64,000 nt of DNA from Endozoicomonas sp. OPT23 (GTDB lineage Bacteria; Pseudomonadota; Gammaproteobacteria; Pseudomonadales; Endozoicomonadaceae). This document shows, in pieces, positions 1 to 64,000 of this stretch. A program made the translations under genes and the position numbers. The notes beneath the pieces are model-generated. The model was not told the DNA's origin. It worked only from the letters and a program-made list of their open reading frames with translations, and did no database searches. The stretch lies in NCBI RefSeq assembly GCF_009653635.1, contig NZ_PPFD01000005.1, positions 372,001-436,000 on the forward strand, written 5' to 3'. Positions within the stretch are counted from its first letter, which is position 1. Each line of letters starts with the position of its first letter.

Positions 1-1073
1 TGGTTTTCGAAACGAATCAGGTATGGACGATTCTGAGTCATTTCATGCTCATCCATCCACAACAGATCGACGGACAGGTTACTGGTGACTTCCGGGCGTG
101 CTTTAGCTGCAGCCAGATGGTCGCCACGGGAGATGTCGATTTCATCTTCCAGGGTAATGGTTACGGCCTGCTCGCAGATCGCATGATCCAGATCACCGTC
201 GTAGGTTACGATGCTCTTGACCTTACTGGTCTTGCCACTTGGCAGAGCTACGATCTCATCACCTACATGCACCTGACCCGCCGCAACGGTTCCGGAGAAA
301 CCACGGAAGTCCAGGTTCGGACGGTTAACCCACTGAACCGGCATACGGAAGTCCATCGCCGTGTTTTCAGCGGTCACATCAACCGCTTCAAGGTGCTGCA
401 TCAGGCTAGGGCCTTTATGCCATGGCATAAGTTCCGAGTTATGCAGAATGTTCTCACCTTCCAGAGCCGATACAGGAATCGCTGTGATATCAGCAAAGCC
501 CAAATCCTTGGAGAACTCGAGGTAGTCTTTCTTAATGCTCTCAAACTGTTCCTGAGAGTAGTCGACCAGGTCCATCTTGTTGATGCACAGAACAATGTGG
601 CGAATACCCAGAAGGGAAACAATGTAGCTGTGACGTTTAGTCTGGGTCAGCACACCTTTACGACCATCGATCATTACAATCGCCAGGTCAGCGGTGGAAG
701 CACCAGTCGCCATGTTACGGGTGTACTGCTCGTGCCCCGGAGTATCAGCAATGATGAACTTACGCTTGTCAGTAGAGAAGAAGCGATAAGCAACATCGAT
801 GGTGATGCCCTGCTCACGTTCTGCTGCCAGACCATCCACCAGCAAAGCCAGATCGATGTTGTCGCCAGTGGTACCGACTTTCTTGCTGTCATTTTCAATA
901 GCGGCCAGCTGATCTTCAAAGATCATTTTGGAATCGTACAGCAGACGACCAATCAGGGTACTCTTACCGTCGTCTACACTGCCGCAGGTAATCAGACGCA
1001 TGAAGCTCTTGTGTTCCTGCTCGTGCAGGTAGGCTTCGATATCGCTTTCAATCAGATCAGATGCGTGAGCCAT
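1..1073 (-). CDS. cysN: Sulfate adenylyltransferase subunit 1 (CysN), 3' end beyond window
   Basis: This is the GTPase subunit of ATP sulfurylase, which drives adenylation of sulfate to APS in assimilatory sulfate reduction in the cytoplasm. About 357 N-terminal residues are visible. They contain the P-loop GSVDDGKST near residue 32, the switch segment [17 protein letters not shown] and the G3 motif DTPGHEQY, in the usual order for CysN. The ATG (1073-1071) overlaps the stop of cysD by one base (TAATG), so the two are translationally coupled. The gene runs off the left edge, so I cannot tell whether it ends as plain CysN or as a CysNC fusion with APS kinase. Confidence 0.97.
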
Positions 1074-1984
1074 TAGAAGTACCCCTCTTGTTTCTTCTGT
1101 TCCATAGAAGCACCGTGGTCGTTGTCGATCACACGACCCTGACGCTCAGACGTCGTCGTCAACAGCATTTCCTGAATGATCTCAGGCAGTGTTTCAGCAT
1201 CGGATTCAACCGCACCGGTCAGCGGGTAGCAGCCGAGAGTACGGAAACGTACTTTCTTCATTTCTACCTTTTCACCTTCCTGCATTTCGAAACGATCGTC
1301 GTCTACCATGATCAGGGCTCCGTCACGTTCAACAACCGGACGTTCCTTGGACTTGTAGAGAGGGACTATTGGGATTTCTTCCTGATGGATGTACTGCCAT
1401 ACGTCCAGCTCAGTCCAGTTGGACATTGGGAAGACACGCATGCTTTCGTCTTTATGAATACGGTTGTTGTAGGTTCTCCACAGTTCCGGACGCTGGCTCT
1501 TTGGATCCCAGCGGTGGTTCTTGTCACGGAAGGAGAAGATACGTTCTTTGGCACGAGACTTTTCTTCGTCACGACGGGCGCCACCAAAGGCTGCATCGAA
1601 CTTGTATTTGTTCAGAGCCTGCTTCAGAGCCTGGGTTTTCATGATGTCGGTGTGAACAGCGGAACCGTGAGTGAAAGGACCGACACCCTGCTCTACACCT
1701 TCCTGATTAATATGAACGATCATATCCAGACCAAGATCATCAATCATCTTGTCGCGGAACTCGATCATTTCACGGAATTTCCAGGTAGTGTCTACGTGCA
1801 TCACCGGGAATGGTGGCTTGGAAGGATAGAAAGCCTTCATTACCAGATGCAGCAGTACTGCGGAGTCTTTACCGACGGAGTAAAGCATCACAGGGTTCTG
1901 GCTCTCGGCGGCCACCTCCCGAATGATATGGATGCTTTCTGCTTCCAGTCGTTCAAGATGGGTCAAACTCTTCTTTGTTGGCAT
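1073..1984 (-). CDS. cysD: Sulfate adenylyltransferase subunit 2 (CysD)
   Basis: This is the catalytic PP-loop subunit of ATP sulfurylase, which forms APS from ATP and sulfate together with CysN. The protein has 303 residues, the family's normal length. The PP-loop SVGKDS lies at residues 36-41, and [15 protein letters not shown] and [15 protein letters not shown] are typical family segments. A GGGGTG ribosome binding site precedes the ATG. It is first in a cysDN pair and is divergent from the tetR gene at 2322. Nothing links it to steroid degradation; it marks the conserved left border of the window. Confidence 0.98.
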
Positions 1985-2321
1985 AGTTGTTCACCCCTCA
2001 GGGCAAGTCATGCTTGTTTCAAGCAATCACTGCACTTGTTCTTCTTATTTATCATTCCCGCTACTCTTTTGCTTTGTAACAACTACTGCTCTGACATCAG
2101 CGGGAAACCTGAAAAGTACATCTATATCTTTTTATAATTCTATAGACTTAAAGAAATTCTATAACTTTATTGAAAAATTGCAAACTTTTTCTATAAATCT
2201 ATAGAATATATTTGAGAAGTCCTTTGACAGAGAGCCTCAGACTGACGATATAATCAGCATTCAATGCTGTACCTGGCACTAAAAAAATTAAAGCAAGCGA
2301 CTGTTTTTACTGGATAATATC
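1985..2321. promoter_or_regulatory. Divergent cysD/tetR control region with TTCTATA repeats
   Basis: No gene is visible in this 337 bp gap. The centre (about 2130-2210) is very AT-rich and carries four copies of a TTCTATA-type word: near 2138, 2157 and 2190 on the plus strand and as TCTATAGAA at 2199. The first and last form an inverted pair around about 50 bp. CysB-type activator sites upstream of cys operons are also AT-rich and poorly conserved, so these repeats may serve cysD. That is an inference from position only. Confidence 0.4.
2224..2254 (+). promoter_or_regulatory. Sigma-70 promoter of the tetR gene
   Basis: A perfect -35 box TTGACA (2224-2229) and a perfect -10 box TATAAT (2249-2254) are separated by 19 bp, a little longer than the optimum of 17. 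The predicted start lies near 2261, about 60 bases before the GTG of tetR. The half-site GACGATA (2244-2250) overlaps the -10 box. The same word forms one arm of the palindrome shared by the steroid operons, which is compatible with autoregulation, although the second arm is not evident here. Confidence 0.65.
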
Positions 2322-2924
2322 GTGGCCGAAAAAAAATCCGAGAAGAAATCAAAGTATGATCAGCGCTATAAAGCAGCAGTGGATGCCGCCGCTGCAGTCT
2401 TTGCCGAAAAGAGCTACCACGGCTGTGGCACCACCGATATTGCCCACAAGCTGAACATCAAACAGGGCAGCCTCTATTACTACTTCAAGTCCAAGGAAGC
2501 AGCCCTTGAAGCAGTTTGTCTGATGGGCATTACTGAGCAGGCTAACTTTCTTGCCGAACTGATCAGCAAAGAACTTTCTTTTGCTGAAAACATTAAGGCA
2601 ATTACCCAGTTCTCCCTGAAGTCTCTGCGAGAGAATGGTGACTATATAGTTGTCTTTAATAATGACCGTAAATCAATTCCGCTGGAGCGACGAGGCAAGG
2701 TTCGAGAGCAATCCCACAACTATCATCTGATGCTGATGGATATTTTCAGAACAGGGCAGGAAAAGGGTGAGATTAAAGCAGAGCTTGATATTCTGATTTC
2801 TGTGCGAGCATACACTGGGCTATTATCTTCTGCTTCCAAGTGGTATCACTCGGAGCCAACTATTGATCTTGCTGCAGTATTGAATCAGTTCAGTGAAATG
2901 TTTCTTAACGGGGCTATCAAATAA
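2322..2924 (+). CDS. TetR-family transcriptional regulator
   Basis: This is a 200-residue one-component DNA-binding repressor or activator. Residues about 14-60 are a TetR helix-turn-helix: AAAAVFAEKSYHG, then TTDIAHKLNIKQGSLYYYF and KSKEAAL. The C-terminal ligand domain is not recognisable by eye. It begins with GTG and has only a weak ribosome binding site. Size and class fit the KstR2-like regulators that control HIP genes in actinobacteria, and it is the only transcription factor I see in the window, so it is the obvious candidate for the shared operator in the steroid promoters; this is an inference. A fragment of a second, closely related copy lies at 4202-4307. Confidence 0.88.
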   Translation: MAEKKSEKKSKYDQRYKAAVDAAAAVFAEKSYHGCGTTDIAHKLNIKQGSLYYYFKSKEAALEAVCLMGITEQANFLAELISKELSFAENIKAITQFSLKSLRENGDYIVVFNNDRKSIPLERRGKVREQSHNYHLMLMDIFRTGQEKGEIKAELDILISVRAYTGLLSSASKWYHSEPTIDLAAVLNQFSEMFLNGAIK

Positions 2925-2957
2925 CGATTAACAAAAGCAAAATAACAGTTGACACAA

Positions 2958-2984
2958 ACCAGCACTGATCGATCAAGTGCTGGT
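2958..2984. terminator. Hairpin between convergent tetR and secreted-protein gene
   Basis: A 9 bp perfect stem, ACCAGCACT (2958-2966) and AGTGCTGGT (2976-2984), encloses a 9-base loop. It lies between the 3' ends of tetR (+) and the minus-strand gene at 3001. There is no clean T-run on the plus side. On the minus side the hairpin is preceded by TTTTG and followed by a mixed tract. A role as a weak bidirectional terminator is plausible. Confidence 0.4.
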
Positions 2985-3000
2985 CAACAAAATCATCCCT

Positions 3001-4029
3001 TCACTCAGAGTATATATAGCAACTGTTTATTTTTGGTACTGAACTCTCAAGGTTGTTGTCGAGGTCAATTTCAACATCCAGATAATGCCTCTTTTTCGCC
3101 CAGGCAATTACTGCCTCCTTATTTATCTGCTCGCAATCCTCCAGAGAGAGGGCTACCCCAGTTTTATTCAGCACCAGTTTCGAACGAGATAACTGTGGCC
3201 CACTTCTGCCCATCAGAAAATAATTGCCTACCTGCATTGTACTAAGCACGCCACCATCACGGGACTCAAAGTGAAGAATATCATCAAGCTGCTTGTAGTC
3301 TTCCTCTGCCCCATATTTCAGCGCATCGCTCGGTACCAGCCTTACACGAATACTGACACTGTTCACATAGCCAATACATTCTCTGTAAGACTTCGTGCAA
3401 GTGTATTTTTTACCACTGTCAGCGAAAACCCCCCACGGGCTTTCTTTCCAGCCCAATTGATCAGGGCTTGCAGCTGCAGGAGAGACAGGTAATACAAAAG
3501 CACCCCTGAACGCATATGCATCTAAATAGCTCTCTGTCTTTCGAAGAAAACGGAGCGCTTCCTGCTCACTTACATGCTCAAACGCAGGCCCCATCTCTGA
3601 ACGTATCATGTTATTATCTTCAGCGAAGTATTGCTTCATTCTTCGCTCATTCGGAAGCTTGATTATGGATCTTTCAGGAGTAAGACTTATCGTTTCATTA
3701 GAGCCTATGAGATATGTACATTCCATAGATGTCATAGAGTTCTCAGCAAGGTTATTTTTGAATACAATCTCGGAGCTAAAAAAATTCTTACTTGTGTACT
3801 CTGAGTAAATAGAAGGAAATCTGATATTATCTCGTTTTTCAGATTCAAACCTGAATTCTCTATACTTACCCCAAAAAGTAGGCATTCCTTTCACTAATGG
3901 AGCTTCCCAGATCATGGTATCTTCATTAAATGTCAGCGTTTCAGGTGGAGGACAGTGATAAGTGTCTGACCAGCAGAAGTTTGAAAATATTAACGCAAAA
4001 GAAACAAGCAGTTTTTTTCTATCTTTCAT
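3001..4029 (-). CDS. Secreted protein of unknown function, paralogue of 4578-5660
   Basis: A 342-residue protein that I do not recognise. The first 21 residues form a signal peptide (KKLL, then a hydrophobic run ending near CWS). The mature N-terminus has HCPPPETLTF followed by MIWEAPLVKGMPTFW, which matches the neighbour on the other strand (ACPEPEDIFF, NTWEAPLKKGAPEYW). Later shared landmarks are a KYTC segment, an LEDCEQI segment near the C-terminus and a final Cys, suggesting conserved disulfides. The Cys-Pro-x-Pro start recalls DUF3757-type secreted proteins, but I cannot confirm that. The reading frame is AT-rich relative to the metabolic genes. Confidence 0.75.
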   Translation of the reverse strand: MKDRKKLLVSFALIFSNFCWSDTYHCPPPETLTFNEDTMIWEAPLVKGMPTFWGKYREFRFESEKRDNIRFPSIYSEYTSKNFFSSEIVFKNNLAENSMTSMECTYLIGSNETISLTPERSIIKLPNERRMKQYFAEDNNMIRSEMGPAFEHVSEQEALRFLRKTESYLDAYAFRGAFVLPVSPAAASPDQLGWKESPWGVFADSGKKYTCTKSYRECIGYVNSVSIRVRLVPSDALKYGAEEDYKQLDDILHFESRDGGVLSTMQVGNYFLMGRSGPQLSRSKLVLNKTGVALSLEDCEQINKEAVIAWAKKRHYLDVEIDLDNNLESSVPKINSCYIYSE

Positions 4030-4577
4030 TTCTACATCTTCTTAAAAGCAAGGTTCACCAATAGATTATAAATACAACATTAAGTTCATTTGATTTTCAA
4101 AAAATTAGTGCACGGCTATAATTAAAAATATTTTTATATAAAAAAATATCTATATATGCGTTCCTATTTCTGCAAAGGCTTATATAAATCTACCGTCTAC
4201 TGTCTTCTGCTTCCAAGTGGTACCACTCTGAGCCGGAAATTGATCTGGAAGCAGTATTGAATCAGTTCAGCGATATGTTTCTACACGGAGCAACCAGTTC
4301 CACTTAAAGACTGTCATTAGAGTAATCAAAACCAGTATGGCAGGCTACTCCTTAATTCTGGAGTATTTGCCGTATTTTACTATAGAATTTGTTCGTAGAT
4401 AGCCTAACGTTCAGTCAGCGCCAGTCATTAAAAGTGAATATCATTTCAATCAGCCTGAAACTAATAAATACATACAATTGATAATTTATTTTTCCCCATC
4501 TACATTTGATTATACAAATTCACAGGGATTTATATTTACTGCAGGGATTATTATTTAGATTTTCCGGTACCGACATA
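4030..4577. other. AT-rich gap holding only a tetR fragment
   Basis: The two divergent paralogous secreted-protein genes are separated by 548 bp. The first 170 bp are very AT-rich and hold no gene. Positions 4202-4307 are a tetR 3' fragment (listed separately). After it, ACTCC and GGAGT (4347-4365 area) form a small hairpin followed by ATTT. The rest, to 4577, is AT-rich and is presumably the promoter region of the plus-strand gene. Confidence 0.5.
4202..4307 (+). pseudogene. 3' fragment of a second tetR copy
   Basis: About 35 codons match the last 33 codons of the tetR gene at 2322-2924 (positions 2826-2924) at roughly 85% nucleotide identity by eye. The stretch from TCTTCTGCTTCCAAGTGG through GCAGTATTGAATCAGTTCAG to ATGTTTCT is nearly the same. 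It ends in its own TAA (4305-4307) with a slightly different tail. No start codon or HTH-coding part is left upstream. It is a remnant of a duplicated regulator gene, and the 3001-4029 gene now lies between the intact copy and the remnant. Confidence 0.85.
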
Positions 4578-5660
4578 ATGAAAAAAAATATACATTTATG
4601 TTTCGCATTACTTATTCCATTAAAATCACTAGCTGGTGTTTTTGCCTGCCCTGAGCCAGAAGATATCTTTTTTAATCATGATATGAATACCTGGGAAGCT
4701 CCTCTAAAAAAAGGCGCTCCAGAATATTGGGAGAAATTTAGATCTCCTATGCCCTTTATTAATATCCCCTCAAACCCTGAAAGAAAAATATTTTTTGAAA
4801 AGGCTCTGATCGAAAAAAATACCATAGAGTCATTCGAAGAGTTCAACATAACATGTGAATACTATTACTATGAGAGTGAGGATGATATTCATTATATGTT
4901 CTTAAGTCCCTGGAATTTTAAAATCACAGATATACACAATTTACTTAATAATAATGAAAAAACAAGCTCACTCTACAAAGAAGAACTCACAGCCCGGTAT
5001 GATCATAAAATATCAGTACTGTATAAAAAACTTATAGATAATTCTCTTGACTCCAAAGAGGCAGCACTAGCGGCCAGCCAACTAAAAAAAATGGAGGATG
5101 AAAAAGTGAAATACATTGATGAGCATGAGTATATTTATGACTCTAGCCTACATGAAATGTGGGATAAAAATGAATCACTTCTTAGCTATACTTCACCCGT
5201 ATTTGCTTATGGACTAGAAGAAGGCAACCCGGCATCTGCCTGGAAAGACATAAAAATAGGAAGCCAATATTTTTACTGCAACAAAAATACAGCCTCTGCT
5301 TGCAAAATGCATACCCCGGAAATAGCCACTCGAATAAAACTGGATGCCACCGAACCGGCAGTTTCCCGATGGCTGTCTGACGGCAGCATCCGTGGGATTC
5401 ATATGATCAGCAGTAATCTGGAGGAAACACCTTTAAAATACAATGGTGCTCTTACTTTTTTTATGGATAAAAAACCCGACAATCTGGAATCAACAAGCAT
5501 AACGTTAACAAAAGGAAGCTCTTTTCCTTTGTCCGAATGCTCTCAAATTGGCAGCAACCTGACTGACGCCAGGGAACTATACATTGACCTTAAGGTAAGT
5601 GAACTTTATTCAACGGGAGAGCCGATAATTTCAGAGTGCACGGTTTTTTCTGGCAAGTGA
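4578..5660 (+). CDS. Secreted protein of unknown function, paralogue of 3001-4029
   Basis: A 360-residue protein, unrecognised. I chose the ATG at 4578 because it gives a normal signal peptide (MKKN, a hydrophobic run, then SLAG-VFA) ending just before ACPEPEDIFF; the frame is open further upstream without signal character. It shares the CPxPE start, the WEAPLKKG-type segment, a YFYC segment and an LSECSQIG segment with the divergent neighbour, so the two are diverged paralogues. The middle (about residues 130-200) is lysine- and glutamate-rich and probably helical. Base composition is strongly AT-rich, unlike the steroid genes, which suggests an acquired or fast-evolving gene. Confidence 0.75.
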   Translation: MKKNIHLCFALLIPLKSLAGVFACPEPEDIFFNHDMNTWEAPLKKGAPEYWEKFRSPMPFINIPSNPERKIFFEKALIEKNTIESFEEFNITCEYYYYESEDDIHYMFLSPWNFKITDIHNLLNNNEKTSSLYKEELTARYDHKISVLYKKLIDNSLDSKEAALAASQLKKMEDEKVKYIDEHEYIYDSSLHEMWDKNESLLSYTSPVFAYGLEEGNPASAWKDIKIGSQYFYCNKNTASACKMHTPEIATRIKLDATEPAVSRWLSDGSIRGIHMISSNLEETPLKYNGALTFFMDKKPDNLESTSITLTKGSSFPLSECSQIGSNLTDARELYIDLKVSELYSTGEPIISECTVFSGK

Positions 5661-5665
5661 GAAGG

Positions 5666-6037
5666 TCAGCGGCGACAGCTATCTATTGGCAACCGCCCTT
5701 CTTTCTTAAGACGAACTCTGGTTAACCAGTCATACACCCATTTCAAAAAATGCCTGACGCCATATAAACCCATTACCCAACCAAATACCTTCCACCGGGG
5801 AAGGTGCTTTAACATCAGAGAATAGCTTTCGATACTGGTTCTGATTACGCCATCACTCGTTCTGGTATGAAGTTCCAGTAGTGCTTTGTCAGGATCTATT
5901 CCATGGGAAATAAGCAGTTCATCATTATCAGTAATATCCAGCCACTCCATTTCGCAGTCGAAAGCGGCCTTGCGCCACTTGGCAACTTCTCTTGTGCAAA
6001 GCGGACAAAGGCCATCGTAGTAAACGGTGATTTTCAT
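5666..6037 (-). CDS. DCC-family thiol-disulfide oxidoreductase (DUF393)
   Basis: A 123-residue protein with the family signature YYDGLCPLC at residues 6-14, which includes the CxxC pair (Cys11, Cys14) placed as in thioredoxin-like DCC proteins. The rest (SYSLMLKHLPRWKVFGWVMGL, then HFLKWVYDWL) fits the family. The substrate is unknown. Its ATG overlaps the stop of a PP2C phosphatase fossil (ATGA), so it was once the second gene of a coupled pair. It ends 5 bp from the stop of the convergent secreted-protein gene. Confidence 0.9.
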   Translation of the reverse strand: MKITVYYDGLCPLCTREVAKWRKAAFDCEMEWLDITDNDELLISHGIDPDKALLELHTRTSDGVIRTSIESYSLMLKHLPRWKVFGWVMGLYGVRHFLKWVYDWLTRVRLKKEGRLPIDSCRR

Positions 6038-6195
6038 GTATGTTTCTCCCCAGGCAACAGGTTAGCAATGGCAACAACGACTACCGTAACGTTATCCCAG
6101 CTTTTAAGATTGTTTGCTTTCTGAACCAGAATATTCGCTAACTTCCCTAAGTCTACAACAAGCTCCCTTCTGCTTAACTGAATTAACTTGAGTGT
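6034..6195 (-). pseudogene. PP2C-type Ser/Thr protein phosphatase, C-terminal fossil
   Basis: Reading the minus strand, 53 codons end in TGA at 6036-6034 and contain SWDNVTVVVVAI, the hallmark DN-T-VVVV strand of PP2C phosphatases, preceded by a helix typical of the end of that domain. The frame is closed by TAG at 6198. The rest of the phosphatase domain, with its metal-binding aspartates, is absent. The sequence then passes directly into a transposase fossil, so the gene was probably interrupted and eroded. Confidence 0.8.
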
Positions 6196-6433
6196 CTATG
6201 ATTAACTGTCGCTCACTTCGAACACCCATTAGATAACCAAGGATAAGAATGTTAAACATCATGGCTGGATCGGGAGAGGCCGACTATCAGTGCATGAGAG
6301 GTTCTCAACGGGAGGGGGCATAAAACTGATAATCAGTAATTTTATCGATTTTACGAAGAATATGGTCCTTTGGAACAAGCTCCTCAATGGAGACAAATTC
6401 AAGGACAGACTGGGTTTGGGGGACCGAATACAT
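6182..6433 (-). pseudogene. IS1182-like transposase N-terminal fossil
   Basis: One minus-strand frame of 84 codons reads like the N-terminus of an IS1182-family (DUF772) transposase. FVSIEELVPKDHILRKIDKI is followed by a degraded stretch with three in-frame stops, then by DPAMMFNILILGYLMGVRSE. The frame is otherwise intact, so decay is by point mutation. The remainder of the element is missing. An 8 bp inverted pair, ACAAAGTC and GACTTTGT, lies just outside (6450-6481) and may be a trace of the IS end. This places a dead insertion next to the PP2C fossil. Confidence 0.8.
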
Positions 6434-6531
6434 GCTGTATTCAATTATACAAAGTCCTCGGAGAATACGAAGACTTTGTCAGCACTCTGAAGCTCCTGGT
6501 ATCAGGAACTTCACTTCAGACTCTCCGAACT

Positions 6532-7434
6532 TTACTCGAAAGAATAAGTCCTCGTTTCAAGCCTCCTGTTATTGACCACATCCTGATCAAACTCCCGGCG
6601 GTCACTGCTACGGAAATTCACAGACCAGTGGCCAGGTTTGCCGTCCAGAAACAAATAGTGCCCATCCTGATGAAAACTGCGAGAAGACATTGATTCTGTA
6701 AAACCACCGTTATCATACATAACAGCTATATCACTGGAGAATTCCGGATAAGGATTGCCTTCCCTCCAGTAGCGCTGCCTTGCTTCTTCAATCTCAGGGT
6801 TCTGGGAAACGTGGGTCATCCAATGCATACTCGTCCAATAACGACTGAAACTGTAACCGGATTCATCAGCTGACATTACGACAACAGTACTTTCTGAATA
6901 CAAAGGGCCGCCATTGACACTCTCGAAGAACCGAGGCTCACCGTCTGCATTCATAGCAATGGACTTCCCATGATGCTGCATAAGGGCAACCAAAGTAATA
7001 AATTCTTCCAGCAGTGCTCTGGAAAAATCCTTCTTCATAATTTTGAAGTAATCAGAAGCGAAATCGACTAAACCCGGGCGTACTGCCCAACCAGATAAAT
7101 TACTCCACCCAATAGCCTGTTTAGAAATACCCTCCAGCTCAGCAAGAACTTTTTCTTTATCATTATCCTTCACATGGCCTAGAAAGAGCATTTTCTGTGG
7201 GCCTTTGGATTCCCTATAAAGTGAAAACTCATTGTATTTTCTAGACCTGACATAGTTTTGGTTATGCTCGGTTTGATCCAGGACATTCTCCACAGCTCTA
7301 TCAATACCAAACAATACACAGGTACGAATATCCCAATCACATTCCTTACTTTCGTTATTATCAGCAAAAGCAGGTAAGGCTAACGCGGTCAAAAGACAAC
7401 CTTTGGCAAGAAATCGAAATGAAAGCTTCAACAT
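6532..7434 (-). CDS. Secreted protein of unknown function
   Basis: A 300-residue protein with a clear signal peptide (MLKLSFRFLAKG, hydrophobic core, AFA cleavage site before DNNESK). Two cysteines follow early (ECDWDIRTCVLF), which suggests one disulfide. I see no catalytic motif or known domain. The mature part has an ESTVVVMSADES segment, aromatic-rich stretches (SFSRYWTSMHWMTHV) and a C-terminus rich in His, Phe and Arg. It stands alone: downstream is the IS fossil and upstream a 460 bp gap. It is probably exported to periplasm or host interface. Confidence 0.7.
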   Translation of the reverse strand: MLKLSFRFLAKGCLLTALALPAFADNNESKECDWDIRTCVLFGIDRAVENVLDQTEHNQNYVRSRKYNEFSLYRESKGPQKMLFLGHVKDNDKEKVLAELEGISKQAIGWSNLSGWAVRPGLVDFASDYFKIMKKDFSRALLEEFITLVALMQHHGKSIAMNADGEPRFFESVNGGPLYSESTVVVMSADESGYSFSRYWTSMHWMTHVSQNPEIEEARQRYWREGNPYPEFSSDIAVMYDNGGFTESMSSRSFHQDGHYLFLDGKPGHWSVNFRSSDRREFDQDVVNNRRLETRTYSFE

Positions 7435-7895
7435 TTTTATTTATCCTATTTGTTTATTTACCTTTGCTCTGACTTTCACTTCTATTGAAAGTTCAAGATA
7501 ATCTTATATAAACATTCACTTATAACTTGAAATAGAAATGGATCGGGTTTCATCAAAAGGAGGGGTTCAGTACACTCGTTGCTGTTTTCTTTTCTGCTGC
7601 TCTCTTCTCTGTTGTTCTATGGCTTTCTTATTAGCCAGATCAAACATAAGTGTGTAGACACACGTAATCGAATATTAAATTGCTATATCCCCGCCACCGG
7701 CGGGGATATAGCTTATGATTTCGTATGTCCGGGCACTTAAACCTGATCTGCACCGAATCAGAAACCACCTGATAATCTTGTACTTGCACTCTTCAATGGA
7801 AATAATCGTTTCATACAACTGAGGAGGACAAGAGTTGTTTAGACTCGTAATCGGTATCAGGATTATAACTTTTTCAACAATCAATCAGACCACTC
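7435..7895. other. Gap between secreted-protein gene and FadE operon
   Basis: This 461 bp stretch holds one family A hairpin element (7648-7738) and a short possible minus-strand frame of 26 codons (7567-7647, Gln/Lys/Arg-rich, ending in VY). That frame's ATG touches the edge of the repeat. It could be the tail of an older gene cut by the repeat or chance coding. Nothing else is recognisable. The FadE operon ends at 7896, so the repeat lies just 3' of it. Confidence 0.4.
7648..7738 (+). repeat. Family A hairpin repeat, copy 1
   Basis: A 91 bp element. The centre is a perfect 14 bp stem, GCTATATCCCCGCC (7682-7695) and GGCGGGGATATAGC (7699-7712), with a 3-base loop. The ends are imperfect inverted repeats: AAGTG...GACA.ACG.AAT on the left and ATT.CGTATGTC...CACTT on the right. 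Copies 2-5 at 11465, 27430, 30563 and 53111 share this plan. The build resembles a small MITE or REP-type element. Confidence 0.8.
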
Positions 7896-9011
7896 TTATT
7901 CTCTAGCGATTCTCTCCCCTAATGCTGACAAATGAGATGCTGAATTCCCAAGTGACATTTCCAGCTGCCTTGCCCAAAGGCAATAGCGCCAGAGGTGGTA
8001 ATCCTTGTCGATGCCCATACCACCGTGCAGGTGCTGTGCGGCATAACTGACTCTATGACCGGCGTCGCCCGCCCATATCTTGGCAATAAGAACCTCAGCC
8101 GTTGCTTCACTGTCTTCGTCCAGCAGAGAGACAGCCTGATAAGCTGTCAACTTCAGGCAGGTTGAGTCAATAAGACAATCTGCAGCTCTATGCTGTACGG
8201 CCTGAAATGAACCGATGGGCGCATTAAACTGCACCCGCTCGCAGGTATAACTGGCTGTCATACGAGTCATTTCATCGACAACACCCACCTGCATGACACA
8301 ACTGGCCGCCATCGTTCGCTCACTGATCCAGTCTGCAACTTCAACAGCTTCAGAGCCCGTCACTAAAACATCTTCAGCTGCCACACTGACATCATTCATT
8401 GTCAGTTCAAACCAGGGTTCATTAGTTGTCGATCTTTGTCGTGTAAGCACCACGCCTTTTGCTTTCGGATTAACCAGAAACAATCCAATACCATCAACGG
8501 TATCCGCCGTAATCAGAATGCACTCAGCTTTATCCGCAAAAGGAACGGCTATCTTTGTGCCCGTAAGTAAATAGTCACTTTCAGTAACAACAGCCATGAC
8601 TTCAGGCGCACCAGGAAACTCTGACATAGCTTCCGAGAGCGCAGCGGTAATGAATGTTTCACCCTTTACCAGACCTGTCAGCAACCTCTCTTTTTGCTCG
8701 TTAGAACCATACTTCTGTATAGGTAAGGCAGCACTGACTAACACGGGAATGACCGGAAGAGCGGCTACTGTACGACCAACCTCCTCTATAAGCAGGCACA
8801 GTTCGGTAAAGCCAAAACCCATTCCGCCATACCGCTCATCAATAGCTACACCCAGCAACCCTGAGGTTGCCAGTTGCTGCCAGAGCGATTCATCGAACCG
8901 GTCTACCTGCTGATCAATCTGATTCAGCCTATCCGGTGTTGAGAGCTCACTGAGAATCTGTCGAGTCAGCTTCTGCACATCCTGCTGAGTGTCGTTAAAC
9001 GAAAAGTCCAT
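7896..9011 (-). CDS. Acyl-CoA dehydrogenase subunit, steroid type (S1 pair, short subunit)
   Basis: A 371-residue FAD-dependent acyl-CoA dehydrogenase that introduces an alpha-beta double bond into an acyl-CoA. It opens with MDFSFNDTQQDVQK, has GGMGFGFTELCLLIEEVGR in the N-terminal domain and HGGMGIDKDYHLWRY near the end. It lacks the GGTNEIQR-type motif found in its partner (9025). Steroid acyl-CoA dehydrogenases of actinobacteria are built from two adjacent non-identical genes forming alpha2beta2 complexes, and this tandem arrangement fits. The partner's stop lies 13 bp upstream, and GGAG precedes the ATG. The substrate (side-chain or HIP-derived CoA ester) cannot be fixed from sequence. 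Confidence 0.9.
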   Translation of the reverse strand: MDFSFNDTQQDVQKLTRQILSELSTPDRLNQIDQQVDRFDESLWQQLATSGLLGVAIDERYGGMGFGFTELCLLIEEVGRTVAALPVIPVLVSAALPIQKYGSNEQKERLLTGLVKGETFITAALSEAMSEFPGAPEVMAVVTESDYLLTGTKIAVPFADKAECILITADTVDGIGLFLVNPKAKGVVLTRQRSTTNEPWFELTMNDVSVAAEDVLVTGSEAVEVADWISERTMAASCVMQVGVVDEMTRMTASYTCERVQFNAPIGSFQAVQHRAADCLIDSTCLKLTAYQAVSLLDEDSEATAEVLIAKIWAGDAGHRVSYAAQHLHGGMGIDKDYHLWRYCLWARQLEMSLGNSASHLSALGERIARE

Positions 9012-9024
9012 TATTCAATTCTCC

Positions 9025-10212
9025 TCAGCGCTTTGCTCTTGGCATGCCCAAACCGGCACTGGCAATCAGATCTCTCTGAATTTCATTGGCACCACCGCCA
9101 AAGGTGATGACAGATGCCCGGCGATAAATTTCTTCCAGTTTGCCTCCCAGCACTGCACCTTTTGAGTGCCGATGCAAAGTACTGCCAATACCAATCACTT
9201 CTGCCAGATGACGATACAGTTCCACGAAGAATTCAGTGCCGTACACTTTAGCGATAGAAGCGTCTTCAACCTTGAGATTGCCTTTGGACATTTCTGAAGC
9301 CTGTCGATAGCAAATCAGCTTCAGCGCTTCCAAACCACTCTTGCACTTCGCCAGGTTGATCTGCACCCAGGGCTGATCAATCACTCGTTCACCGGATGGC
9401 AGCTTATTCTCTTTTGTCCAGCTGACGACCTCTTCAAACAGCTGCATAAAAGCACCAACATTGACCAAAGACAGTCTCTCTCTATTTAACTGTTCGAAGA
9501 TCATACGCATTCCCATACCTTCCTCGCCGACAAGATGATCTGCAGGTACACGGATATTGTCATAGTAAGTAGCATTGGTTCTGACATCGCCCAGTGTATT
9601 AACCGGTGTGCAGCTGTAACCCTCAGCGCTGGTTGGCACCAGAAAAAGGGATATAGCGGAGTGAGCCTTAACTTCGGGATCAAAGTTTGTTTTGGCTGCC
9701 AGCCATACATAATCGGCATGATGTGCCAGCGAGGTCCACATCTTCTGACCATTGATCACCCACTCATCGCCGTCTTTGCGGGCAGTGGTTTTCAACGACA
9801 TTAAATCAGTACCGGCACCCGGCTCGGAGTAACCAATGCCAATTATGATCTTGCCGCCCATAATCTTTGGCACCAGTTTTTCTTTCATGCGACCGGAAGC
9901 GTACTTAGCCAGAATAGGACCGACGGACTCGGTGGTAAGAAACGGAAAGGGAAAGCCAGCTCTCATCACCGCCTCAACAAAGATAAACTGCTCCATCTCC
10001 GACATACCACGACCACCCAGTTCTTCTGGCCAGCCAATACCAATCCAGCCATCCTTACCCAGCTGCTCCATGGCTTGCCAGAATAAAGGGCCGCCACCCT
10101 CACCCACAGCCTCTGCCACTTCTGCAGTCAGCTCCGGTGTCATCAGCTTTTCAAAATAGGTTTGCAGCTCTTTTCTTAATGCCTGCTGCTCAGGGGTAAA
10201 TTCAATTTTCAC
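9025..10212 (-). CDS. Acyl-CoA dehydrogenase subunit, steroid type (S1 pair, long subunit)
   Basis: A 395-residue acyl-CoA dehydrogenase. I chose the GTG at 10212, giving MKIEFTPEQQALRKEL, because family members start there and GAGGTG lies just upstream; the frame continues open to 10275. It has GWPEELGGRGMSEMEQ, the FAD/substrate loop GYSEPGAGTDL, INGQKMWTS and the C-terminal FGGGANEIQRDLIA motif. It pairs with the short subunit downstream, probably as a heterotetramer. It is the middle gene of operon S1, after the nitronate monooxygenase-like gene. Confidence 0.9.
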   Translation of the reverse strand: MKIEFTPEQQALRKELQTYFEKLMTPELTAEVAEAVGEGGGPLFWQAMEQLGKDGWIGIGWPEELGGRGMSEMEQFIFVEAVMRAGFPFPFLTTESVGPILAKYASGRMKEKLVPKIMGGKIIIGIGYSEPGAGTDLMSLKTTARKDGDEWVINGQKMWTSLAHHADYVWLAAKTNFDPEVKAHSAISLFLVPTSAEGYSCTPVNTLGDVRTNATYYDNIRVPADHLVGEEGMGMRMIFEQLNRERLSLVNVGAFMQLFEEVVSWTKENKLPSGERVIDQPWVQINLAKCKSGLEALKLICYRQASEMSKGNLKVEDASIAKVYGTEFFVELYRHLAEVIGIGSTLHRHSKGAVLGGKLEEIYRRASVITFGGGANEIQRDLIASAGLGMPRAKR

Positions 10213-10293
10213 AAACACCTCAGACAAAAAAAGGCGTACAACAATTGCTGTACGCCTCACAATCAACTTCATCAAAATTTAATGGCTGAAGAC

Positions 10294-11421
10294 TTAAGCT
10301 TCTTCCAGCATATCCACAACATTGGTCATGGTGTCTGCATACTCAACCAGCATTCTTTCCATCACGCGGCGGCTTGAGTCCAGATGGTTAAGCTGACCAA
10401 CCACCTGGCCAACCGGGTTGAACGCTACCTGCTGACAATCACCCTTGGAGGCGTAGTGAGCTGTACGACGGATACCGTCTGCAGTAACCAGCCCCTGCAG
10501 AGGCATACCCAGTGGATCCGGATTCTTTGGGTCATCCCAACCTTCTGTCCAATCATTCTTCAGCATGCGGCAAGGTTTGCCTGTCCAGCTTCGTGAACGA
10601 ACTGTGTCTTCAGAAGTTGCTTTGAGCAGCGTTTCTTTCTGGGCAGGCTCCAGATGACCTTCTTCAACCGTCAACCAGAGAGAGCCACTCCATACGCCCT
10701 GAGCACCGAGGCACATAGCAGCAGCCATCTGACGACCATTACCAATACCACCAGCAGCCAGTACAGGTGTATCACCTACGGCATCAACGATTTGTGGCCA
10801 GAGAACAATCGAACCGACATCGCCAGTGTGACCACCACCTTCACCGCCCTGAGCTACGATAAAGTCCAGACCAGCTTCTTTATGGGCAACAGCCTGTTTT
10901 ACACGACCACAGAGCGCACCAATCAAACGACCCGTACTTTGTACCTGCTTGATGATATGTGCTGGCGGGGTACCCAGAGCATTAGCAATCAGTTTACATT
11001 TTGAGTGTTCAAGAGCGACATCAATCAGCTGCTGTGCAATAGCTTCGTTCCAACCCAGCAGACCCATTTCGTCGTCTTTATCCGGCCATTCCGGCACACC
11101 ATGATCAGCAAGAAGTCCGGCAGCAAAATCGTGATGCTCCTGTGGAACCATCTTCTTCAGCATGGCTTCCAGTTTCTCTGGATCATTCTCGCCCATACCT
11201 TCGTATTTCTGGGGAATCACCACATCAACACCGTACGGTAGATCACCGATATGAGCATCAATCCATTCCAGATCCTGCTGCAGTTCTTCCGGGCTATGAC
11301 CTACTGCACCCAGCACACCAAGACCACCTGCTTTACTGACTGCAACAACGACATCACGGCAGTGGGTAAAAGCAAAAATCGGGGTTTCAATGCCCAGCTT
11401 CTTACAAATTTCCGTACGCAT
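10294..11421 (-). CDS. Nitronate monooxygenase-like flavoprotein (S1)
   Basis: A 375-residue FMN-dependent TIM-barrel protein of the nitronate monooxygenase/2-nitropropane dioxygenase family. Visible motifs are the N-terminal barrel strand with KAGGLGVLGAVGHSPEEL, QGGEGGGHTGDVGS (phosphate/FMN loop with the catalytic-type His) and VLAAGGIGNGRQMAAAM. Steroid clusters carry such proteins, of which IpdC is the best known. This one differs clearly from the IpdC at 35015 (longer insert, different C-terminus), so it likely acts on another intermediate. It is first in S1, and a degenerate copy of the shared operator lies 27 bp upstream. Confidence 0.88.
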   Translation of the reverse strand: MRTEICKKLGIETPIFAFTHCRDVVVAVSKAGGLGVLGAVGHSPEELQQDLEWIDAHIGDLPYGVDVVIPQKYEGMGENDPEKLEAMLKKMVPQEHHDFAAGLLADHGVPEWPDKDDEMGLLGWNEAIAQQLIDVALEHSKCKLIANALGTPPAHIIKQVQSTGRLIGALCGRVKQAVAHKEAGLDFIVAQGGEGGGHTGDVGSIVLWPQIVDAVGDTPVLAAGGIGNGRQMAAAMCLGAQGVWSGSLWLTVEEGHLEPAQKETLLKATSEDTVRSRSWTGKPCRMLKNDWTEGWDDPKNPDPLGMPLQGLVTADGIRRTAHYASKGDCQQVAFNPVGQVVGQLNHLDSSRRVMERMLVEYADTMTNVVDMLEEA

Positions 11422-11447
11422 AAGAGTCCTTCTCTGTTTTTATTATT

Positions 11448-11467
11448 TTTCGCTTATGGTGACTAAG
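11448..11467 (-). promoter_or_regulatory. Degenerate copy of the steroid operator before S1
   Basis: TTTCGCTTATGGTGACTAAG matches the shared motif CATCGTC-N6-GACTAAG at the TCG core and the whole GACTAAG arm, with the GTC of the left arm changed. It lies 27 bp before the ATG of the S1 operon, so it could overlap promoter or leader. The last bases also form the edge of a family A repeat, which weakens the argument. Confidence 0.4.
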
Positions 11468-11553
11468 CACCGAGACACATGAATTCAAGCACCATTTACC
11501 TGCCTGTGGCAGGTAAATGGTCATAGATATTCGATATGTGTGCCTGCACACTT
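11465..11553 (-). repeat. Family A hairpin repeat, copy 2
   Basis: An 89 bp element in inverted orientation relative to copy 1. The stem is CCATTTACCTGCC (11492-11504) with GGCAGGTAAATGG (11508-11520), loop TGT. The ends carry AAGCACCGAGACACATGAAT and the complement of AAGTGTGCAGGCACACATATCG. It fills the space between the start of the S1 operon and the stop of the nitroreductase gene, ending 1 bp before that stop codon. Confidence 0.8.
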
Positions 11554-11554
11554 A

Positions 11555-12304
11555 TCAGTTAAAAAACTGAACGCACTCGTCTATTTCAGCACGCGGTGTA
11601 CGACAGTTATTCGCCGGATGCTGTTTATCTTCATAACCAAAGGAAATGCCAAACAGCAGTCGCATGGAACTGTCTATTTGTAACTCCTGCCTGACGGTAT
11701 CGCAGGCAAAGCCCAGAGCTGTCTGTGGACAGCTGACCAGACCATGAGCAGTCAGAGACAACATCAGGTTCTGGGCATACATGCCCAAATCCGTTGCTTC
11801 TCTGAGCCCGAAATTTTCAGGGAGAAAAAGAAAAGCTGCGTGAGGTGCACCGAAGAAATCAAAGTTGCGAAGAAAGGCTTCATGCCGAGCCGCTTTGTCT
11901 GCCCGATCAATACCCATGGCGCTGTAGAGTTCTGATGCTGCACTAACCTGCCTGTCCCTGTAGGCACCTTGATATTGACCGGTATAGGGAAAGTCCATCT
12001 GGTAAAGATTGTTATCCAACTGCTCGCGGAACAGACCTGACAGTTTTCGACACCTGTCACCAGTGACGACAGCTGTCTGCCATGGCTGGGTGTTACAGTT
12101 GGAAGGTGCGCGCTGAGCGAGAGAAAAAACAGTTTTCAGCAGTTCAGGAGATGCCTGCTGTTTGGTAAAAGCCCGAACAGAACGTCGATCATGGGTGATT
12201 TGAGCAAAGGCTTCCGCTCTGGAGTTGAACATATAATATCTGGAGACCTTCAGTAACAGCCTCCTGAGCCTCTTCTTATTTTTCACCATGAGATTCTCGC
12301 TCAT
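11555..12304 (-). CDS. Nitroreductase-family flavoprotein
   Basis: An FMN-dependent nitroreductase-fold oxidoreductase of about 249 residues from the ATG at 12304; a TTG at 12346 and later ATGs are also possible, and no strong ribosome binding site decides. Family landmarks are the DRRSVRAF motif, AQRAPSNCNTQPWQ (FMN binding) and GLVSCPQTALGF. Its substrate is unknown. It lies directly upstream of, and co-directional with, the S1 steroid operon, separated by a family A repeat, so it may or may not belong to the pathway. Confidence 0.82.
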   Translation of the reverse strand: MSENLMVKNKKRLRRLLLKVSRYYMFNSRAEAFAQITHDRRSVRAFTKQQASPELLKTVFSLAQRAPSNCNTQPWQTAVVTGDRCRKLSGLFREQLDNNLYQMDFPYTGQYQGAYRDRQVSAASELYSAMGIDRADKAARHEAFLRNFDFFGAPHAAFLFLPENFGLREATDLGMYAQNLMLSLTAHGLVSCPQTALGFACDTVRQELQIDSSMRLLFGISFGYEDKQHPANNCRTPRAEIDECVQFFN

Positions 12305-12762
12305 GATTGTTTTATACGGCTTAATCTTGCGTTTTTTACAGGTCAAACAATGTAATCAAATGGCTACACAGGCATCGTTCAAATAGACGATAGAACATTT
12401 TTCCTGATCATCAGTAGCCTTTGGAAAACAATAAGAGTGTCTGTTACAAGGACGTTGAGAACGGCCAAAGAACTCAGAAGGTAGGGTTATTTATAGCACC
12501 AGTTGAGGGAGAGTGCGTTCGCCGACCAAGCAGTAAATCAAATCACAAGGGAGGAAGACCTTCTCTCCGAGCCCATTACTTATTCAACCTCAATAAAACA
12601 TCACCAATACACATCTTGATCAGAAGAATCCGTAAATCACCCTCATTAATTCACGCAACTGCTTCAATACCCGACACCTTTATTAATATATAAAATTCAC
12701 CGCATCCAATAGATAAGCTTTCCTGCTTATCAGATTACTATTTATTGAATTCAGGTGTTTCA
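12305..12762. other. Gap without recognisable gene
   Basis: I see no convincing gene in this 458 bp stretch. A 90-codon plus-strand frame beginning with TTG at 12421 is open but has no ribosome binding site and an unconvincing composition. Around 12520-12545 there is a GC-richer patch with small self-complementary words (GTGCGTTCGCC). AGGTG at about 12753 is the ribosome binding site of the next gene. Confidence 0.4.
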
Positions 12763-13038
12763 ATGATCAAGTACGCTGCTGCCGCCCTGTCCTTGGCTGT
12801 TTCCATGAACGTCTCTGCTTTCGGTCTGGACAGTGTTAAGAATGCTACCAGTGAAGACGTTGCAGCTAACAATGTAGTTGCTGCTCTGAAAATCATTCAG
12901 GATGGTGGTATTCAGTGTGACAAGATTACTAACTTTATGCCTAACCCGATCAACAAGACTTACACAGTGACCTGCGACGGTGATGACAGTTACACACTGA
13001 TTGATACTGATGCGGGTTTGGTGCTGAAGGTTGATTAA
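12763..13038 (+). CDS. Small periplasmic protein of unknown function
   Basis: A 91-residue secreted protein. The ATG at 12763 is preceded by CAGGTG at the right distance and starts a signal peptide (MIKYAAAALSLAVSMNVSAF). The mature part, about 70 residues, has two cysteines (IQCDKITNF, VTCDGDDSY) that could form a disulfide, and an acidic beta-rich tail. I do not recognise the family. It stands alone between the nitroreductase gene and the convergent CsgG-like gene. Confidence 0.7.
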   Translation: MIKYAAAALSLAVSMNVSAFGLDSVKNATSEDVAANNVVAALKIIQDGGIQCDKITNFMPNPINKTYTVTCDGDDSYTLIDTDAGLVLKVD

Positions 13039-13113
13039 TTAATCAGGCTTTAACTACCTTCCTGCGTCTCAGGACGAGCCTGCAGGAGGGTAATACATAG
13101 CAGCTCAGGCAAA

Positions 13114-14289
13114 CTAGAGAATAATCCCCCCAGCCTGAGGTATTTCCTGTCTACTCTCAGTTTCAGTTGAGATACTTTTGACTTTCTTCATCGCAGGACA
13201 GGACGTTTTTCTGGCAATCTGCATGTTTTCAATGGCTGATTGCTGGCCACGAATCAGCCGGGCATAACTCATCTTTGCTGTTACACTGCTGACTTTCACC
13301 GTAGCGACTTGTTGTTCATCCTGACCAAGAAAATTACCAGTATAAGGGTCAAATATTTTTTCTCCCAGCGCATAAATACCGAAACAGCGCCCTTTAACAA
13401 GGGTTTTACCACCTTGGTTCAAAACGACTGTTTTATCCTGCTGACCAACGACACGAAGCGGGTAAATATTTTCCAGAAGTTCACCACTGATCTGCTCAGC
13501 GGTTTTCTTCGCAGCAAGAGAGATATAATTGCCGGATAAACTCTGGCTGACTGTCCCGCTCCATTTAATTTGTCGTGTTGCTACTTCAATCAACTGATAA
13601 CGTACCTTACTGGAAGTCTGAGCCTTGTTTTCCGATTCACCGGTCATGGCCACTGTTTCCTGCCAGCGTCTGGTTCCCGCATGTACTATCTTACCAACGA
13701 TCATATAATCAAGGCCGAGCACCTGACCTATACGAGCCTTTTCATCCAGAGGAGTATCGTCGCCTGCCCAGAGAGCTTTCTCTTTCTGGTATGCCTGACT
13801 ATGTTCACGATCAAGAACAGCGAAACGGCGGCTTTGTGTCAGGTACTCCTGAAGATTATCTGCCACCTTTCCGGAAAAACTCCTGTTGCTACCACTGAAT
13901 GGCATAACAGCAATTTTACGAAGGTGGTCAGTCCCCCGTCCTGCGGCCTTAAATACCGTAAACTGAACATTCAGCGCAACTTCGCAACCTTCAGCATCAC
14001 AGCTTTTGGACAGCAGGTCATAACTGCGGATATTGCCTCTGGCTTTACGGCTGGACTCGGTTCCTGCCTGATCAGAGAAGGTAACTCCATTCTCCGTCTG
14101 CTCGGCAACCAGTTTCTGCACTGTTGAAGCTTCAATGGTCATACCATATTGCTGCTCAACAGCCCTGACTAAACCATCAGTGATCGCCTCTTTCACAGAC
14201 TGACCATAGCCTGCTACCTGACGTTCTTCTTCAGCAGCAATAGCCAGACCACTAAAGAAGAACAGTACCAGAATAAAAAACTGCTTCAT
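13114..14289 (-). CDS. CsgG/LpoB-like envelope protein (module gene 4)
   Basis: A 391-residue exported protein with a signal peptide ending at AIAA-EEE. The middle (about residues 125-270) resembles the CsgG/curli-assembly and LpoB fold: KIAVMPFSGSNRSF, QSRRFAVLDREHSQAY, GLDYMIVGKI and then a strand-rich block on TSSKVRYQLIEVATRQIKWSGT. It has no lipobox cysteine. It is last of four co-directional genes that all encode exported proteins (17849 to 13114), 9 bp after the DUF6844-like gene, so they probably act together in the envelope. The partner and role are not known to me. Confidence 0.8.
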   Translation of the reverse strand: MKQFFILVLFFFSGLAIAAEEERQVAGYGQSVKEAITDGLVRAVEQQYGMTIEASTVQKLVAEQTENGVTFSDQAGTESSRKARGNIRSYDLLSKSCDAEGCEVALNVQFTVFKAAGRGTDHLRKIAVMPFSGSNRSFSGKVADNLQEYLTQSRRFAVLDREHSQAYQKEKALWAGDDTPLDEKARIGQVLGLDYMIVGKIVHAGTRRWQETVAMTGESENKAQTSSKVRYQLIEVATRQIKWSGTVSQSLSGNYISLAAKKTAEQISGELLENIYPLRVVGQQDKTVVLNQGGKTLVKGRCFGIYALGEKIFDPYTGNFLGQDEQQVATVKVSSVTAKMSYARLIRGQQSAIENMQIARKTSCPAMKKVKSISTETESRQEIPQAGGIIL

Positions 14290-14298
14290 GATTATTCC

Positions 14299-15744
14299 TT
14301 AAAAGTCCGGAACCATAGACGGTTTGGATTCAGACGTATAAGTCCCTGCAGGCTTTACAGCTCTGGTTCCTTCACTCTGGTGAGACTGGACAGGAGTAAC
14401 GACCTTCTTCTCCAGCTTTTTGCTGAAGGCTTGCTCATGGGTTCTCGCCGCGTTCTCTGTTACCGGAGACCACTGGTAAGCGGTGTAATAAACCTTTTTC
14501 TTCAGGGCAGGATGAACATAGCTGCTTCTTCTGACCAGCTTCATACCCTTGATTTTTACACGACTGTCACTGACTTTTTCAGTCTTCAGGAACTTCGAGT
14601 AACTCAATTCTCCTGACTGGGACTCATCGACTTCAGTCAGTTCACAGCCCACATATTGAGCAATAGCGGCCTTGGCAAAAGCTGCTTTTTCGCTCTGTTC
14701 TACTTTTGCTTTAACCTGTGTATTGAACATCTGGGTAATTGCATTTCGCGCAGCCTGATCAGCGGATTCCTTTGCCACTTTTGTCTGCACAGCGTTTTCA
14801 GCAGGATCATTGGAAACAGCAAGCTTGCCTGCCTGACCTATACCAATAACCGTAGGGAAACCATTCTGGTTATAAATCAGACGGGCACCAAAGCTTTCTG
14901 CAAGGTCGTTTCGGACATAGCGGTTAATCGAACCGGAGACCTTCAGCAATGCACCAATAGAGTCATAAGCAGCCGGATCAAAATTACCTTTTGCAGACTT
15001 CATGGTATTGAGAAGCTGGATGATTTTAGGCGCAGAGGCAAGAACAACACCAATAGCTGCCTGACCGTTATGATCAATGGCCTCAAAGTTTTTCAGGACA
15101 ATATATCCGGAAGAATTTCCCTGCGCAGACATTGAGCTACTTTGTTCAATGGCGTCATAGAGCGTATTCAACCTCTGCTCTGTTTCCATCTTTGCCAGTT
15201 TTTTCGGAATCTCCTCATCCGGGACACCCTGCTCTTTCATTTGATTGGAAAGCCACTGATCAGCAAGGATCAATGCTTTTTCAGCCAGCATCTGTACTTT
15301 ATCCTGAGGGTCTGATGCCTCACAGATCTGCTGATCAAATTTCACAGGGTTAACATCAAGATTCGCCACAACATTCACGGCATTGTCCATGAATTGGGAA
15401 ACTGCCTGATCCGTCTGGGCATTCAAGAGTGCGCTCTGAAAGGCTAAAGCACGAGTTGATGCAAATTCGGCAGTCCCGGGTCTTCCCTTAACAGAATCAA
15501 CGCCTTCGAACAGCTGCACACAGGGTTCATCAGGTCCACATAACTCTCCCAATTCAATCCAGCGATCGCCTTCATCAGAGTCCTTCCAGTTATTGATCTG
15601 CTCCTGCACCGTATCAATGGCACTCATTACAACAGTCGGCGCAACGGTTTCGACAGATTCAGAACTGGCACTGGAAGCTTGATTAGCGAAAAGAGTCGGA
15701 GACATCATTGCTGTGGCCAGAGCCAGCGCAGTGAATTTTTTCAT
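14299..15744 (-). CDS. DUF6844-like exported protein (module gene 3)
   Basis: A 481-residue secreted protein with a clean signal peptide (MKKFTALALATAMMSPTLFA). It has a Cys pair in ELCGPDEPCVQLF, a Gly/Ala-rich middle (GYIVLKNFEAIDHNGQAAIG) and AESADQAARNAITQMF, then a low-complexity C-terminal tail. I believe this corresponds to the DUF6844 family that accompanies CsgG-like genes in marine gammaproteobacteria, but the assignment is from memory. It is the longest gene of the envelope module. Confidence 0.72.
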   Translation of the reverse strand: MKKFTALALATAMMSPTLFANQASSASSESVETVAPTVVMSAIDTVQEQINNWKDSDEGDRWIELGELCGPDEPCVQLFEGVDSVKGRPGTAEFASTRALAFQSALLNAQTDQAVSQFMDNAVNVVANLDVNPVKFDQQICEASDPQDKVQMLAEKALILADQWLSNQMKEQGVPDEEIPKKLAKMETEQRLNTLYDAIEQSSSMSAQGNSSGYIVLKNFEAIDHNGQAAIGVVLASAPKIIQLLNTMKSAKGNFDPAAYDSIGALLKVSGSINRYVRNDLAESFGARLIYNQNGFPTVIGIGQAGKLAVSNDPAENAVQTKVAKESADQAARNAITQMFNTQVKAKVEQSEKAAFAKAAIAQYVGCELTEVDESQSGELSYSKFLKTEKVSDSRVKIKGMKLVRRSSYVHPALKKKVYYTAYQWSPVTENAARTHEQAFSKKLEKKVVTPVQSHQSEGTRAVKPAGTYTSESKPSMVPDF

Positions 15745-15798
15745 TTTCTACATCCATTAGAAAAGATGCCCTGAAAAGGGCATCTGAACAAAAAGTGA

Positions 15799-16416
15799 TT
15801 ACCAGGAAACAGATTTGTTAGAGCCACGTTTAATGATCGGATACTCGCCTTCGTAGTAAGCCAGACCATTATCAAGATTGGTGAGAGTCAGCTGGAAGTA
15901 GTAATCCATCTGTTGAGTACTGCTATCGACCTTATGGTTACGCTGAATGATTTTGCCACTGAGGCTGAAATCAGGAGCGACAACAGTGCCATTCTTTTTA
16001 ACCGTTTTCTGGTTAGCCAGTTTCGATTTCTTCAGCTTGCGAACCTGTGCTGTCATTTCATCTTCAGCACCGTTCAGACCAATAGCGGTAGTCGTGATAA
16101 AACGACCACTTCTAAGCAGATCAACACGGATTTTTTTGGACAGTTGCGCAGTATCAATACGCTGGGTGGTGTCATTCACAATTTTGGAAACGGCAATGAT
16201 ATAACGAGCACCACTGCCCACTTGCGGATGAACCATCAGCGGGGAAGTCTGGATATCTACAACCGCTTGGTCAGCAGCCTTGGAAAAATCCTTGTAGTCC
16301 AGCCCCATGACAACCACGTCATCAGCATTCGGGTCTACATACGTTGTCTTGGTAGCACAGCCGGTTGCCAGAACAGCAGCCAGAGTAACAGCAGCGAAAC
16401 GAACCAGTTTTTTCAT
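15799..16416 (-). CDS. lpoB: Penicillin-binding protein activator LpoB-type lipoprotein
   Basis: A 205-residue outer-membrane lipoprotein with lipobox ATGC (Cys19). In enterobacteria LpoB spans the periplasm to stimulate PBP1b. Family landmarks are VVMGLDYKDFSKAADQAV, RYIIAVSKIVNDTTQRIDT, LLRSGRFITTTAIG, and the C-terminal YYFQLTLTNLDNGLAYYEGE. Here it lies between the COG3014 lipoprotein and the DUF6844-like gene rather than beside its usual neighbours, so it may be a specialised paralogue serving this module. Confidence 0.9.
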   Translation of the reverse strand: MKKLVRFAAVTLAAVLATGCATKTTYVDPNADDVVVMGLDYKDFSKAADQAVVDIQTSPLMVHPQVGSGARYIIAVSKIVNDTTQRIDTAQLSKKIRVDLLRSGRFITTTAIGLNGAEDEMTAQVRKLKKSKLANQKTVKKNGTVVAPDFSLSGKIIQRNHKVDSSTQQMDYYFQLTLTNLDNGLAYYEGEYPIIKRGSNKSVSW

Positions 16417-16445
16417 ATTTTACTTCTCGTACAGTTTTACTTACA

Positions 16446-17849
16446 TCAAAGGCTGATGACTTCTACAGACGGCAGCTGACCAGCAGATACCGCTTTCACA
16501 TAAACGATGTTGAACTGACTGTTCTTATCGATATTCACATCCAGAGACTGCTCCATTCCAGGCATTGCCAGAGAGACAACACCAGACGCAGGACGCTTGA
16601 AGCGAGTCAGCTGAAACTCTTTCGGAAGGGATGTCCAGCTTCGGGTATCAGCTGAAGTCGTTGCCATCTGGGCTACAGCGAACAACAACCCTGCGGTACT
16701 GTCTTTTTTGGCAATATTTCTCTGGGTAATGGTCTTTGCTGTGGCGCGAACAATTTCCTTGAACAGGATGTAATTAAACTGTTCCTTGAATTCTGCTTTA
16801 ACAATTCGATCCATATCGCTGAGTTGCGTCGTCTTGTTTCCATTCGCCTTGATATAGTCATAGGCTTTTTTACGCTCAACCAATCGAGGCAGTGCAATAC
16901 CGGTATAAACAATTTTTTGGCTGCTCAATACAATGGGCAGGTCGATACGAAATTCTTTCTTCTTAGGCGCCAGACCATTCTCGTAGATCACCCATACCCT
17001 GGGCCTCACTTTGTTGAAACTGAAGCCATTCATCAATTGACGAGCAATGGACATATCCTTTTTGACCGTCGCATTACCTGTCATGCTGTAAACACGTTTC
17101 AGGCTGTCGTAAGCACGCTGGAAATCGGTTCTGGACTGAGCATTAAGCATGAAGTGCAAGCCATACATATAGGTCGAGAACGGATTAACAAACCCTTTAT
17201 AAGGTTGCCATTGCCCCATATCGACTCCACTTTGAGCCAGTAGTTTGCTGGACGCTTTCAAACTCCTATTAAGGTTGGCTTGCTCCTTCTGTTTCTCCTG
17301 CTGAGCTTGAATTTCTTCCTGACGTTCAGCAATTTCATCCGCAAATGCCTCAACGGCACGGCGTTGACGGTCATAGACCCGATTCCATTCAATACGAGCA
17401 TTATCAACATCACTCTGGGCAGAGAAGTTCATGGCTTTGTAGGTATTCGCCATAACTCCTTCATAATGAGATTGTTGATAGGGAAGAATCGCATCGTTAA
17501 TCAAAAGGCTTGTACCTTCCATTGCAACATTGCTGGCAGCACTGCGGGTATCTTCGTTTTGCATCATATTTTCAGAAGCATCAAAAAATTCGGTACTGCG
17601 CTGGTAGTCTTTCTGCATTCTCATCAGACTGCCTGCCTGAAGGGTCCAGAGCAGGTCGGTTGGCCGACCCGTTTTTTCATCAACATCAGAGCGATTGACC
17701 GCTGACTGAGTTGCTTCCTGAAACTTGCCTTCTTTAAGCTGGGTTTCAAAGCCACCAAACTGGCTTGCCTGGTAAACGGATGCACAACCGGTGAGCAAGG
17801 ATGCAGCAACCATTGCTACTGCTGGTTTGATAAGGTGTCGGATAGTCAT
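16446..17849 (-). CDS. COG3014-type lipoprotein with TPR-like helices (module gene 1)
   Basis: A 467-residue lipoprotein with signal and lipobox LTGC (Cys22). The N-terminal half is helical, resembling TPR repeats (GKFQEATQSA, DLLWTLQAGSLMRMQKDYQ, RSTEFFDASE), followed by a Glu/Gln-rich coiled-coil stretch near 175-200 (EEIQAQQEKQKEQ). The second half is beta-rich with RVWVIYENGLAPKKKEFRID. It begins the envelope module and ends 29 bp before lpoB. The family is uncharacterised as far as I know. Confidence 0.8.
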   Translation of the reverse strand: MTIRHLIKPAVAMVAASLLTGCASVYQASQFGGFETQLKEGKFQEATQSAVNRSDVDEKTGRPTDLLWTLQAGSLMRMQKDYQRSTEFFDASENMMQNEDTRSAASNVAMEGTSLLINDAILPYQQSHYEGVMANTYKAMNFSAQSDVDNARIEWNRVYDRQRRAVEAFADEIAERQEEIQAQQEKQKEQANLNRSLKASSKLLAQSGVDMGQWQPYKGFVNPFSTYMYGLHFMLNAQSRTDFQRAYDSLKRVYSMTGNATVKKDMSIARQLMNGFSFNKVRPRVWVIYENGLAPKKKEFRIDLPIVLSSQKIVYTGIALPRLVERKKAYDYIKANGNKTTQLSDMDRIVKAEFKEQFNYILFKEIVRATAKTITQRNIAKKDSTAGLLFAVAQMATTSADTRSWTSLPKEFQLTRFKRPASGVVSLAMPGMEQSLDVNIDKNSQFNIVYVKAVSAGQLPSVEVISL

Positions 17850-18294
17850 TCTCTACTGTCTGAATGCCTGTTGAATGCGCTGATAACGCTTCATTTTTTC
17901 CACGACAGGCTTCAATAGACATGCATAAGAAAATCCATTTCATGACCTGCTCCCTGAATTCTTGGAGCATGAATTCAGTCGCGAATATTAACAGACACCT
18001 GTCCATACTTTTAGTATGAATAACCGTAGAGGGAATTCAATTTTCTACTACTGACATCTGCTTAAAATATAAGTAATTCATATCCGAACTAATTTTATAA
18101 CGAATTATCAACTAGTTAATAAGGGGTAGGAACTAAGTAAAAAAAGTTGTTTAGATTAGGGTTGATCGGATAGATTAAGTCATCTGAGTTAGGCTGCCAG
18201 CGACTGATTATAAAAACGAAGTACAGTCGTCAGACAACAGCTAAACCTATGGATGCGAGCACAAACGTCGGAAAAAAAGAATAAGGCAGGCGGT
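17850..18294. promoter_or_regulatory. Divergent control region between envelope module and P450
   Basis: No gene is visible. CTGAATTC and GAATTCAG form an 8 bp inverted repeat around TTGGAGCAT (about 17955-17980), a possible operator for the envelope module. On the P450 side, TTAAGTC-ATCTGA-GTTAGGC at 18175-18194 keeps the GTC-N6-G..TA spacing of the steroid operator but with several changes. It is too weak to count as a copy without a matrix scan. Confidence 0.4.
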
Positions 18295-19674
18295 ATGGCT
18301 ACTACATCGACTCTCGATTCCTCCTATCTGGAAGAACCCATTAACAGCGACCTTTCCCATGTTCCTGGTGATCTGGGTCTGCCCGTTGTTGGCAAAACCT
18401 TTCCTCTACTGGACGACTACTATGGTCTGGTTGATGAAATGTACAAGAAATACGGCCCTGTCTTCAAGATGGGTCAGATTGGCATGGATACCGTGACCTG
18501 TGTCGGTGCCGAAGCCAATAAACAGATACTGCTGGACAGTAAAAAAGTATTCTCCAACCTGAAAGGTTACGAGCCAAGTCTGGGTGAGTTCTACGAAGGT
18601 GGCCTGCTGCTGCAGGATTTTGCTGACCATAAAGCTCAGCGCCGTATGTTCCAGACCGCTTTCAAGTTCGACACCATGCAGAGTTACACCGAACTGTTAA
18701 ACAACATTGTTCGCGAAAACCTGGCTAAGTGGGACAAGATTGAAGATTTCCGTTTCTTCCCTAATGTAAAAGAGATGCTGCTGGACATTGGTGCCCAGCT
18801 GTTTCTTGGTATTGCTGACTTTAAAGGTGATGAAGCGAAAAAGATTTCCAATATCTTTATCGAAATCACCGAAGGTATGGTCGGTCTGGTTCGTGTTGAT
18901 TCCCCTGCTCTGCCGTTTACCAAATGGCGTAAGGGTAAAGTCGCCATGCGTAACATGCAGTCTTACCTGATTGGTAAAATTGAAGAGCGTCGCGAAGGCG
19001 ATGGTACTGATATGTTCAGCATCATCTGTCGTGAAAAGGATGAAGACGGCAACTACTTCAGCGATGAGATGATTGCCAAGCACATCAACTTCCTGCTGTT
19101 TGGTGCTCACGATACAACAACCTCCAACCTCTGCTACACCATGCAAATGCTGGCTGAAAACCGTGAGTTCCTGGAACGTGCCAGAAAGCAGTCTCAGGAA
19201 CTGGGCAAACCTCAGCTGGACTTTGAAGACCTGAAAGGCATGACCGAGCTGGATAACATTCAGAATGAAACGCTGCGAATGTATCCGCCGGTAATGATGT
19301 ACTCTCGTCGTACAGTGACTGACGTAGAAATCTGCGGTGTTAAGGTTCCTGCCAACACCATCATCAACCTGCCGCCTCAGTACGTACACTTTATGCCTGA
19401 GTTCTGGGATAACCCTGAGAAGTTCGATCCGGATCGTTTCTCACCAGAGCGTGCCGAGCATAAACGTCATTCACACAGCTTTGTGCCTTTTGGCGGCGGT
19501 GCTCATAAATGCCTGGGAATGAACTTTGCGCAAATGCTGGTGAAATCCATCATGCACCAGATTCTATTGAAGTATGACTGGAATGTGCCTGCTGGCTATG
19601 ATCCTAAGCAACAGACTTTCCCAATGCCTAAACAGGAAGATGATCTTCCTCTGTCCCTGAAAGCTATCGCTTAA
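18295..19674 (+). CDS. Cytochrome P450, CYP26/CYP120/CYP51-like class
   Basis: A 459-residue soluble P450 monooxygenase. I chose the ATG at 18295, after AGGCAGGCGGT, over the one at 18253, which has no ribosome binding site. It has the I-helix oxygen motif FGAHDTTTS, the ExxR helix ETLRMYPP and the heme loop FVPFGGGAHKCLG with Cys406 as ligand. The proline-rich start (PGDLGLPVVGKTF) and the heme-region wording recall the CYP26/CYP120/CYP51 group that acts on retinoids and sterols, rather than the CYP125/CYP142 side-chain enzymes of mycobacteria. Sitting in a steroid-degrading region, a sterol or isoprenoid substrate is likely but unproven. Redox partners are not adjacent. Confidence 0.88.
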   Translation: MATTSTLDSSYLEEPINSDLSHVPGDLGLPVVGKTFPLLDDYYGLVDEMYKKYGPVFKMGQIGMDTVTCVGAEANKQILLDSKKVFSNLKGYEPSLGEFYEGGLLLQDFADHKAQRRMFQTAFKFDTMQSYTELLNNIVRENLAKWDKIEDFRFFPNVKEMLLDIGAQLFLGIADFKGDEAKKISNIFIEITEGMVGLVRVDSPALPFTKWRKGKVAMRNMQSYLIGKIEERREGDGTDMFSIICREKDEDGNYFSDEMIAKHINFLLFGAHDTTTSNLCYTMQMLAENREFLERARKQSQELGKPQLDFEDLKGMTELDNIQNETLRMYPPVMMYSRRTVTDVEICGVKVPANTIINLPPQYVHFMPEFWDNPEKFDPDRFSPERAEHKRHSHSFVPFGGGAHKCLGMNFAQMLVKSIMHQILLKYDWNVPAGYDPKQQTFPMPKQEDDLPLSLKAIA

Positions 19675-19680
19675 TATTAA

Positions 19681-19717
19681 AAAGGCTGCATGGAATCAAT
19701 GCCATGCAGCTTTCTTT
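19681..19717. terminator. Bidirectional terminator between P450 and GST genes
   Basis: A 9 bp stem, GCTGCATGG (19685-19693) with CCATGCAGC (19702-19710), is followed by TTTCTTT on the plus side and preceded by AAAG on the other. It lies 11 bp after the P450 stop and 15 bp from the stop of the convergent GST gene. Confidence 0.8.
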
Positions 19718-19731
19718 CAGCTCTGTTAGTA

Positions 19732-20481
19732 TCAGGCTGGTCTTGCCTCAGCATCAACCAACTGACTTACCTTTCTGTCTTCTATACGAATTACGGGCTG
19801 ATCAGTCAGAGCCTGTACTCTTTTCATCCAGTCAGTTATCTTCGGGTAAGCTGAAAGCATTTCCGCTACTTCTTCAGCATCTTTCAGACAATCAAACATC
19901 GCACACACGGCCATATCCGCCAGAGAAAACTGATTAGCTACCAGCCATTGATTGTTTTGTAACAGTTTATCCACAGCGTCCAAATGTCTGCGAACATCAA
20001 TGATCAACTGCTCAATATGCTTTCGACCAATACCCTGAGACTCAGTGATTTTGAGAATGCCTGATGGCAACACTTTCGAGAGAAACCAGTGCATAAAGCC
20101 AGTACTGTTCACCAACATACGGGGAATGTTTTTCTTGCCGTTGTGAGGCAAACCAAAACGCATATGCATTTCATAGAAGTAGAGGCTTTCATCAGCCCAA
20201 TCTTCAAGAATATGGACTAATGCCTGCTGCTCTGGCTTAGCTGGAAGAACAGAGTGTTCAGGAAATTCCCGTTCGAGAAAATAAACGATATCTGTCGAGT
20301 CCTGAATGAACTGACCATTAAATTCTATGCAGGGCAGTTTTCCGGTAGGACTGATTTTTTTAACTCGCCTGTCACCCAGCGGGTATTCGATCATTCGATA
20401 GTTGTTGATGCCCTTGTAATGCAACGTTCTGACAATTTTTTCATTAAAAGGCGACAGTGCATACAGGTGAATAGTAATCAT
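19732..20481 (-). CDS. Glutathione S-transferase family protein
   Basis: A 249-residue two-domain GST. The ATG at 20481 follows GGGG at a good distance. The thioredoxin-like N-terminal domain shows LYALSPFNEKIVRTL, the cis-Pro segment GKLPCIEFNG and the glutathione loop QDSTDIVYFLE. The C-terminal helical domain carries FSLADMAVCAMF (N-capping box). It sits between the P450 and aldehyde dehydrogenase genes, compatible with handling of reactive oxidised lipids. The precise substrate is unknown. Confidence 0.88.
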   Translation of the reverse strand: MITIHLYALSPFNEKIVRTLHYKGINNYRMIEYPLGDRRVKKISPTGKLPCIEFNGQFIQDSTDIVYFLEREFPEHSVLPAKPEQQALVHILEDWADESLYFYEMHMRFGLPHNGKKNIPRMLVNSTGFMHWFLSKVLPSGILKITESQGIGRKHIEQLIIDVRRHLDAVDKLLQNNQWLVANQFSLADMAVCAMFDCLKDAEEVAEMLSAYPKITDWMKRVQALTDQPVIRIEDRKVSQLVDAEARPA

Positions 20482-20753
20482 CGTAAACCCCTTTCTTCTT
20501 TTTATTACCACATAGCTTTTTTACCAGACTGCCTTACTGGCAATTGTGTCTGCACCGATCCCGGAAGAACAGCCTGTACTCAGGATGATTTTAGAGGACA
20601 TGAAATAGCCTACATTTTTTTATTGTTGTTTTACTGCATGACTAAAAATAGGGATTAACTCTTTCTGCACGGCAGTTGACATGTAACCCATACGCTTTAA
20701 ATTAAATGCTCGCTGTACAAAAAACAATAAAAACTAAACAGTCGGTACTCATT

Positions 20754-22298
20754 ATGTCTCTGTACGACATCCTGGAAGAGCAGGAACAGTCCCACCGTAT
20801 TCTGAAACTAAGAAGCCCGGTCAATCTTGAGCCTATTGGCACCCTCACCTGCGCTAACCAGCATGATGTCAGTCATGCGGTAAAAAAAGCCAGAAAAGCA
20901 CAGAAAGACTGGGCAAAACTGAGTTTCAGCCAGCGCGCAGTCTATATCCAGAAAGCCCTGCAGATACTGCTTGATCGTCAGGAAGAGATTGTTGATACCG
21001 TTGTCAAAGAAACCGGTAAAGCCAGAACTGATGCTTACAATCTTGAGATTTTTGCGGCTGGGGACTCTCTGCACTACTACTCCCGCAAAACTGCAAAGAT
21101 TCTAAAGCCGGTCAAAAAGCGTATTCACGGTATGCTGGGGTTGATCAAACAACTGCGTATTGTCTACAAGCCTCTTGGCGTCTGCGGCATTATCGTGCCC
21201 TGGAACGGCCCCTTTATCCTCGCTATCAACCCTGCTATTCAGGCTATGATGGCAGGTAACAGCGTCGTCATCAAAAGCTCCGAAGTCACTCCTTTCTCCA
21301 CTGGTCTTGTAGAAGATATTTTCAGGGAAGCCGGTGTGCCGGAGGGCGTCTGTCAGGTCGTACAAGGCGATGGTCAAACAGGTGCATACCTCTGTGAAGC
21401 CGGTGTCGACAAGATCTCTTTTACCGGCAGTATTGCTACTGGTCGTAGGGTTGCAGAATCTTGTGCCCGTCAGCTTATTCCCTGCACTCTGGAGCTGGGC
21501 GGCAATGATGCCATGATTGTCTGTGAAGACGCGGATCTGGACAGAGCCGCATCAGGTGCAGTGATCGGCGCCTGCATGAATACGGGTCACTTCTGCTGTG
21601 GCACAGAGCGTATTTATGTGCATAAAGATGTCTATGAGACATTTCTGGACAAGGTAAAAATCAGAGTTAAGCAGTTAAAACAGGGACCGGAGCACGGAGC
21701 TGATGAAGATGTCGGTGCAGTGTTCTGGGATAGACAAATGACCATTATTGAAGACCATGTCAACGACGCTGTTATCAATGGCGCTCATGTCGTCTGTGGT
21801 GCCCGAAGAAACCCTGAACTCGAAGGTCTCTATTACGAACCCACCGTATTGACTGATGTTCGCCATGATATGAAGATCATGAAAGAGGAAACCTTTGGCC
21901 CGATTCTCTGCCTGCAGAAAGTAGACAGCGTGGAAGAAGCCATCACCCTGGCCAACGATTCACCTTATGGATTGAACGGCAATGTCTGGACTAAAGACAA
22001 AAAGAAAGGTTTTGAAATTGCTCAGCGTATTGAAACAGGCTCAATGTGTATAAACGATATGGCTGTGACTTATGGTGCCCCTGAAGCCCCCTTTGGTGGA
22101 GTGAAGAGCAGTGGCATTGGTCAGGTAAACGGCGAGGTCGGTTTAAAAGGTTACTGCCACGCTATGCCCATTATTACGGACCGCTTTGGTGGCAAGGAGA
22201 TGCAGTCTGGCTATCCGTATACCGCCGAGAAAGTAGATGGACTTAAGAAAGTCATGAACTTTCTCTGGCGTAACCCGATTGGCAGGCTCTTTTCCTGA
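20754..22298 (+). CDS. NAD(P)-dependent aldehyde dehydrogenase
   Basis: A 514-residue aldehyde dehydrogenase that oxidises an aldehyde to an acid. It shows VPWNGPFILAINPAIQAM and GNSVVIKSSEVTP (cofactor site), FTGSIATGRRV, the general-base motif LELGGNDAMIV, the nucleophile region NTGHFCCGTERIYV and ETFGPIL. The ATG at 20754 (MSLYDILEEQEQ) fits the family better than that at 20706; neither has a strong ribosome binding site. It is near the P450 and GST genes, so it could finish oxidation of a P450-made aldehyde, an inference from context only. Confidence 0.92.
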   Translation: MSLYDILEEQEQSHRILKLRSPVNLEPIGTLTCANQHDVSHAVKKARKAQKDWAKLSFSQRAVYIQKALQILLDRQEEIVDTVVKETGKARTDAYNLEIFAAGDSLHYYSRKTAKILKPVKKRIHGMLGLIKQLRIVYKPLGVCGIIVPWNGPFILAINPAIQAMMAGNSVVIKSSEVTPFSTGLVEDIFREAGVPEGVCQVVQGDGQTGAYLCEAGVDKISFTGSIATGRRVAESCARQLIPCTLELGGNDAMIVCEDADLDRAASGAVIGACMNTGHFCCGTERIYVHKDVYETFLDKVKIRVKQLKQGPEHGADEDVGAVFWDRQMTIIEDHVNDAVINGAHVVCGARRNPELEGLYYEPTVLTDVRHDMKIMKEETFGPILCLQKVDSVEEAITLANDSPYGLNGNVWTKDKKKGFEIAQRIETGSMCINDMAVTYGAPEAPFGGVKSSGIGQVNGEVGLKGYCHAMPIITDRFGGKEMQSGYPYTAEKVDGLKKVMNFLWRNPIGRLFS

Positions 22299-22311
22299 TC
22301 CTTCTTTCTAT

Positions 22312-22336
22312 AGCCCTCTGCGTTCAGTAGAGGGCT
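22312..22336 (+). terminator. Terminator after aldehyde dehydrogenase
   Basis: AGCCCTCT (22312-22319) and AGAGGGCT (22329-22336) form an 8 bp stem with a 9-base loop, 14 bp after the stop. The following tract (GCCTCATTC) is poor in T, so termination may be modest. Confidence 0.55.
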
Positions 22337-22343
22337 GCCTCAT

Positions 22344-22601
22344 TCAATTTACCTGCATTCCGAGCACTAAAACGAAAACAAAGGTATAGGAGAAAGAAAG
22401 TGCCAGTCCAATGTTTCGCAATAGCGCCAGCTTTGTAAGTGCTACAACGTTATCAGCAGCAGTTCGCCTGCGCTGAACAATAGTCGTACCTATCAAACCA
22501 CCGCCCACCATAAAGGTCACCAGTGAAATAGGGCCTAGAAAAATACACAGGAAGATATTGGCAACAAATACGATCGCGGGGATAACTACATTTGAATTCA
22601 C
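22344..22601 (-). CDS. Small inner-membrane protein of unknown function
   Basis: An 85-residue protein with about three hydrophobic helices: residues 5-22, 27-42 and 63-83. An RRR cluster (QRRRTAADN) in the middle suggests a cytoplasmic loop. No family recognised. It is convergent with the aldehyde dehydrogenase gene. A GACGATAG word with an upstream CTTA (22619-22639) lies 18-38 bp before its start and partly resembles the steroid operator, but the match lacks the inner GTC. Confidence 0.65.
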   Translation of the reverse strand: MNSNVVIPAIVFVANIFLCIFLGPISLVTFMVGGGLIGTTIVQRRRTAADNVVALTKLALLRNIGLALSFSYTFVFVLVLGMQVN

Positions 22602-22800
22602 TGGGTCGTATCTCTGTTCTTATGATTATACGACGATAGTATCTGAATAAATGAGCGATTTCATGCAGCCTGTAACAATCATCTATTCAACTTTTAGCTA
22701 ATTGCAATATTAAAGAGGTTAATAAATTTTTTTTTTATATTAAGCACTACTTAATGATTGCTGCTATACCTTTATTTCATCCTTAAACACCTCTCAAATA

Positions 22801-25413
22801 ATGCGCTTTTTGCTCTTAGCCAGAATGCCGATCTTTTTATTACTCAGCCTGGTCGCCACAGTTTTTTTGTCAGCACAAAGAGCTTTGGCTCTTGAAGACA
22901 GCTCTGAGCTAAGTACTTTACGTTCATGTCCGTCATACGTTGAAGACAGCGCGATATCAGCAGCAAGCCATTGTCGGGAAAAAATAATTCCAGTGACTAC
23001 GGAGCAACTCAAGGATAATGGTGGTGGATTATCTTTCGTGGAGCGAGAACTCAGAGATCCAGGAGGCACCGAACACCTTCTTCAGTCGGTTGTTTATTCC
23101 GCCCCTCACCGCTCTGATCTTGATAGCGCAGGCCTTGATAGCTCTAGCTTTGATAGTCCAATTCAGGCTACGGAATCAGCACTGATTACCGAACTGATTA
23201 TGCAGTTGGTTAATGTGCCACGGTTTCAACAAAGCCAAAATGATTTTGACTTTCTTTGGCGATTCCTTGCCTCGATTCCCGCCGGGCAGCAGGCTGAGCT
23301 ATTCCTTCGTGTTCCGGCTTTTAATTATCAGCCAGCCCTGCTCTTTCAAGGTAACTGGATGCTTCTAACGGCGCTCTCATCAACGGGAAAGTTATGGTTT
23401 CCCGGCACAGGGGTTCATGATGAACTGTTCACTCAGCAGAAGGTTATACTCCCTCTTGATACTCAGGTTATTGAGTACCTTTCATATGCACTAGCCGCTT
23501 TACAGAGCAAGAACTACTTAGCTTCTTGTGGACAGCCCTGCACTTATGACCTTCAATACGCGTTTACTCAGTCCGACATTTCCAGCAGAGCATTACCTAC
23601 AGTCAATGCCTCACATTTTATTCCATTGGGTACAGGCAACCAGATGCCTGCTATGACCATCCCTAACAACGGATCACAATTGGAACTAATCTCACTGAAT
23701 CGTCAGCTGGAGCAGCTGGATATTCCTTCTATCTATTACCTTCCCTGTCCTGAATGTCAAAACTGGTTCAACCAGGCTCTTTATAGAAACAGTGCACAAC
23801 CATTAAACTTCGTGCGCCTGATGGGGTTGTTCAGCCAGCTGCCAGGTGCCGCTGAATTTCATCAAGACAATGTCCAACAGATGCAGGTTGCCGGTCACCC
23901 ACCTGGTGATGGGCCTGACACCCCTCCTCTTGGTTCTCATACCTCAACCTCTGAGCCTGTATTTATTCAGTTCGGGGGGCATAAAGGAAGAAATACAGCC
24001 TCTAAGCCAGCTCAAAGTTCTCAGGCATCAGGAAAGAGGTTTCAGTGGCCAGCTCCTTTCAAAAGCCATAAAAAGGCGAAAGATGAAGCAAGCTCTGGAG
24101 CAGGAGGGCAAGGGAAAAACCCCGATGATGACGACCCACTGGATTCTCATGAACAAAGAACTGAAAGAAGACAGATTCGCGAGAAGATGAACCGCGAAGC
24201 CAATAAAATACTCAAGGGCCTTAACCAGCTTAAAAACGACCTGAAGAAAGAAAAGGACCGTTTTGTCGCAATGATAAAGCGAGATAAGACTCCACATAAG
24301 AATGCAAAAACACTACCCACAGGTGCCGAATACAACCGTAAACGATTAGCTAGCTGGGAGGTTGTGTCCAGGTCTGATGCCGAAGACTTATCAGAAGTCA
24401 GACCGGTATTAGACCTGGAAGATCACGAAATATACAGTGACGAGCTTGAAAAGAGTGACCATCCTGAAACTTTTTACTACGACAAAAAAAGCGACAAGAT
24501 AATTGCACCAGGCGCTAGAAGAGTTTCTATTCCAATTATTCTTCCTGTAAGAGCAGAACATCAAGCCCCTGTAGAGGTTAATGATGTTGCCTATCATCAT
24601 GACCTTGGCAAAATGATGATGACTGGAGAACGAAGGGCATCTGAACTCGCGCATGAGCATGTAGCTTCATTAAGAGACAGCGTTGCTCAACAAAAGTCTC
24701 TCTGGCAAAAGTCTATTACCAAAATGACACGAAGAGAACTCAGCGCTGCCAGAGAAAGAGTGAATCTAATGCTATCTGAACAGCTCACACTTCGGGATGA
24801 CGAGCTGCACCGACTTGATCAGGGCAGAGTGCGCCTTTTCCACGAGCTTCAGCAGCGACAGGAAGAACTCAACAAACTTCATAAAAGCTGGTTTGGTGAT
24901 AACCTGACCAGAAAAACCGAATTACAGAATGCCATGGCAAACGTGCAAACGGAAGCAAGGGGAATTGATGAGCAATACATCCATTATTATGGCTACGAAC
25001 AACGTTATCGACACTGGTCTGTAATGATGCTGAAAGAGAATTTCTATTCAGAAGCATCTGAACGCGGTCAGGAACTGGATCAGGCAAATAGAGCTTTTGT
25101 TCAAACGTCCAGAATCGCTCTTATCGGAACACACTGGCATAGAAAGGCTGCAGGCATTAAGACTCAACCTCTAGTCCATTTACCACCCCCTGCTGCTGAA
25201 GAAACCGATGCTCCAGTAAACACTTTCTTTTCCGGTAAGCGACCCCTTTGGTATGGTACTGGCACTGTCGGCCTGGTTGCTACTGGTTCGGCCGTATCAT
25301 ACTACTGGCAGGAACTTGTGCAGTTTTTTCAGGGAACAGAGACTACAACCGAGCCCGAGCAAGAGAGCCCAGACTCAGAGAGTGATTCAGAAAAGGCTGG
25401 TACCCTGCATTAG
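22801..25413 (+). CDS. Large secreted protein with coiled-coil and C-terminal membrane anchor
   Basis: An 870-residue protein with no domain I recognise. It starts with a signal peptide (MRFLLLARMPIFLLLSLVATVF) ending near ALA. Residues about 100-340 are globular with paired cysteines (SCGQPCTY, LPCPECQNWF). Residues 360-460 are low-complexity and charged. Residues about 455-490 and 640-770 are rich in Lys, Glu, Gln and Arg with heptad character, likely coiled coils. A single hydrophobic segment (GTGTVGLVATGSAVSYYW) near 820 is followed by an acidic tail. The layout suggests a surface or host-facing protein. Its stop overlaps that of the convergent GST gene by 4 bp. Confidence 0.75.
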   Translation: MRFLLLARMPIFLLLSLVATVFLSAQRALALEDSSELSTLRSCPSYVEDSAISAASHCREKIIPVTTEQLKDNGGGLSFVERELRDPGGTEHLLQSVVYSAPHRSDLDSAGLDSSSFDSPIQATESALITELIMQLVNVPRFQQSQNDFDFLWRFLASIPAGQQAELFLRVPAFNYQPALLFQGNWMLLTALSSTGKLWFPGTGVHDELFTQQKVILPLDTQVIEYLSYALAALQSKNYLASCGQPCTYDLQYAFTQSDISSRALPTVNASHFIPLGTGNQMPAMTIPNNGSQLELISLNRQLEQLDIPSIYYLPCPECQNWFNQALYRNSAQPLNFVRLMGLFSQLPGAAEFHQDNVQQMQVAGHPPGDGPDTPPLGSHTSTSEPVFIQFGGHKGRNTASKPAQSSQASGKRFQWPAPFKSHKKAKDEASSGAGGQGKNPDDDDPLDSHEQRTERRQIREKMNREANKILKGLNQLKNDLKKEKDRFVAMIKRDKTPHKNAKTLPTGAEYNRKRLASWEVVSRSDAEDLSEVRPVLDLEDHEIYSDELEKSDHPETFYYDKKSDKIIAPGARRVSIPIILPVRAEHQAPVEVNDVAYHHDLGKMMMTGERRASELAHEHVASLRDSVAQQKSLWQKSITKMTRRELSAARERVNLMLSEQLTLRDDELHRLDQGRVRLFHELQQRQEELNKLHKSWFGDNLTRKTELQNAMANVQTEARGIDEQYIHYYGYEQRYRHWSVMMLKENFYSEASERGQELDQANRAFVQTSRIALIGTHWHRKAAGIKTQPLVHLPPPAAEETDAPVNTFFSGKRPLWYGTGTVGLVATGSAVSYYWQELVQFFQGTETTTEPEQESPDSESDSEKAGTLH

Positions 25414-26279
25414 CAGGACTCGAGTTTATCCTGAGTTCTGGTGTCGAAATCAGTCGTATCATGCCGTTCATGCAGCTGTTCGTTGAGTTCACCCCAGGTG
25501 CGATTCACCATTTTTCCTCGCTGAACAGCAGGGCGGGCCTCTACTTCTTTTGCCCAACGAACAACGTGGCTGTATGAAGCTACATCAAGAAACTCTGCCG
25601 CTTCATATAGGCTGCCAAGTGCCAGAATGCCATACCATGGCCAGATAGCCATATCCGCAATCGTGTAATCATCACCACAGATAAACCGGTTTTCAGCCAA
25701 CTGCTTATCGAGCACATCAAGCTGTCGTTTGATTTCCATAGTAAAGCGGTTGATCGGGTATTCGTATTTTTCAGGTGCATAGGCATAGAAGTGCCCGAAG
25801 CCACCGCCTAAATAAGGCGCACTGCCCATCTGCCAGAACAACCAGGAAAGACACTTGGCCTTTTCGGAAGAATCAGCAGGAATAAAGGCATTAAACTTCT
25901 CTGCCAGATACAAAAGAATGGCGCCGGATTCAAAAATTGGGGTTGGCGTTTCTGCCGTATGATCGACCAGAGCAGGAATCTTTGAGTTTGGATTAATGTC
26001 GACAAAACCACTGCCAAACTGATCCGCTTCAAGAATACGAATAAGATGAGCATCGTATTCTGCACTATTGTGGCCTGCAGCCAGCAGCTCTTCCAGCATT
26101 ACGGTGACTTTTACGCCATTGGGTGTTGCCAGTGAATAAAGCTGCAGGGGGTGTTTACCAACTGGCAGTTCTTTATCGTGAGTGGCACCGGCAATCGGAC
26201 GGTTAATACTGGCGAACTCGCCACCACTCTCGGAATCCCAGATCCAGACTTTAGGAGGGGTATAAGTATCCTGCGACAC
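25410..26279 (-). CDS. yghU: Glutathione transferase-like protein, YghU type
   Basis: A 289-residue protein closely matching YghU, a GSH/GSSG-binding nu-class transferase with disulfide-bond reductase activity. It has the N-terminal extension PPKVWIWDSESGGEFASINRPIAGATHDKELPVG in part, LYSLATPNGVKVTVMLEEL, the DINPNSKIPALVDH segment and GGFGHFYAYAPEKYEYPINRF. It probably protects against oxidised thiols or peroxides in the cytoplasm. There is no obvious operon partner. Confidence 0.93.
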   Translation of the reverse strand: MSQDTYTPPKVWIWDSESGGEFASINRPIAGATHDKELPVGKHPLQLYSLATPNGVKVTVMLEELLAAGHNSAEYDAHLIRILEADQFGSGFVDINPNSKIPALVDHTAETPTPIFESGAILLYLAEKFNAFIPADSSEKAKCLSWLFWQMGSAPYLGGGFGHFYAYAPEKYEYPINRFTMEIKRQLDVLDKQLAENRFICGDDYTIADMAIWPWYGILALGSLYEAAEFLDVASYSHVVRWAKEVEARPAVQRGKMVNRTWGELNEQLHERHDTTDFDTRTQDKLESC

Positions 26280-26369
26280 AGCAGAGCTTCCTGATTTTGA
26301 TAATCGTAGAATACTGTATACAGTGACACGAGGCTGTTGTCACCTGCCTGAATATCAGTGGTATGTTGT

Positions 26370-27419
26370 TTATATCACGGTATGAACGGGAGAGATATTC
26401 TGCCCGATTCTTTTCGCTCCCCTAAGAATGAACTCATCAACTTTCATAGCAGTCTTATTGACTTCATAGTCATCTGAAGCAGCCTCATTTTCGGTATCAA
26501 GCAGTTTTGTAATAATCTCATAGGCTTTATTAACGTCATGGCAGGATTGAATTTGCCCTTGCTCCACCTTACGACGGAACGCATTCATACGAAGTTTGAT
26601 ATCTCTTCGATAGTCGCAGATCCTATTAACTTTAAAGGGCTTTCTAGCGATATGTTCAAGCCTGGCGACACTTATTTCATCATCACACAAAAATGCAATT
26701 CGAATTTGAAGCTGTCGAGCCAAACTGGAGTCTCGCCTGTCATTGGATCTTTCCATCTCGTTTAGTTCATCAATCGAAAGACCATCAACCCCAGCCATAA
26801 CGGTAACAAACTGATGTGCCAGAAAGCCTCTCAGTGGCACCAGAACCACCCTGTCTTTCGGATATAACCTTAGAGCCGCTTGCAGATAGATCAGAAAGTG
26901 AAAGTCCATACCTTTCAGTTTACTTCGTAGCCTCCGGTAAAAAAGTTCAACCACCAGTTGCTGCTGACACACTTCCTTTTCATCGAGCTCAATACCAGTA
27001 ATCGTCTCTTTAATGCTGTCACTAATGAAGGTTATACATTCAGGTCTATTTCCAAGGAGAGCCAGATGGTTGCGCAACTGCTCTGGGAACTTCAAATAAT
27101 CAACAACCTCAGGCACTGAAACTTCAATGTCATTTTTTATAGCAGCAAGCGTTTTAAGTGGGGCTTCGGCCTTATGTTCAGTTGAAGCAATAAGTCTATT
27201 CAACAAGTTACCGGCAGTACTATGACCCAGCAAATCCGAGCATACCTGCCGACCCGCTGTCGCTATTCCTTTAACTGAAAATCGCCCTATCTGAGCTATA
27301 AGCTTAACCCTTTGGCCTGATTCCAGAGTCTGCTGACCACGAGAGCTATCCACAGGCTGTGGAGAACCCGTTTCAGCACTGTATAAAGGCAATGCTTTAG
27401 AGTTATCTGTTGCTTCCAT
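26370..27419 (-). CDS. Orphan cytoplasmic protein of unknown function
   Basis: A 349-residue protein from the ATG at 27419, which follows AAGGAAGG. It has no signal peptide or membrane segment. Predicted helices dominate (KFPEQLRNHLALLGN, QQQLVVELFYRRLRSKLKG, RRDIKLRMNAFRRKVEQG), and it is rich in Arg and Lys toward the end. I see no catalytic motif. Its ribosome binding site lies directly at the end of a family A repeat (27430-27520), so the repeat forms its immediate 5' leader or promoter edge. Confidence 0.65.
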   Translation of the reverse strand: MEATDNSKALPLYSAETGSPQPVDSSRGQQTLESGQRVKLIAQIGRFSVKGIATAGRQVCSDLLGHSTAGNLLNRLIASTEHKAEAPLKTLAAIKNDIEVSVPEVVDYLKFPEQLRNHLALLGNRPECITFISDSIKETITGIELDEKEVCQQQLVVELFYRRLRSKLKGMDFHFLIYLQAALRLYPKDRVVLVPLRGFLAHQFVTVMAGVDGLSIDELNEMERSNDRRDSSLARQLQIRIAFLCDDEISVARLEHIARKPFKVNRICDYRRDIKLRMNAFRRKVEQGQIQSCHDVNKAYEIITKLLDTENEAASDDYEVNKTAMKVDEFILRGAKRIGQNISPVHTVI

Positions 27420-27807
27420 AACCTTCCTTAAGTGTGCAGACACACGCAATCGAATATTAAATTGTCATTTCCCCGCCCCAGGCGGGGAAATGACATACGA
27501 ATTCAAATGTCCGAGTACTTACCTGAAATCAGATGACATCATTATTGGATTGATCGTTAAGATGAAGGTTCACAGATCAGTTAGAAGAAGTAACCATCTC
27601 GTTACTTGTTCATATAAATGCTTTTGAATATTTTTCCTTAAAGACTGAAACGTTAAGAAAAGTTAAAAACTGTGATTCAGGTTTAAGAATAGGTATAAAA
27701 AGTCGTATCTCTCCCTTAACCTTTTTGCAGATGAAATCGACTGGCTGGGGAAGGCTGGTTGTCTGACTAACAGGTTGTAAATTCACTGTCCTTAATTTTT
27801 GAGCTGT
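27420..27807. other. Divergent gap with a family A repeat
   Basis: This 388 bp gap between the orphan gene and the acetyltransferase gene contains family A copy 3 at its left edge. The remainder (27521-27807) is AT-rich without a recognisable gene or clear promoter boxes. Confidence 0.4.
27430..27520 (+). repeat. Family A hairpin repeat, copy 3
   Basis: A 91 bp element, the most regular copy. The stem is TGTCATTTCCCCGCC (27463-27477) with GGCGGGGAAATGACA (27481-27495), 15 bp perfect, loop CCA. The left end AAGTGTGCAGACACACGCAA and the right end with ATGTCCGAGTACTT match copy 1 closely. Confidence 0.85.
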
Positions 27808-28371
27808 ATGATCATAAGAACAGAAAGAACCCGTCTGGAGATTCTTGGTCCGGAAGATGCTTACCTGATGCTGAAGTATTATTCAGACAACAAGAATCAT
27901 CTGTCCAGTTGGGAGTCGGACCGGGGCAAAGAGTTTTACACGCTCAGACGCTGGAAATGGTACCTGTCTGCCAGTCAGGAAATGCTGGCCAGAGGAACAG
28001 GTGTTCGTTTTGCCGTCATGGATCATGACCGTAATGAAGTGATTGGTGTTTGCAACTTTACCGGTATTGTTCGAAACGGTTTTCAGGCCTGCTACCTGGG
28101 TTTTTCAGTTGCCGAAAAGTATCAGGGGTTGGGCTATATGCCAGAAATTCTGGACGTCGCTCTGGATTATATGTTCAGAGAAATGAACCTCCACCGAATC
28201 ATGGCCAACTATATTCCCGACAATACAAGAGCGGCCAGTGTTCTGAAGAAAACGGGATTTAAAAAAGAAGGCTTTGCCGAATCCTATTTGAAAGTGAATG
28301 GCAAATGGTACGACCATGTACTAACTTCAAAGATCAATCCATACGACCTGATAAACGATAATCAGGCTTAA
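27808..28371 (+). CDS. GNAT acetyltransferase, RimJ/RimL type
   Basis: A 187-residue N-acetyltransferase of the RimJ/RimL (ribosomal-protein-serine) branch. It has the acetyl-CoA loop region YLGFSVAEKYQGLGYMPEIL, the NLHRIMANYIPDNTRAASVLKKTGF strand-helix and the C-terminal KWYDHVLTSKI typical of this branch. I used the ATG at 27808. A paralogue with the same layout lies at 57638-58183. The target is unknown. A long imperfect inverted repeat (CAGGGGAT and ATCCCCTG) follows the stop and may terminate transcription. Confidence 0.9.
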   Translation: MIIRTERTRLEILGPEDAYLMLKYYSDNKNHLSSWESDRGKEFYTLRRWKWYLSASQEMLARGTGVRFAVMDHDRNEVIGVCNFTGIVRNGFQACYLGFSVAEKYQGLGYMPEILDVALDYMFREMNLHRIMANYIPDNTRAASVLKKTGFKKEGFAESYLKVNGKWYDHVLTSKINPYDLINDNQA

Positions 28372-28446
28372 CGTTTTCATCACTTCAATAGAACAGGGGA
28401 TTACTCTCCTTAAAATGCCCTGAAGTGCTTCATCCCCTGAGAAATA

Positions 28447-29538
28447 TCAATACCAAGAGAAACTGTTAAACAGCTGTTGATAGAACAGTTGGCTGGATAC
28501 CTTTGTCACAACATTGATGTCACCTGCACCAGTACACGTCGTCCGACCGCTGGTTGCACTGCTGGTCTGATCAACCTCTATCCTGCATTTCCTGATCTCA
28601 GTGGATGGGTCTGACAAAAGAGATTCATTAGCCATTAACATCGCTGTCAGAGTGTTCCAGAAATAAACCGTATTATCAGGGTCTTTGTAAAACTGAGGGT
28701 TTTTCTGCAGCAACTGATAAACAACAGCTGCAGAAGTTGTCTTATTAGCGAGTGCGCCAAACTGCTGAAACACTTGCTGGCTATACGGTACGAAATTCGT
28801 TGAATCCAGTGGCACCATATAAACCTGAAAACTATGACGACGACTCAATACTTTGCTGGCAGAAACCGGGTCTAGAAATATATTCCATTCTGACTGAGTG
28901 TATTCGGGAAAATCTATCGGGTCATCATAAGCGACATTACCTCCAACAGTCACCGCTCCCCCCATCATAAATATACGGTCTATTTTTTCTTCAGACTGAG
29001 GGTAACGATCAAGCAGGTCAGCAATGTTAGTGAGCGGCCCCAGCGCCAGAATGACGGCCTTCCCAGACTGAAGCGATTTCAGTTTGTCCCATAGAACCTC
29101 AACAGCGTCATTCTTGCTACTACCCATTGGCTCTTTGAGCAACCCATAGAGGTTGTCTGCCTCATGTCGAATTTCAGTCGAAAAGTGTCTGTCTGGAAAT
29201 AGCTGCGCCTGCTCGCGACCAGAGCCTATAGCGGGAGCGATCATATTTAAGAGTGAATAGATACCTTTGATGTTATTTGCATTATCACAGAGGCCAAACC
29301 CTGTGCACACCATAGTCACTACGGGGGGAACGAACTGTTGCTGCTCCTGCCCCATTAAACTCAACTGTACCAGCCTTTCCAGATAGGCAAGCGCAGTAAC
29401 ATCTTCGAAGTCAGCATCAAGGTCGACGATCACAGGAAGTTGAGTAATAGCGGTTGAAGCGCCTAATGGGGCAGATAGTGATTGCAGTGAAGTCAGGAAT
29501 AAATAAACAGACAAAATAATCAGTGCCAGCTTTTTCAT
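28447..29538 (-). CDS. Secreted nucleoside hydrolase-like protein
   Basis: A 363-residue member of the inosine-uridine nucleoside hydrolase family, which cleaves the N-glycosidic bond of nucleosides. A signal peptide (KKLALIILSVYLFLTS to SLSA) sends it to the periplasm or outside. The calcium-binding motif DTDPGxDDA of the family appears as VIVDLDADFEDVTALAYL, with Glu at one Asp position. LALGPLTNIADLL and FMMGGAVTVGGN are the other classic motifs. Calcium-binding may be retained, as Glu can replace Asp, but activity is uncertain. It may salvage host nucleosides. Confidence 0.85.
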   Translation of the reverse strand: MKKLALIILSVYLFLTSLQSLSAPLGASTAITQLPVIVDLDADFEDVTALAYLERLVQLSLMGQEQQQFVPPVVTMVCTGFGLCDNANNIKGIYSLLNMIAPAIGSGREQAQLFPDRHFSTEIRHEADNLYGLLKEPMGSSKNDAVEVLWDKLKSLQSGKAVILALGPLTNIADLLDRYPQSEEKIDRIFMMGGAVTVGGNVAYDDPIDFPEYTQSEWNIFLDPVSASKVLSRRHSFQVYMVPLDSTNFVPYSQQVFQQFGALANKTTSAAVVYQLLQKNPQFYKDPDNTVYFWNTLTAMLMANESLLSDPSTEIRKCRIEVDQTSSATSGRTTCTGAGDINVVTKVSSQLFYQQLFNSFSWY

Positions 29539-29641
29539 ACTTTCTATCACTCTGATTTCAAAGAGATAAAAAGTAGCTCATGCCTATATGATTAACCTCT
29601 CATAATTTAAAGAAACGAGCCCAGGATAAAAATCAAATACG

Positions 29642-29667
29642 CGAGCTTTCAGATCCGAAAGCTCGCA
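29642..29667 (-). terminator. Terminator at the end of operon S2
   Basis: A perfect 10 bp stem, GCGAGCTTTC (29642-29651) with GAAAGCTCGC (29658-29667), lies 8 bp beyond the SDR stop. On the minus strand it is followed by GTATTTGATTTTT. It closes the long steroid operon. Confidence 0.8.
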
Positions 29668-29675
29668 GCAAGAAA

Positions 29676-30551
29676 TCAGGTACCGTAAACCTTCTGAGCA
29701 GGTACAGATTCATCAATCAGGCTGCCAATCGCATCACCGATTTCAGCAACGTCCCAGCGAGCGCCTTTGTCTTTCTGAGGCCCCTGACGCCAGCCATCAG
29801 CCACAGACAGCTTGCCACCTTCAATCTCGAACAACTTACCGGTCACACCAGAAGCGGCTTCTGAACCCAACCACACAACCAGTGGTGCTACGTTCTCAGC
29901 GGCATAGTAATCGAAACCATCTTCCGGCTTCTTCATCATGTCAGCAAACACATCTTCGGTCATGCCGGTACGAGCCGCAGGCGCCAGACCGTTGGAAGTA
30001 ATACCATAACGCGCCAGTTCAGCCGCCTGAACCAATGTCAGGGAAGCAATACCGCCTTTAGCTGCAGCGTAGTTGGACTGGCCTATGGAACCTTGAAGAC
30101 CCGCACCAGAACTGGTATTGATAATACGGGCATTGACGTCTTTGCCGCCCTTGGACTGTTCACGCCAGTACTTAACGGCATGACTGGAAATACAGAAGTG
30201 ACCTTTCAGGTGCACGTTCATGACCATGTCCCAGTCTGACTCGGACAGACTGGCAAACATACGGTCACGGCAGACACCGGCATTGTTAACAACAACGTGG
30301 AGATCACCAAAACTGTCAATCGCCTGTTTAACAATCAGCGCCGCTTCTTCGTAATCAGTAATATCATTGGTGTTGGCAACCGCTTCACCGCCAGCTTCTT
30401 TAATTACACTGACAACGACATTCGCCGCCTTTTCGTTGATGTCGTTAACAACAACCTTTGCGCCTTCTGCAGCAAACAGCTCAGCATAGGCTTTACCCAG
30501 ACCACCACCAGCACCGGTGACAATAACAACACGATCCTGACAAACTGCCAT
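29676..30551 (-). CDS. Short-chain dehydrogenase, 3-hydroxyacyl-CoA/17beta-HSD4 type (S2)
   Basis: A 291-residue NAD(P)-dependent SDR. The ATG at 30551 follows AAGGAG and yields MAVCQDRVVIVTG. It has the Rossmann motif TGAGGGLGKAY, NNAGVCRD, and the catalytic Ser-Tyr-Lys set in INTSSGAGLQGSIGQSNY and AAKGG. The C-terminal extension past about residue 240 is like multifunctional-enzyme SDR domains that oxidise 3-hydroxyacyl-CoAs. As the last gene of S2 it probably oxidises a hydroxyacyl-CoA in ring C/D or side-chain degradation. The counterpart among Rv3548c, Rv3502c and Rv3559c (IpdF) cannot be settled here. Confidence 0.9.
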   Translation of the reverse strand: MAVCQDRVVIVTGAGGGLGKAYAELFAAEGAKVVVNDINEKAANVVVSVIKEAGGEAVANTNDITDYEEAALIVKQAIDSFGDLHVVVNNAGVCRDRMFASLSESDWDMVMNVHLKGHFCISSHAVKYWREQSKGGKDVNARIINTSSGAGLQGSIGQSNYAAAKGGIASLTLVQAAELARYGITSNGLAPAARTGMTEDVFADMMKKPEDGFDYYAAENVAPLVVWLGSEAASGVTGKLFEIEGGKLSVADGWRQGPQKDKGARWDVAEIGDAIGSLIDESVPAQKVYGT

Positions 30552-30562
30552 GTTCTTCTCCT

Positions 30563-30642
30563 TAGTGTGCAGACATAGGTTCTCTATCAGCACATTCCCG
30601 CCAGTGGCGGGAATGTGCCTCTAAACCGTATGTCTGAAACTT
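30563..30642 (+). repeat. Family A hairpin repeat, copy 4
   Basis: An 80 bp copy inside operon S2, filling almost all of the thiolase-SDR spacer. The stem is GCACATTCCCGCC (30590-30602) with GGCGGGAATGTGC (30606-30618), loop AGT. The left end TAGTGTGCAGACATAGG and right end CGTATGTCTGAAACTT follow the family pattern. The SDR ribosome binding site lies immediately beyond it, so the mRNA must carry this hairpin between two cistrons. Confidence 0.8.
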
Positions 30643-30646
30643 ATTC

Positions 30647-31801
30647 TTATTCGCCCAAACGTTCGATAATGGTTACATTGGCCTGACCACCACCTTCACA
30701 CATGGTCTGCAAACCAAAACGTCCACCGGTTCTTTCCAGCTCATGCAACAGGGTTGTCATCAGCTTGGTACCGGTAGCACCCAGCGGATGACCAAGAGCA
30801 ATAGCGCCACCGTTAACGTTAGTTTTCTCGTGTGGATAGCCAGTCTCTTTCAACCAGGCCATGACCACTGAGGCAAAGGCTTCGTTGATTTCCACCAGAT
30901 CAATCTGATCCAGTGTCATACCGGCTTTTTTCAGCGCATATTCCGTGGCAGAAATTGGCGCAGTCAGCATCCATACCGGATCTTCAGCGCGAACACTCAT
31001 ATGATGAATACGGGCTCTTGGCGTCAGGTTGTATTTCTTCAGAGCTGTTTCTGAAACAACCAATACCGCAGAGGCTGCATCACAGGTCTGACTGGAAACC
31101 GCTGCAGTTACCTTTTCACAACCGAACAGGTAGTCCAGTTCAGCCATTTTTTCCAAAGTCGACTGCCTTGGCGTCTCATCCGTATCGACACCTTCCATCG
31201 GTACGATTTCACGATTGAAACGGCCTTCTTTAATGGCCTGAATCGCACGACGATGGGATTCCAGTGAAAATTCTTCCAGCTCTTTACGGGACAGTTCCCA
31301 TTTGTCTGCAATCATCTGGGCAGAATTAAACTGCGTAGGTGGCTGCTCGCCATAACGCTCAACCCAGCCCTTGGAACCGGAGAACGGGTCTTTAAAGCCC
31401 ATTGGTTCGGCAGAGGTCATCGCTGAAGAGATAGGAATTTGGGTCATGGTCTGAACACCACCCGCAATCACTACGTCCTGAGTGCCGCTCATCACAGCCT
31501 GAGCCGCGAAGTGAACTGCCTGTTGGGATGAACCACACTGACGATCTATGGTGGTTCCCGGCACTTCCTGAGACAGACCCGCTGCCAGCCAGGCAGTACG
31601 GGCAATATCACCGGCCAGTGGACCAATGGTATCGACACAACCAAAAATGACGTCGTCGTATTCGTTATCCGGAATACCGTTACGTTCAACAATAGCTTTC
31701 AGTACGTGAGCACCAAGGTCAGCACCATGGACGTGGGACAGACCACCTTTACGACGACCGGTCGGCGTACGAACCGCATCAACAATATAAGCTTCTGGCA
31801 T
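30647..31801 (-). CDS. fadA6: Acetyl-CoA acetyltransferase (thiolase), FadA6-like (S2)
   Basis: A 384-residue degradative thiolase that cleaves a 3-oxoacyl-CoA with CoA. The nucleophile is Cys89 in DRQCGSSQQA; NEAFASV, His338 in ALGHPLGATG and Cys368 in MCEGGGQAN complete the active site. The start PEAYIVDAVRTPTGRRKGGLSHVH is like FadA6, which in mycobacteria thiolyses the C/D-ring intermediate released by IpdAB. Length matches. FadA5, the side-chain thiolase, is a close alternative; co-location with ipdC and echA20 favours FadA6. Confidence 0.88.
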   Translation of the reverse strand: MPEAYIVDAVRTPTGRRKGGLSHVHGADLGAHVLKAIVERNGIPDNEYDDVIFGCVDTIGPLAGDIARTAWLAAGLSQEVPGTTIDRQCGSSQQAVHFAAQAVMSGTQDVVIAGGVQTMTQIPISSAMTSAEPMGFKDPFSGSKGWVERYGEQPPTQFNSAQMIADKWELSRKELEEFSLESHRRAIQAIKEGRFNREIVPMEGVDTDETPRQSTLEKMAELDYLFGCEKVTAAVSSQTCDAASAVLVVSETALKKYNLTPRARIHHMSVRAEDPVWMLTAPISATEYALKKAGMTLDQIDLVEINEAFASVVMAWLKETGYPHEKTNVNGGAIALGHPLGATGTKLMTTLLHELERTGGRFGLQTMCEGGGQANVTIIERLGE

Positions 31802-31829
31802 TCTTCTTATTCCTCAATCCGGTCGCATA

Positions 31830-32891
31830 TCAAGCGGCAAACGTGTTGCCTGCACCCAGCAGAGCATCATCAGCCAGAATAGCGGCTTTCACTCGCTGCT
31901 TATGGAAACCACGGTTGCCATAGCTAGCATCCAGTGCCCAGGCACGCTTCATAAAGATATGCAGATCCACTTCCCAGGTGTAACCCATGGCGCCGTGAAC
32001 CTGAATACCATTCTTGGCACCCAGCAGGGCAGCTTCAGTGGTCGCCAGCTTGGCGTGTGATGCACTGCGGGCAGCTGTAGGCTGATTATTGGCAATGTCA
32101 TAGGCTGCACGATAAAGGGGAGCTTTAGCAAACTCGATCTTCACAGCGACATTGGACATATGATGTTTAACTGCCTGGAAAGAACCGATGGGCTTACCGA
32201 ACTGTTTGCGCTCAAAGGTGTAATCCACAGAGAGATCAACGATACGACGAGCCAGACCCTGCTGCTGTGCAGCAACAGCCAGCGCACCACGGTTCAGAGT
32301 ATCTGCCCAGAGTTTCTTACCTTCAGCAGCATCTGCAACCAGAGTTTCTGTAGACGGTGTCCAGCTAACACTGAACAGCTTACGACTTGGGTCAACAGAC
32401 TCATTCGCTACCAGTTCAACCTGATCAGCTTTAACTGCATGAACTTCATCGCCATTGGCCAGCAGTAGCAAATCTGCAATATGAGCATCGGCTACCAGTG
32501 GGTTTGATGGATGAGCAACCGCCAGTCTGGCGCTGCCTACAGCAACCTTGGACAGCCACTCTTCTTTTAGATGCTTTTGCTGATCGCCCAGGCTGCTCAG
32601 CAGTGGCACAGCAACCAGAACGTTTTCTACCAGAGGCTCAGGAAGAGCGGCATAGCCACACTCTTCAGCCAGCAGTAGGAAGTCCAGTTCATTCATGCCC
32701 AGACCACCGAACTCTTCAGGAACGGTCATAGCGGTCAGGCCCATCTCAGCCAGTTGCTGCCAGAGCTCGCTGGAACGACCGGAATCGGAATTCCAGAGTT
32801 CACGAATCTTTTCCGGTGTCACTTCGTTGGTCAGAAATGACTTAACACTGTCGTGAAAAGTCAGCTGATCTTCAGTAAATGTAAAATCCAT
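31830..32891 (-). CDS. Acyl-CoA dehydrogenase subunit, steroid type (S2 pair, short subunit)
   Basis: A 353-residue acyl-CoA dehydrogenase. It begins MDFTFTEDQLTFHDSVK, with VPEEFGGLGMNELDFLLLAEE and late HGAMGYTWEVDLHIFMKRAW. The C-terminal NEIQR-type motif is missing, as in the short subunit of S1. It starts 14 bp after the stop of the FadE30-like gene, so the two are coexpressed and probably form a heterotetramer. Similar architecture is known for steroid-specific FadE pairs in Mycobacterium; assignment to FadE32/33 or another subunit is not possible by eye. Confidence 0.9.
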   Translation of the reverse strand: MDFTFTEDQLTFHDSVKSFLTNEVTPEKIRELWNSDSGRSSELWQQLAEMGLTAMTVPEEFGGLGMNELDFLLLAEECGYAALPEPLVENVLVAVPLLSSLGDQQKHLKEEWLSKVAVGSARLAVAHPSNPLVADAHIADLLLLANGDEVHAVKADQVELVANESVDPSRKLFSVSWTPSTETLVADAAEGKKLWADTLNRGALAVAAQQQGLARRIVDLSVDYTFERKQFGKPIGSFQAVKHHMSNVAVKIEFAKAPLYRAAYDIANNQPTAARSASHAKLATTEAALLGAKNGIQVHGAMGYTWEVDLHIFMKRAWALDASYGNRGFHKQRVKAAILADDALLGAGNTFAA

Positions 32892-32905
32892 AACTGCCTC
32901 CTCAC

Positions 32906-34072
32906 TTATGCCCGTGGCATGCCCAGCATACGCTCGGCGATAATGTTACGTTGAATTTCGTTGGTACCGGCATAGATTGGTCCGGCCTGTGCAAACAGGA
33001 AACCATCCAGCCATTTGCCGACATCATCAGCATTTGGTGCACAAGGTAATAGTTCTGCACGAGCACTGAGAATGCTCATAGCCGTTTCATGCATCTTCTG
33101 ATCCAGCTCGGACCAGAAAATCTTGTTGGTCGACGACTCAGGACCAATCTTGCCGCCCTTTAGTAAGCGGGAAGCAGTCATATAAGTGCTCAGGGTATAG
33201 GCTTCAGCATCCAGATAAGCTTGCATGACTGCATCACCAATAATTGGATCAACGTCTGCGGTTTCTTTATTTGCTTTGTACAGTTCAACCAAACGACGTG
33301 CGGTTTCCTGGAAACGTGCTGGCGAACGCAGCATCAAGCCACGTTCGAAACCGGCGGTAGACATGGCCACTTTCCAGCCCTGTCCTTCACCACCGAGAAC
33401 GTTCTCAACTGGCACTTTAACGTTATCAAAGAAGATTTCAGCAAAGCCTGGCAAACCGTCCAGCTGTTCGATTGGGCGTACAGTGACGCCTTCAGAATCC
33501 AGTGGTACCAGAATAAAGGTCAGACCTTTGTGACGGCTGGACTCAGGATCGGTACGGAAGATACCAAAGGTCCAGTCAGCCCATACGGCACGTGTCGACC
33601 AGGTCTTCTGACCATTAATGACATAATGATCGCCCACCAGCTCCGCTTTGGAACGAATAGCCGCCATATCGGAGCCAGCGCCTGGCTCGGACCAGCCCTG
33701 CGCCCAGACTTCTTCACCGGTCGCCATCATTGGCAAGAATCGAGCTTTCTGCTCTTCTGTGCCGTACTCCATCAGAGTTGGGCCGAGCAGGAAGATACCG
33801 TTCTGGTTTACCCGCAATGGTGCATTGGCACGGTAATATTCTTCTTCAAAAATCAGCCATTCAATCAGATCGCAACCACGGCCACCCAGCTCTTCAGGCC
33901 AGGTCACCATGCCCCAGCGACCGTCATTCAGCTTTGCTTCCCACTCACGGTGCTGATGAAAGCCTTCTTCAGTATCGAAAGACTTCAAGGGCTCCGATGG
34001 CACATTGGCAGCCAGCCACTCACGCACTTCCTGGCGGAATGCTTTCTGGCTGTCGGTATAATTCAGATCCAT
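32906..34072 (-). CDS. fadE30: Acyl-CoA dehydrogenase, FadE30-like (S2 pair, long subunit)
   Basis: A 388-residue acyl-CoA dehydrogenase. It has TWPEELGGRGCDLIEWLIFEEEY, the substrate/FAD loop GWSEPGAGSDMAAI, INGQKTWSTRAVWADW and the C-terminal PIYAGTNEIQRNIIAERMLG. The wording and length are closest to what I know of FadE30, which dehydrogenates a HIP-derived CoA ester early in C/D-ring degradation. It lies 14 bp after echA20 and before a short FadE subunit. The FadE30 label is a best match, not a proven orthology. Confidence 0.85.
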   Translation of the reverse strand: MDLNYTDSQKAFRQEVREWLAANVPSEPLKSFDTEEGFHQHREWEAKLNDGRWGMVTWPEELGGRGCDLIEWLIFEEEYYRANAPLRVNQNGIFLLGPTLMEYGTEEQKARFLPMMATGEEVWAQGWSEPGAGSDMAAIRSKAELVGDHYVINGQKTWSTRAVWADWTFGIFRTDPESSRHKGLTFILVPLDSEGVTVRPIEQLDGLPGFAEIFFDNVKVPVENVLGGEGQGWKVAMSTAGFERGLMLRSPARFQETARRLVELYKANKETADVDPIIGDAVMQAYLDAEAYTLSTYMTASRLLKGGKIGPESSTNKIFWSELDQKMHETAMSILSARAELLPCAPNADDVGKWLDGFLFAQAGPIYAGTNEIQRNIIAERMLGMPRA

Positions 34073-34086
34073 GTTCTGCTCCTCAC

Positions 34087-34845
34087 TCAGCCTTTGAACG
34101 ACGCATCACGTTTTTCGACAAAGGAATCACGGGCTTCCTGAGAGTCAGGAGACGTGTAAGCCTCTAGCGTAAAGCCCTGCTCGGAGCGATACTTCTGCTC
34201 CAGATCACCATCTTCAATGCCGTTCAGTGCTTCCTTGGCGATACGAATCATACGAGGACTCTTCTCGGCAATCTTCGCGGCGATTTCACGAGCGGTCTGA
34301 CGCAGTTCATCTTTAGGAACCACACGCTCAACCGCACCCAGACGATAAGCTTCCTGAGCATCAATCATCTCGCCGGTGAAATACATATGACGCACCTTCT
34401 GCACCGGGAACATACGCTGCAGGTGAGCACCGCCACCCATGGCACCACGATCCACCTCCGGCACACCAAAGGTTGCGCACTCGGAAGCAACAATAATGTC
34501 TGCCGCACCAGAAATGCCGATACCGCCACCCAAAACAAAACCATGAAGCGCAACAATTACTGGCTTGGGGTTCAGGTGAATCGCCTTAAAGGTGTCGTAG
34601 TTACCCTTGTTCACCTTAACGATCAGATTGTCGTCCTGAGCCAGCTCCTTGATATCCACGCCAGCACAGAAACCACGACCTTCTGCAGCGATAATAATCA
34701 CTCGAACATCATCGTTATCACCCAGAGCTTCAATCTCGGCAGCAATATCCGCCCAGCCCTGACTACTGAAAGCATTGACAGGAGGATGATCAAAGATCAG
34801 TTCAGCAATCCCTCCCTCAACAAATGTTTTGAATGGTTTTGTCAT
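34087..34845 (-). CDS. echA20: Ring-opening enoyl-CoA hydratase-family enzyme EchA20
   Basis: A 252-residue crotonase-fold enzyme. In mycobacteria EchA20 hydrolyses ring D of a HIP-derived CoA ester. The ATG at 34845 follows AGAAGG; the open frame extends upstream into a repeat and is not used. Landmarks are the oxyanion-hole segments GRGFCAGVDIKEL and GGGIGISGAADIIVA, EVDRGAMGGGAHLQRM, and YRSEQGFTLE near the end, which match EchA20 closely. A family B repeat precedes the gene. It sits between ipdC and the fadE30-like gene. Confidence 0.88.
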   Translation of the reverse strand: MTKPFKTFVEGGIAELIFDHPPVNAFSSQGWADIAAEIEALGDNDDVRVIIIAAEGRGFCAGVDIKELAQDDNLIVKVNKGNYDTFKAIHLNPKPVIVALHGFVLGGGIGISGAADIIVASECATFGVPEVDRGAMGGGAHLQRMFPVQKVRHMYFTGEMIDAQEAYRLGAVERVVPKDELRQTAREIAAKIAEKSPRMIRIAKEALNGIEDGDLEQKYRSEQGFTLEAYTSPDSQEARDSFVEKRDASFKG

Positions 34846-34895
34846 ATTTGTACCTTCTAATTTTATAATTCTTCTTGAAACTGGAACTTTGGCAG

Positions 34896-34992
34896 ATGGT
34901 GTGAAGGTGTACTTTCCAAAGGCCATGGATGGCCGACTAGCGACTCTGGCCAGGAAAGGCCAGTGGAGCGGGAAAGAACACCTTCACACCAT
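34896..34992 (+). repeat. Family B paired-hairpin element, copy 1
   Basis: A 97 bp palindromic element between ipdC and echA20. The outer arms ATGGTGTGAAGGTGT (34896-34910) and ACACCTTCACACCAT (34978-34992) are perfect complements and extend by 7 more pairs with one mismatch. Inside are two hairpins: GGCC-ATGGAT-GGCC (34921-34934) and CTGGCC-AGGAAA-GGCCAG (34946-34963), joined by GACTAGCGA. The ATGGAT loop fits AYGGAY, so the element resembles the TwoAYGGAY motif on the plus strand, antisense to the operon. Confidence 0.75.
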
Positions 34993-35014
34993 CGATATAC
35001 GACGAACTAAAGAA

Positions 35015-36085
35015 TCAGGAAGCCAGCCCACGCAATTTCTGCAATTGCTGATCAGCTTCCTTAACAATCTCGGCAATCAACTCTTCACAACTCAAAAGAC
35101 TGTTAATCACGCCTGCTACCTGCCCTGCAGGCAGAACACCCTCAGCTGGTTTACCATCCACCATGGCCTTCTGAATCACCATTGGTGCATTAGCTGACAT
35201 AATGGTTTGAGCAGCACTCAGCTCACCCTCACCACGCATCTTCACCGCCGACTTCAACAGCTGAAGAACACTGGTTCCTGTGTACTTGCGATAAGCCAGA
35301 CCACTGGTCAAAGCCATCACCAGTCGCTTAACACCACCGGCCTTTTCCAGATTCCCCAGCAATTCATTAGTAATCATTCGCTGCGGCATACCATCAATGG
35401 CTTTACTGATAATAATGCTGGAAGGGTTATTAGCGTTGACGTAACGATCAAGCGTTTTCGGCGGAACCGGACTGTCACTGGTCATCAGGAATCGTGTGCC
35501 CATGGCAATGCCTTCAGCACCATAGGAAAGAGCGGCGACCAGACCACGGCCGTCCTTAAAACCGCCCGCCGCAATCACCGGCACATCAACCGCATCGACA
35601 ACCTGTGGTAACAGAATGGACGTAGGAACAGAACCGGTATGACCACCACCCTCGCCACCCTGAACAGTAACTGCATCAGCGCCCATCTCTACAGCTTTTA
35701 TCGCATGTTTGAGAGCACCCACCGTAGGAATACAGACAACACCTGCCGCCTTAAGCTTGGCAATCATTTCCTTACCCGGTGAACGACTGTAGCTGACCGC
35801 TCTGACACCATGACGAACCACCATATCGACAATATCTGCGGCATTGGCCTGATACATATGGAAGTTGACGCCGAATGGCTGGTCGGTCAGCTGCTTGGTC
35901 TCAATAATGGCTTTTTCCATCTCCTCGGGAGGAATGGTGGCCCCCGCCAGAAAACCAAAACCACCGGCATTACAGGTTGCTGCTACCAACTGAGGGTCAG
36001 CAACCCAGCCCATGGCGGTTTGAATGATCGGATACTTACAGCCCAACAGCTTAGTAAGGCGTGTATTCATCGAAGACATGCTCAA
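35015..36085 (-). CDS. ipdC: IpdC, flavin-dependent HIP-pathway oxidoreductase
   Basis: A 356-residue member of the nitronate monooxygenase family. IpdC acts on a HIP-derived CoA thioester before ring opening. It has PIIQTAMGWVADPQLV, GGFGFLAGATIPPEE, the FMN loop VQGGEGGGHTGSVPT, VIAAGGFKDGRGLVAALSYGA and MGTRFLMTSDSPVP, all matching IpdC (Rv3553) as I know it, at the same length. Its ATG region overlaps the stop of the upstream hydratase gene by 4 bp, so translation is coupled. Confidence 0.92.
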   Translation of the reverse strand: MSMSSMNTRLTKLLGCKYPIIQTAMGWVADPQLVAATCNAGGFGFLAGATIPPEEMEKAIIETKQLTDQPFGVNFHMYQANAADIVDMVVRHGVRAVSYSRSPGKEMIAKLKAAGVVCIPTVGALKHAIKAVEMGADAVTVQGGEGGGHTGSVPTSILLPQVVDAVDVPVIAAGGFKDGRGLVAALSYGAEGIAMGTRFLMTSDSPVPPKTLDRYVNANNPSSIIISKAIDGMPQRMITNELLGNLEKAGGVKRLVMALTSGLAYRKYTGTSVLQLLKSAVKMRGEGELSAAQTIMSANAPMVIQKAMVDGKPAEGVLPAGQVAGVINSLLSCEELIAEIVKEADQQLQKLRGLAS

Positions 36086-36969
36086 GCTCCTGCCTCCGCT
36101 TTCTCTTTCTGTTGTTGCTTTTGCGACTCTGCCATGGCTTTGCCATCAAAACCTGCCAGGCGATCGCCGGATACCATTTCGTTATGAGTATGGGCAAAGT
36201 GATGCAGACCAAACGCCATATCCATGGTAGAGCGTTTGCCCATCAGATCTTCAGCGTTATTGATCACCTGCTTGGTTAACTGCAGACCGAGACGGGGCAT
36301 CTTGGCGATACGTTTAGCAACCGCCATAGACTCTTCTTTCAGGAATTCCCTTGGTACTATCTTGTTGAGCATGCCCATTTGATAAGCACGTTCTGCAGGC
36401 ATGCGCTCACCAAGGAACAGAAACTCCTTGGCAATTCTTGGATTCAGCTCATGAACGTGGGCAAAATATTCAACACCGGGAATCCCCATACGAACGACAG
36501 GGTCAGAATAAAAAGAGTCTTCAGTAGCAATAATCATATCGCAGACCCAGGCCAGCATCAGGCCACCGGCAACACAGGCGCCCTGAACCATGGCGATGGT
36601 CGGTTTGGGAATATCACGCCAGCGACGGCACATCCCCAGATAGACTTCCTGCTCACGGGCATAAAGGAACTCGCCACCAGGTTTGTTGGTGTGGTCATAC
36701 CAGAGATGAGCGCGGTCAAAGGTCTGGTCAACATCGCGACCCGGAGTACCGATGTCATGACCGGCAGAGAAGTGCTTGCCATTACCCGCCAGCATAATGA
36801 CTTTTACGTCATCGTCATCAACGGCTTTTCTGAAAGCGGCGTCCAGAGCGTAAGTCATGGCCGAGTTCTGGGCATTATTGTATTCAGGCCGGTTCATGGT
36901 GATGACCGCAACCTGATCAGTGACTTCGTATAATACGATGTCTTCGTTGTTGTTATTTTTGTCTGTCAT
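36082..36969 (-). CDS. Enoyl-CoA hydratase/isomerase family protein (S2, first gene)
   Basis: A 295-residue crotonase-family enzyme. I chose the ATG at 36969 after GGGAGAG. It has AVITMNRPEYNNAQNSAM, the oxyanion segments GKHFSAGHDIG and VAGGLMLAWVCDMIIA, and an uncommon insertion DRAHLWYDHTNKPGGEF. The C-terminal 20 residues are Lys/Gln/Glu-rich. It opens operon S2 and probably hydrates an unsaturated CoA ester from the steroid rings or side chain. The specific mycobacterial counterpart is uncertain (EchA19-like or another). Confidence 0.88.
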   Translation of the reverse strand: MTDKNNNNEDIVLYEVTDQVAVITMNRPEYNNAQNSAMTYALDAAFRKAVDDDDVKVIMLAGNGKHFSAGHDIGTPGRDVDQTFDRAHLWYDHTNKPGGEFLYAREQEVYLGMCRRWRDIPKPTIAMVQGACVAGGLMLAWVCDMIIATEDSFYSDPVVRMGIPGVEYFAHVHELNPRIAKEFLFLGERMPAERAYQMGMLNKIVPREFLKEESMAVAKRIAKMPRLGLQLTKQVINNAEDLMGKRSTMDMAFGLHHFAHTHNEMVSGDRLAGFDGKAMAESQKQQQKEKAEAGA

Positions 36970-37294
36970 CGTCTGGCTCTCCCGAAACGACCTCATTTCA
37001 TGCCGGCCGACAGTCTGCTTTCAACTACTATCACAGACTGAAATACAGCCACGCCTTTTGAAACAGGCATTTGAAAACAGGTTTCAAAACCAGTGTGTAA
37101 CTGACTCTTTACCTATCATTGACTGTGATTGATTAAACCGGCTGGGGGGAGAGCTATCATCGTCCGTGGAGACTAAGCAAAATAATGCCTGAGGAAGGGT
37201 AAAAAGAGGGGGTTAACCCCGATCATCGTAGATAATGATCAGGGCTCAGCTGATAAAAACAGCCTGAAGATTCTTCTTTCAATAGAACCAGAGG
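36970..37294. promoter_or_regulatory. Control region of operon S2 and terminator of the upstream gene
   Basis: This 325 bp region has no gene. It contains the shared operator at 37158-37177, a 9 bp inverted repeat TTTTGAAAC (37056-37064) with GTTTCAAAA (37081-37089), and, near its right end, GGGGTTAACCCC (37209-37220) and GATCAT/ATGATC (37221-37240). On the minus strand the last two are followed by CTCTTTTT and so probably terminate the secreted-protein gene at 37295. Confidence 0.6.
37158..37177 (-). promoter_or_regulatory. Shared steroid operator, S2 copy
   Basis: CATCGTCCGTGGAGACTAAG. The two arms are ATCGTC and GACTAA around 6 bases, an imperfect palindrome with core GTC-N6-GAC. It lies 189 bp before the S2 start codon. 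It is nearly identical to the S3 copy at 42415 (same arms, different spacer). Confidence 0.75.
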
Positions 37295-38371
37295 TTATTG
37301 AACAACCCAGACACCTTCAAAAACTGGAACCCGGTGCCCTTCTTTAGGGGACTCCAGATTATTCATCATATAAGCGATAGCAAATGACAGCTCATCACGA
37401 TCAAGAGTATCAAGCTTCACATCCATCATCAGCAATGGTGTCGGTGCTTTGTGTCCAATAAGATAACTGATGACCAGCTTACCTTCCGATTTACTGAGCG
37501 TAAAAAACTGGTGTTTGCTTTTACCACTGAATGCAACCAGATACGTTGGCTCATAGCGCTCGTCAAAAATTACCCTTTCCAAAATTTCACGAACAACTAA
37601 TATGTTGTTTTCAATATTACTTCGATCTTTAGCTTCTACCTGCTGCCTCAATTTCTCATAGGCTTTATCCGAAAAACCTTCTCCTGTTGTCATTTCTGAC
37701 CCATCTTCCGGTGTCAAAAATGCAGACAGCTCAATATTAAATTTCGAAGCTGAGCTAACCAGCAGTGAAGAGTAAAGACCCCCACCAAAAGTTACTGCCT
37801 GATCCAGTTCATCCGATGTTTTATAATGCTGCATTAACTCGACCAGATTCTGAACCTGAAATGAAGGGTAGTCGCTTGCAAAAGCATTAAGAACGGCATC
37901 AATTCCATCCTTTCCCGTATTGTACAAAACAGGCGTCACACTGGATGTGAAGAAGCTTGAAAAGAACACCTTGTTTCTATCTTTTTCTCCCCCAAACAAC
38001 GTAATAAGATCACTGACCGAATTTAATACAAAGCCATTTCCAGCTCTCTGTGACTTTCTCATGTCAGACACGATTGTGTTAGGTCTAATAATTGGAACTG
38101 ATGTCACTGTCCTGCTCATTTCACCAATCAATGGTGCTGATAGAGCTGGCAACGACACTGCATAGAGACCATCCATGTCCGAGTTGTAAGAATTGACTGT
38201 GTCCAGGTATATAAAGTCATTTCCAACACCTCCGGTAACATTCTCCTTTTGCGAATGCTTGGTGTAGAAAACATCAACCCCTAAACCATTATCATTCTCT
38301 TCCGCTTGCGCCAATGAAAAGGTAAGCAATTGCCCTACTATCAGTAATACGGGTAAATTTTTGTTACTCAT
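37295..38371 (-). CDS. Secreted protein of unknown function
   Basis: A 358-residue exported protein. I chose the ATG at 38371, after GGATGG, giving a signal peptide (SNKNLPVLLIVGQLLTFSLAQA). The mature protein has few cysteines, a Ser/Gly-rich middle (FGGGLYSSLLVSSASKF) and several predicted strands near the end (PTYLVAFSGKSKHQFFTL, GKLVISYLIGHKAP). No domain is recognised. It lies alone between steroid operons S2 and S3, with its own terminator, and is probably unrelated to them. Confidence 0.7.
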   Translation of the reverse strand: MSNKNLPVLLIVGQLLTFSLAQAEENDNGLGVDVFYTKHSQKENVTGGVGNDFIYLDTVNSYNSDMDGLYAVSLPALSAPLIGEMSRTVTSVPIIRPNTIVSDMRKSQRAGNGFVLNSVSDLITLFGGEKDRNKVFFSSFFTSSVTPVLYNTGKDGIDAVLNAFASDYPSFQVQNLVELMQHYKTSDELDQAVTFGGGLYSSLLVSSASKFNIELSAFLTPEDGSEMTTGEGFSDKAYEKLRQQVEAKDRSNIENNILVVREILERVIFDERYEPTYLVAFSGKSKHQFFTLSKSEGKLVISYLIGHKAPTPLLMMDVKLDTLDRDELSFAIAYMMNNLESPKEGHRVPVFEGVWVVQ

Positions 38372-38525
38372 AAAACCATCCTGATTTATCGAATTATTAA
38401 TTGGTTGGATAGGCTTCAGTCTTAAAAAGTTCACTTTAACCTCTTTTTCTTTTATTGCTCTCCAGCTTTCTGGTTAGGTAGTATCACCACTGTAACCGTC
38501 GACAAGGAAATTTCCTTTGGAAACA

Positions 38526-39146
38526 ATGAGATGGAATAAAGTAAGAAATCCCCTTGGCTATTTTGTCTTCGCCCATGGTGCTGGCGCCCCCATGGACAGT
38601 GAATTCATGGAGATCATGGTAAGTCTCCTCACTGAACGAGATATTTCAGTAGTTCGCTTTGAATTTCCCTACATGCAGGAACGCAGGGAAACAGGTAAAA
38701 AGAGGCCACCCGACCGTCAGCCAAAGTTACTGGCTTACTGGCAGGAGGTTCTCGATAAGGTAAAAAGCCAAACTAACTTACCTGTTTTCATTGGCGGTAA
38801 GTCTATGGGCGGGCGAATGGCTACTCTTCTGACCGCAGAGGGGGCCGAATCATCCGGCATCATCTGTCTGGGTTATCCTTTCTATGCTGCCAATAAGCAG
38901 GACAAACCTCGAACGGAGCACCTTGAGCATCTAGCAACGCCAACACTGATTATTCAGGGAGAGAGAGATACCATGGGCAATACCGACAATGTTACTAGCT
39001 ACCAGCTGTCTGAACAGATCAGCATAGAATGGCTGACTGATGGCAATCATGACCTGAAACCAAGAAAAGTATCAGGCTTCACTCATCAGCAACACCTTGA
39101 GTCAGCAGCGGATAAAATCGCTCACTTTATCCGAGCAAAAATTTAA
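38526..39146 (+). CDS. Alpha/beta hydrolase, KANL3/Tex30 type
   Basis: A 206-residue alpha/beta hydrolase. It has the N-terminal HGAGAPMDSEFM strand-loop typical of the KANL3/Tex30 (dienelactone-hydrolase-like) group, nucleophile elbow GGKSMGGRMA, PTLIIQGERDTMG (acid region) and DGNHDLKPRK (catalytic His). The substrate is unknown. It is not a convincing HsaD: HsaD belongs to the C-C hydrolase group and is longer. A perfect palindrome, AAGGAAATTTCCTT (38504-38517), lies just before the start. Confidence 0.88.
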   Translation: MRWNKVRNPLGYFVFAHGAGAPMDSEFMEIMVSLLTERDISVVRFEFPYMQERRETGKKRPPDRQPKLLAYWQEVLDKVKSQTNLPVFIGGKSMGGRMATLLTAEGAESSGIICLGYPFYAANKQDKPRTEHLEHLATPTLIIQGERDTMGNTDNVTSYQLSEQISIEWLTDGNHDLKPRKVSGFTHQQHLESAADKIAHFIRAKI

Positions 39147-39207
39147 ATCTCGCAACAGCAAAGAGTATGATCAGGTTCAGAAATAATTCATAAATGGAGT
39201 TGAGACA

Positions 39208-39471
39208 ATGGGTTCAAGCAACAGGATTTTTGGCGTTATTCCAAAAATACCCGCCAGATACAAACGTTTGGTGCCACCTTTTCTGATCTCTCTGTTTATG
39301 ACCTGTGTCGTGTCACTGATCAGCACCATTAAAAGCCTTGGTTTCAATTCCAATATTATCGAGCACTGGCCAATGGCATGGCTGCTTTCATGGTTGATTG
39401 CTTTTCCGGTATTACTGATTGTTCTGCCGCTGGTAGCGAAGCTGACGGGAAGAATTGTTGCAGAAGAATAA
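39208..39471 (+). CDS. Small membrane protein, DUF2798 type
   Basis: An 87-residue protein with two hydrophobic helices (about residues 22-40 and 55-77). The start IPKIPARYKRLVPPFLISLFMT and the WPMAWLLSWLIAFP segment fit the DUF2798 family, whose function is unknown. GGAG precedes the ATG. It follows the alpha/beta hydrolase in the same direction. Confidence 0.8.
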   Translation: MGSSNRIFGVIPKIPARYKRLVPPFLISLFMTCVVSLISTIKSLGFNSNIIEHWPMAWLLSWLIAFPVLLIVLPLVAKLTGRIVAEE

Positions 39472-39480
39472 AACGGATGA

Positions 39481-39509
39481 GAAAGGCACAGAAAAAGACT
39501 GAGCCTTTC
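39481..39509. terminator. Hairpin between DUF2798 gene and ipdB
   Basis: GAAAGGC (39481-39487) and GCCTTTC (39503-39509) pair around a 15-base loop in the 58 bp between the convergent genes. The T content on either side is modest. Confidence 0.45.
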
Positions 39510-39529
39510 ATTGCGTTATTAACCAGCTA

Positions 39530-40333
39530 TTAAGAACGATTCCCTGGAGGGTTATCCTTAAGCTGTTTTGAACGCAGATTATGCGGATCCAGCTGACGGA
39601 TAACTGATAATTGCTCTTCAGTAGGTGCTGCTGTTACTGCAACCGTATCCGGCACATAAACGTCAAAGCCAGTATTTTCCAGAACCTGCTCAACCGTAAT
39701 ACCCGGATGCAGACTGAGAAGCTGCAACTGATGATCGGGGCCATTCCAGTCCATCACACCAAGATCTGTAATCACCAGGCGTATATCAACGTCGTCCAGC
39801 TTGTAGCCCTTAGGCAAACGCTCAGGGTTGTAGCCAATGGACGCCACCATGTCGCACTCACCTTCTACAAATACCCTCTTGTTATGGCTGGGTACGAAAA
39901 AGCTGTTGCCATGACTGATGGAATTGCCCGGAAAACCACGAACGCCCAGCATCTGAACCTTTGGCTGCTCATAGCTGCCACCCAGGGCAGATATGTTCGC
40001 CTGACCGAATTTATCGATCTGGGTTGGTCCTACCATGGCGTGACGCTTGCCACTCCAGACATTATCAAAAATGCGTGAGAAGCCCATCCAGGTTTCATTC
40101 TTCTGGACATGGTCTTCACCACGATTACCAACCGGATTCGGTTCTGACAGCAGGAAAGCTTCAGAGTCTGTCATCATCAGGTCAGTATTGCTGGTTTTCA
40201 TTGCCAGACTGGCAGCCAGTCTCGGAATCAGGCCAATACCTGTCGCCAGCACTTCGCCGTCATTTTTAAAGGCTTCTGAACCTGCACAAATCAGCAGTTC
40301 TGCGAGGGTATAGTCTTTAGCCGGTGTACTCAT
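39530..40333 (-). CDS. ipdB: IpdB, beta subunit of ring C hydrolase
   Basis: A 267-residue class I CoA-transferase-fold protein that partners IpdA. IpdAB hydrolyses the last ring of COCHEA-CoA, not a transferase reaction. I chose the ATG at 40333, which lies 8 bp from AGGAG; the ATG at 40339 is too close. Segments include AGSEAFKNDGEVLATGIGLIPRLAA, LMMTDSEAFLLSEPNPVG, and GFPGNSISHGNSFF. It is adjacent to ipdA with a 14 bp gap. A distinctive C-terminal tail is about 15 residues longer than in mycobacteria. Confidence 0.92.
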   Translation of the reverse strand: MSTPAKDYTLAELLICAGSEAFKNDGEVLATGIGLIPRLAASLAMKTSNTDLMMTDSEAFLLSEPNPVGNRGEDHVQKNETWMGFSRIFDNVWSGKRHAMVGPTQIDKFGQANISALGGSYEQPKVQMLGVRGFPGNSISHGNSFFVPSHNKRVFVEGECDMVASIGYNPERLPKGYKLDDVDIRLVITDLGVMDWNGPDHQLQLLSLHPGITVEQVLENTGFDVYVPDTVAVTAAPTEEQLSVIRQLDPHNLRSKQLKDNPPGNRS

Positions 40334-40347
40334 AGTCATAACTCCTG

Positions 40348-41223
40348 TTAATAAACCGGCAACGGCTGTTGCTTGATAGCTGCCAGACCGCCGACTTTTT
40401 CCTGATACTCTTCTTCAGTCGTATTTTTGATGTACTTGTCAAAATACGCCTCAAAACCACCCTCTTTCGCAGATGCGTTGTATTCCTTGAAGTGCTTAAC
40501 ATCAAAGCCATACAGAGGAGTACAGGACGATGGATGAGCGCCACCAGGAACCAGGCTGACACCCGTGGTCATGGAGCGCTCCCAAAGCACATAGCGTGAT
40601 TCTTCAGGGTTATTGAAGTAATCGCTCTCCACCAGTTCATCACAGGTAACAAAGGTCTTGTTAGCAGCACGGGCAAACCAGTCATCCATGTAATGATCAT
40701 TACCCTTGATCTGACAAACACCACGCGCATCTGCACGGTCTACATGAAGCAGAGATACATCCAGCTTCAGTGCAGGCATAGCCACCCACTCTTTTTCATC
40801 GTAAGGGCTTTCGATGACTTTCAGCTCAGGATTAACCTTTACCACGTCAGTTCCTAGACCAATCTGTGTAGGAATATAAGGACAACCCCAGGCTGCAGCA
40901 CGCAGACCCAGCAGCATCATACCTTCATCAATTTCCATGGTCTCAATCTCGCCTTTCTGACGAGCCTGACGGAAATAAGGTTCCAGCGGAATAAAGTCCA
41001 GAGAAACAAAAGCAAAGACAACCTTCTTCACTTTACCCGCCGCACACAGCATGCCGACATCAGCACCGCCATAAGCGACAACGGTCAGATCTTTAACATT
41101 GGAACGAAGAATCTCACGAATCAGCGCCATCGGCTTACGACGAGGCCCCCAGCCACCAATACCGATGGTCATACCATCGCGCAGCTCACCGACGATGTCC
41201 GCCGTGGTCATGCGTTTATCCAT
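40348..41223 (-). CDS. ipdA: IpdA, alpha subunit of ring C hydrolase
   Basis: A 291-residue CoA-transferase-fold subunit. The N-terminal GIGGWGPRRKPMALIREIL is the IpdA signature, followed by VVAYGGADVGMLCAAGKVKK and GTDVVKVNPELKVIESPYD. With IpdB it opens ring C in the HIP pathway, giving a diketo-diacid CoA for the FadA6 thiolase. Length matches known IpdA. It is the middle gene of S3, downstream of hsaC and a family B element. Confidence 0.94.
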   Translation of the reverse strand: MDKRMTTADIVGELRDGMTIGIGGWGPRRKPMALIREILRSNVKDLTVVAYGGADVGMLCAAGKVKKVVFAFVSLDFIPLEPYFRQARQKGEIETMEIDEGMMLLGLRAAAWGCPYIPTQIGLGTDVVKVNPELKVIESPYDEKEWVAMPALKLDVSLLHVDRADARGVCQIKGNDHYMDDWFARAANKTFVTCDELVESDYFNNPEESRYVLWERSMTTGVSLVPGGAHPSSCTPLYGFDVKHFKEYNASAKEGGFEAYFDKYIKNTTEEEYQEKVGGLAAIKQQPLPVY

Positions 41224-41304
41224 ACTTACACCTTTTTATTTTTTTAGCCCAACCCCAAACCTAAAAAGAAGGAGGCAGTGGCTTCAAATCAACTTGATAG
41301 GGAG

Positions 41305-41396
41305 GGTTTCAGGTTTGCTTTTCAAAGGCCAGGGATGGCCTGCTAGCGAATCGATGCAGGAAAGCATCGTTGAGCGGAAAAGTTAACCTGAAAACC
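41305..41396 (+). repeat. Family B paired-hairpin element, copy 2
   Basis: Located between hsaC and ipdA in operon S3. The outer arms, GGTTTCAGGTTTGCTTTTC (41305-41323) and GGAAAAGTTAACCTGAAAACC in part (41376-41396), are imperfect complements. The inner hairpins are GGCC-AGGGAT-GGCC (41327-41340) and CGATGC-AGGAAA-GCATCG (41352-41369), with the linker TGCTAGCGAAT and the tail TGAGCGG. Linker, loops and tail match copy 1, while stem sequences differ but keep pairing. Confidence 0.75.
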
Positions 41397-41415
41397 GGAA
41401 ACTAAATCGCAAACA

Positions 41416-42312
41416 TCACTGACGACCAGCAGAAAAATCATGTCCCCAGAGACTTACTGAGCTGCTCTCGAACGTAGTATGACGATCCCAGTCAACGACA
41501 AGACCACCACAGCCGTATTCCATATCAAAACCGCCTGGAGTCTTCATATAGAAAGAAACCATTTCGTCGTTGGTGTGCTTACCCAGAGTTGCAGACAACT
41601 GAACACCATGGGCTTCCATACGGTCCATGGCACGACCTACATCATCCATCTCTTCTACTTCCAGCATCATATGGACACAACCGGATGGAATCGGGCATTC
41701 AAAAATAGCCAGAGAATGGTGGCGACCGTTGTTTACATGGAGGAAGTGCAGACGCTTCTCAGGCTCGGCAGGGTCATCGGTAAACCTAACCTTCATCAGA
41801 TCTGACATGCCAAAACCCAGTACATCGGTATAAAACTCACGACTGGTTTCGAAGGAAGGGGTTGGCAGAACGGTATGACCCAGACCAAGATCAGTGGTTA
41901 CAAACTTCGTAACGCCTACAGGGGAAATAAACTGTTTGAAGTCCTGAACCGGGCCCCAGTAAATTTCGTGACGATTACCATCAGGATCATTGAACTTAAC
42001 CAGCGCCTGCACCATTCTGGCAGCGGCTTCCTCTTCACTGCCAACCACTGTTTCAACATCAGCCGCTTCGAGTTCAGAGACCGCTTGTGCAAAGGCTTCC
42101 GGGCCAGCCACTTCCCAACCGGATACACCATAGCCATCACGATCGGATTTTACGACAGCAATGCGGAAGTTACGTTCATCCATCTTCAGGTAGAGAGTAT
42201 TGTCGTCTGAAGCTTCATGCTCCATTAATCCCAATACCTGAGTGCCGTACTCCTGCCATTTGGCAAGATCGGTTGTTTCTACGATCGTATAACCCAGTCC
42301 ACGAATATCCAT
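41416..42312 (-). CDS. hsaC: HsaC, 3,4-DHSA extradiol dioxygenase
   Basis: A 298-residue type I extradiol dioxygenase with two VOC domains. HsaC cleaves the catecholic A ring of 3,4-DHSA (4,5-seco product) using Fe(II). The expected ligands are visible: His146 in GLGHTVLP, His214 in CVHMMLEV and Glu265 in DMEYGCGG. Length and ligand positions match HsaC; BphC-like enzymes for biphenyl are the alternative, but the context of ipdAB and hsaAB decides. It opens operon S3, with the shared operator 103 bp upstream. Confidence 0.93.
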   Translation of the reverse strand: MDIRGLGYTIVETTDLAKWQEYGTQVLGLMEHEASDDNTLYLKMDERNFRIAVVKSDRDGYGVSGWEVAGPEAFAQAVSELEAADVETVVGSEEEAAARMVQALVKFNDPDGNRHEIYWGPVQDFKQFISPVGVTKFVTTDLGLGHTVLPTPSFETSREFYTDVLGFGMSDLMKVRFTDDPAEPEKRLHFLHVNNGRHHSLAIFECPIPSGCVHMMLEVEEMDDVGRAMDRMEAHGVQLSATLGKHTNDEMVSFYMKTPGGFDMEYGCGGLVVDWDRHTTFESSSVSLWGHDFSAGRQ

Positions 42313-42645
42313 GGTCGCCCAGCCTCTTATTCTTATGATTCAGCTGAGAAGGCTGGCAGTGCCAAAAACCTTCTCCGAACTGTCACCGATTAAAAAGGTA
42401 GAGGCAATATTGATCATCGTCTGAGGGGACTAAGGGAAATAGTCTTAATCGAACCTACAAAACACATCAGAAATAACTTAAGCTATTGATTATCAGAATG
42501 AATTAAGTATCCTGACGTAAAAAAGAAACATATAAAAACGTGCGGCTAAAAAAACATCAAACTCTGCCTAAATTGGATTGAAGCAGATCTGCTGCATTTT
42601 GTTTCTGTTTCATTGAGCCAGAAATAATAAGGACATTTCATCTCT
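42313..42645. promoter_or_regulatory. Divergent control region between S3 and CHASE2 gene
   Basis: This 333 bp gap contains the shared operator (42415-42434). CCAGCC and GGCTGG near 42318-42357 could form a weak leader hairpin just before hsaC. The right part is AT-rich and presumably holds the CHASE2 promoter. No gene is visible. Confidence 0.5.
42415..42434 (-). promoter_or_regulatory. Shared steroid operator, S3 copy
   Basis: CATCGTCTGAGGGGACTAAG, identical to the S2 copy in both 7-base arms. The preceding bases TGAT are shared in part (ATGAT on the minus strand). Position is 103 bp upstream of the hsaC start. Confidence 0.75.
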
Positions 42646-44001
42646 GTGGTTAAAGCAGCACAACTTATCCAGCCTTTAAAAGACAGATACCCGGTTTTTG
42701 TCTTTATCTGCCAAAACCTGTTTCTCTCGGTATTAATAGCTGTTCTGAATCCATTCGGTCTCAGCGATTACACTGATCATTACACTCAATCAATGATTGC
42801 CCGCTTTGCAGCACCTTTCTATGACAATAAAGGTCAGAGCGAAGTTGTTGTCGTTCAGATAAACGACCAGGTTTTACGAGAGCTGAATCAGTCATGGCCG
42901 CTCAGCTATGGTGCTCATGCACGCTTTCTCAGGCAGATTATTTCCTATCAGCCAAAAGCCATTTTTGTCGATTTTATATACAGCCAGGACAGAGATCCAA
43001 AAGGGCTGAACAGTCTCAAAAGGTTGCTGGAAAAATATAATGACCCGGCAGGCAATAGCCCTGTTTTTATTGCCGATGTGATTCGCGATGGCCAAAGCCC
43101 ACTGCTTCCGGAACTGCAGGGCGACATACTACGCTCACAAATTCACTGGTCTGGCTATAGCAGCCAATACCCTCTGGAGCTTTCCAGTTCTGATTCAGTA
43201 TCTAATACTCCGGCGCAGGATTTATACAAAGTCTATTGCAACAAGGCTTCCTGCTCTGACACTCAGTGGCTTTCTGATCCCGCTCCTATGACACTGTACT
43301 GGGGAACAAGAACTGACCCGATTATGGATCATGTCACTGACACCACAGAATGCCGAACTTACGATGCCGGCTCCTTCGGAAATATAGCCGAGTCTGCAAG
43401 GCTGCTATTCACCAATACTTTTATGGGTTTATATAACAGCGATAGCCTTGATAAAGCGACTAGACAGTCCTGCCCTTATTCCCGATACCTTTTTGCCCAT
43501 CAGTTACGTTTACGCATGGACACTACGGAAGAACTACTCAAAGATAAGATTGTTATTTTCGGCGGTTCTTTTACAGGGATACCCGACTTTGTTCAAAGTC
43601 CGGTTCACGGCCAGATTCCCGGTATGTTTATGCACGCAATGGCCGTTGATAACCTGATTACCCTTGAGCAAGATTATTTAAAAGAACCTGAAGCCATCAC
43701 TTCATTATCTGTCTTCAGCTGGGCAGACCTGATTGAACTGTCGCTGGTTGCTCTGCTTCTTTGGTTTATCGCCTTCATTGCCAAAACACACTGGTTAGCC
43801 TCCCTGCCTCACAAGCTGATTTTGTTTTCAGGAATTTTCACCGTCATCCTGATAACCGCGATGGCAATGAGCCTGCTACTAAATTATTCACCGGTCAATG
43901 TGATTGGAATACTGCTGCTTATGACTTATGCCATATCAGTGTCTGGTGAGGTTGAATCTGAAGTCATTACCGATAACCAGGAAATACAGGAAAACCCATG
44001 A
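42646..44001 (+). CDS. CHASE2-domain membrane protein without kinase
   Basis: A 451-residue protein starting with GTG. A first hydrophobic helix (FICQNLFLSVLIAVLNPFGL) is followed by an extracytoplasmic CHASE2 domain (about 50-350: VVVVQINDQVLRELNQSWPLSYGAHARFL, KAIFVDFIY, IVIFGGSFTGIPDFVQSPVHGQIPGM) and a C-terminal set of helices (SLVALLLWFIAFI and two more) with a short acidic tail. CHASE2 proteins usually carry a cyclase, kinase or PP2C output domain; here none follows. Its stop overlaps the next gene (ATGA), so it works with the small periplasmic protein and the M48 protease. Confidence 0.9.
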   Translation: MVKAAQLIQPLKDRYPVFVFICQNLFLSVLIAVLNPFGLSDYTDHYTQSMIARFAAPFYDNKGQSEVVVVQINDQVLRELNQSWPLSYGAHARFLRQIISYQPKAIFVDFIYSQDRDPKGLNSLKRLLEKYNDPAGNSPVFIADVIRDGQSPLLPELQGDILRSQIHWSGYSSQYPLELSSSDSVSNTPAQDLYKVYCNKASCSDTQWLSDPAPMTLYWGTRTDPIMDHVTDTTECRTYDAGSFGNIAESARLLFTNTFMGLYNSDSLDKATRQSCPYSRYLFAHQLRLRMDTTEELLKDKIVIFGGSFTGIPDFVQSPVHGQIPGMFMHAMAVDNLITLEQDYLKEPEAITSLSVFSWADLIELSLVALLLWFIAFIAKTHWLASLPHKLILFSGIFTVILITAMAMSLLLNYSPVNVIGILLLMTYAISVSGEVESEVITDNQEIQENP

Positions 44002-44366
44002 CCTGCATAAAAGCCCTCGCCCTAGCTGCCACAATACTCTTCACCGGCATAGCATACGCCGATGAGTCAGTCATCGTAAAAGGTTATGCCGTTGAGAATA
44101 TTGGTGTCTATGACCGTGAAGGCAACTGGCTCAGAGATGCAAGTACCAGCACCTTGCCAGCACCTGTGACGGCTACCGCCTTCGACCCTGATCTGGGCAT
44201 GGTAAGAATTACAGCTAACGGTAAAGAGCTGTGGCTGGATACTCTCGAACTCAGCCTTAACCGTAAACCTACTGTTGCCTGGAGCTGCGCGACTGCCAGC
44301 ACTACGCAATCCGCCGACTCTACAACCGGTGGTGTCATGGGTCTGGGAGACCTCTGTAATAAGTAA
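43998..44366 (+). CDS. Small periplasmic protein in CHASE2-M48 module
   Basis: A 122-residue exported protein with a signal peptide (KALALAATILFTGIAYA). The mature part has a VIVKGYAVENIGVYD segment and RITANGKELWLDTLEL, a beta-rich SH3-like look, and two cysteines (WSCATAS, DLCNK). It starts within the stop of the CHASE2 gene (4 bp overlap). Family unknown to me; the overlap argues for a structural partner. Confidence 0.75.
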   Translation: MTCIKALALAATILFTGIAYADESVIVKGYAVENIGVYDREGNWLRDASTSTLPAPVTATAFDPDLGMVRITANGKELWLDTLELSLNRKPTVAWSCATASTTQSADSTTGGVMGLGDLCNK

Positions 44367-44407
44367 CCCGCTCCAAACAGACAAGAACAATATCAAGAGA
44401 AGCAAGA

Positions 44408-46111
44408 ATGAAAAAGAAACTGGCGATTGCCATTACGGGCGCTCTATTGCTGTCCGGTTGTAAAACCATGCAGACAATCAGCGAAGGTGTAACCAAAGCT
44501 GTTGATATGCGCCCAGAGTATGAAAAATTTGAAGGACAGTTTATAGCCTCTGATCAGGCTCAGTCCTCCAAAGTTGAATTGCAGGCACAAAAAGAAGAAA
44601 ACCAGGCATCTACCGATAATGCTGCCATTTCATTTCTGACAGCGGACAAGAAAGACGACAGTCAAAAAGTATGGCAACTGTCTGAAGAAGAGCTGTTACA
44701 ACAAACCCAGAAATCCATGCGAGTTGAAGTGCCAGCCTTTGAAAGGTATATGGACGGCATTACTAAAAAGCTCCTTGCTCACTGGCCTAACGAAAAGCCT
44801 GACTACACATTCAAAACCCAGCTGAACAGCCAACAGCTTTATGGTGCTTCAACCAAAGGTGATGGCGTACTGAATATTAATCTCGGTGTTATTGAAAGCG
44901 CAGGGAGCGAAGACGAACTGGCGTTTATTCTTGCCCACGAAATGGCTCATAACCTGCTTCACCATTCACTGCGTGAAGAAACTCTGAATGCTCAGTCGCT
45001 GTGGCTCGAGGCCGGATTTAACGTAGCTTCCAGTCTGGCTCTGGCCCAAAGTATGGAAATGACCGACTCAGGCAACAAGAAGACTCTGTCACTGACCAAC
45101 AAAGACCTTCTGAAAAAATCCATTGCCAAGAACACGGTCAACCAGCAATTGATTCAGGATTTCTCAAGTGATGTACTGGGCTCCAGCTGGAGTCGCACCC
45201 TTGAAGAAGAGGCTGATCTACTTGCTCTCGACCTTATCGTTAAGGCTGGTTACTCCCGTAATGCCGCACAGCAGTCTATGCAGAGAATTGCAGCCAGTCA
45301 GGATAAAGCGGATAACTTTGTCACCGAGCTGGCAAAGAAACAGGCTCAGGAACTGGCTAATGCATTCCTTTCCCAGGGATTAAATGGTGCTTTGGAGCAA
45401 GGTAAATCGAGCCTGAAGAAAGGTGCTATGGAGCTTGCCAGGAAGGCTTTGTCGAAAAGCCATGCCGATCCTGAAGACAGAGAAAAGAATATTCAGGCCT
45501 ACTCCAACCGAGAGTATCGCAAGACCAAGAAAGTTAAGCTAACCAGCAGTCGATTTGAAAAAGCCAAATCTCAGTCGCATACACGTCAGGTACTGAATGC
45601 TTATCAAACCATGGAAGAAGCTATGAAAGCAGTATCTGAAGAACGAATTGACGATGCCTACAAACTCGGAAAAACAGTACTGAGAACACCCGCTGCCAAT
45701 TCAAGTCGCTCCAGACTGCTTATGTACACCATTCGCAAATACCAGGGTAAGGATGCTACCGCATTGAGAAACCTTGAACTAATTGCCGACTGGAACAAAG
45801 CGCCTCTGATCGCCTACTCCAATATCATCAATGAATATCTGGAAAGCAATCAGACTAAAAACGCCAGGAAATACATTGAAAAGGGCCAGAAGCGATTTGG
45901 TAATGAGTCCTTCTACCCAGCGCAGATCAATCTGGCACTTCGTTCAGGTAATCTGAAAGCGGCTCAGGATGCTTTTGCGCAATGCGATGCCACCCGCAAT
46001 GCCTCGGTCAAAGAGATGTGCGCTCAGTATATCGGCAGCCTCAAGATAGAGAAGCCTAAGAGTGTAACGCCTGGCTCACTCTTTAAAACTATGGGTAAAG
46101 CCTTCCTGTAA
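44408..46111 (+). CDS. M48-family metalloprotease lipoprotein with TPR-like tail
   Basis: A 567-residue lipoprotein (lipobox LSGC, Cys18) with a periplasmic M48 zinc protease domain: His177 and His181 in LAHEMAHNLLHH, catalytic Glu178 and a third ligand in TLEEEADLLALDLI (Glu267/268). The C-terminal 180 residues are helical repeats (RSRLLMYTIRKYQGKDATALRNLELI; FYPAQINLALRSGNLKAAQDAF), as in BepA/YfgC. It likely degrades or chaperones outer-membrane proteins. It lies 41 bp after the small periplasmic gene in the CHASE2 unit. Confidence 0.9.
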   Translation: MKKKLAIAITGALLLSGCKTMQTISEGVTKAVDMRPEYEKFEGQFIASDQAQSSKVELQAQKEENQASTDNAAISFLTADKKDDSQKVWQLSEEELLQQTQKSMRVEVPAFERYMDGITKKLLAHWPNEKPDYTFKTQLNSQQLYGASTKGDGVLNINLGVIESAGSEDELAFILAHEMAHNLLHHSLREETLNAQSLWLEAGFNVASSLALAQSMEMTDSGNKKTLSLTNKDLLKKSIAKNTVNQQLIQDFSSDVLGSSWSRTLEEEADLLALDLIVKAGYSRNAAQQSMQRIAASQDKADNFVTELAKKQAQELANAFLSQGLNGALEQGKSSLKKGAMELARKALSKSHADPEDREKNIQAYSNREYRKTKKVKLTSSRFEKAKSQSHTRQVLNAYQTMEEAMKAVSEERIDDAYKLGKTVLRTPAANSSRSRLLMYTIRKYQGKDATALRNLELIADWNKAPLIAYSNIINEYLESNQTKNARKYIEKGQKRFGNESFYPAQINLALRSGNLKAAQDAFAQCDATRNASVKEMCAQYIGSLKIEKPKSVTPGSLFKTMGKAFL

Positions 46112-46119
46112 CACCCAAT

Positions 46120-46149
46120 GCAGCAGCCTTTAGATTATTTGGCTGCTGC
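46120..46149 (+). terminator. Terminator after M48 gene
   Basis: GCAGCAGCC (46120-46128) and GGCTGCTGC (46141-46149) form a 9 bp GC-rich stem, 8 bp after the stop, followed by AATTTCC. Further small hairpins (CTCTC/GAGAG near 46185 and AAGACAAT/ATTGTCTT near 46252) lie before cstA. Confidence 0.65.
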
Positions 46150-46350
46150 AATTTCCTATACCGATAACCCTACCTCTTCCTGCTCTCAAAGCCTTTAGAG
46201 AGCAAGTACTACTACTTAATTTAAAGCTGAAAAGCTTTACAGGTTAATTAAAAGACAATCTTATTGTCTTCTGTCAATTTTATGTAAAGCATCGAGGATT
46301 ACACTGCGCGGGATTTTTCTATTCATCATTGGTGATGTCAGAGGTATCCC

Positions 46351-47781
46351 ATGATAAGTTTCCTACTCTCTCTGCTGGCACTGGTCGCTGGCTATTTCAT
46401 TTACGGCAAAATGGTCGAACGCTGGTTTGGCATAGACCCGCAACGTAAAACACCTGCCGTTGAACTGGAAGACGGCGTCGACTTTGTACCTTTGCCCTGG
46501 TACAAGATTTTCCTGATTCAATTCCTTAACATTGCCGGCCTGGGCCCAATATTTGGTGCAGTAATGGGTGCTTTATATGGCCCGGCCGCTTTTCTGTGGA
46601 TTGTTTTCGGTTGCATCTTTGCCGGTGCGGTACACGACTACTTCTCAGGCATGCTGTCTATTCGCCATGAAGGTAAATCCATTCCGGAAGTAGTTGGTCA
46701 TTATCTGGGCGAACCTGCTCGTAAATTCATGCGCGGCTTTTCCATTATTCTGCTGATTCTTGTCGGTGTCGTCTTTATGATGGGCCCTGCCGGTCTTCTG
46801 GCAAACCTGGGTGGTGAAGGCCTTCTGGCGAAATCCGGTTTCTGGTTAAGCATTATCATCGGCTACTACTTCATTGCTACCATTCTTCCCGTTGATAAGC
46901 TGATCTCAAAGATTTACCCACTGTTTGGTGCCGCTCTTCTGATCATGGCTTTCGGCGTTGGTGGCATGATGATTATCAACGGTTTACCCATTCCGGAAAT
47001 TGGCGCAGATATTGTTCACCCAAGAGGTCTGCCGATCTTTCCTATGCTGTTCACCACTATTGCCTGTGGTGCTATCAGCGGTTTCCATGCCACTCAGTCA
47101 CCCATGATGGCACGCTGCACTCCGAACGAGGCTCTTGGTCGCCCTATTTTCTTCGGAGCAATGATTTCCGAAGGTGTTGTTGCTCTGGTTTGGGCTGCTG
47201 CTGCCATGTCCTTCTTCCCTAACGGTATTGAAGGTCTGAACGATGTCCTGAATCAGGGTGGCGCTGGCCTGGTGGTTAAAGAAATTTCTGTAGGCCTGAT
47301 GGGAACAATAGGTGGTTTACTGGCTATTCTTGGTGTTATTGCCTGCCCTATCACTTCCGGTGACACCGCTTTCCGCGGCGTTCGCTTGATTCTTGCTGAC
47401 GCCATTGGCATTGACCAGTCCAGCACAATCAACCGCCTGAAACTGGCCATCCCAGTGTTTGCAGTGGGTATTGCCCTGACCTTTATCGACTTCAAGATTA
47501 TCTGGCGCTACTTTGCATTTTCCAACCAGACACTGGCGACTGTTGTACTTTGGGCTGCTGCCGCTTATATGGTCAGCCAGGCCAAGAGTCACTGGTTTGT
47601 ATCCATTCCAGCGACCTTTATGACAGCTGTTTGCACAACCTATATTCTGATGGCGCCTGAAGGTTTGTCTCTGCCATCCGTTATTTCATACCCTGCCGGT
47701 ATCGCAGCAGCTGTTGCTGCTCTGATCATGTTCCTGATGAAGGAGAAAAATCAGAAATCACTGCAAAGCTCTGCAGCCTGA
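46351..47781 (+). CDS. CstA-family carbon starvation/peptide or pyruvate transporter
   Basis: A 476-residue integral membrane protein, shorter than E. coli CstA (about 700 residues) but of a common short form. It has the CstA signature: FLIQFLNIAGLGPIFGAVMGALYGP, GAVHDYFSGMLSIRHEGKSIPEVVG and DTAFRGVRLILADAIG. At least ten hydrophobic segments follow. CstA-type proteins take up pyruvate or peptides. It could import small carbon products; there is no sequence link to the steroid operons. Confidence 0.92.
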   Translation: MISFLLSLLALVAGYFIYGKMVERWFGIDPQRKTPAVELEDGVDFVPLPWYKIFLIQFLNIAGLGPIFGAVMGALYGPAAFLWIVFGCIFAGAVHDYFSGMLSIRHEGKSIPEVVGHYLGEPARKFMRGFSIILLILVGVVFMMGPAGLLANLGGEGLLAKSGFWLSIIIGYYFIATILPVDKLISKIYPLFGAALLIMAFGVGGMMIINGLPIPEIGADIVHPRGLPIFPMLFTTIACGAISGFHATQSPMMARCTPNEALGRPIFFGAMISEGVVALVWAAAAMSFFPNGIEGLNDVLNQGGAGLVVKEISVGLMGTIGGLLAILGVIACPITSGDTAFRGVRLILADAIGIDQSSTINRLKLAIPVFAVGIALTFIDFKIIWRYFAFSNQTLATVVLWAAAAYMVSQAKSHWFVSIPATFMTAVCTTYILMAPEGLSLPSVISYPAGIAAAVAALIMFLMKEKNQKSLQSSAA

Positions 47782-47791
47782 TTACGCAATC

Positions 47792-47819
47792 ATGACAGAG
47801 AGCTTTCCCTCTCTGTCAT
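47792..47819. terminator. Bidirectional terminator after CstA
   Basis: ATGACAGAGAG (47792-47802) and CTCTCTGTCAT (47809-47819) form a perfect 11 bp stem with a 6-base loop. It follows the cstA stop by 10 bp and overlaps the stop codon of the convergent DOPA-dioxygenase-like gene. Confidence 0.8.
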
Positions 47820-48166
47820 TTCAGAACCGATAGATTAATTTCAACCGGCTTCCCCAACCAGTAAGCGTATTCAGTGTGATCCCTAAGATCGTTGCCGGTA
47901 TCACCATGCACAAGCACTGATAACCCTTTTCTGTTTTCTTCCAGCCATGGAATCAGCGCATCGAAATCTTTCGCAGCGAACAGTATCTGACAGCTCCAAC
48001 GAGTATGTGGACCAACCAGCTTTTGATGAACCCGCCCAACCTTTAATCCAAATTTTTCTCCGGCAGAGCTGAAAAACTGTGAAGCATAGTCCACAGTTTC
48101 CGCATCAAAATAGACATGCGCATGATAAAAGTCATGAGCATTCACCGGTCGCTTTATGCCACTCAT
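47816..48166 (-). CDS. DOPA 4,5-dioxygenase family protein
   Basis: A 116-residue protein with the family landmarks FYHAHVYFD, GRVHQKLVGPHTRWSCQILF and LSVLVHGDTGNDLRDHTEYAYWLG, the His residues being the metal ligands. Plant and fungal homologues cleave DOPA extradiol rings; the bacterial substrates are unknown. It stands alone and is not one of the steroid ring-cleavage enzymes. Confidence 0.9.
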   Translation of the reverse strand: MSGIKRPVNAHDFYHAHVYFDAETVDYASQFFSSAGEKFGLKVGRVHQKLVGPHTRWSCQILFAAKDFDALIPWLEENRKGLSVLVHGDTGNDLRDHTEYAYWLGKPVEINLSVLK

Positions 48167-48228
48167 AAGACAGCCTTTATATTTTAAAACTGTCTTTTAG
48201 CAAAACATTCCAGCAAGAGCCAGCAGCA

Positions 48229-48540
48229 TCACTCAGAGGATTCTTCGGTTGATCCTTCTGCCTCTTCGACTTCCGGTTCAGCTTCCTCTACGACAGGTTC
48301 ATCCTTTTTTAACGAAGCTTCAACCACTGGCAAAATTTCCTTATCCAGAAAAATTTCCAGATCCTTCATCATGATTTCCTTTACCGGTCCCAGATCCGTT
48401 TCAGAGTCCTCCTCAAGGCTACCGGCGTTCACGATATGCACCAGCTCTGTCACTATTTCAGTCAGGCTGGGGGCAAGCTTTTCCTTAAGTTTGGGTAGAA
48501 TCAATCCAAGCTGAATTCTAAAGGCAATATCATCAGACAT
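48229..48540 (-). CDS. Small acidic protein of unknown function
   Basis: A 103-residue protein from the ATG at 48540 with GAGGTC upstream. The body is helical and leucine-rich (FRIQLGLILPKLKEKLAPSL), and the last 25 residues are almost entirely Glu, Val, Pro and Ser. No signal peptide or known domain. It lies 62 bp downstream of the DOPA-dioxygenase-like start, in the same direction. Confidence 0.6.
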   Translation of the reverse strand: MSDDIAFRIQLGLILPKLKEKLAPSLTEIVTELVHIVNAGSLEEDSETDLGPVKEIMMKDLEIFLDKEILPVVEASLKKDEPVVEEAEPEVEEAEGSTEESSE

Positions 48541-48921
48541 AACGAGAAGACCTCGTAACAAGAAGGGTCAAAAAGGCTTTTTCAATATAGCAGCCTGCAG
48601 CTATTTCTGGTGTTTCTATTCTCCGGTACCCGTGATGAGCCAGGAGAGAAAATCAGTAGCTATAACTCTGTGCTGATTTCCAGTCACCCGTGCTTTTGGA
48701 GCATGAACCCGCACTGCCTTGCCTAAAAACGACTGTCGATATTACCAGGTAGCTCATAAGTAAGGATTAGCTGAGTAGCTCTATAGCAGATAAGGCGGAA
48801 TATTCAGAACTATAGCCTTAGGACGAAAATTTTGATTGCAGAGTATTAAATGGTAATTAATAAATAGTTAAGGCATTTGAATCTATAATTGCTTCAAATT
48901 AACAATTCAGAGTTCATCAGA
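48541..48921. other. Gap with a coding-like remnant
   Basis: No gene starts here. On the minus strand, 48616-48741 is open for 41 codons between stops and reads protein-like (LGKAVRVHAPKARVTG, then ATDFLSWLITGTGE), without a start codon or ribosome binding site. It may be a fossil of a longer gene. The right part is AT-rich and precedes the next plus-strand gene. Confidence 0.35.
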
Positions 48922-49695
48922 GTGCTTTTAAAAAGTCTTCGCCTCTTTTTGCTTCTTGCACTAGTTTTCATAAACGTCACCATAAACATTAGTGCTTCTG
49001 AAGTAAGCGACCCTGAAGGCAGTGTCTACTCTGCAAGTAACACAACATCAATGGGCAGCCAACTGTATAGATGGGTTTACGATACTGCAGGAGTATTTTC
49101 AGGCGCCAAATTTGGCGCTGTGAGTTATGACTTTGTCAGCCAACAGCTGTCAGAACTCGTCCTCCCTAATGCAGCTATTTATTATCATGACTTAACTAAT
49201 CAGTATTTACGTGAAAATCAGTTTCCATTAAGAACTCATTCTATTTTAATAATAATAAAGACAGGCACAACCCTGGCAGGAGCAGTAATCGGATTGATAT
49301 ATGCTGATGATTATTATGAGCACTCCTTAGAACAGATATATCTATTGGAACAACAATCTCAAGAAAAAATTAATTTTATCTGGTCCATGGCAGGAGGCAT
49401 GACTGGATATTTATTCATCCCTGTTTTAGACAGAATTCTTGATCAGAATATGCAAAGAGTAATGAATGAAGTTCAGAACAATCATAGGCAGAACAATCAA
49501 AGACAGAATAATGATTTCATTCCGGTTGGGGTAAGAATAATACTTCCAAAAGAGGCGGGGTTTGTTATTGGCGCGTTACTGGCATGGTCATTTTCAACTT
49601 ATGCAAGGTACCCTATTCTTATCGCGCTGGCCGTACTTATTTACCAACTACCTCCAGATCAAACGCCTATTCATGCCATTGATGAACTCGACTGA
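48922..49695 (+). CDS. Membrane protein of unknown function
   Basis: About 257 residues from the GTG at 48922 (a TTG at 48889 gives a longer form). It begins with a strong hydrophobic segment (SLRLFLLLALVFINVTINISA) that may be a signal peptide. Later hydrophobic segments are IIIKTGTTLAGAVIGLIYA, FIWSMAGGMTGYLFIPVL and a C-terminal AGFVIGALLAWSF plus LIALAVLIYQL. An Asn/Gln/His/Arg-rich stretch (NNHRQNNQRQNN) lies near residue 200. No family recognised. Confidence 0.6.
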   Translation: MLLKSLRLFLLLALVFINVTINISASEVSDPEGSVYSASNTTSMGSQLYRWVYDTAGVFSGAKFGAVSYDFVSQQLSELVLPNAAIYYHDLTNQYLRENQFPLRTHSILIIIKTGTTLAGAVIGLIYADDYYEHSLEQIYLLEQQSQEKINFIWSMAGGMTGYLFIPVLDRILDQNMQRVMNEVQNNHRQNNQRQNNDFIPVGVRIILPKEAGFVIGALLAWSFSTYARYPILIALAVLIYQLPPDQTPIHAIDELD

Positions 49696-49730
49696 AGACT
49701 GTCAAAACCCAGTGATTTTGACAGTCTTCA
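49693..49730. terminator. Strong bidirectional terminator
   Basis: TGAAGACTGTCAAAA (49693-49707) pairs perfectly with TTTTGACAGTCTTCA (49716-49730), 15 bp with an 8-base loop. It includes the stop codon of the membrane-protein gene and lies 10 bp from the end of the S4 operon. Confidence 0.85.
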
Positions 49731-49740
49731 GAGCGTCAAA

Positions 49741-51324
49741 TTAACTGGCTTCAGCCAGAATCATGGCTGCGCACTTCTCACCGATCATGATAGAAGGCGC
49801 GCTGGTGTTACCACCAATCAGCTTCGGCATGATAGAAGCATCCGCTACACGCAGGCCTTCAATACCTTTCACCTTTAGCTTCTCATCAACAACAGCCATT
49901 TCATCCTGCCCCATTTTACAACTGCCAACAGGGTGGTAAACAGTCTCGGAAATTCGGGCAATCAGATCACGAACAGAGGCTTCATCGGTCTTTTCCAGGC
50001 TCGGGGTAATCGGACGACGAATATAACGCGACCAGGCACGGGTATTCGCCATATCCAGAGTGATTCGCAGCGCTTCTTTTAACTTGTCCCAGTCGTGTTC
50101 GTTATCCAGCACATTGAAATCAATTTCCGGAGCAACAAATGGGTCAGTATTTTTCAAAATAACATGACCGCGGCTTTCAGGGCGCAGATTGCAGCCCTGA
50201 ATGGAAATACCCGGCGTCAATGGCAGAGTCTCGGTTAGGGAGGCCATATAACTGGGTGAAAAGTGGAACTGAATATCAGGGCGATCAAGCTCCGGACGAC
50301 TCTTAACAAAAGCACCGCCTTCCATACCACTGAAAGCACCCAGACCTTCTTTTTTGAACATCCACTCCATACCTACCTTGGCATTAGCAGGGAAACGGTC
50401 CATGCCATTCATGCTGCAGGTTGGGTCCACTTCATAGTTGACGTGCAGGTCAAGGTGTTCCTGCAGGTTATAGCCGACACCTGGCAACTCATGAATGGTT
50501 TTAACACCAGCTGCGCTCAGATCACTTTCACGACCAATACCGGACAACTGAAGAATATGAGGACTCTTGATGGCACCGGCACTGATAATTACTTCACGGG
50601 TAATGGTCGCCTTTTCATACTTACCCTTGATGCGGTATTCAACGCCAGTTACTCGCTTACCCATAACAATAACGCGGGTAACATCAGCACCCGTCAGTAC
50701 GGTCAAATTTTCACGTTTAAGAGCCGGGCGAATAAAGGCTTCTGCAGAGCTGGAACGAACCCCTTTACGAATAGTAGTCTGATACAGACCAATACCTTCC
50801 TGATCTTCACCATTGAAGTCATCGCTCTCTTTAATCCCTATTTCTTTACCGGCTTCAATAAAGGCATCAAAACCAATGTGGCCGGTACCGCCATTGCTGA
50901 CGTACATTTCACCGTCATCACCATGATATTTGCTGGAACCACGCTGATTGGTTTCACTCTTCTTGAAGTAAGGCAGAACGTCTTCATAGCTCCAGCCTTC
51001 GTTACCTTCAGCAGCCCAACCATCGTAATCGGAAGCATGGCCACGCACATAGATCATGCCATTTACAGCACTGGATCCACCCAGAGTCTTACCACGAGGT
51101 ACTGACAGCCTTCGATTAGCCAGATTTTCCTGGCGGGTAGAATTCATATGCCAGTTCAGCTTCTGGCTTTTCAGAGCCTCGGCACAGCCACCGGGCATGT
51201 CGACGGTCATGTCATTTTTGGGACCGGACTCCAACAGCAACACCTTGTTGCGAGGATCAGCAGAAAGACGGTTTGCTACAACACAACCCGCAGAACCGGC
51301 ACCAACAACTATATAATCGTACAT
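49741..51324 (-). CDS. GMC-family FAD-dependent alcohol dehydrogenase/oxidase (S4)
   Basis: A 527-residue GMC oxidoreductase. I used the ATG at 51324 (MYDYIVVGAGSAGCVVANRL), with the FAD P-loop VVGAGSAG at the start. It has GGSSAVNGMIYVRGHASDYDGWA (GMC signature 1), SGAIKSPHILQLSGIG (signature 2), HPVGSCKMG with the active-site His, and RVADASIMP. It is like choline-dehydrogenase-type GMC enzymes rather than cholesterol oxidase. As the last gene of S4 it may oxidise an alcohol group on a steroid or side-chain intermediate; the substrate is unknown. Confidence 0.88.
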   Translation of the reverse strand: MYDYIVVGAGSAGCVVANRLSADPRNKVLLLESGPKNDMTVDMPGGCAEALKSQKLNWHMNSTRQENLANRRLSVPRGKTLGGSSAVNGMIYVRGHASDYDGWAAEGNEGWSYEDVLPYFKKSETNQRGSSKYHGDDGEMYVSNGGTGHIGFDAFIEAGKEIGIKESDDFNGEDQEGIGLYQTTIRKGVRSSSAEAFIRPALKRENLTVLTGADVTRVIVMGKRVTGVEYRIKGKYEKATITREVIISAGAIKSPHILQLSGIGRESDLSAAGVKTIHELPGVGYNLQEHLDLHVNYEVDPTCSMNGMDRFPANAKVGMEWMFKKEGLGAFSGMEGGAFVKSRPELDRPDIQFHFSPSYMASLTETLPLTPGISIQGCNLRPESRGHVILKNTDPFVAPEIDFNVLDNEHDWDKLKEALRITLDMANTRAWSRYIRRPITPSLEKTDEASVRDLIARISETVYHPVGSCKMGQDEMAVVDEKLKVKGIEGLRVADASIMPKLIGGNTSAPSIMIGEKCAAMILAEAS

Positions 51325-51411
51325 ACAACACACCCTGTTATTTTTGCGTGAATTATTCACACGCTCATGGCTTCTTATTCTTGTTCTATACGGCAACTGT
51401 TAAAACTGAAA

Positions 51412-53004
51412 TCAATTCTTCAGCAGTTCAGTCGCACGATCCCTTAATTCAAACTTCATGACTTTTCCGGACGCATTCAGTGGCAGGCTGTCAACAAACT
51501 GCACATAGCGAGGCACTTTATAATTCGCCATTTCTGCACGACACCACTGAATCAATTCATCCTGATTCAACTGATCATCCTGTTTGGTAATGACCCAGGC
51601 CATACCGACTTCACCCAAACGCTCATCAGGCACGCCGACAACTGAAACCTGAGCAATAGCTTTATGGCTGTTCATATGATTTTCGATTTCTGCCGGATAA
51701 ACATTAAAGCCACCGGAAATAATCATGTCTTTCATACGATCGGTGATTCGCAGATAACCGAGAGAGTCCATAATGCCGATGTCACCGGTATGTAACCAAC
51801 CGTCCTTATCAACAGTTTCCTGAGTGGCAGCCTCGTTATTAAAATAACCCTGCATGACATTATGACCGCGGATGACCACCTCACCCGGTGTACCTCTGCG
51901 AACTTCATGACCAAACTCATCAATACAACGAACTTCAACATCAGGCATGGCACGACCGGACGTATTGGCAATCAACTCCGGTGAATCACCTTGACGACAG
52001 ATGGTGCCAAAGCCACAGACTTCGGTCAGACCATAAGCTGTAATGATGGTATCGAAACCCAGCACCTCATCCATTTCCCGAATCATACTGACCGGAATAG
52101 CCGCTGCACCGGTAACCGCCACACGCAGGGAACTGATGTCAAAAGAGTCACGCTGAGGATGGGAAAGAATGGATTGATAAAGAGTAGGCGGCCCTGGCAG
52201 TACAGTAATTTTTTCGTCGGATACCTTCTGCAGAATGGTCGGCACGTCAAACACCTGCAATGGCAAAATGGTGCAACCACGCATTAGAGCCGCCAACCAA
52301 CCTGCCTTGTAACCAAAGGAATGAAAGAAAGGGTTAACAATGAGGTAACGATCACTTTCCTCAATTCCTACCACTTCACCCCAGTCAGCCACTACCTTCA
52401 GATTCTGTGCATGCTGGGTAATAACACCTTTTGGCTTGCCGGTAGTGCCAGAGGTAAACAACAGGTCAGACATGGTTTCTGAAGTAACCATCGACTGTCG
52501 TTGTTCTACCTGCTGCTGATCAATACCTTCCGCCTTCTGCAGGAAAGCAGACCAACTAATGGCAACCGGATGAGCAGACGTTTCCTGACGGAACAATACA
52601 ATCTGCTCCAATTCAGGAAGATCTTCGCTGATCAACATGGCCGGATAATCAGCACCCAGAAAATCACCGATGGAAAACAGTACTCTTGCACCGGAAGCCT
52701 TTAGCACATAGCCTGCTTCCGAGCCTTTCATACGAGTATTAAGGGGAACCAGAGCAGCACCAACAGTTTGCAACGCAGTGGCTGCAACCACCCATTCCCA
52801 GATATTCGGTGCCCAGACTGCAACCCTGTCACCCTGCTGAACATTCATTACCAGCAAGGCAGCTGCGGCCTGTCTACGCAGCTCATTCAGTTGCGAGTAG
52901 CTTATTATATGACCTTCGTCTTCTATAGCAGATCGATCCTGATATTGATCAGCCACAAAATCGATTAACTGGGGAATTGTCTGACACTGGGTGACATCGG
53001 CCAT
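51412..53004 (-). CDS. fadD3: FadD3-type HIP-CoA ligase
   Basis: A 530-residue AMP-forming acyl-CoA ligase. FadD3 activates HIP, the two-ring propionate left after A/B-ring cleavage, as its CoA thioester. It has the P-loop-like TSGTTGKPKGV, the NPFFHSFGYKAGWLAALM segment and VLPGPPTLYQSIL, typical of FadD3, then TAYGLTEVCGFGTI, WLHTGDIG and SGGFNVYPAEIE, ending at LPLNASGKVMKFEL with the catalytic Lys. AGGA lies before the ATG. It follows the KshB-like gene in S4 after a 207 bp spacer full of hairpins. Confidence 0.92.
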   Translation of the reverse strand: MADVTQCQTIPQLIDFVADQYQDRSAIEDEGHIISYSQLNELRRQAAAALLVMNVQQGDRVAVWAPNIWEWVVAATALQTVGAALVPLNTRMKGSEAGYVLKASGARVLFSIGDFLGADYPAMLISEDLPELEQIVLFRQETSAHPVAISWSAFLQKAEGIDQQQVEQRQSMVTSETMSDLLFTSGTTGKPKGVITQHAQNLKVVADWGEVVGIEESDRYLIVNPFFHSFGYKAGWLAALMRGCTILPLQVFDVPTILQKVSDEKITVLPGPPTLYQSILSHPQRDSFDISSLRVAVTGAAAIPVSMIREMDEVLGFDTIITAYGLTEVCGFGTICRQGDSPELIANTSGRAMPDVEVRCIDEFGHEVRRGTPGEVVIRGHNVMQGYFNNEAATQETVDKDGWLHTGDIGIMDSLGYLRITDRMKDMIISGGFNVYPAEIENHMNSHKAIAQVSVVGVPDERLGEVGMAWVITKQDDQLNQDELIQWCRAEMANYKVPRYVQFVDSLPLNASGKVMKFELRDRATELLKN

Positions 53005-53033
53005 TGCACGGTTCCTGTTATTATTCTTTGCCT

Positions 53034-53086
53034 GTGATGACTGTCGTTTTTGTTAACTATGTTTTTTGTTAACTCGCAGTCATCAC
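53034..53086. repeat. Hairpin with GTTAAC direct repeats
   Basis: GTGATGACTG (53034-53043) and CAGTCATCAC (53077-53086) form a 10 bp stem. The 33-base interior has two copies of TTTTTGTTAACT. It lies between fadD3 and family A copy 5 in the S4 spacer. It could be a transcript-stabilising hairpin, an attenuator or an operator. Confidence 0.55.
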
Positions 53087-53110
53087 TGATGCTTCTGGCT
53101 GCCTGACTGC

Positions 53111-53204
53111 TTAAATATGTATAGACATACAAAATCAAATTCCGGACGGCTATTTTCCCGCCTTTGGCGAGAACATAGCCTATGATTTTGTGCGTCCAAC
53201 AACT
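53111..53204 (+). repeat. Family A hairpin repeat, copy 5 (diverged)
   Basis: A 94 bp copy between the KshB-like gene and fadD3. The stem is GGCTATTTTCCCGCC (53148-53162) with GGCGAGAACATAGCC (53166-53180), 15 bp with two mismatches, loop TTT. The right half (TAGCCTATGATTTTGTGCGTCC) matches copy 1 (TAGCTTATGATTTCGTATGTCC). The left end is more diverged. Confidence 0.7.
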
Positions 53205-53211
53205 CAGGTTA

Positions 53212-54300
53212 TCAGTCAGGAAACTTTACGGTCAGATCGCCACTGACCGGATGACACTGACAGGCCAGTGTCCAACCTTCATCCACTTCTTCCTGCTCAA
53301 GAATCTGGTTGATGCCAAGACTGGTTTCACCGCCTTCTACAGAACACATACAGGCGCCACACATTCCTTTTTCACAGGAAAACGGTGCTGCAATTCCAGC
53401 CTTCAACATGGATTGCAGCACGGTATCGCCAGATTCATGAGCCACCTGATAGTTCTCACCATCCAGTTCAACCTTAAAGCCAGTAACCGTAGAGCTTTCA
53501 GCGGCAGCAGCTGCTTCTGCTTCCAGAGCTGCTTCCTGATCAGGATCAACCGGTGAAGAGAAACGCTCGACATGGATTCTGGAACGGTCTTCACCCTGCT
53601 CCAGCAGAGAGGACTCAACCGTATCCATAAAGGGACCAGGGCCGCAGATATAGAACTCTGCACCGTCACTGCCTGCGGTAGCACCCTTCACCATCTGCCT
53701 GCTGACAAAGCCGTGAATACTGTCGTAAACATAAATCACCGAAAGGCGATCGATGTATTTGTGCTCCATCTTCTTCAGTTCTTTACGGAAGATAACGGAC
53801 TGCTCATCACGGTTGGCGTAAACCAGCTTAACTTTGCGATCTGTTGTGGTCAGCGCCGATTTAAGAATTGAGATAACCGGTGTAATACCAGAACCACCAC
53901 CAAACAGAACAATATCGTTAGTGCCTTCATTCAGATAGAAGAGACCTGCTGGCGGCATAACTTCAATGCGATCACCTGGTTTAACTTCGTCGTTAATCCA
54001 GTTAGAAATACGACCACCGTCAACACGTTTGATCGTTACCTTATGCACATCATCCACATCCGGCGAGCTGGCCAGCGAGTAACAGCGAATCAATTCCTGC
54101 CCATCAAAAGGGACTTTCAGAGTCAGAAACTGCCCCGGCAGGTAATCAAAATCATCCTGATAGTCGCCAGGTACCGAGAACACTACTGACTTACTGTCGT
54201 GGGTTTCAGTAATAACGTCGGCCACTTCCAGATTATGGTAGCGTGAGCCTGTCATTTTATCTTCGGCTGTTGCTTCTTCTATCAATATTTCTTCGGCCAT
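53212..54300 (-). CDS. kshB: KshB-like ferredoxin reductase (S4)
   Basis: A 362-residue reductase with ferredoxin-NADP-reductase domains followed by a plant-type 2Fe-2S domain. I chose the ATG at 54300, which follows GAGAAG. It has the FAD motif RCYSLASSP, the NAD pocket LFGGGSGITPVISIL and the iron-sulfur ligands in CEKGMCGACMCS with a fourth Cys in TLACQC. KshB feeds electrons to KshA in 3-ketosteroid 9alpha-hydroxylation. PaaE, the phenylacetyl-CoA reductase, has the same domains, but the cluster is steroid-specific. KshA itself is not here. The Glu/Ala-rich linker (about 265-285) is notable. Confidence 0.85.
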   Translation of the reverse strand: MAEEILIEEATAEDKMTGSRYHNLEVADVITETHDSKSVVFSVPGDYQDDFDYLPGQFLTLKVPFDGQELIRCYSLASSPDVDDVHKVTIKRVDGGRISNWINDEVKPGDRIEVMPPAGLFYLNEGTNDIVLFGGGSGITPVISILKSALTTTDRKVKLVYANRDEQSVIFRKELKKMEHKYIDRLSVIYVYDSIHGFVSRQMVKGATAGSDGAEFYICGPGPFMDTVESSLLEQGEDRSRIHVERFSSPVDPDQEAALEAEAAAAAESSTVTGFKVELDGENYQVAHESGDTVLQSMLKAGIAAPFSCEKGMCGACMCSVEGGETSLGINQILEQEEVDEGWTLACQCHPVSGDLTVKFPD

Positions 54301-54360
54301 AGCACTTCTCATATCTACTACTGGTGAGGGCTTCATGTGTGCACGTTTTTATTCTTTATT

Positions 54361-54861
54361 TCAGGCTTCAGCAGCTTCAACGGAGGCGTAACGTCCATCA
54401 ACGTACAACAGCGGATTTACGTCATCACTGTTTTTAATTTCTTTCACTTTGCCAATAAATATCGTATGCGTGCCGTACTCATAACGACCGTCCTGTTCAA
54501 GCACTACCACAGACTGAGCGTCTTTCAGGTAAGGCAAACCAGCAGTTGTTTCTGTCCAGTTACCCACGGTAAAACGTTCTTCACCTTTCAGCTTGCCACC
54601 ACAGGCTGCAGAAACTTCCTGCTGATCATTTCCCAAGACGTTAATGACGAAGTCACCACCGTTATCCAGCGCCTGATGCATGCCTGTAGATTTGTTCACA
54701 CATACCAGCAATGAAGGTGGGTCCATGGACAGAGAGGTAACAGAAGTGGCCGCCATTGCATGCTTTTCATTATCACCGACAGCAGTAACCACTGATACGG
54801 AACTGGCCAGACGGCGCATCGATTGAAGCATGTCATTACGCAGCTGTTCAGAATTACTCAT
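54361..54861 (-). CDS. hsaB: HsaB, flavin reductase of the 3-HSA monooxygenase
   Basis: A 166-residue flavin reductase domain protein that supplies reduced FMN/FAD to HsaA. It shows RRLASSVSVVTAVGD, AMAATSVTSLSMDPPSLLVCVN, and a C-terminal LLYVDGRYAS. AGGAAC precedes the ATG. It is the first gene of S4, 60 bp before the KshB-like start, and divergent from hsaA across a 479 bp control region. Confidence 0.92.
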   Translation of the reverse strand: MSNSEQLRNDMLQSMRRLASSVSVVTAVGDNEKHAMAATSVTSLSMDPPSLLVCVNKSTGMHQALDNGGDFVINVLGNDQQEVSAACGGKLKGEERFTVGNWTETTAGLPYLKDAQSVVVLEQDGRYEYGTHTIFIGKVKEIKNSDDVNPLLYVDGRYASVEAAEA

Positions 54862-55025
54862 AGCCTGTTCCTTTTTATTATTTGCATACTGATCAACCCA
54901 ACAATACGACGATCAATATCTCTTTCGTTCTTGGCTAATTATTGTCAACAGTCGAGCTTGAGACTGCTGAGAGAAAAATAACCGAAATTGATGATCAGAA
55001 TTGTTCCCTTGCTCTCGTCAACAAA

Positions 55026-55045
55026 CATCGTCCATCAAGACTAAA
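55026..55045 (-). promoter_or_regulatory. Shared steroid operator, hsaB/hsaA copy
   Basis: CATCGTCCATCAAGACTAAA. The left arm is identical to the S2 and S3 copies and the right arm differs only in its last base. It lies 165 bp before hsaB and 296 bp before hsaA. The orientation relative to hsaB is the same as in S2 and S3. Confidence 0.7.
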
Positions 55046-55134
55046 GCAGTCGACTGACTCAATAGCTATTATTATGCTTTAAAGTCCCCTTTCTAGTAAG
55101 CAATTTCAATTGACTGCTCACCCTTCAAAAAAAC

Positions 55135-55146
55135 TGATCCGGATCA
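55135..55146. promoter_or_regulatory. Perfect palindrome TGATCCGGATCA
   Basis: A 12 bp perfect palindrome in the hsaA-hsaB intergenic region, within AAACTGATCCGGATCAATAG. Its shape is that of a dimeric-repressor site. I find no second copy in the other steroid promoters, so it may serve hsaA only or be chance. Confidence 0.4.
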
Positions 55147-55340
55147 ATAGAGTTATATGTATCAATGTTTTTGGGATCAGCAAAAATCCAATGGTCCATT
55201 TGAAGGATGAGAGAAAACCTATGCCTTGTTTCAATTTCAGCAGCGGGCTCTCTATGTAAAAGAAAGCCCGACAACTTTTGCCTGCAGCGCCGGCAGTAAA
55301 AAGAACAAGATGGCCTGAGGTATGCACTGGAGAGAATAAT

Positions 55341-56525
55341 ATGATCGATAAAGACCAGATCAGACAACAACTGTTTGAGCGTGCCCAAGAACTGGTTCCT
55401 GCACTGCGTGAAAGAGCACCGGAAGCTGAAAAGCTGGGTTACCTGCCACAGGCAACTATTGATGACTTTCAGGAAGCTGGTTTCTTCCGTATTCTGCAAC
55501 CGCAGAAGTGGGAAGGTTACGAGCTGACACCAAAAGATTTCTTTGAAGTTCAAACCAAGCTGGCTGAAGGCTGCATGTCTTCGGCATGGGTTCTGGGCGT
55601 TGTGGCCATTCACAACTGGCAGCTGGCTCTGTTTGATGACCGCGCTGCACAGGATGTCTGGGAGAAAGACACCAGTGTACTGATCTCTTCTTCCTACATG
55701 CCGGTTGGTAAGGTTGAACGTGTTGAGGGTGGATTCAAACTGAGCGGACACTGGGGCTTCTCTTCCGGCTCCAAGCATTGCGAATGGGCTTTCCTCGGCG
55801 CAATGGTACCACCTGAGAATCCAGGCGAAGCACCTGATTACAGAACCTTCCTGGTTCCACGCGCGGACTACGAGATTGTTGATAACTGGAATGTAATGGG
55901 TCTGCAAGGCACCGGTTCTCACGACATTACTGTGAAAGATGCCTTTGTTCCTGAGTACCGTACTCATCGCTCACTGGATGGCTTCGCTCAGAACAGTCCG
56001 GGCAATGAAACTAACACTGACCCACTGTTCCGCCTGCCTTTCGGTCAGATTTTTGTACGCGCTGTATCATCTTCCTGCATCGGTGCTCTGCGTGGCGCAC
56101 TGAACGACTTTATTGCGTTCAACAAGAGCCGTGTTGCTCTGACGACTGGCCAGAATGTTGCTCAAGACCCAATAGCTCAGAAAGCTGCAGCTGACGCTCT
56201 GCGTGTCGTTTCTGAACTGAAGACGGTTATGTACAGCAACTTCGCCAAGATGGAAGAAGCGGTTAATAACGGTGAAGAGCTGAATATTGAAGATCGCGTG
56301 CAGTGGCGTTATGACTCAGCCATGGTCGCTGACCGATGCGCTGATGCGATTACTCAGTTATACCTGAGCTGCGGTTCTGCCGGTATTCGAACCGATCACC
56401 AGATCAACCGCGCCTTCCGTGATATCCAGACTGGCCGTACTCACGTTGCTAACCAGCCTGCCAAGTATGCTAATAACTTTGGTGGTGTGACCTTTGGTCG
56501 TGAAACTGCTGACTTCTTTTTATAA
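55341..56525 (+). CDS. hsaA: HsaA, 3-HSA monooxygenase oxygenase component
   Basis: A 394-residue flavin-dependent monooxygenase with acyl-CoA dehydrogenase fold that hydroxylates 3-HSA to the catechol cleaved by HsaC. I used the ATG at 55341 (MIDKDQIRQQL) after GGAGAG. Segments include PEAEKLGYLPQATIDDFQEAGFFR, LAEGCMSSAWVLGVVAIHNWQ, GHWGFSSGSKHCEWAF, NVMGLQGTGSHDI and IRTDHQINRAFRDIQTGRTH. It has the same length as known HsaA. It stands as a single plus-strand gene with its own terminator, opposite its reductase hsaB. Confidence 0.94.
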   Translation: MIDKDQIRQQLFERAQELVPALRERAPEAEKLGYLPQATIDDFQEAGFFRILQPQKWEGYELTPKDFFEVQTKLAEGCMSSAWVLGVVAIHNWQLALFDDRAAQDVWEKDTSVLISSSYMPVGKVERVEGGFKLSGHWGFSSGSKHCEWAFLGAMVPPENPGEAPDYRTFLVPRADYEIVDNWNVMGLQGTGSHDITVKDAFVPEYRTHRSLDGFAQNSPGNETNTDPLFRLPFGQIFVRAVSSSCIGALRGALNDFIAFNKSRVALTTGQNVAQDPIAQKAAADALRVVSELKTVMYSNFAKMEEAVNNGEELNIEDRVQWRYDSAMVADRCADAITQLYLSCGSAGIRTDHQINRAFRDIQTGRTHVANQPAKYANNFGGVTFGRETADFFL

Positions 56526-56532
56526 GAGGTTA

Positions 56533-56572
56533 TTGATACAGGGCTTTCAATAAGCCCTGTATCAAATTATTT
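56533..56572 (+). terminator. Strong terminator after hsaA
   Basis: TTGATACAGGGCTT (56533-56546) and AAGCCCTGTATCAA (56552-56565) form a perfect 14 bp stem with loop TCAAT or similar, followed by ATTATTTTTTC. It lies 8 bp after the hsaA stop and ends hsaA transcription. Confidence 0.92.
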
Positions 56573-57091
56573 TTTCATCTCTTCTTTTTCCACATGCCTT
56601 TCATAGATGTGGTTTACGTGGCGCTCATCATCCAGCTCAAACCAGGTGTCGCTATCGTGCACAAAGCCGTGATGCTGATAAAAACGAATGGCTCGCAGAT
56701 TCTTATGGTATACCGTTAGCCAGAGCCCAGCTTTATTATTTTCAGAACACCACTCCATCGCCTTATTAATCAGCTGACTGCCAATCCCTTTGCCATGATG
56801 ATGCTCCTGAACATATAGGCGACTCATTTCAACTAAATCAACATCAGACGATGACAAATCAACACTACTATTCAGCAGCGTATAACCCAAAAGGTGCTCA
56901 CCATCTGTAAATAGAAAGTAGTGCTCATTTTCTGAAGCTATATTGTCTTCAATCGCTTCTACGCTGAATGCTTTCAACACATAGTTCGATATTTTATCTC
57001 TGACACCATCTGTTGCGTAGGTATGCAGCCAGACCTGAATGGACAGTGCGGCAATATTCGCTGCATCTTCTTTTGTTGCTTTTCTTATCAT
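56567..57091 (-). CDS. GNAT acetyltransferase
   Basis: A 174-residue GNAT-fold protein. The acetyl-CoA site is VEMSRLYVQEHHHGKGIGSQLINKAM, followed by LWLTVYHKNLRAIRFYQHHGF, the standard final strands. The C-terminus is Glu/Lys-rich. The substrate is unknown. It lies 19 bp from the next minus-strand gene (ogt), which shares its direction, so they may be cotranscribed. Confidence 0.88.
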   Translation of the reverse strand: MIRKATKEDAANIAALSIQVWLHTYATDGVRDKISNYVLKAFSVEAIEDNIASENEHYFLFTDGEHLLGYTLLNSSVDLSSSDVDLVEMSRLYVQEHHHGKGIGSQLINKAMEWCSENNKAGLWLTVYHKNLRAIRFYQHHGFVHDSDTWFELDDERHVNHIYERHVEKEEMKK

Positions 57092-57110
57092 CAGCTCAGG
57101 GTTCTATCAC

Positions 57111-57641
57111 TTAAAAGTCGAAAGCCAGATTGGCATGCTTACTCTTTTCGAGATCCAGCAATTTCTTTTTCAGAGGCAAGCCACCTCCATAACCCACCAG
57201 CTCACCATTACTGCCAATTATGCGATGACAGGGAATGATGATGCCTATGGCATTAGCACCGTTGGCATTGGCCACAGCACGAACTGCTTTCTCATTATTA
57301 ATGGTTCTTGCCAGCTCAAGGTAAGAGGACGTTTCTCCGTAAGGAATTTCCAGCAAAGCATTCCAGACACTTTGCTGAAAGTCCGAACCAATCAGTTTCA
57401 GTGGCAGGTCAAATTCTTTACGACCACCTCCCAGATATTCATCCAGTTGTTTTCTGGTTTCCTGCAGCAACTCATTATCCTGCTCTATGAATGTCGCCGA
57501 AACACCACGACGCAGTCGACTGTCTACGGTTTCCCGCATTTTTCGATAGCGGAAATCCAGCAGGCAGAGTTCACCCTCATAACTGCCCAGAATAAACTTT
57601 GTATGAGTTGTTTTATGGTACTGAATTTCAATGGTATTCAT
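57111..57641 (-). CDS. ogt: Methylated-DNA--protein-cysteine methyltransferase (Ogt type)
   Basis: A 176-residue suicide DNA repair protein that removes methyl groups from O6-alkylguanine. It has the acceptor Cys138 in IIIPCHRIIG, the DNA-binding HTH with SVWNALLEIPYGETSSYLELA, AVRAVANANGANAIG (arginine finger region) and YGGGLPLKKKLLDLE. Its ATG overlaps the stop of the upstream acetyltransferase (ATGA-type overlap), so they form a unit. Confidence 0.95.
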   Translation of the reverse strand: MNTIEIQYHKTTHTKFILGSYEGELCLLDFRYRKMRETVDSRLRRGVSATFIEQDNELLQETRKQLDEYLGGGRKEFDLPLKLIGSDFQQSVWNALLEIPYGETSSYLELARTINNEKAVRAVANANGANAIGIIIPCHRIIGSNGELVGYGGGLPLKKKLLDLEKSKHANLAFDF

Positions 57642-58183
57642 GGCTGCTCCGGGTTTATTTTTGACGTCAGTATGTGGTCCTGCCAGTGACCATTAATTTT
57701 AAGATAGGAACGAGCGCGCCCTTCTTCTTCAAAGCCCAGCTTTTTCAATACAGCAGCACTGCGAACATTGTCAGGAATGTAGTTAGCCATAATTCTGTGT
57801 AACTTCAGCTCAGCGAACATAAACTCTATTCCTGCTTCAAGCGCTTCGGTCATATACCCCATATTCTGGAATCTCTCGGCCATGGAGTAACCCAGAAAGC
57901 AGGCCTGAAAAGCCCCTCTTGATAGTCCGGTAAAGTTGCATACACCCATGACTTCACTTCGATCATGATCAAGAATGGCAAAACGATAACCCGTCCCTTT
58001 GCTCACCTGCTCAAGGTTTTCAGAGTTCTGCCATTGCCAGTGTTTGAGGGTGTAAAAATCACTCTCCCTGATTGGCTCCCACTGCGACAGGTGGCTTCTA
58101 TTATCAAGAAAATAATCCAGCATCAGGTCTGCATCTTCTGACCCCAGAATTTCCAGCTGAACTCTTTCCGTCATTAGTTTCAT
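57638..58183 (-). CDS. GNAT acetyltransferase, RimJ/RimL type (paralogue of 27808)
   Basis: A 181-residue N-acetyltransferase, clearly paralogous to the one at 27808-28371. It shares TERVQLEILGSEDADLML, GYRFAILDHDRSEVMGVCNF, and LHRIMANYIPDNVRSAAVLK with substitutions. I used the ATG at 58183; MKLMTER is also possible. It is translationally coupled to ogt. Confidence 0.9.
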   Translation of the reverse strand: MKLMTERVQLEILGSEDADLMLDYFLDNRSHLSQWEPIRESDFYTLKHWQWQNSENLEQVSKGTGYRFAILDHDRSEVMGVCNFTGLSRGAFQACFLGYSMAERFQNMGYMTEALEAGIEFMFAELKLHRIMANYIPDNVRSAAVLKKLGFEEEGRARSYLKINGHWQDHILTSKINPEQP

Positions 58184-58473
58184 AGTTTCACTCTTACGAC
58201 CTGGCAACCTATTTACTTTGAAAGATCAGCTAAGGGACCTGTGGACAGTTTCTGTAGAGATTCAAGACTTGTTCGCAAGCTCTCTAGATCCCATTAGCTT
58301 TCACATTTGTAAAAACTGACTATATTTCTTTTCCGGCCTGCCGGAAGCCTTTCGGGCAACCAGGCAGCCCTCAAACTAAAATCACGGCCTAGCAGCCTTA
58401 AAATATTCATAGAGAACAATATGTTAACTCACCCTCTATACTTATCCAGACAGGTAGTACAAGGAGGTAGTCA

Positions 58474-58815
58474 ATGAATACTCTCACACTTGAAGGCTGG
58501 TGCAAGGCCGAAGGTTCAGGGCAGGCCTGCCCAATCGAGCAAATCCATTTCAGGGTGGATGAAGATTGCCGGCTATTGCTGGAAAAGGCGGAAGAAGAGC
58601 TGCAAGAATCCACTCAGTCAGAAACGTTTGTCCCCATTGATATGACAACCATGGAACTGGCCACATCCAACGACTGCGGAGAACTCAAGGATTGTAAAAT
58701 CAGAGTCTACTTACGCAACAACGACCAGCGTGGACAATTTCACCTGGTCGCCAACCGAGTCAGCGACGACTGTCTTGTTTATACCAATGCCGTCATGATC
58801 GATCAGCTTGGCTGA
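58474..58815 (+). CDS. Small cytoplasmic protein of unknown function
   Basis: A 113-residue protein with an ideal AAGGAGG ribosome binding site. It is acidic in the middle (KAEEELQESTQSE) and has four to five cysteines (GWCKAEG, QACPIE, DEDCRLL, NDCGELKDCKI). There is no signal peptide, membrane segment or recognised domain. Its stop lies 3 bp from the end of the convergent deaminase gene. Confidence 0.75.
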   Translation: MNTLTLEGWCKAEGSGQACPIEQIHFRVDEDCRLLLEKAEEELQESTQSETFVPIDMTTMELATSNDCGELKDCKIRVYLRNNDQRGQFHLVANRVSDDCLVYTNAVMIDQLG

Positions 58816-58818
58816 CTG

Positions 58819-59271
58819 TCAGCATTGCTCTATAGATAAATAAGGGGTCAGGTCAGCCTCGACTGACTCCTTCATAATTCCCACCTCGACTTCAACACCT
58901 GCCGCTTCAAGAACACTAATTCCTGCACCACGATTTTTTGGATGAGGGTCAATCATTCCCACATAAACCTTTTCTATACCTGCAAAAACAATAGCCTTGG
59001 CACAGGAAGGCGTTCTGCCGTGAAAAGAACAAGGTTCAAGGGTCACAAATGCCAAAACACCTTCCGAGGCATTTTTAACTGAATCCAGCTGACTCAGAGC
59101 CATCGCTTCAGCGTGATGCTCTCCCGGTTTATTGGTATGTCCTCTGGCAATAATTTCCCCATCCTTCACCAGCAGACAACCTACCGGAGGGTTTGGATAG
59201 CAGACAGTGCGCGCCTTTCTTCCCTCAAGCATCGCCTGTTTCATTAAGGCTTCTTTCTGTCTCTGATCCAT
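58819..59271 (-). CDS. Stand-alone RibD-type deaminase domain
   Basis: A 150-residue cytidine-deaminase-like protein matching only the N-terminal deaminase half of RibD, the riboflavin pathway enzyme that deaminates a pyrimidine intermediate. Zinc ligands are His53 in HAEAMAL, with Glu55 as base, and Cys81/Cys90 in EPCSFHGRTPSC. PNPPVGCLLV and GMIDPHPKNRG are further RibD segments. The reductase half is absent and must be encoded elsewhere, or this is a specialised paralogue. Confidence 0.9.
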   Translation of the reverse strand: MDQRQKEALMKQAMLEGRKARTVCYPNPPVGCLLVKDGEIIARGHTNKPGEHHAEAMALSQLDSVKNASEGVLAFVTLEPCSFHGRTPSCAKAIVFAGIEKVYVGMIDPHPKNRGAGISVLEAAGVEVEVGIMKESVEADLTPYLSIEQC

Positions 59272-59273
59272 AA

Positions 59274-60098
59274 TCAGCTATCTCTATCCAGTACAGCGAT
59301 ATAGCTGTCCAGACGGTGCTCTTCCATATCGTTCATGGCAGATTCAAGCAGCCTGACCAGTGGTGCATACTCTTTCAGTCTGTGCCATAAACGCGCAAAC
59401 CAGCAAGGTTGATAATCTTCCAGAATTTCACCGGCATCAGTAATCCTTTCCAGATGACCGATATGCCTGTAACCCATTCTTCGGGGCGGTAGCTCAGCTA
59501 CCATATCGCCTTCATTCACAACGCGATAAATAGCATTACTGACCACAGGCTTTAGTTTCTGTGCAAAAGCTTTATTGCCGACTCTAGGTTGAGCGAAAGT
59601 ATAAGTAGCCGCTATTGTCAGTTCAGGGTTTTCATCACTGAGCCTCGCTGCAGTAAGAACAGCCAACGCACCACCAAGGCTGTGTCCGGTAATCCAGACA
59701 GATTGATTGCTGGTTCTGTGACACTCAATCAACTCCATCAGTTGCTGCCAGACAGAGTCCAGTGCCACCAAAAAGCCTTCATGAACCTGAGCTTTGCCAT
59801 CGCCTGACTGCCAGGGTAAAAAACCAATTTTTAAATTACTGAGCCAATCATCCAGCAGCTCTTCGGTACCTCTGAAAGCAATGACGAGATGATCATCAGT
59901 GGATGCAATATATCCCTGGGTATGCGTTTGAGTGTCTTCAAAGAAAAAGCGATCACAGGTTTTATAACCGCTGTTTTTAAGTTCTTCAGAAATGAGATCT
60001 TCATTTGCATAGGCCAGATCAGACAATCTGGCCATCAACAACGCATGAGCTCTGCAAAAGCCTCCTGCTGAGGTATCCAGTACTCCGCTATCCATCAT
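59274..60098 (-). CDS. Class 3 lipase
   Basis: A 274-residue alpha/beta-hydrolase of the fungal-type (class 3) lipase family. Nucleophile Ser140 in ITGHSLGGAL, Asp198 in NEGDMVAELPP and His212 in YRHIGH are consistent with a triad; FRGTEELLDDWLSNL is the oxyanion-hole region. There is no signal peptide. The stop is 2 bp from the start of the RibD-type deaminase. The substrate could be triglyceride or phospholipid. Confidence 0.9.
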   Translation of the reverse strand: MMDSGVLDTSAGGFCRAHALLMARLSDLAYANEDLISEELKNSGYKTCDRFFFEDTQTHTQGYIASTDDHLVIAFRGTEELLDDWLSNLKIGFLPWQSGDGKAQVHEGFLVALDSVWQQLMELIECHRTSNQSVWITGHSLGGALAVLTAARLSDENPELTIAATYTFAQPRVGNKAFAQKLKPVVSNAIYRVVNEGDMVAELPPRRMGYRHIGHLERITDAGEILEDYQPCWFARLWHRLKEYAPLVRLLESAMNDMEEHRLDSYIAVLDRDS

Positions 60099-60122
60099 TG
60101 TTATTATTCTTTTTTGACAGCA

Positions 60123-60821
60123 TCACCAGGTGTGCTGAGTACCATGCCAAGTCAGGAACTGACCACTCTGTTCGAGAGACAGGTTTTCTAACAGCCTCAT
60201 CATGCCTTTGACACTTTCATCCACAGAAATGTCTGCATCCTTTCCGCCCATATCGGTCTGAACCCAGCCCGGAAGCACGGGGCAGACAATAATATGTTCT
60301 TTAGCCAGCTGAATAGCCAGTGTCTGCATGACCTTGTTAAGAGCTGCCTTTGAGCTTCTGTAGGCATAAAAGCCTTCACCATTACTGTTCAGTGCGCCCA
60401 TCTGACTGGACATGGCAATCACTCGCGGTCGGTCAGACATTCGCAAATTTGGTAACAAGCGGGTAGTCAGTTCAAAGGGAGCAATAGTATTTACGCGCAG
60501 AAGTTTCAGCCAGAGATTTACTTCCATATTATCGATATCCTGAGCAGGTGCTCCCATCACTCCCGCATTATTAACAAGAATATCGACAGGCTGCTCGTCC
60601 ATCGCCTTGATAAAGGAATCGACGGAATGAGGGTCGTCTACTTCCAGCGGCAGCACAGTAAGTGAACCACTGCCGGCTAACTGATACAGCTCTTCAGCAT
60701 CATCCGGCTGACGACAGGTGGCGATCACCTTATAACCGCTATTCAACATCTGACGGACAAATTCCAACCCCAGACCACGGTTGGCTCCAGTAATAACAGC
60801 AGTCTCTTTTATTGTTGGCAT
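60123..60821 (-). CDS. Short-chain dehydrogenase, C-factor/CsgA-like
   Basis: A 232-residue SDR. It has TGANRGLGLEFVRQ (cofactor), LVNNAGVMGAP, the catalytic Ser in SSQMGAL and YRSSKAALNKV, and PGWVQTDMGG. This is the CsgA/C-factor-like group of small classical SDRs. Its substrate is unknown. It is 24 bp from the lipase gene in the same direction and probably cotranscribed with it. Confidence 0.9.
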   Translation of the reverse strand: MPTIKETAVITGANRGLGLEFVRQMLNSGYKVIATCRQPDDAEELYQLAGSGSLTVLPLEVDDPHSVDSFIKAMDEQPVDILVNNAGVMGAPAQDIDNMEVNLWLKLLRVNTIAPFELTTRLLPNLRMSDRPRVIAMSSQMGALNSNGEGFYAYRSSKAALNKVMQTLAIQLAKEHIIVCPVLPGWVQTDMGGKDADISVDESVKGMMRLLENLSLEQSGQFLTWHGTQHTW

Positions 60822-60944
60822 TTCAGACTTATTCCAGACCAGGCTTGTTTCCTGCGAACTTTACGATATAGAAAGAACTAATGGAATCTTTCTGACTCAA
60901 TCATTACCCCCTGTGACCAGCACTCCGGAATTAAGGGGCTTACA

Positions 60945-61400
60945 TTAATATTCCAACCGCATGACATGCTGAGGCCCGGCAAGCCCACCAAGGTATAACT
61001 TGTCAGTATCCTCAAACCCTCCCTTTTCGTAGCATCTGATGGCCGGGATATTCTTGCAGTTAACCGTAAGAGCCATTGCACTAAACGAGCAGTAGTTCTC
61101 CTGAAGGTAGTCTTTAAAAAGCATAACAGCTTTAAGTCCGTAGCCTCGGCCCTGAAAATTCTTATCGATAAAGAAAGACCTTAAACCAAGATCCTGTTCA
61201 GACAGGTTATCCATCTTCTTATGGAAACCAAGATCTATATTAAAAAAACCCACAACATCATTTTCATCACAGATGATATGAAAGTGATCATCAATACCAC
61301 CGGCAGCAAGAATATCCTCTATTCTGCCTACAAAGGGTAGCTGCTCTTCAATGACAGACAACTGTCTTATGGCTTTACTGTCTTTGGACTGAACTTTCAT
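60945..61400 (-). CDS. GNAT acetyltransferase
   Basis: A 151-residue GNAT protein. The acetyl-CoA loop is LGLRSFFIDKNFQGRGYGLKAV, followed by MALTVNCKNIPAIRCYEKGGF. I used the ATG at 61400; the longer frame adds four residues. Its target is unknown. It overlaps the reading frame region of the divergent glycosyltransferase only if the latter began upstream, which I do not favour. Confidence 0.88.
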   Translation of the reverse strand: MKVQSKDSKAIRQLSVIEEQLPFVGRIEDILAAGGIDDHFHIICDENDVVGFFNIDLGFHKKMDNLSEQDLGLRSFFIDKNFQGRGYGLKAVMLFKDYLQENYCSFSAMALTVNCKNIPAIRCYEKGGFEDTDKLYLGGLAGPQHVMRLEY

Positions 61401-61530
61401 GATTGTCAGCATACTTATTTTTATCTACCCGGCAAAAACACTACTGTATGTGTACTTGGAAAAACGTGCCGATTATATTTTATCCACAACAGGTACTCCA
61501 ACAGTTTCAGTTGCGTCTAGACTGCTAGCC

Positions 61531-63024
61531 ATGAAATTGGACAACAAACCTGCAACCATCAATATGGCATTCCGTGTACTTAATGTCTGGAAAGAAAACG
61601 GTTACCTGCTTCATATAATTATTGCCCTCTCTCTTCTGTTAAATACAGTCATCGCAATGAATGCACCACTGATGCATTATGAAGCTCACTACGGGCTTTA
61701 TGGCCGCTTTCCGGCGTTAAGTTATGTTGATCACCCACCCATGGTTGGCTGGTTGCAATACCTTGCATTGCTGTTTTCAAAAACTGATTTTGCTTTACGA
61801 ATCGCTCCCTTGTTGTTGGTAACAGCAAGCCAATATCTTATTGCACGAATAGCCTGCCGATTGTTTATCGATAAAACAGGCTGGCTTGGGATTGTTTCTG
61901 TTCTTTTACTGCAAGGCACTGCTATTTTTCGCCTTACCTTCACCATGTCTCCGGAGCTGCCCTTTCTTTTGACTGGCTTATTGGTATTTTACAGTTACCT
62001 GCAGATACTGGAGCACGACCGATTAAAAGACTGGTTACTGCTTGGAACTTGTCTGGGGGTGGCTGGATTAAGTAAATATACAGCGGTTACTTTAATTCCG
62101 TCGGTTCTGCTGGTATTGAGCTTACACTTCAGGCTCCAACTATTTTTCAAACCAGGCCTGTGGCTTTCTGCTTTAGTGGCAATAGTATTAATTACTCCCG
62201 TTGTTATCTGGAATCTTGAACATGACTGGGCCTCTTTTGCATTTCAGAGCAGTTATCAATTCAATGCCAAACCGGATCCGTTTACAGGGCTTTCCAGCGC
62301 AATACTCCAACAGGTTGGTGCTTATTCCCCCCTGCTGTTCATTGCAACAATAACTGCACCCCGTACTTTATGGCAGCAAGGACAACAATCTGCCGTTATC
62401 AGAGCCCTGGCTTTTACCCTGCCCATTTTTTTACTCTTCACTGTGCTTTCCATTTCCGGGAGATCATCCTCACACTGGACACTATTAGCCTGGGTTTTAT
62501 CAGCACCAATGGCCGCCTGTTGGTTACTCTCTCAATGGTCGATGAACCGGGTAAAAGTGCTGACCTGGTTTTCAGGTACACTTTCTATTCTTACAATCAT
62601 TGCAAGCCTGCTGATCATCTGGCCTGGCAACCATTTGCTGTTTAACAAAAATCCTCTGGCGCAGCTGACAGGCTGGCCAGAAGCATCTGCTCGCGCGCAG
62701 ACGCTATACAGAGAATACGCTCCTGAGAGCATGCAGGGAAAGGCCTGGATTTTTGTCAGAAACTGGCATTACGGCGGGCTGCTGGGGTGGTATAACAGCA
62801 ATCTAAGTATTGTTAATCCTGAAAAGCAAAGTGCTTACCAGCTATGGTATGGGCAACCGTCAGTGCAATCAGCCGGTATTCTGGTCATAGCCAAAAGAAA
62901 AGCTGTAGAGCCGAATGCAACCCTGGAAGGTTTCCAGTGCAAGCCTGTTAGTCAGTACCTTGCCTCACGTTCAGACAAGGTCGTTAACTACTTTTATTTT
63001 TACTACTGCACCAGTTATGACTGA
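61531..63024 (+). CDS. ArnT-like glycosyltransferase, family GT39/83
   Basis: A 497-residue polytopic membrane glycosyltransferase using a polyprenyl-phosphate sugar donor. I chose the ATG at 61531; the frame is open back to 61399 but the upstream part is not family-like. Features are EAHYGLYGRFPALSYVDHPPM (the loop with the catalytic acidic residue), PELPFLLTGLLVFYSYL, GLSKYTAV, and 11 or so hydrophobic segments, then a periplasmic C-terminal part. It probably modifies LPS or a membrane glycan. Its stop overlaps that of the convergent VOC gene by 10 bp. Confidence 0.88.
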   Translation: MKLDNKPATINMAFRVLNVWKENGYLLHIIIALSLLLNTVIAMNAPLMHYEAHYGLYGRFPALSYVDHPPMVGWLQYLALLFSKTDFALRIAPLLLVTASQYLIARIACRLFIDKTGWLGIVSVLLLQGTAIFRLTFTMSPELPFLLTGLLVFYSYLQILEHDRLKDWLLLGTCLGVAGLSKYTAVTLIPSVLLVLSLHFRLQLFFKPGLWLSALVAIVLITPVVIWNLEHDWASFAFQSSYQFNAKPDPFTGLSSAILQQVGAYSPLLFIATITAPRTLWQQGQQSAVIRALAFTLPIFLLFTVLSISGRSSSHWTLLAWVLSAPMAACWLLSQWSMNRVKVLTWFSGTLSILTIIASLLIIWPGNHLLFNKNPLAQLTGWPEASARAQTLYREYAPESMQGKAWIFVRNWHYGGLLGWYNSNLSIVNPEKQSAYQLWYGQPSVQSAGILVIAKRKAVEPNATLEGFQCKPVSQYLASRSDKVVNYFYFYYCTSYD

Positions 63025-63386
63025 TCGAGAAAATTAACTTCCAGCTGATTGCCCGCAGGATCAAAGAAAAAAATCTGAGTCATACCCATGTCTGCCAGAT
63101 ACTTTTTCTCAAACCCAATAGATCGCTCTTCGAGAGTGGCCAGAAACTGCTGTGAACCTTCCATACGGAAGGCAATATGATCAAGATAACCGGGACGGTC
63201 CTGCTCATAATGCTTATTACTGATCGTCAGGTGAATAATGGCCTGTTCATGCTTATACAGCCAATAACCTCTGCTCTTAAAACTTGCTCTCTCGCCCACA
63301 GACATACCGAAGAGATCACAATAAAACCCCTTAACAACCTCTATCACCTGCTCCGGGGCACTGATATTGAAGTGATCAAACTGCAT
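63015..63386 (-). CDS. VOC-family (glyoxalase-like) protein
   Basis: A 123-residue single-domain vicinal-oxygen-chelate protein with FDHFNISAP, YCDLFGMSVGER, YLDHIAFRM and MTQIFFFDPAGNQLEVNF, which includes the paired metal-binding His/Glu positions. Its substrate is unknown. It is not a recognised steroid enzyme. It is 370 bp from the next gene. Confidence 0.88.
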   Translation of the reverse strand: MQFDHFNISAPEQVIEVVKGFYCDLFGMSVGERASFKSRGYWLYKHEQAIIHLTISNKHYEQDRPGYLDHIAFRMEGSQQFLATLEERSIGFEKKYLADMGMTQIFFFDPAGNQLEVNFLDQS

Positions 63387-63756
63387 ACAACTTACATCCT
63401 GTTCAGTTATCTGTTCTGCACATTTTTATTGGTCGAATGGTATCACGAACGCGAAAGCCTCAAGAGCAACAACGAATTTTTTTAAACTGTTAATCAATAA
63501 CTTTTGTCACTGTTTAAGGATTAGCCGTATTGATGCTTTCGTGTCGCATGTTACCATTTTTTACCAGAACCAATTGTTATTTTAACCTGACTTTTATCAA
63601 GTGAATCACCACAAAAACAGAAACAAACACTGTTCCGGGATATTCACTTGAAGCAGGCTGCCGGGGGCATGGATCCTCCGTTATCCATAATGGCTGTGGA
63701 CATGGGCAGAGAGCTAAGTCAGAGGCAATCCTAATTCATACTTTGAGGTAGTAATC
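63387..63756. promoter_or_regulatory. Leader region with possible structured RNA
   Basis: The first half has no gene. From 63598 the sequence can fold: CAAGTGAAT (63598-63606) with ATTCACTTG (63642-63650), 9 bp, then ATGGAT-CCTCCGTT-ATCCAT (63669-63688), then a purine-rich tract ending in GAGGTAG, the ribosome binding site of the last gene. AATGGCTG...CAGAGAG in the 3' half recalls the yybP-ykoY manganese riboswitch, but the 5' consensus is not evident. Confidence 0.4.
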
Positions 63757-64000
63757 ATGGAAACTGCTCTGATCGAAATCTTCGGCTATTCCTTCACCGG
63801 CACCGAAGTCATTGGCCATATGGCATCCGTTATGGTGGCTATCTCCCTGATGATGAAAAACATCGTCTGGTTACGCTGCCTTAACTTTGTCGGCTGTTCA
63901 TTCTTTGTTGCTTACGGCATTGCCATTAACGCAACACCAGTTGCCAGCATGAACGCCTTTGTTGCCTGCATCAATGTTTACTATCTGGTGAAGATGTATC
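63757..64000 (+). CDS. YgjV-family inner-membrane protein, 3' end beyond window
   Basis: About 81 N-terminal residues are visible before the window ends in an open frame. GAGGTAG precedes the ATG. The protein starts with METALIEIFGYSFTGTEVIG and has hydrophobic helices around residues 19-33, 38-56 and 62-79 (LRCLNFVGCSFFVAYGIAI). The run VGCSFFVAYGIAINATPVAS resembles YgjV-type membrane proteins of unknown function. It is preceded by the possibly structured leader. Confidence 0.8.
   Translation, partial: METALIEIFGYSFTGTEVIGHMASVMVAISLMMKNIVWLRCLNFVGCSFFVAYGIAINATPVASMNAFVACINVYYLVKMY

Follow-up and report, generated by a model that had tools for sequence, protein, structure and literature searches.

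Exact copies of the box in the window and the genome

The window, a stretch of 64,000 nucleotides from Endozoicomonas sp. OPT23, contains three exact copies of CATCGTC-N6-GACTAA, as written for the plus strand, at positions 37158-37176, 42415-42433 and 55026-55044. They lie upstream of steroid operons, as the preliminary description had claimed, and the box takes its best form when read on the gene strand, with the consensus TTAGTCYYNNYRGACGATGAT. Box 1 (TTAGTCTCCACGGACGATG; 37158-37176, minus strand, score 52.2) is located before operon S2, 162 bp from the first minus-strand ORF; the first gene of this operon (36082-36996, minus strand) encodes a crotonase family protein, an enoyl-CoA hydratase of the PRK08290 type. 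The orthologue of box 1 in genome G001 consists of the identical 19 bases. Box 2 (TTAGTCCCCTCAGACGATG; 42415-42433, minus strand, score 42.6) is 103 bp from its first ORF and precedes hsaC and two CoA-transferase-like genes. The hsaC gene (41416-42312, minus strand) encodes an extradiol dioxygenase and scored 322.6 bits with a curated cut-off of 450.

Box 3 (TTAGTCTTGATGGACGATG; 55026-55044, minus strand, score 37.6) is positioned between the divergent genes hsaB (minus strand) and hsaA (plus strand). Its first minus-strand ORF, at a distance of 165 bp, is an hsaB-like flavin reductase gene (54361-54861, minus strand), followed by genes for a KshB-like reductase, a FadD3-type ligase and a GMC oxidoreductase. 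The best model for the flavin reductase was RutF with 111.6 bits, HsaB giving 94.6 bits; all model scores were below the cut-off, and the assignment as HsaB rests on the place of the gene beside hsaA. The oxygenase subunit gene hsaA (55341-56525, plus strand) scored 389.3 bits for the ORF at 55278-56525, with a curated cut-off of 450. A site had been described before operon S4/hsaA; it is present there, but it points at hsaB and not at hsaA. A weak, putative fourth box (ATGGTCCATTTGAAGGATG; 55191-55209, plus strand, score 11.0) faces hsaA in the orientation opposite to box 3 and is accompanied by TTCAAT at 55230-55235. For such scores the reversed control had seven positions of at least 10 in 2.84 million and none of at least 12. 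Similar weak boxes facing hsaA scored 13.4 in G001, 14.3 in G005 and 19.0 in G008.

Exact matches were scarce in the genome, with five in 4,936,507 bases (4.94 Mb). All had the same orientation, in agreement with the earlier claim, and all were on contig C26 upstream of steroid-type genes. The two copies outside the window precede an SDR gene (C26:281366) and hsaD (C26:349146). A genome-wide scan had been named as a refuting test; exact copies were found before steroid-type genes only, and the reversed pattern gave no exact match in this genome. With up to three mismatches, 12 matches were obtained in the window versus 13.55 expected, and 872 in the whole genome versus 2,424 for the reversed control, so that the box was rarer than its control. 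As there was no excess at three mismatches, the signal is confined to the exact copies. Chance was rejected as the source of the latter and accepted for matches with two or three mismatches. Two matches with one mismatch, at C28:302869 (inside a mutS-like ORF of 871 aa) and C12:533909 (inside a 325-aa ORF), were also regarded as chance. A further match with one mismatch was present at C30:111602.

Box consensus and predicted promoter layout

Within the family, 36 sites were found in 10 genomes. One (G026 C2:780203, locus L074), which falls within a coding ORF, was not used, and the remaining 35 exact sites formed the consensus set, in which many sites are orthologous and hence not independent. 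The search itself fixed TTAGTC and GACGATG, while YY, WYR, the following AT and the downstream element were free. The dyad was limited to T-N-GTCY-N4-RGAC-N-A, and the right arm continued as GATGAT; of the inverted arms described earlier, only this part can be retained. At 34 of the 35 sites, an ORF of 80 aa or longer begins no more than 400 bp away in the same direction, the other site being at the edge of its retrieved piece. The genes behind the 35 sites, read by eye, were hsaC, hsaB, hsaD or hsaE, and crotonase or CoA-transferase genes; an SDR or flavoprotein gene also occurred, as did a 494-aa gene with no assigned role in G034 and G035. The site was likewise present in the orthologous promoters of relatives, a comparison that the preliminary description had called for.

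A -10-like AAT followed the box in 33 of 35 sites, the distance being 23 nt for 29 of them and 24 nt for four, while the mean for AAT at other offsets was 0.75. The two remaining sites have CATTAT there. The right arm and the -10-like element were conserved in a promoter-like fashion. Behind box 1 the -10-like TTTAAT (37132-37137, minus strand) is 20 nt past the box, a weak -35-like element (ATGATA) shares bases with the end of the box, and the predicted start is near 37125. The corresponding elements are TTTAAT at 42389-42394 (minus strand) for box 2, with a predicted start near 42382, and AACAAT at 55000-55005 (minus strand) for box 3, with a predicted start near 54993. If AAT is taken as part of the -10 element, the dyad centre is placed at about -42.5 and ATGAT at -35, with a spacer of 17-18 bp. 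A weak -35 element inside the right arm would account for both the lopsided palindrome and the single orientation. The predicted -10 element has an invariant A at -8, which is unusual for sigma-70 and counts against the promoter reading. Outside the family the spacing was looser: of 27 rows, in which one site appears twice, 12 had AAT at 23 or 24.

The degenerate copy before operon S1 (11448-11467, minus strand) was rejected. The box-plus-(-10) matrix was built from the 35 exact sites, which score between 33.5 and 53.1 with it; the copy at 11448 obtained -15.5, and its spacing would place the start site within its own gene. The copy was also absent in G001, where the best score in the 400 bp upstream of the 92.8% identical orthologue of that gene was -10.6.

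Co-occurrence with a LuxR-type protein

The exact motif and HsaC were found in the same 10 of the 36 family genomes (Fisher p 3.9e-9, relatedness ignored). Among the 21 other genomes outside the family, seven had HsaC without the motif, and G041 had one copy and no HsaC. Outside the window, C26:282345-283472 encodes a LuxR-type regulator of about 377 aa; the distance from this gene to the box at 281366 is about 1 kb. Within the family this protein was detected in nine of the 10 motif genomes versus none of the 26 others (E 1e-10; p 1.1e-7). The exception was G031, which has the box and no LuxR match at E 1e-10; its hsaA is in two pieces, so the pathway there may be decaying. In four genomes (G005, G008, G034 and G035) the LuxR gene and a gene preceded by a box are arranged divergently, and in locus L060 the LuxR gene is flanked by hsaF and by other genes. 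The LuxR protein of G020 and G026 was just 35-36% identical, and most boxes there are not next to its gene.

A GerE/LuxR C-terminal domain was recognized by Pfam in both proteins scanned (27.2 and 25.9 bits, cut-off 23.5), and a PAS domain in one of the two. A profile search against the PDB matched only LuxR/NarL/GerE-type DNA-binding domains, and these with the C-terminal part alone. The ORFs common to at least seven of the 10 motif genomes were surveyed by eye and with reference BLAST, Pfam being applied to some of the ORFs; in the retrieved regions the LuxR protein was the sole regulator recognized. A simple recognition-helix code found no support, since the NTARAHLR helix is also present in G042 and G199, which have no box.

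Spread beyond the family

In the order (390 genomes) TAGTCYNNNYRGACGATG gave 55 hits in 26 genomes. The LuxR protein was present in 20 of these 26 genomes versus 47 of the 364 others (Fisher p 3.7e-12, relatedness ignored), and HsaC in 20 of the 26 (Fisher p 1.4e-10, relatedness ignored). All eight genomes with at least three copies had both proteins. The reversed control produced 23 hits in 20 of the 390 genomes, with at most two in each; single hits are therefore near background and mean little. The box as written was absent from 47 of the 67 genomes with the LuxR protein and from 59 of the 79 with HsaC in the order, so it is no universal rule. A family-wide scan with two mismatches matched 46 of 57 genomes and yielded mostly noise.

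At the level of the class, a match was obtained in 11 of 370 genomes; besides G000, the window genome, only G609 stood out. It has five copies, with a relative of HsaA, HsaC or an SDR downstream of three of them. The nine other genomes gave 11 hits, with no reference steroid protein in the 3-kb loci. In Pseudomonas sp. 8AS, CTAGTCCCATTGGACGATG is located about 90 bp before hsaC, two more boxes, of which one has a right-arm mismatch, occur within 21 kb, and the LuxR protein is 56% identical.

Boxes were also found on plasmids, eight of the 41 plasmid records with a LuxR match being examined. Vibrio alfacsensis pVa1 has an exact box 58 bp before a VOC-family gene, which is followed by CoA-transferase and enoyl-CoA hydratase genes and which, by this gene order, we take to be a candidate hsaC. 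Further exact boxes on pVa1 are before an ETF gene and at 11231 of L271, and a box with one mismatch is upstream of an HsaA-like gene (45%). In Caballeronia sp. SBC2 exact boxes are 62 bp before a relative of HsaC (58%) and 63 bp before a relative of HsaA (52%), while a third exact box on the plasmid is inside an opposite ORF. Reversed controls in the Vibrio and Caballeronia plasmid stretches gave no match at up to two mismatches. Boxes with one mismatch occurred in Burkholderia arboris and in Sphingobium TomTYG64, in the latter about 55 bp before an annotated 3-ketosteroid-9-alpha-monooxygenase gene. The plasmids of Sphingobium TomMM15, C. necator N-1 and S. herbicidovorans had no box at up to one mismatch.

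Proposed assignment of the regulator

Computation on the genomes established where the sites lie, which genes adjoin them, how far the -10-like element is from the box, and that the box co-occurs with HsaC and with the LuxR protein. We consider it quite likely that the box is the site of a LuxR-type activator embedded in a sigma-70-like promoter with a class II layout. The preliminary description had regarded it as a new class of operator for a steroid regulon. A site shared by the steroid regulon was indeed found, but the repressor sense agrees less well with the fixed -10 spacing, the weak -35 overlap and the LuxR-type partner, and the first two suit an activator site better than a repressor operator, including one for TetR. 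The proposed binder was the TetR-family regulator encoded at 2322-2924 (plus strand), which is TetR-type by Pfam and is encoded in the same gene region as the boxes. TetR repressors govern the steroid regulons of Actinobacteria according to two papers (PMC8399759, PMC8700777), and orthologues of this TetR with 55-84% identity were confined to motif genomes, namely G000, G001, G006 and G008 (p 0.0036). At E 1e-10 and with orthologues counted at 55% identity or more, none was found in G005, G020, G026, G031, G034 and G035, six of the 10 motif genomes, despite the exact box. TetR is therefore an unlikely shared binder, and a KstR2-style repressor operator for it appears very improbable.

A LuxR-type protein acting on the box as a repressor or dual regulator would be compatible with the overlap of the box with the predicted -35 element, and PMC8700777 reports that 3,17beta-HSD of C. 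testosteroni has a LuxR-type repressor. The -35 element is poor (ATGAT), leaving little for such a protein to repress, and TeiR/TesR is described as a positive regulator in PMC6895838 and PMC6678751; this reading is improbable. We also think it hardly probable that another regulator or a specialised sigma factor reads the box and the -10 element while the LuxR protein merely co-travels. The promoter-like conservation of the right arm and the -10-like element would fit such a factor, as would the many genomes that have a related LuxR protein and no such box, and the search for regulators other than LuxR covered the retrieved regions only. The dyad, however, suggests a dimer, and in those regions the LuxR protein was the only regulator recognized among the ORFs common to at least seven motif genomes. 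On the sequence evidence the box is thus very probably a steroid-regulon activator box inside a promoter, used by the LuxR-type protein, and it is unlikely to be a TetR operator.

For the LuxR-type activator we infer binding, activation, the start sites and a ligand as follows. A dimer would bind the dyad T-N-GTCY-N4-RGAC-N-A, with its centre near -42.5 and the right arm overlapping the weak -35 element (ATGAT), after which come the spacer of 17-18 bp and the -10-like W-N-A-A-T. Without the activator the poor -35 element would hold the promoter low, while the bound activator would contact RNA polymerase at -35, as in class II activation, and switch the promoter on. This would result in the joint induction of hsaC with the CoA-transferase genes, hsaB, hsaD, the crotonase/acyl-CoA dehydrogenase operon and the SDR gene. 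The activator itself is likely to be the PAS/LuxR-type protein encoded at C26:282345-283472 (about 377 aa), a probable functional relative of Comamonas TeiR/TesR that may sense a steroid or a breakdown product.

Comparison with known systems

Lux-box-type class II activator sites are dyads of about 20 bp near -42.5 that overlap the -35 element. The box shares the length of the dyad and, with the predicted -10 element, would share the centre near -42.5 and the -35 overlap, but the sequence differs, and the proteins considered here have PAS and, as far as Pfam shows, no autoinducer domain. The KstR2 operator of actinobacteria is of the type CAAG..CTTG, and the consensus of the box is different, as had been noted earlier. 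One short site before many steroid operons is common to both systems, whereas KstR and KstR2 are TetR-type repressors and the regulator linked to the box is LuxR-type and the site embedded in a promoter. KstR1 and KstR2 are described for Actinobacteria in PMC8399759. The box also resembles the site of EdcR from Caenibius tardaugens in being a palindrome common to steroid-pathway promoters in a proteobacterium. The site of this estrogen-dependent repressor, TnnCnnTACnAnTnGTAnnGnnA, overlaps the -10 element according to PMC8700777; its sequence, position and sign are different.

TeiR/TesR of Comamonas testosteroni is described as a LuxR-type positive regulator in PMC6895838, PMC8700777, PMC6678751, PMC8399759 and PMC12239570. 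By these descriptions the LuxR protein probably belongs with this class. Common to both are the LuxR-type C-terminal HTH and a gene near steroid genes (PMC6895838, PMC8700777, PMC6678751, PMC8399759) and the expected activation of several steroid operons, while TeiR differs in being described as a polar membrane kinase. P. stutzeri Chol1 has two TeiR-like genes, and deletion of one delays cholate degradation, as quoted from unpublished data in PMC8399759. The same 2021 review states that regulation in bile-acid-degrading Proteobacteria is largely unknown. No binding site for TeiR/TesR was found in the literature searched, which was partial in its texts and included few subscription papers.

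In Comamonas, the activating role in steroid degradation has long been ascribed to the LuxR-type TeiR/TesR, and the box offers a candidate site for that class. We lean slightly towards the view that one promoter-embedded steroid box serves LuxR activators of the TeiR/TesR class across Alpha-, Beta- and Gammaproteobacteria. If so, it would be to these classes what the KstR/KstR2 sites are to Actinobacteria, it may have travelled with the pathway, as its presence on the Vibrio and Caballeronia plasmids would suggest, and steroid regulons could be read straight from genomes by means of the box. With the box, the promoter layout and a candidate protein, the control of steroid genes becomes directly testable. 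Degradation or conversion of coral steroids has been reported for symbionts of the Endozoicomonas type (PMC4781883, PMC12491435), and for such symbionts the predicted switch would bear on the sensing of host steroids.

Steroid genes in Endozoicomonadaceae

A 2025 review states that steroid-utilisation genes were not found in any Endozoicomonadaceae genome (PMC12491435). Contrary to this statement, the steroid-ring degradation protein HsaC was clearly present in 10 of the 36 genomes of this family searched. The hsaA gene was split into two pieces in two box-bearing genomes, lying about 1.2 kb apart in G031 (G031:C1:5240957-5243343) and at G005:C2:3715069-3715759 in G005. The split genes are a sign that the steroid pathway may be decaying in both genomes. 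The LuxR-type regulator that is the candidate binder of the box had no match in G031.

Two other box-bearing genomes, G034 (L085) and G035 (L080), contained a gene for a 494-aa protein with the box 73 bp upstream. Both also had a second LuxR paralogue, which was located on a separate contig in G034 and about 8 kb away in G035 (59% identity). In the window, part of the TetR regulator encoded at 2322-2924, its residues 164-198, had a second counterpart with 85% identity at 4191-4292 (+), within a 39-aa open frame. This stretch is a partial copy of the regulator's C-terminus.

Box copies in other genomes and on a plasmid

Within the 390-genome set of the order, family f28 had a single conserved box copy, TAGTCCACTTGGACGATG, across 10 genomes (G105, G163, G187, G208, G247, G266, G285, G304, G322 and G356). 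It was located upstream of an acyl-CoA dehydrogenase gene in all four genomes inspected (G105, G187, G247 and G285). The box-like ATAGTCCTGATGGACGATGATCCG in G007 (L182:10001; G007:C1:460579) lay within a 724-aa ORF on the opposite strand. This genome had neither HsaC nor the LuxR protein, and the site is either a remnant or a chance occurrence.

Plasmid pVa1 of Vibrio alfacsensis (L268, L271) carried a steroid-type gene cluster together with boxes and a LuxR homologue. As all three occur on one plasmid, the steroid pathway and its switch may travel together.
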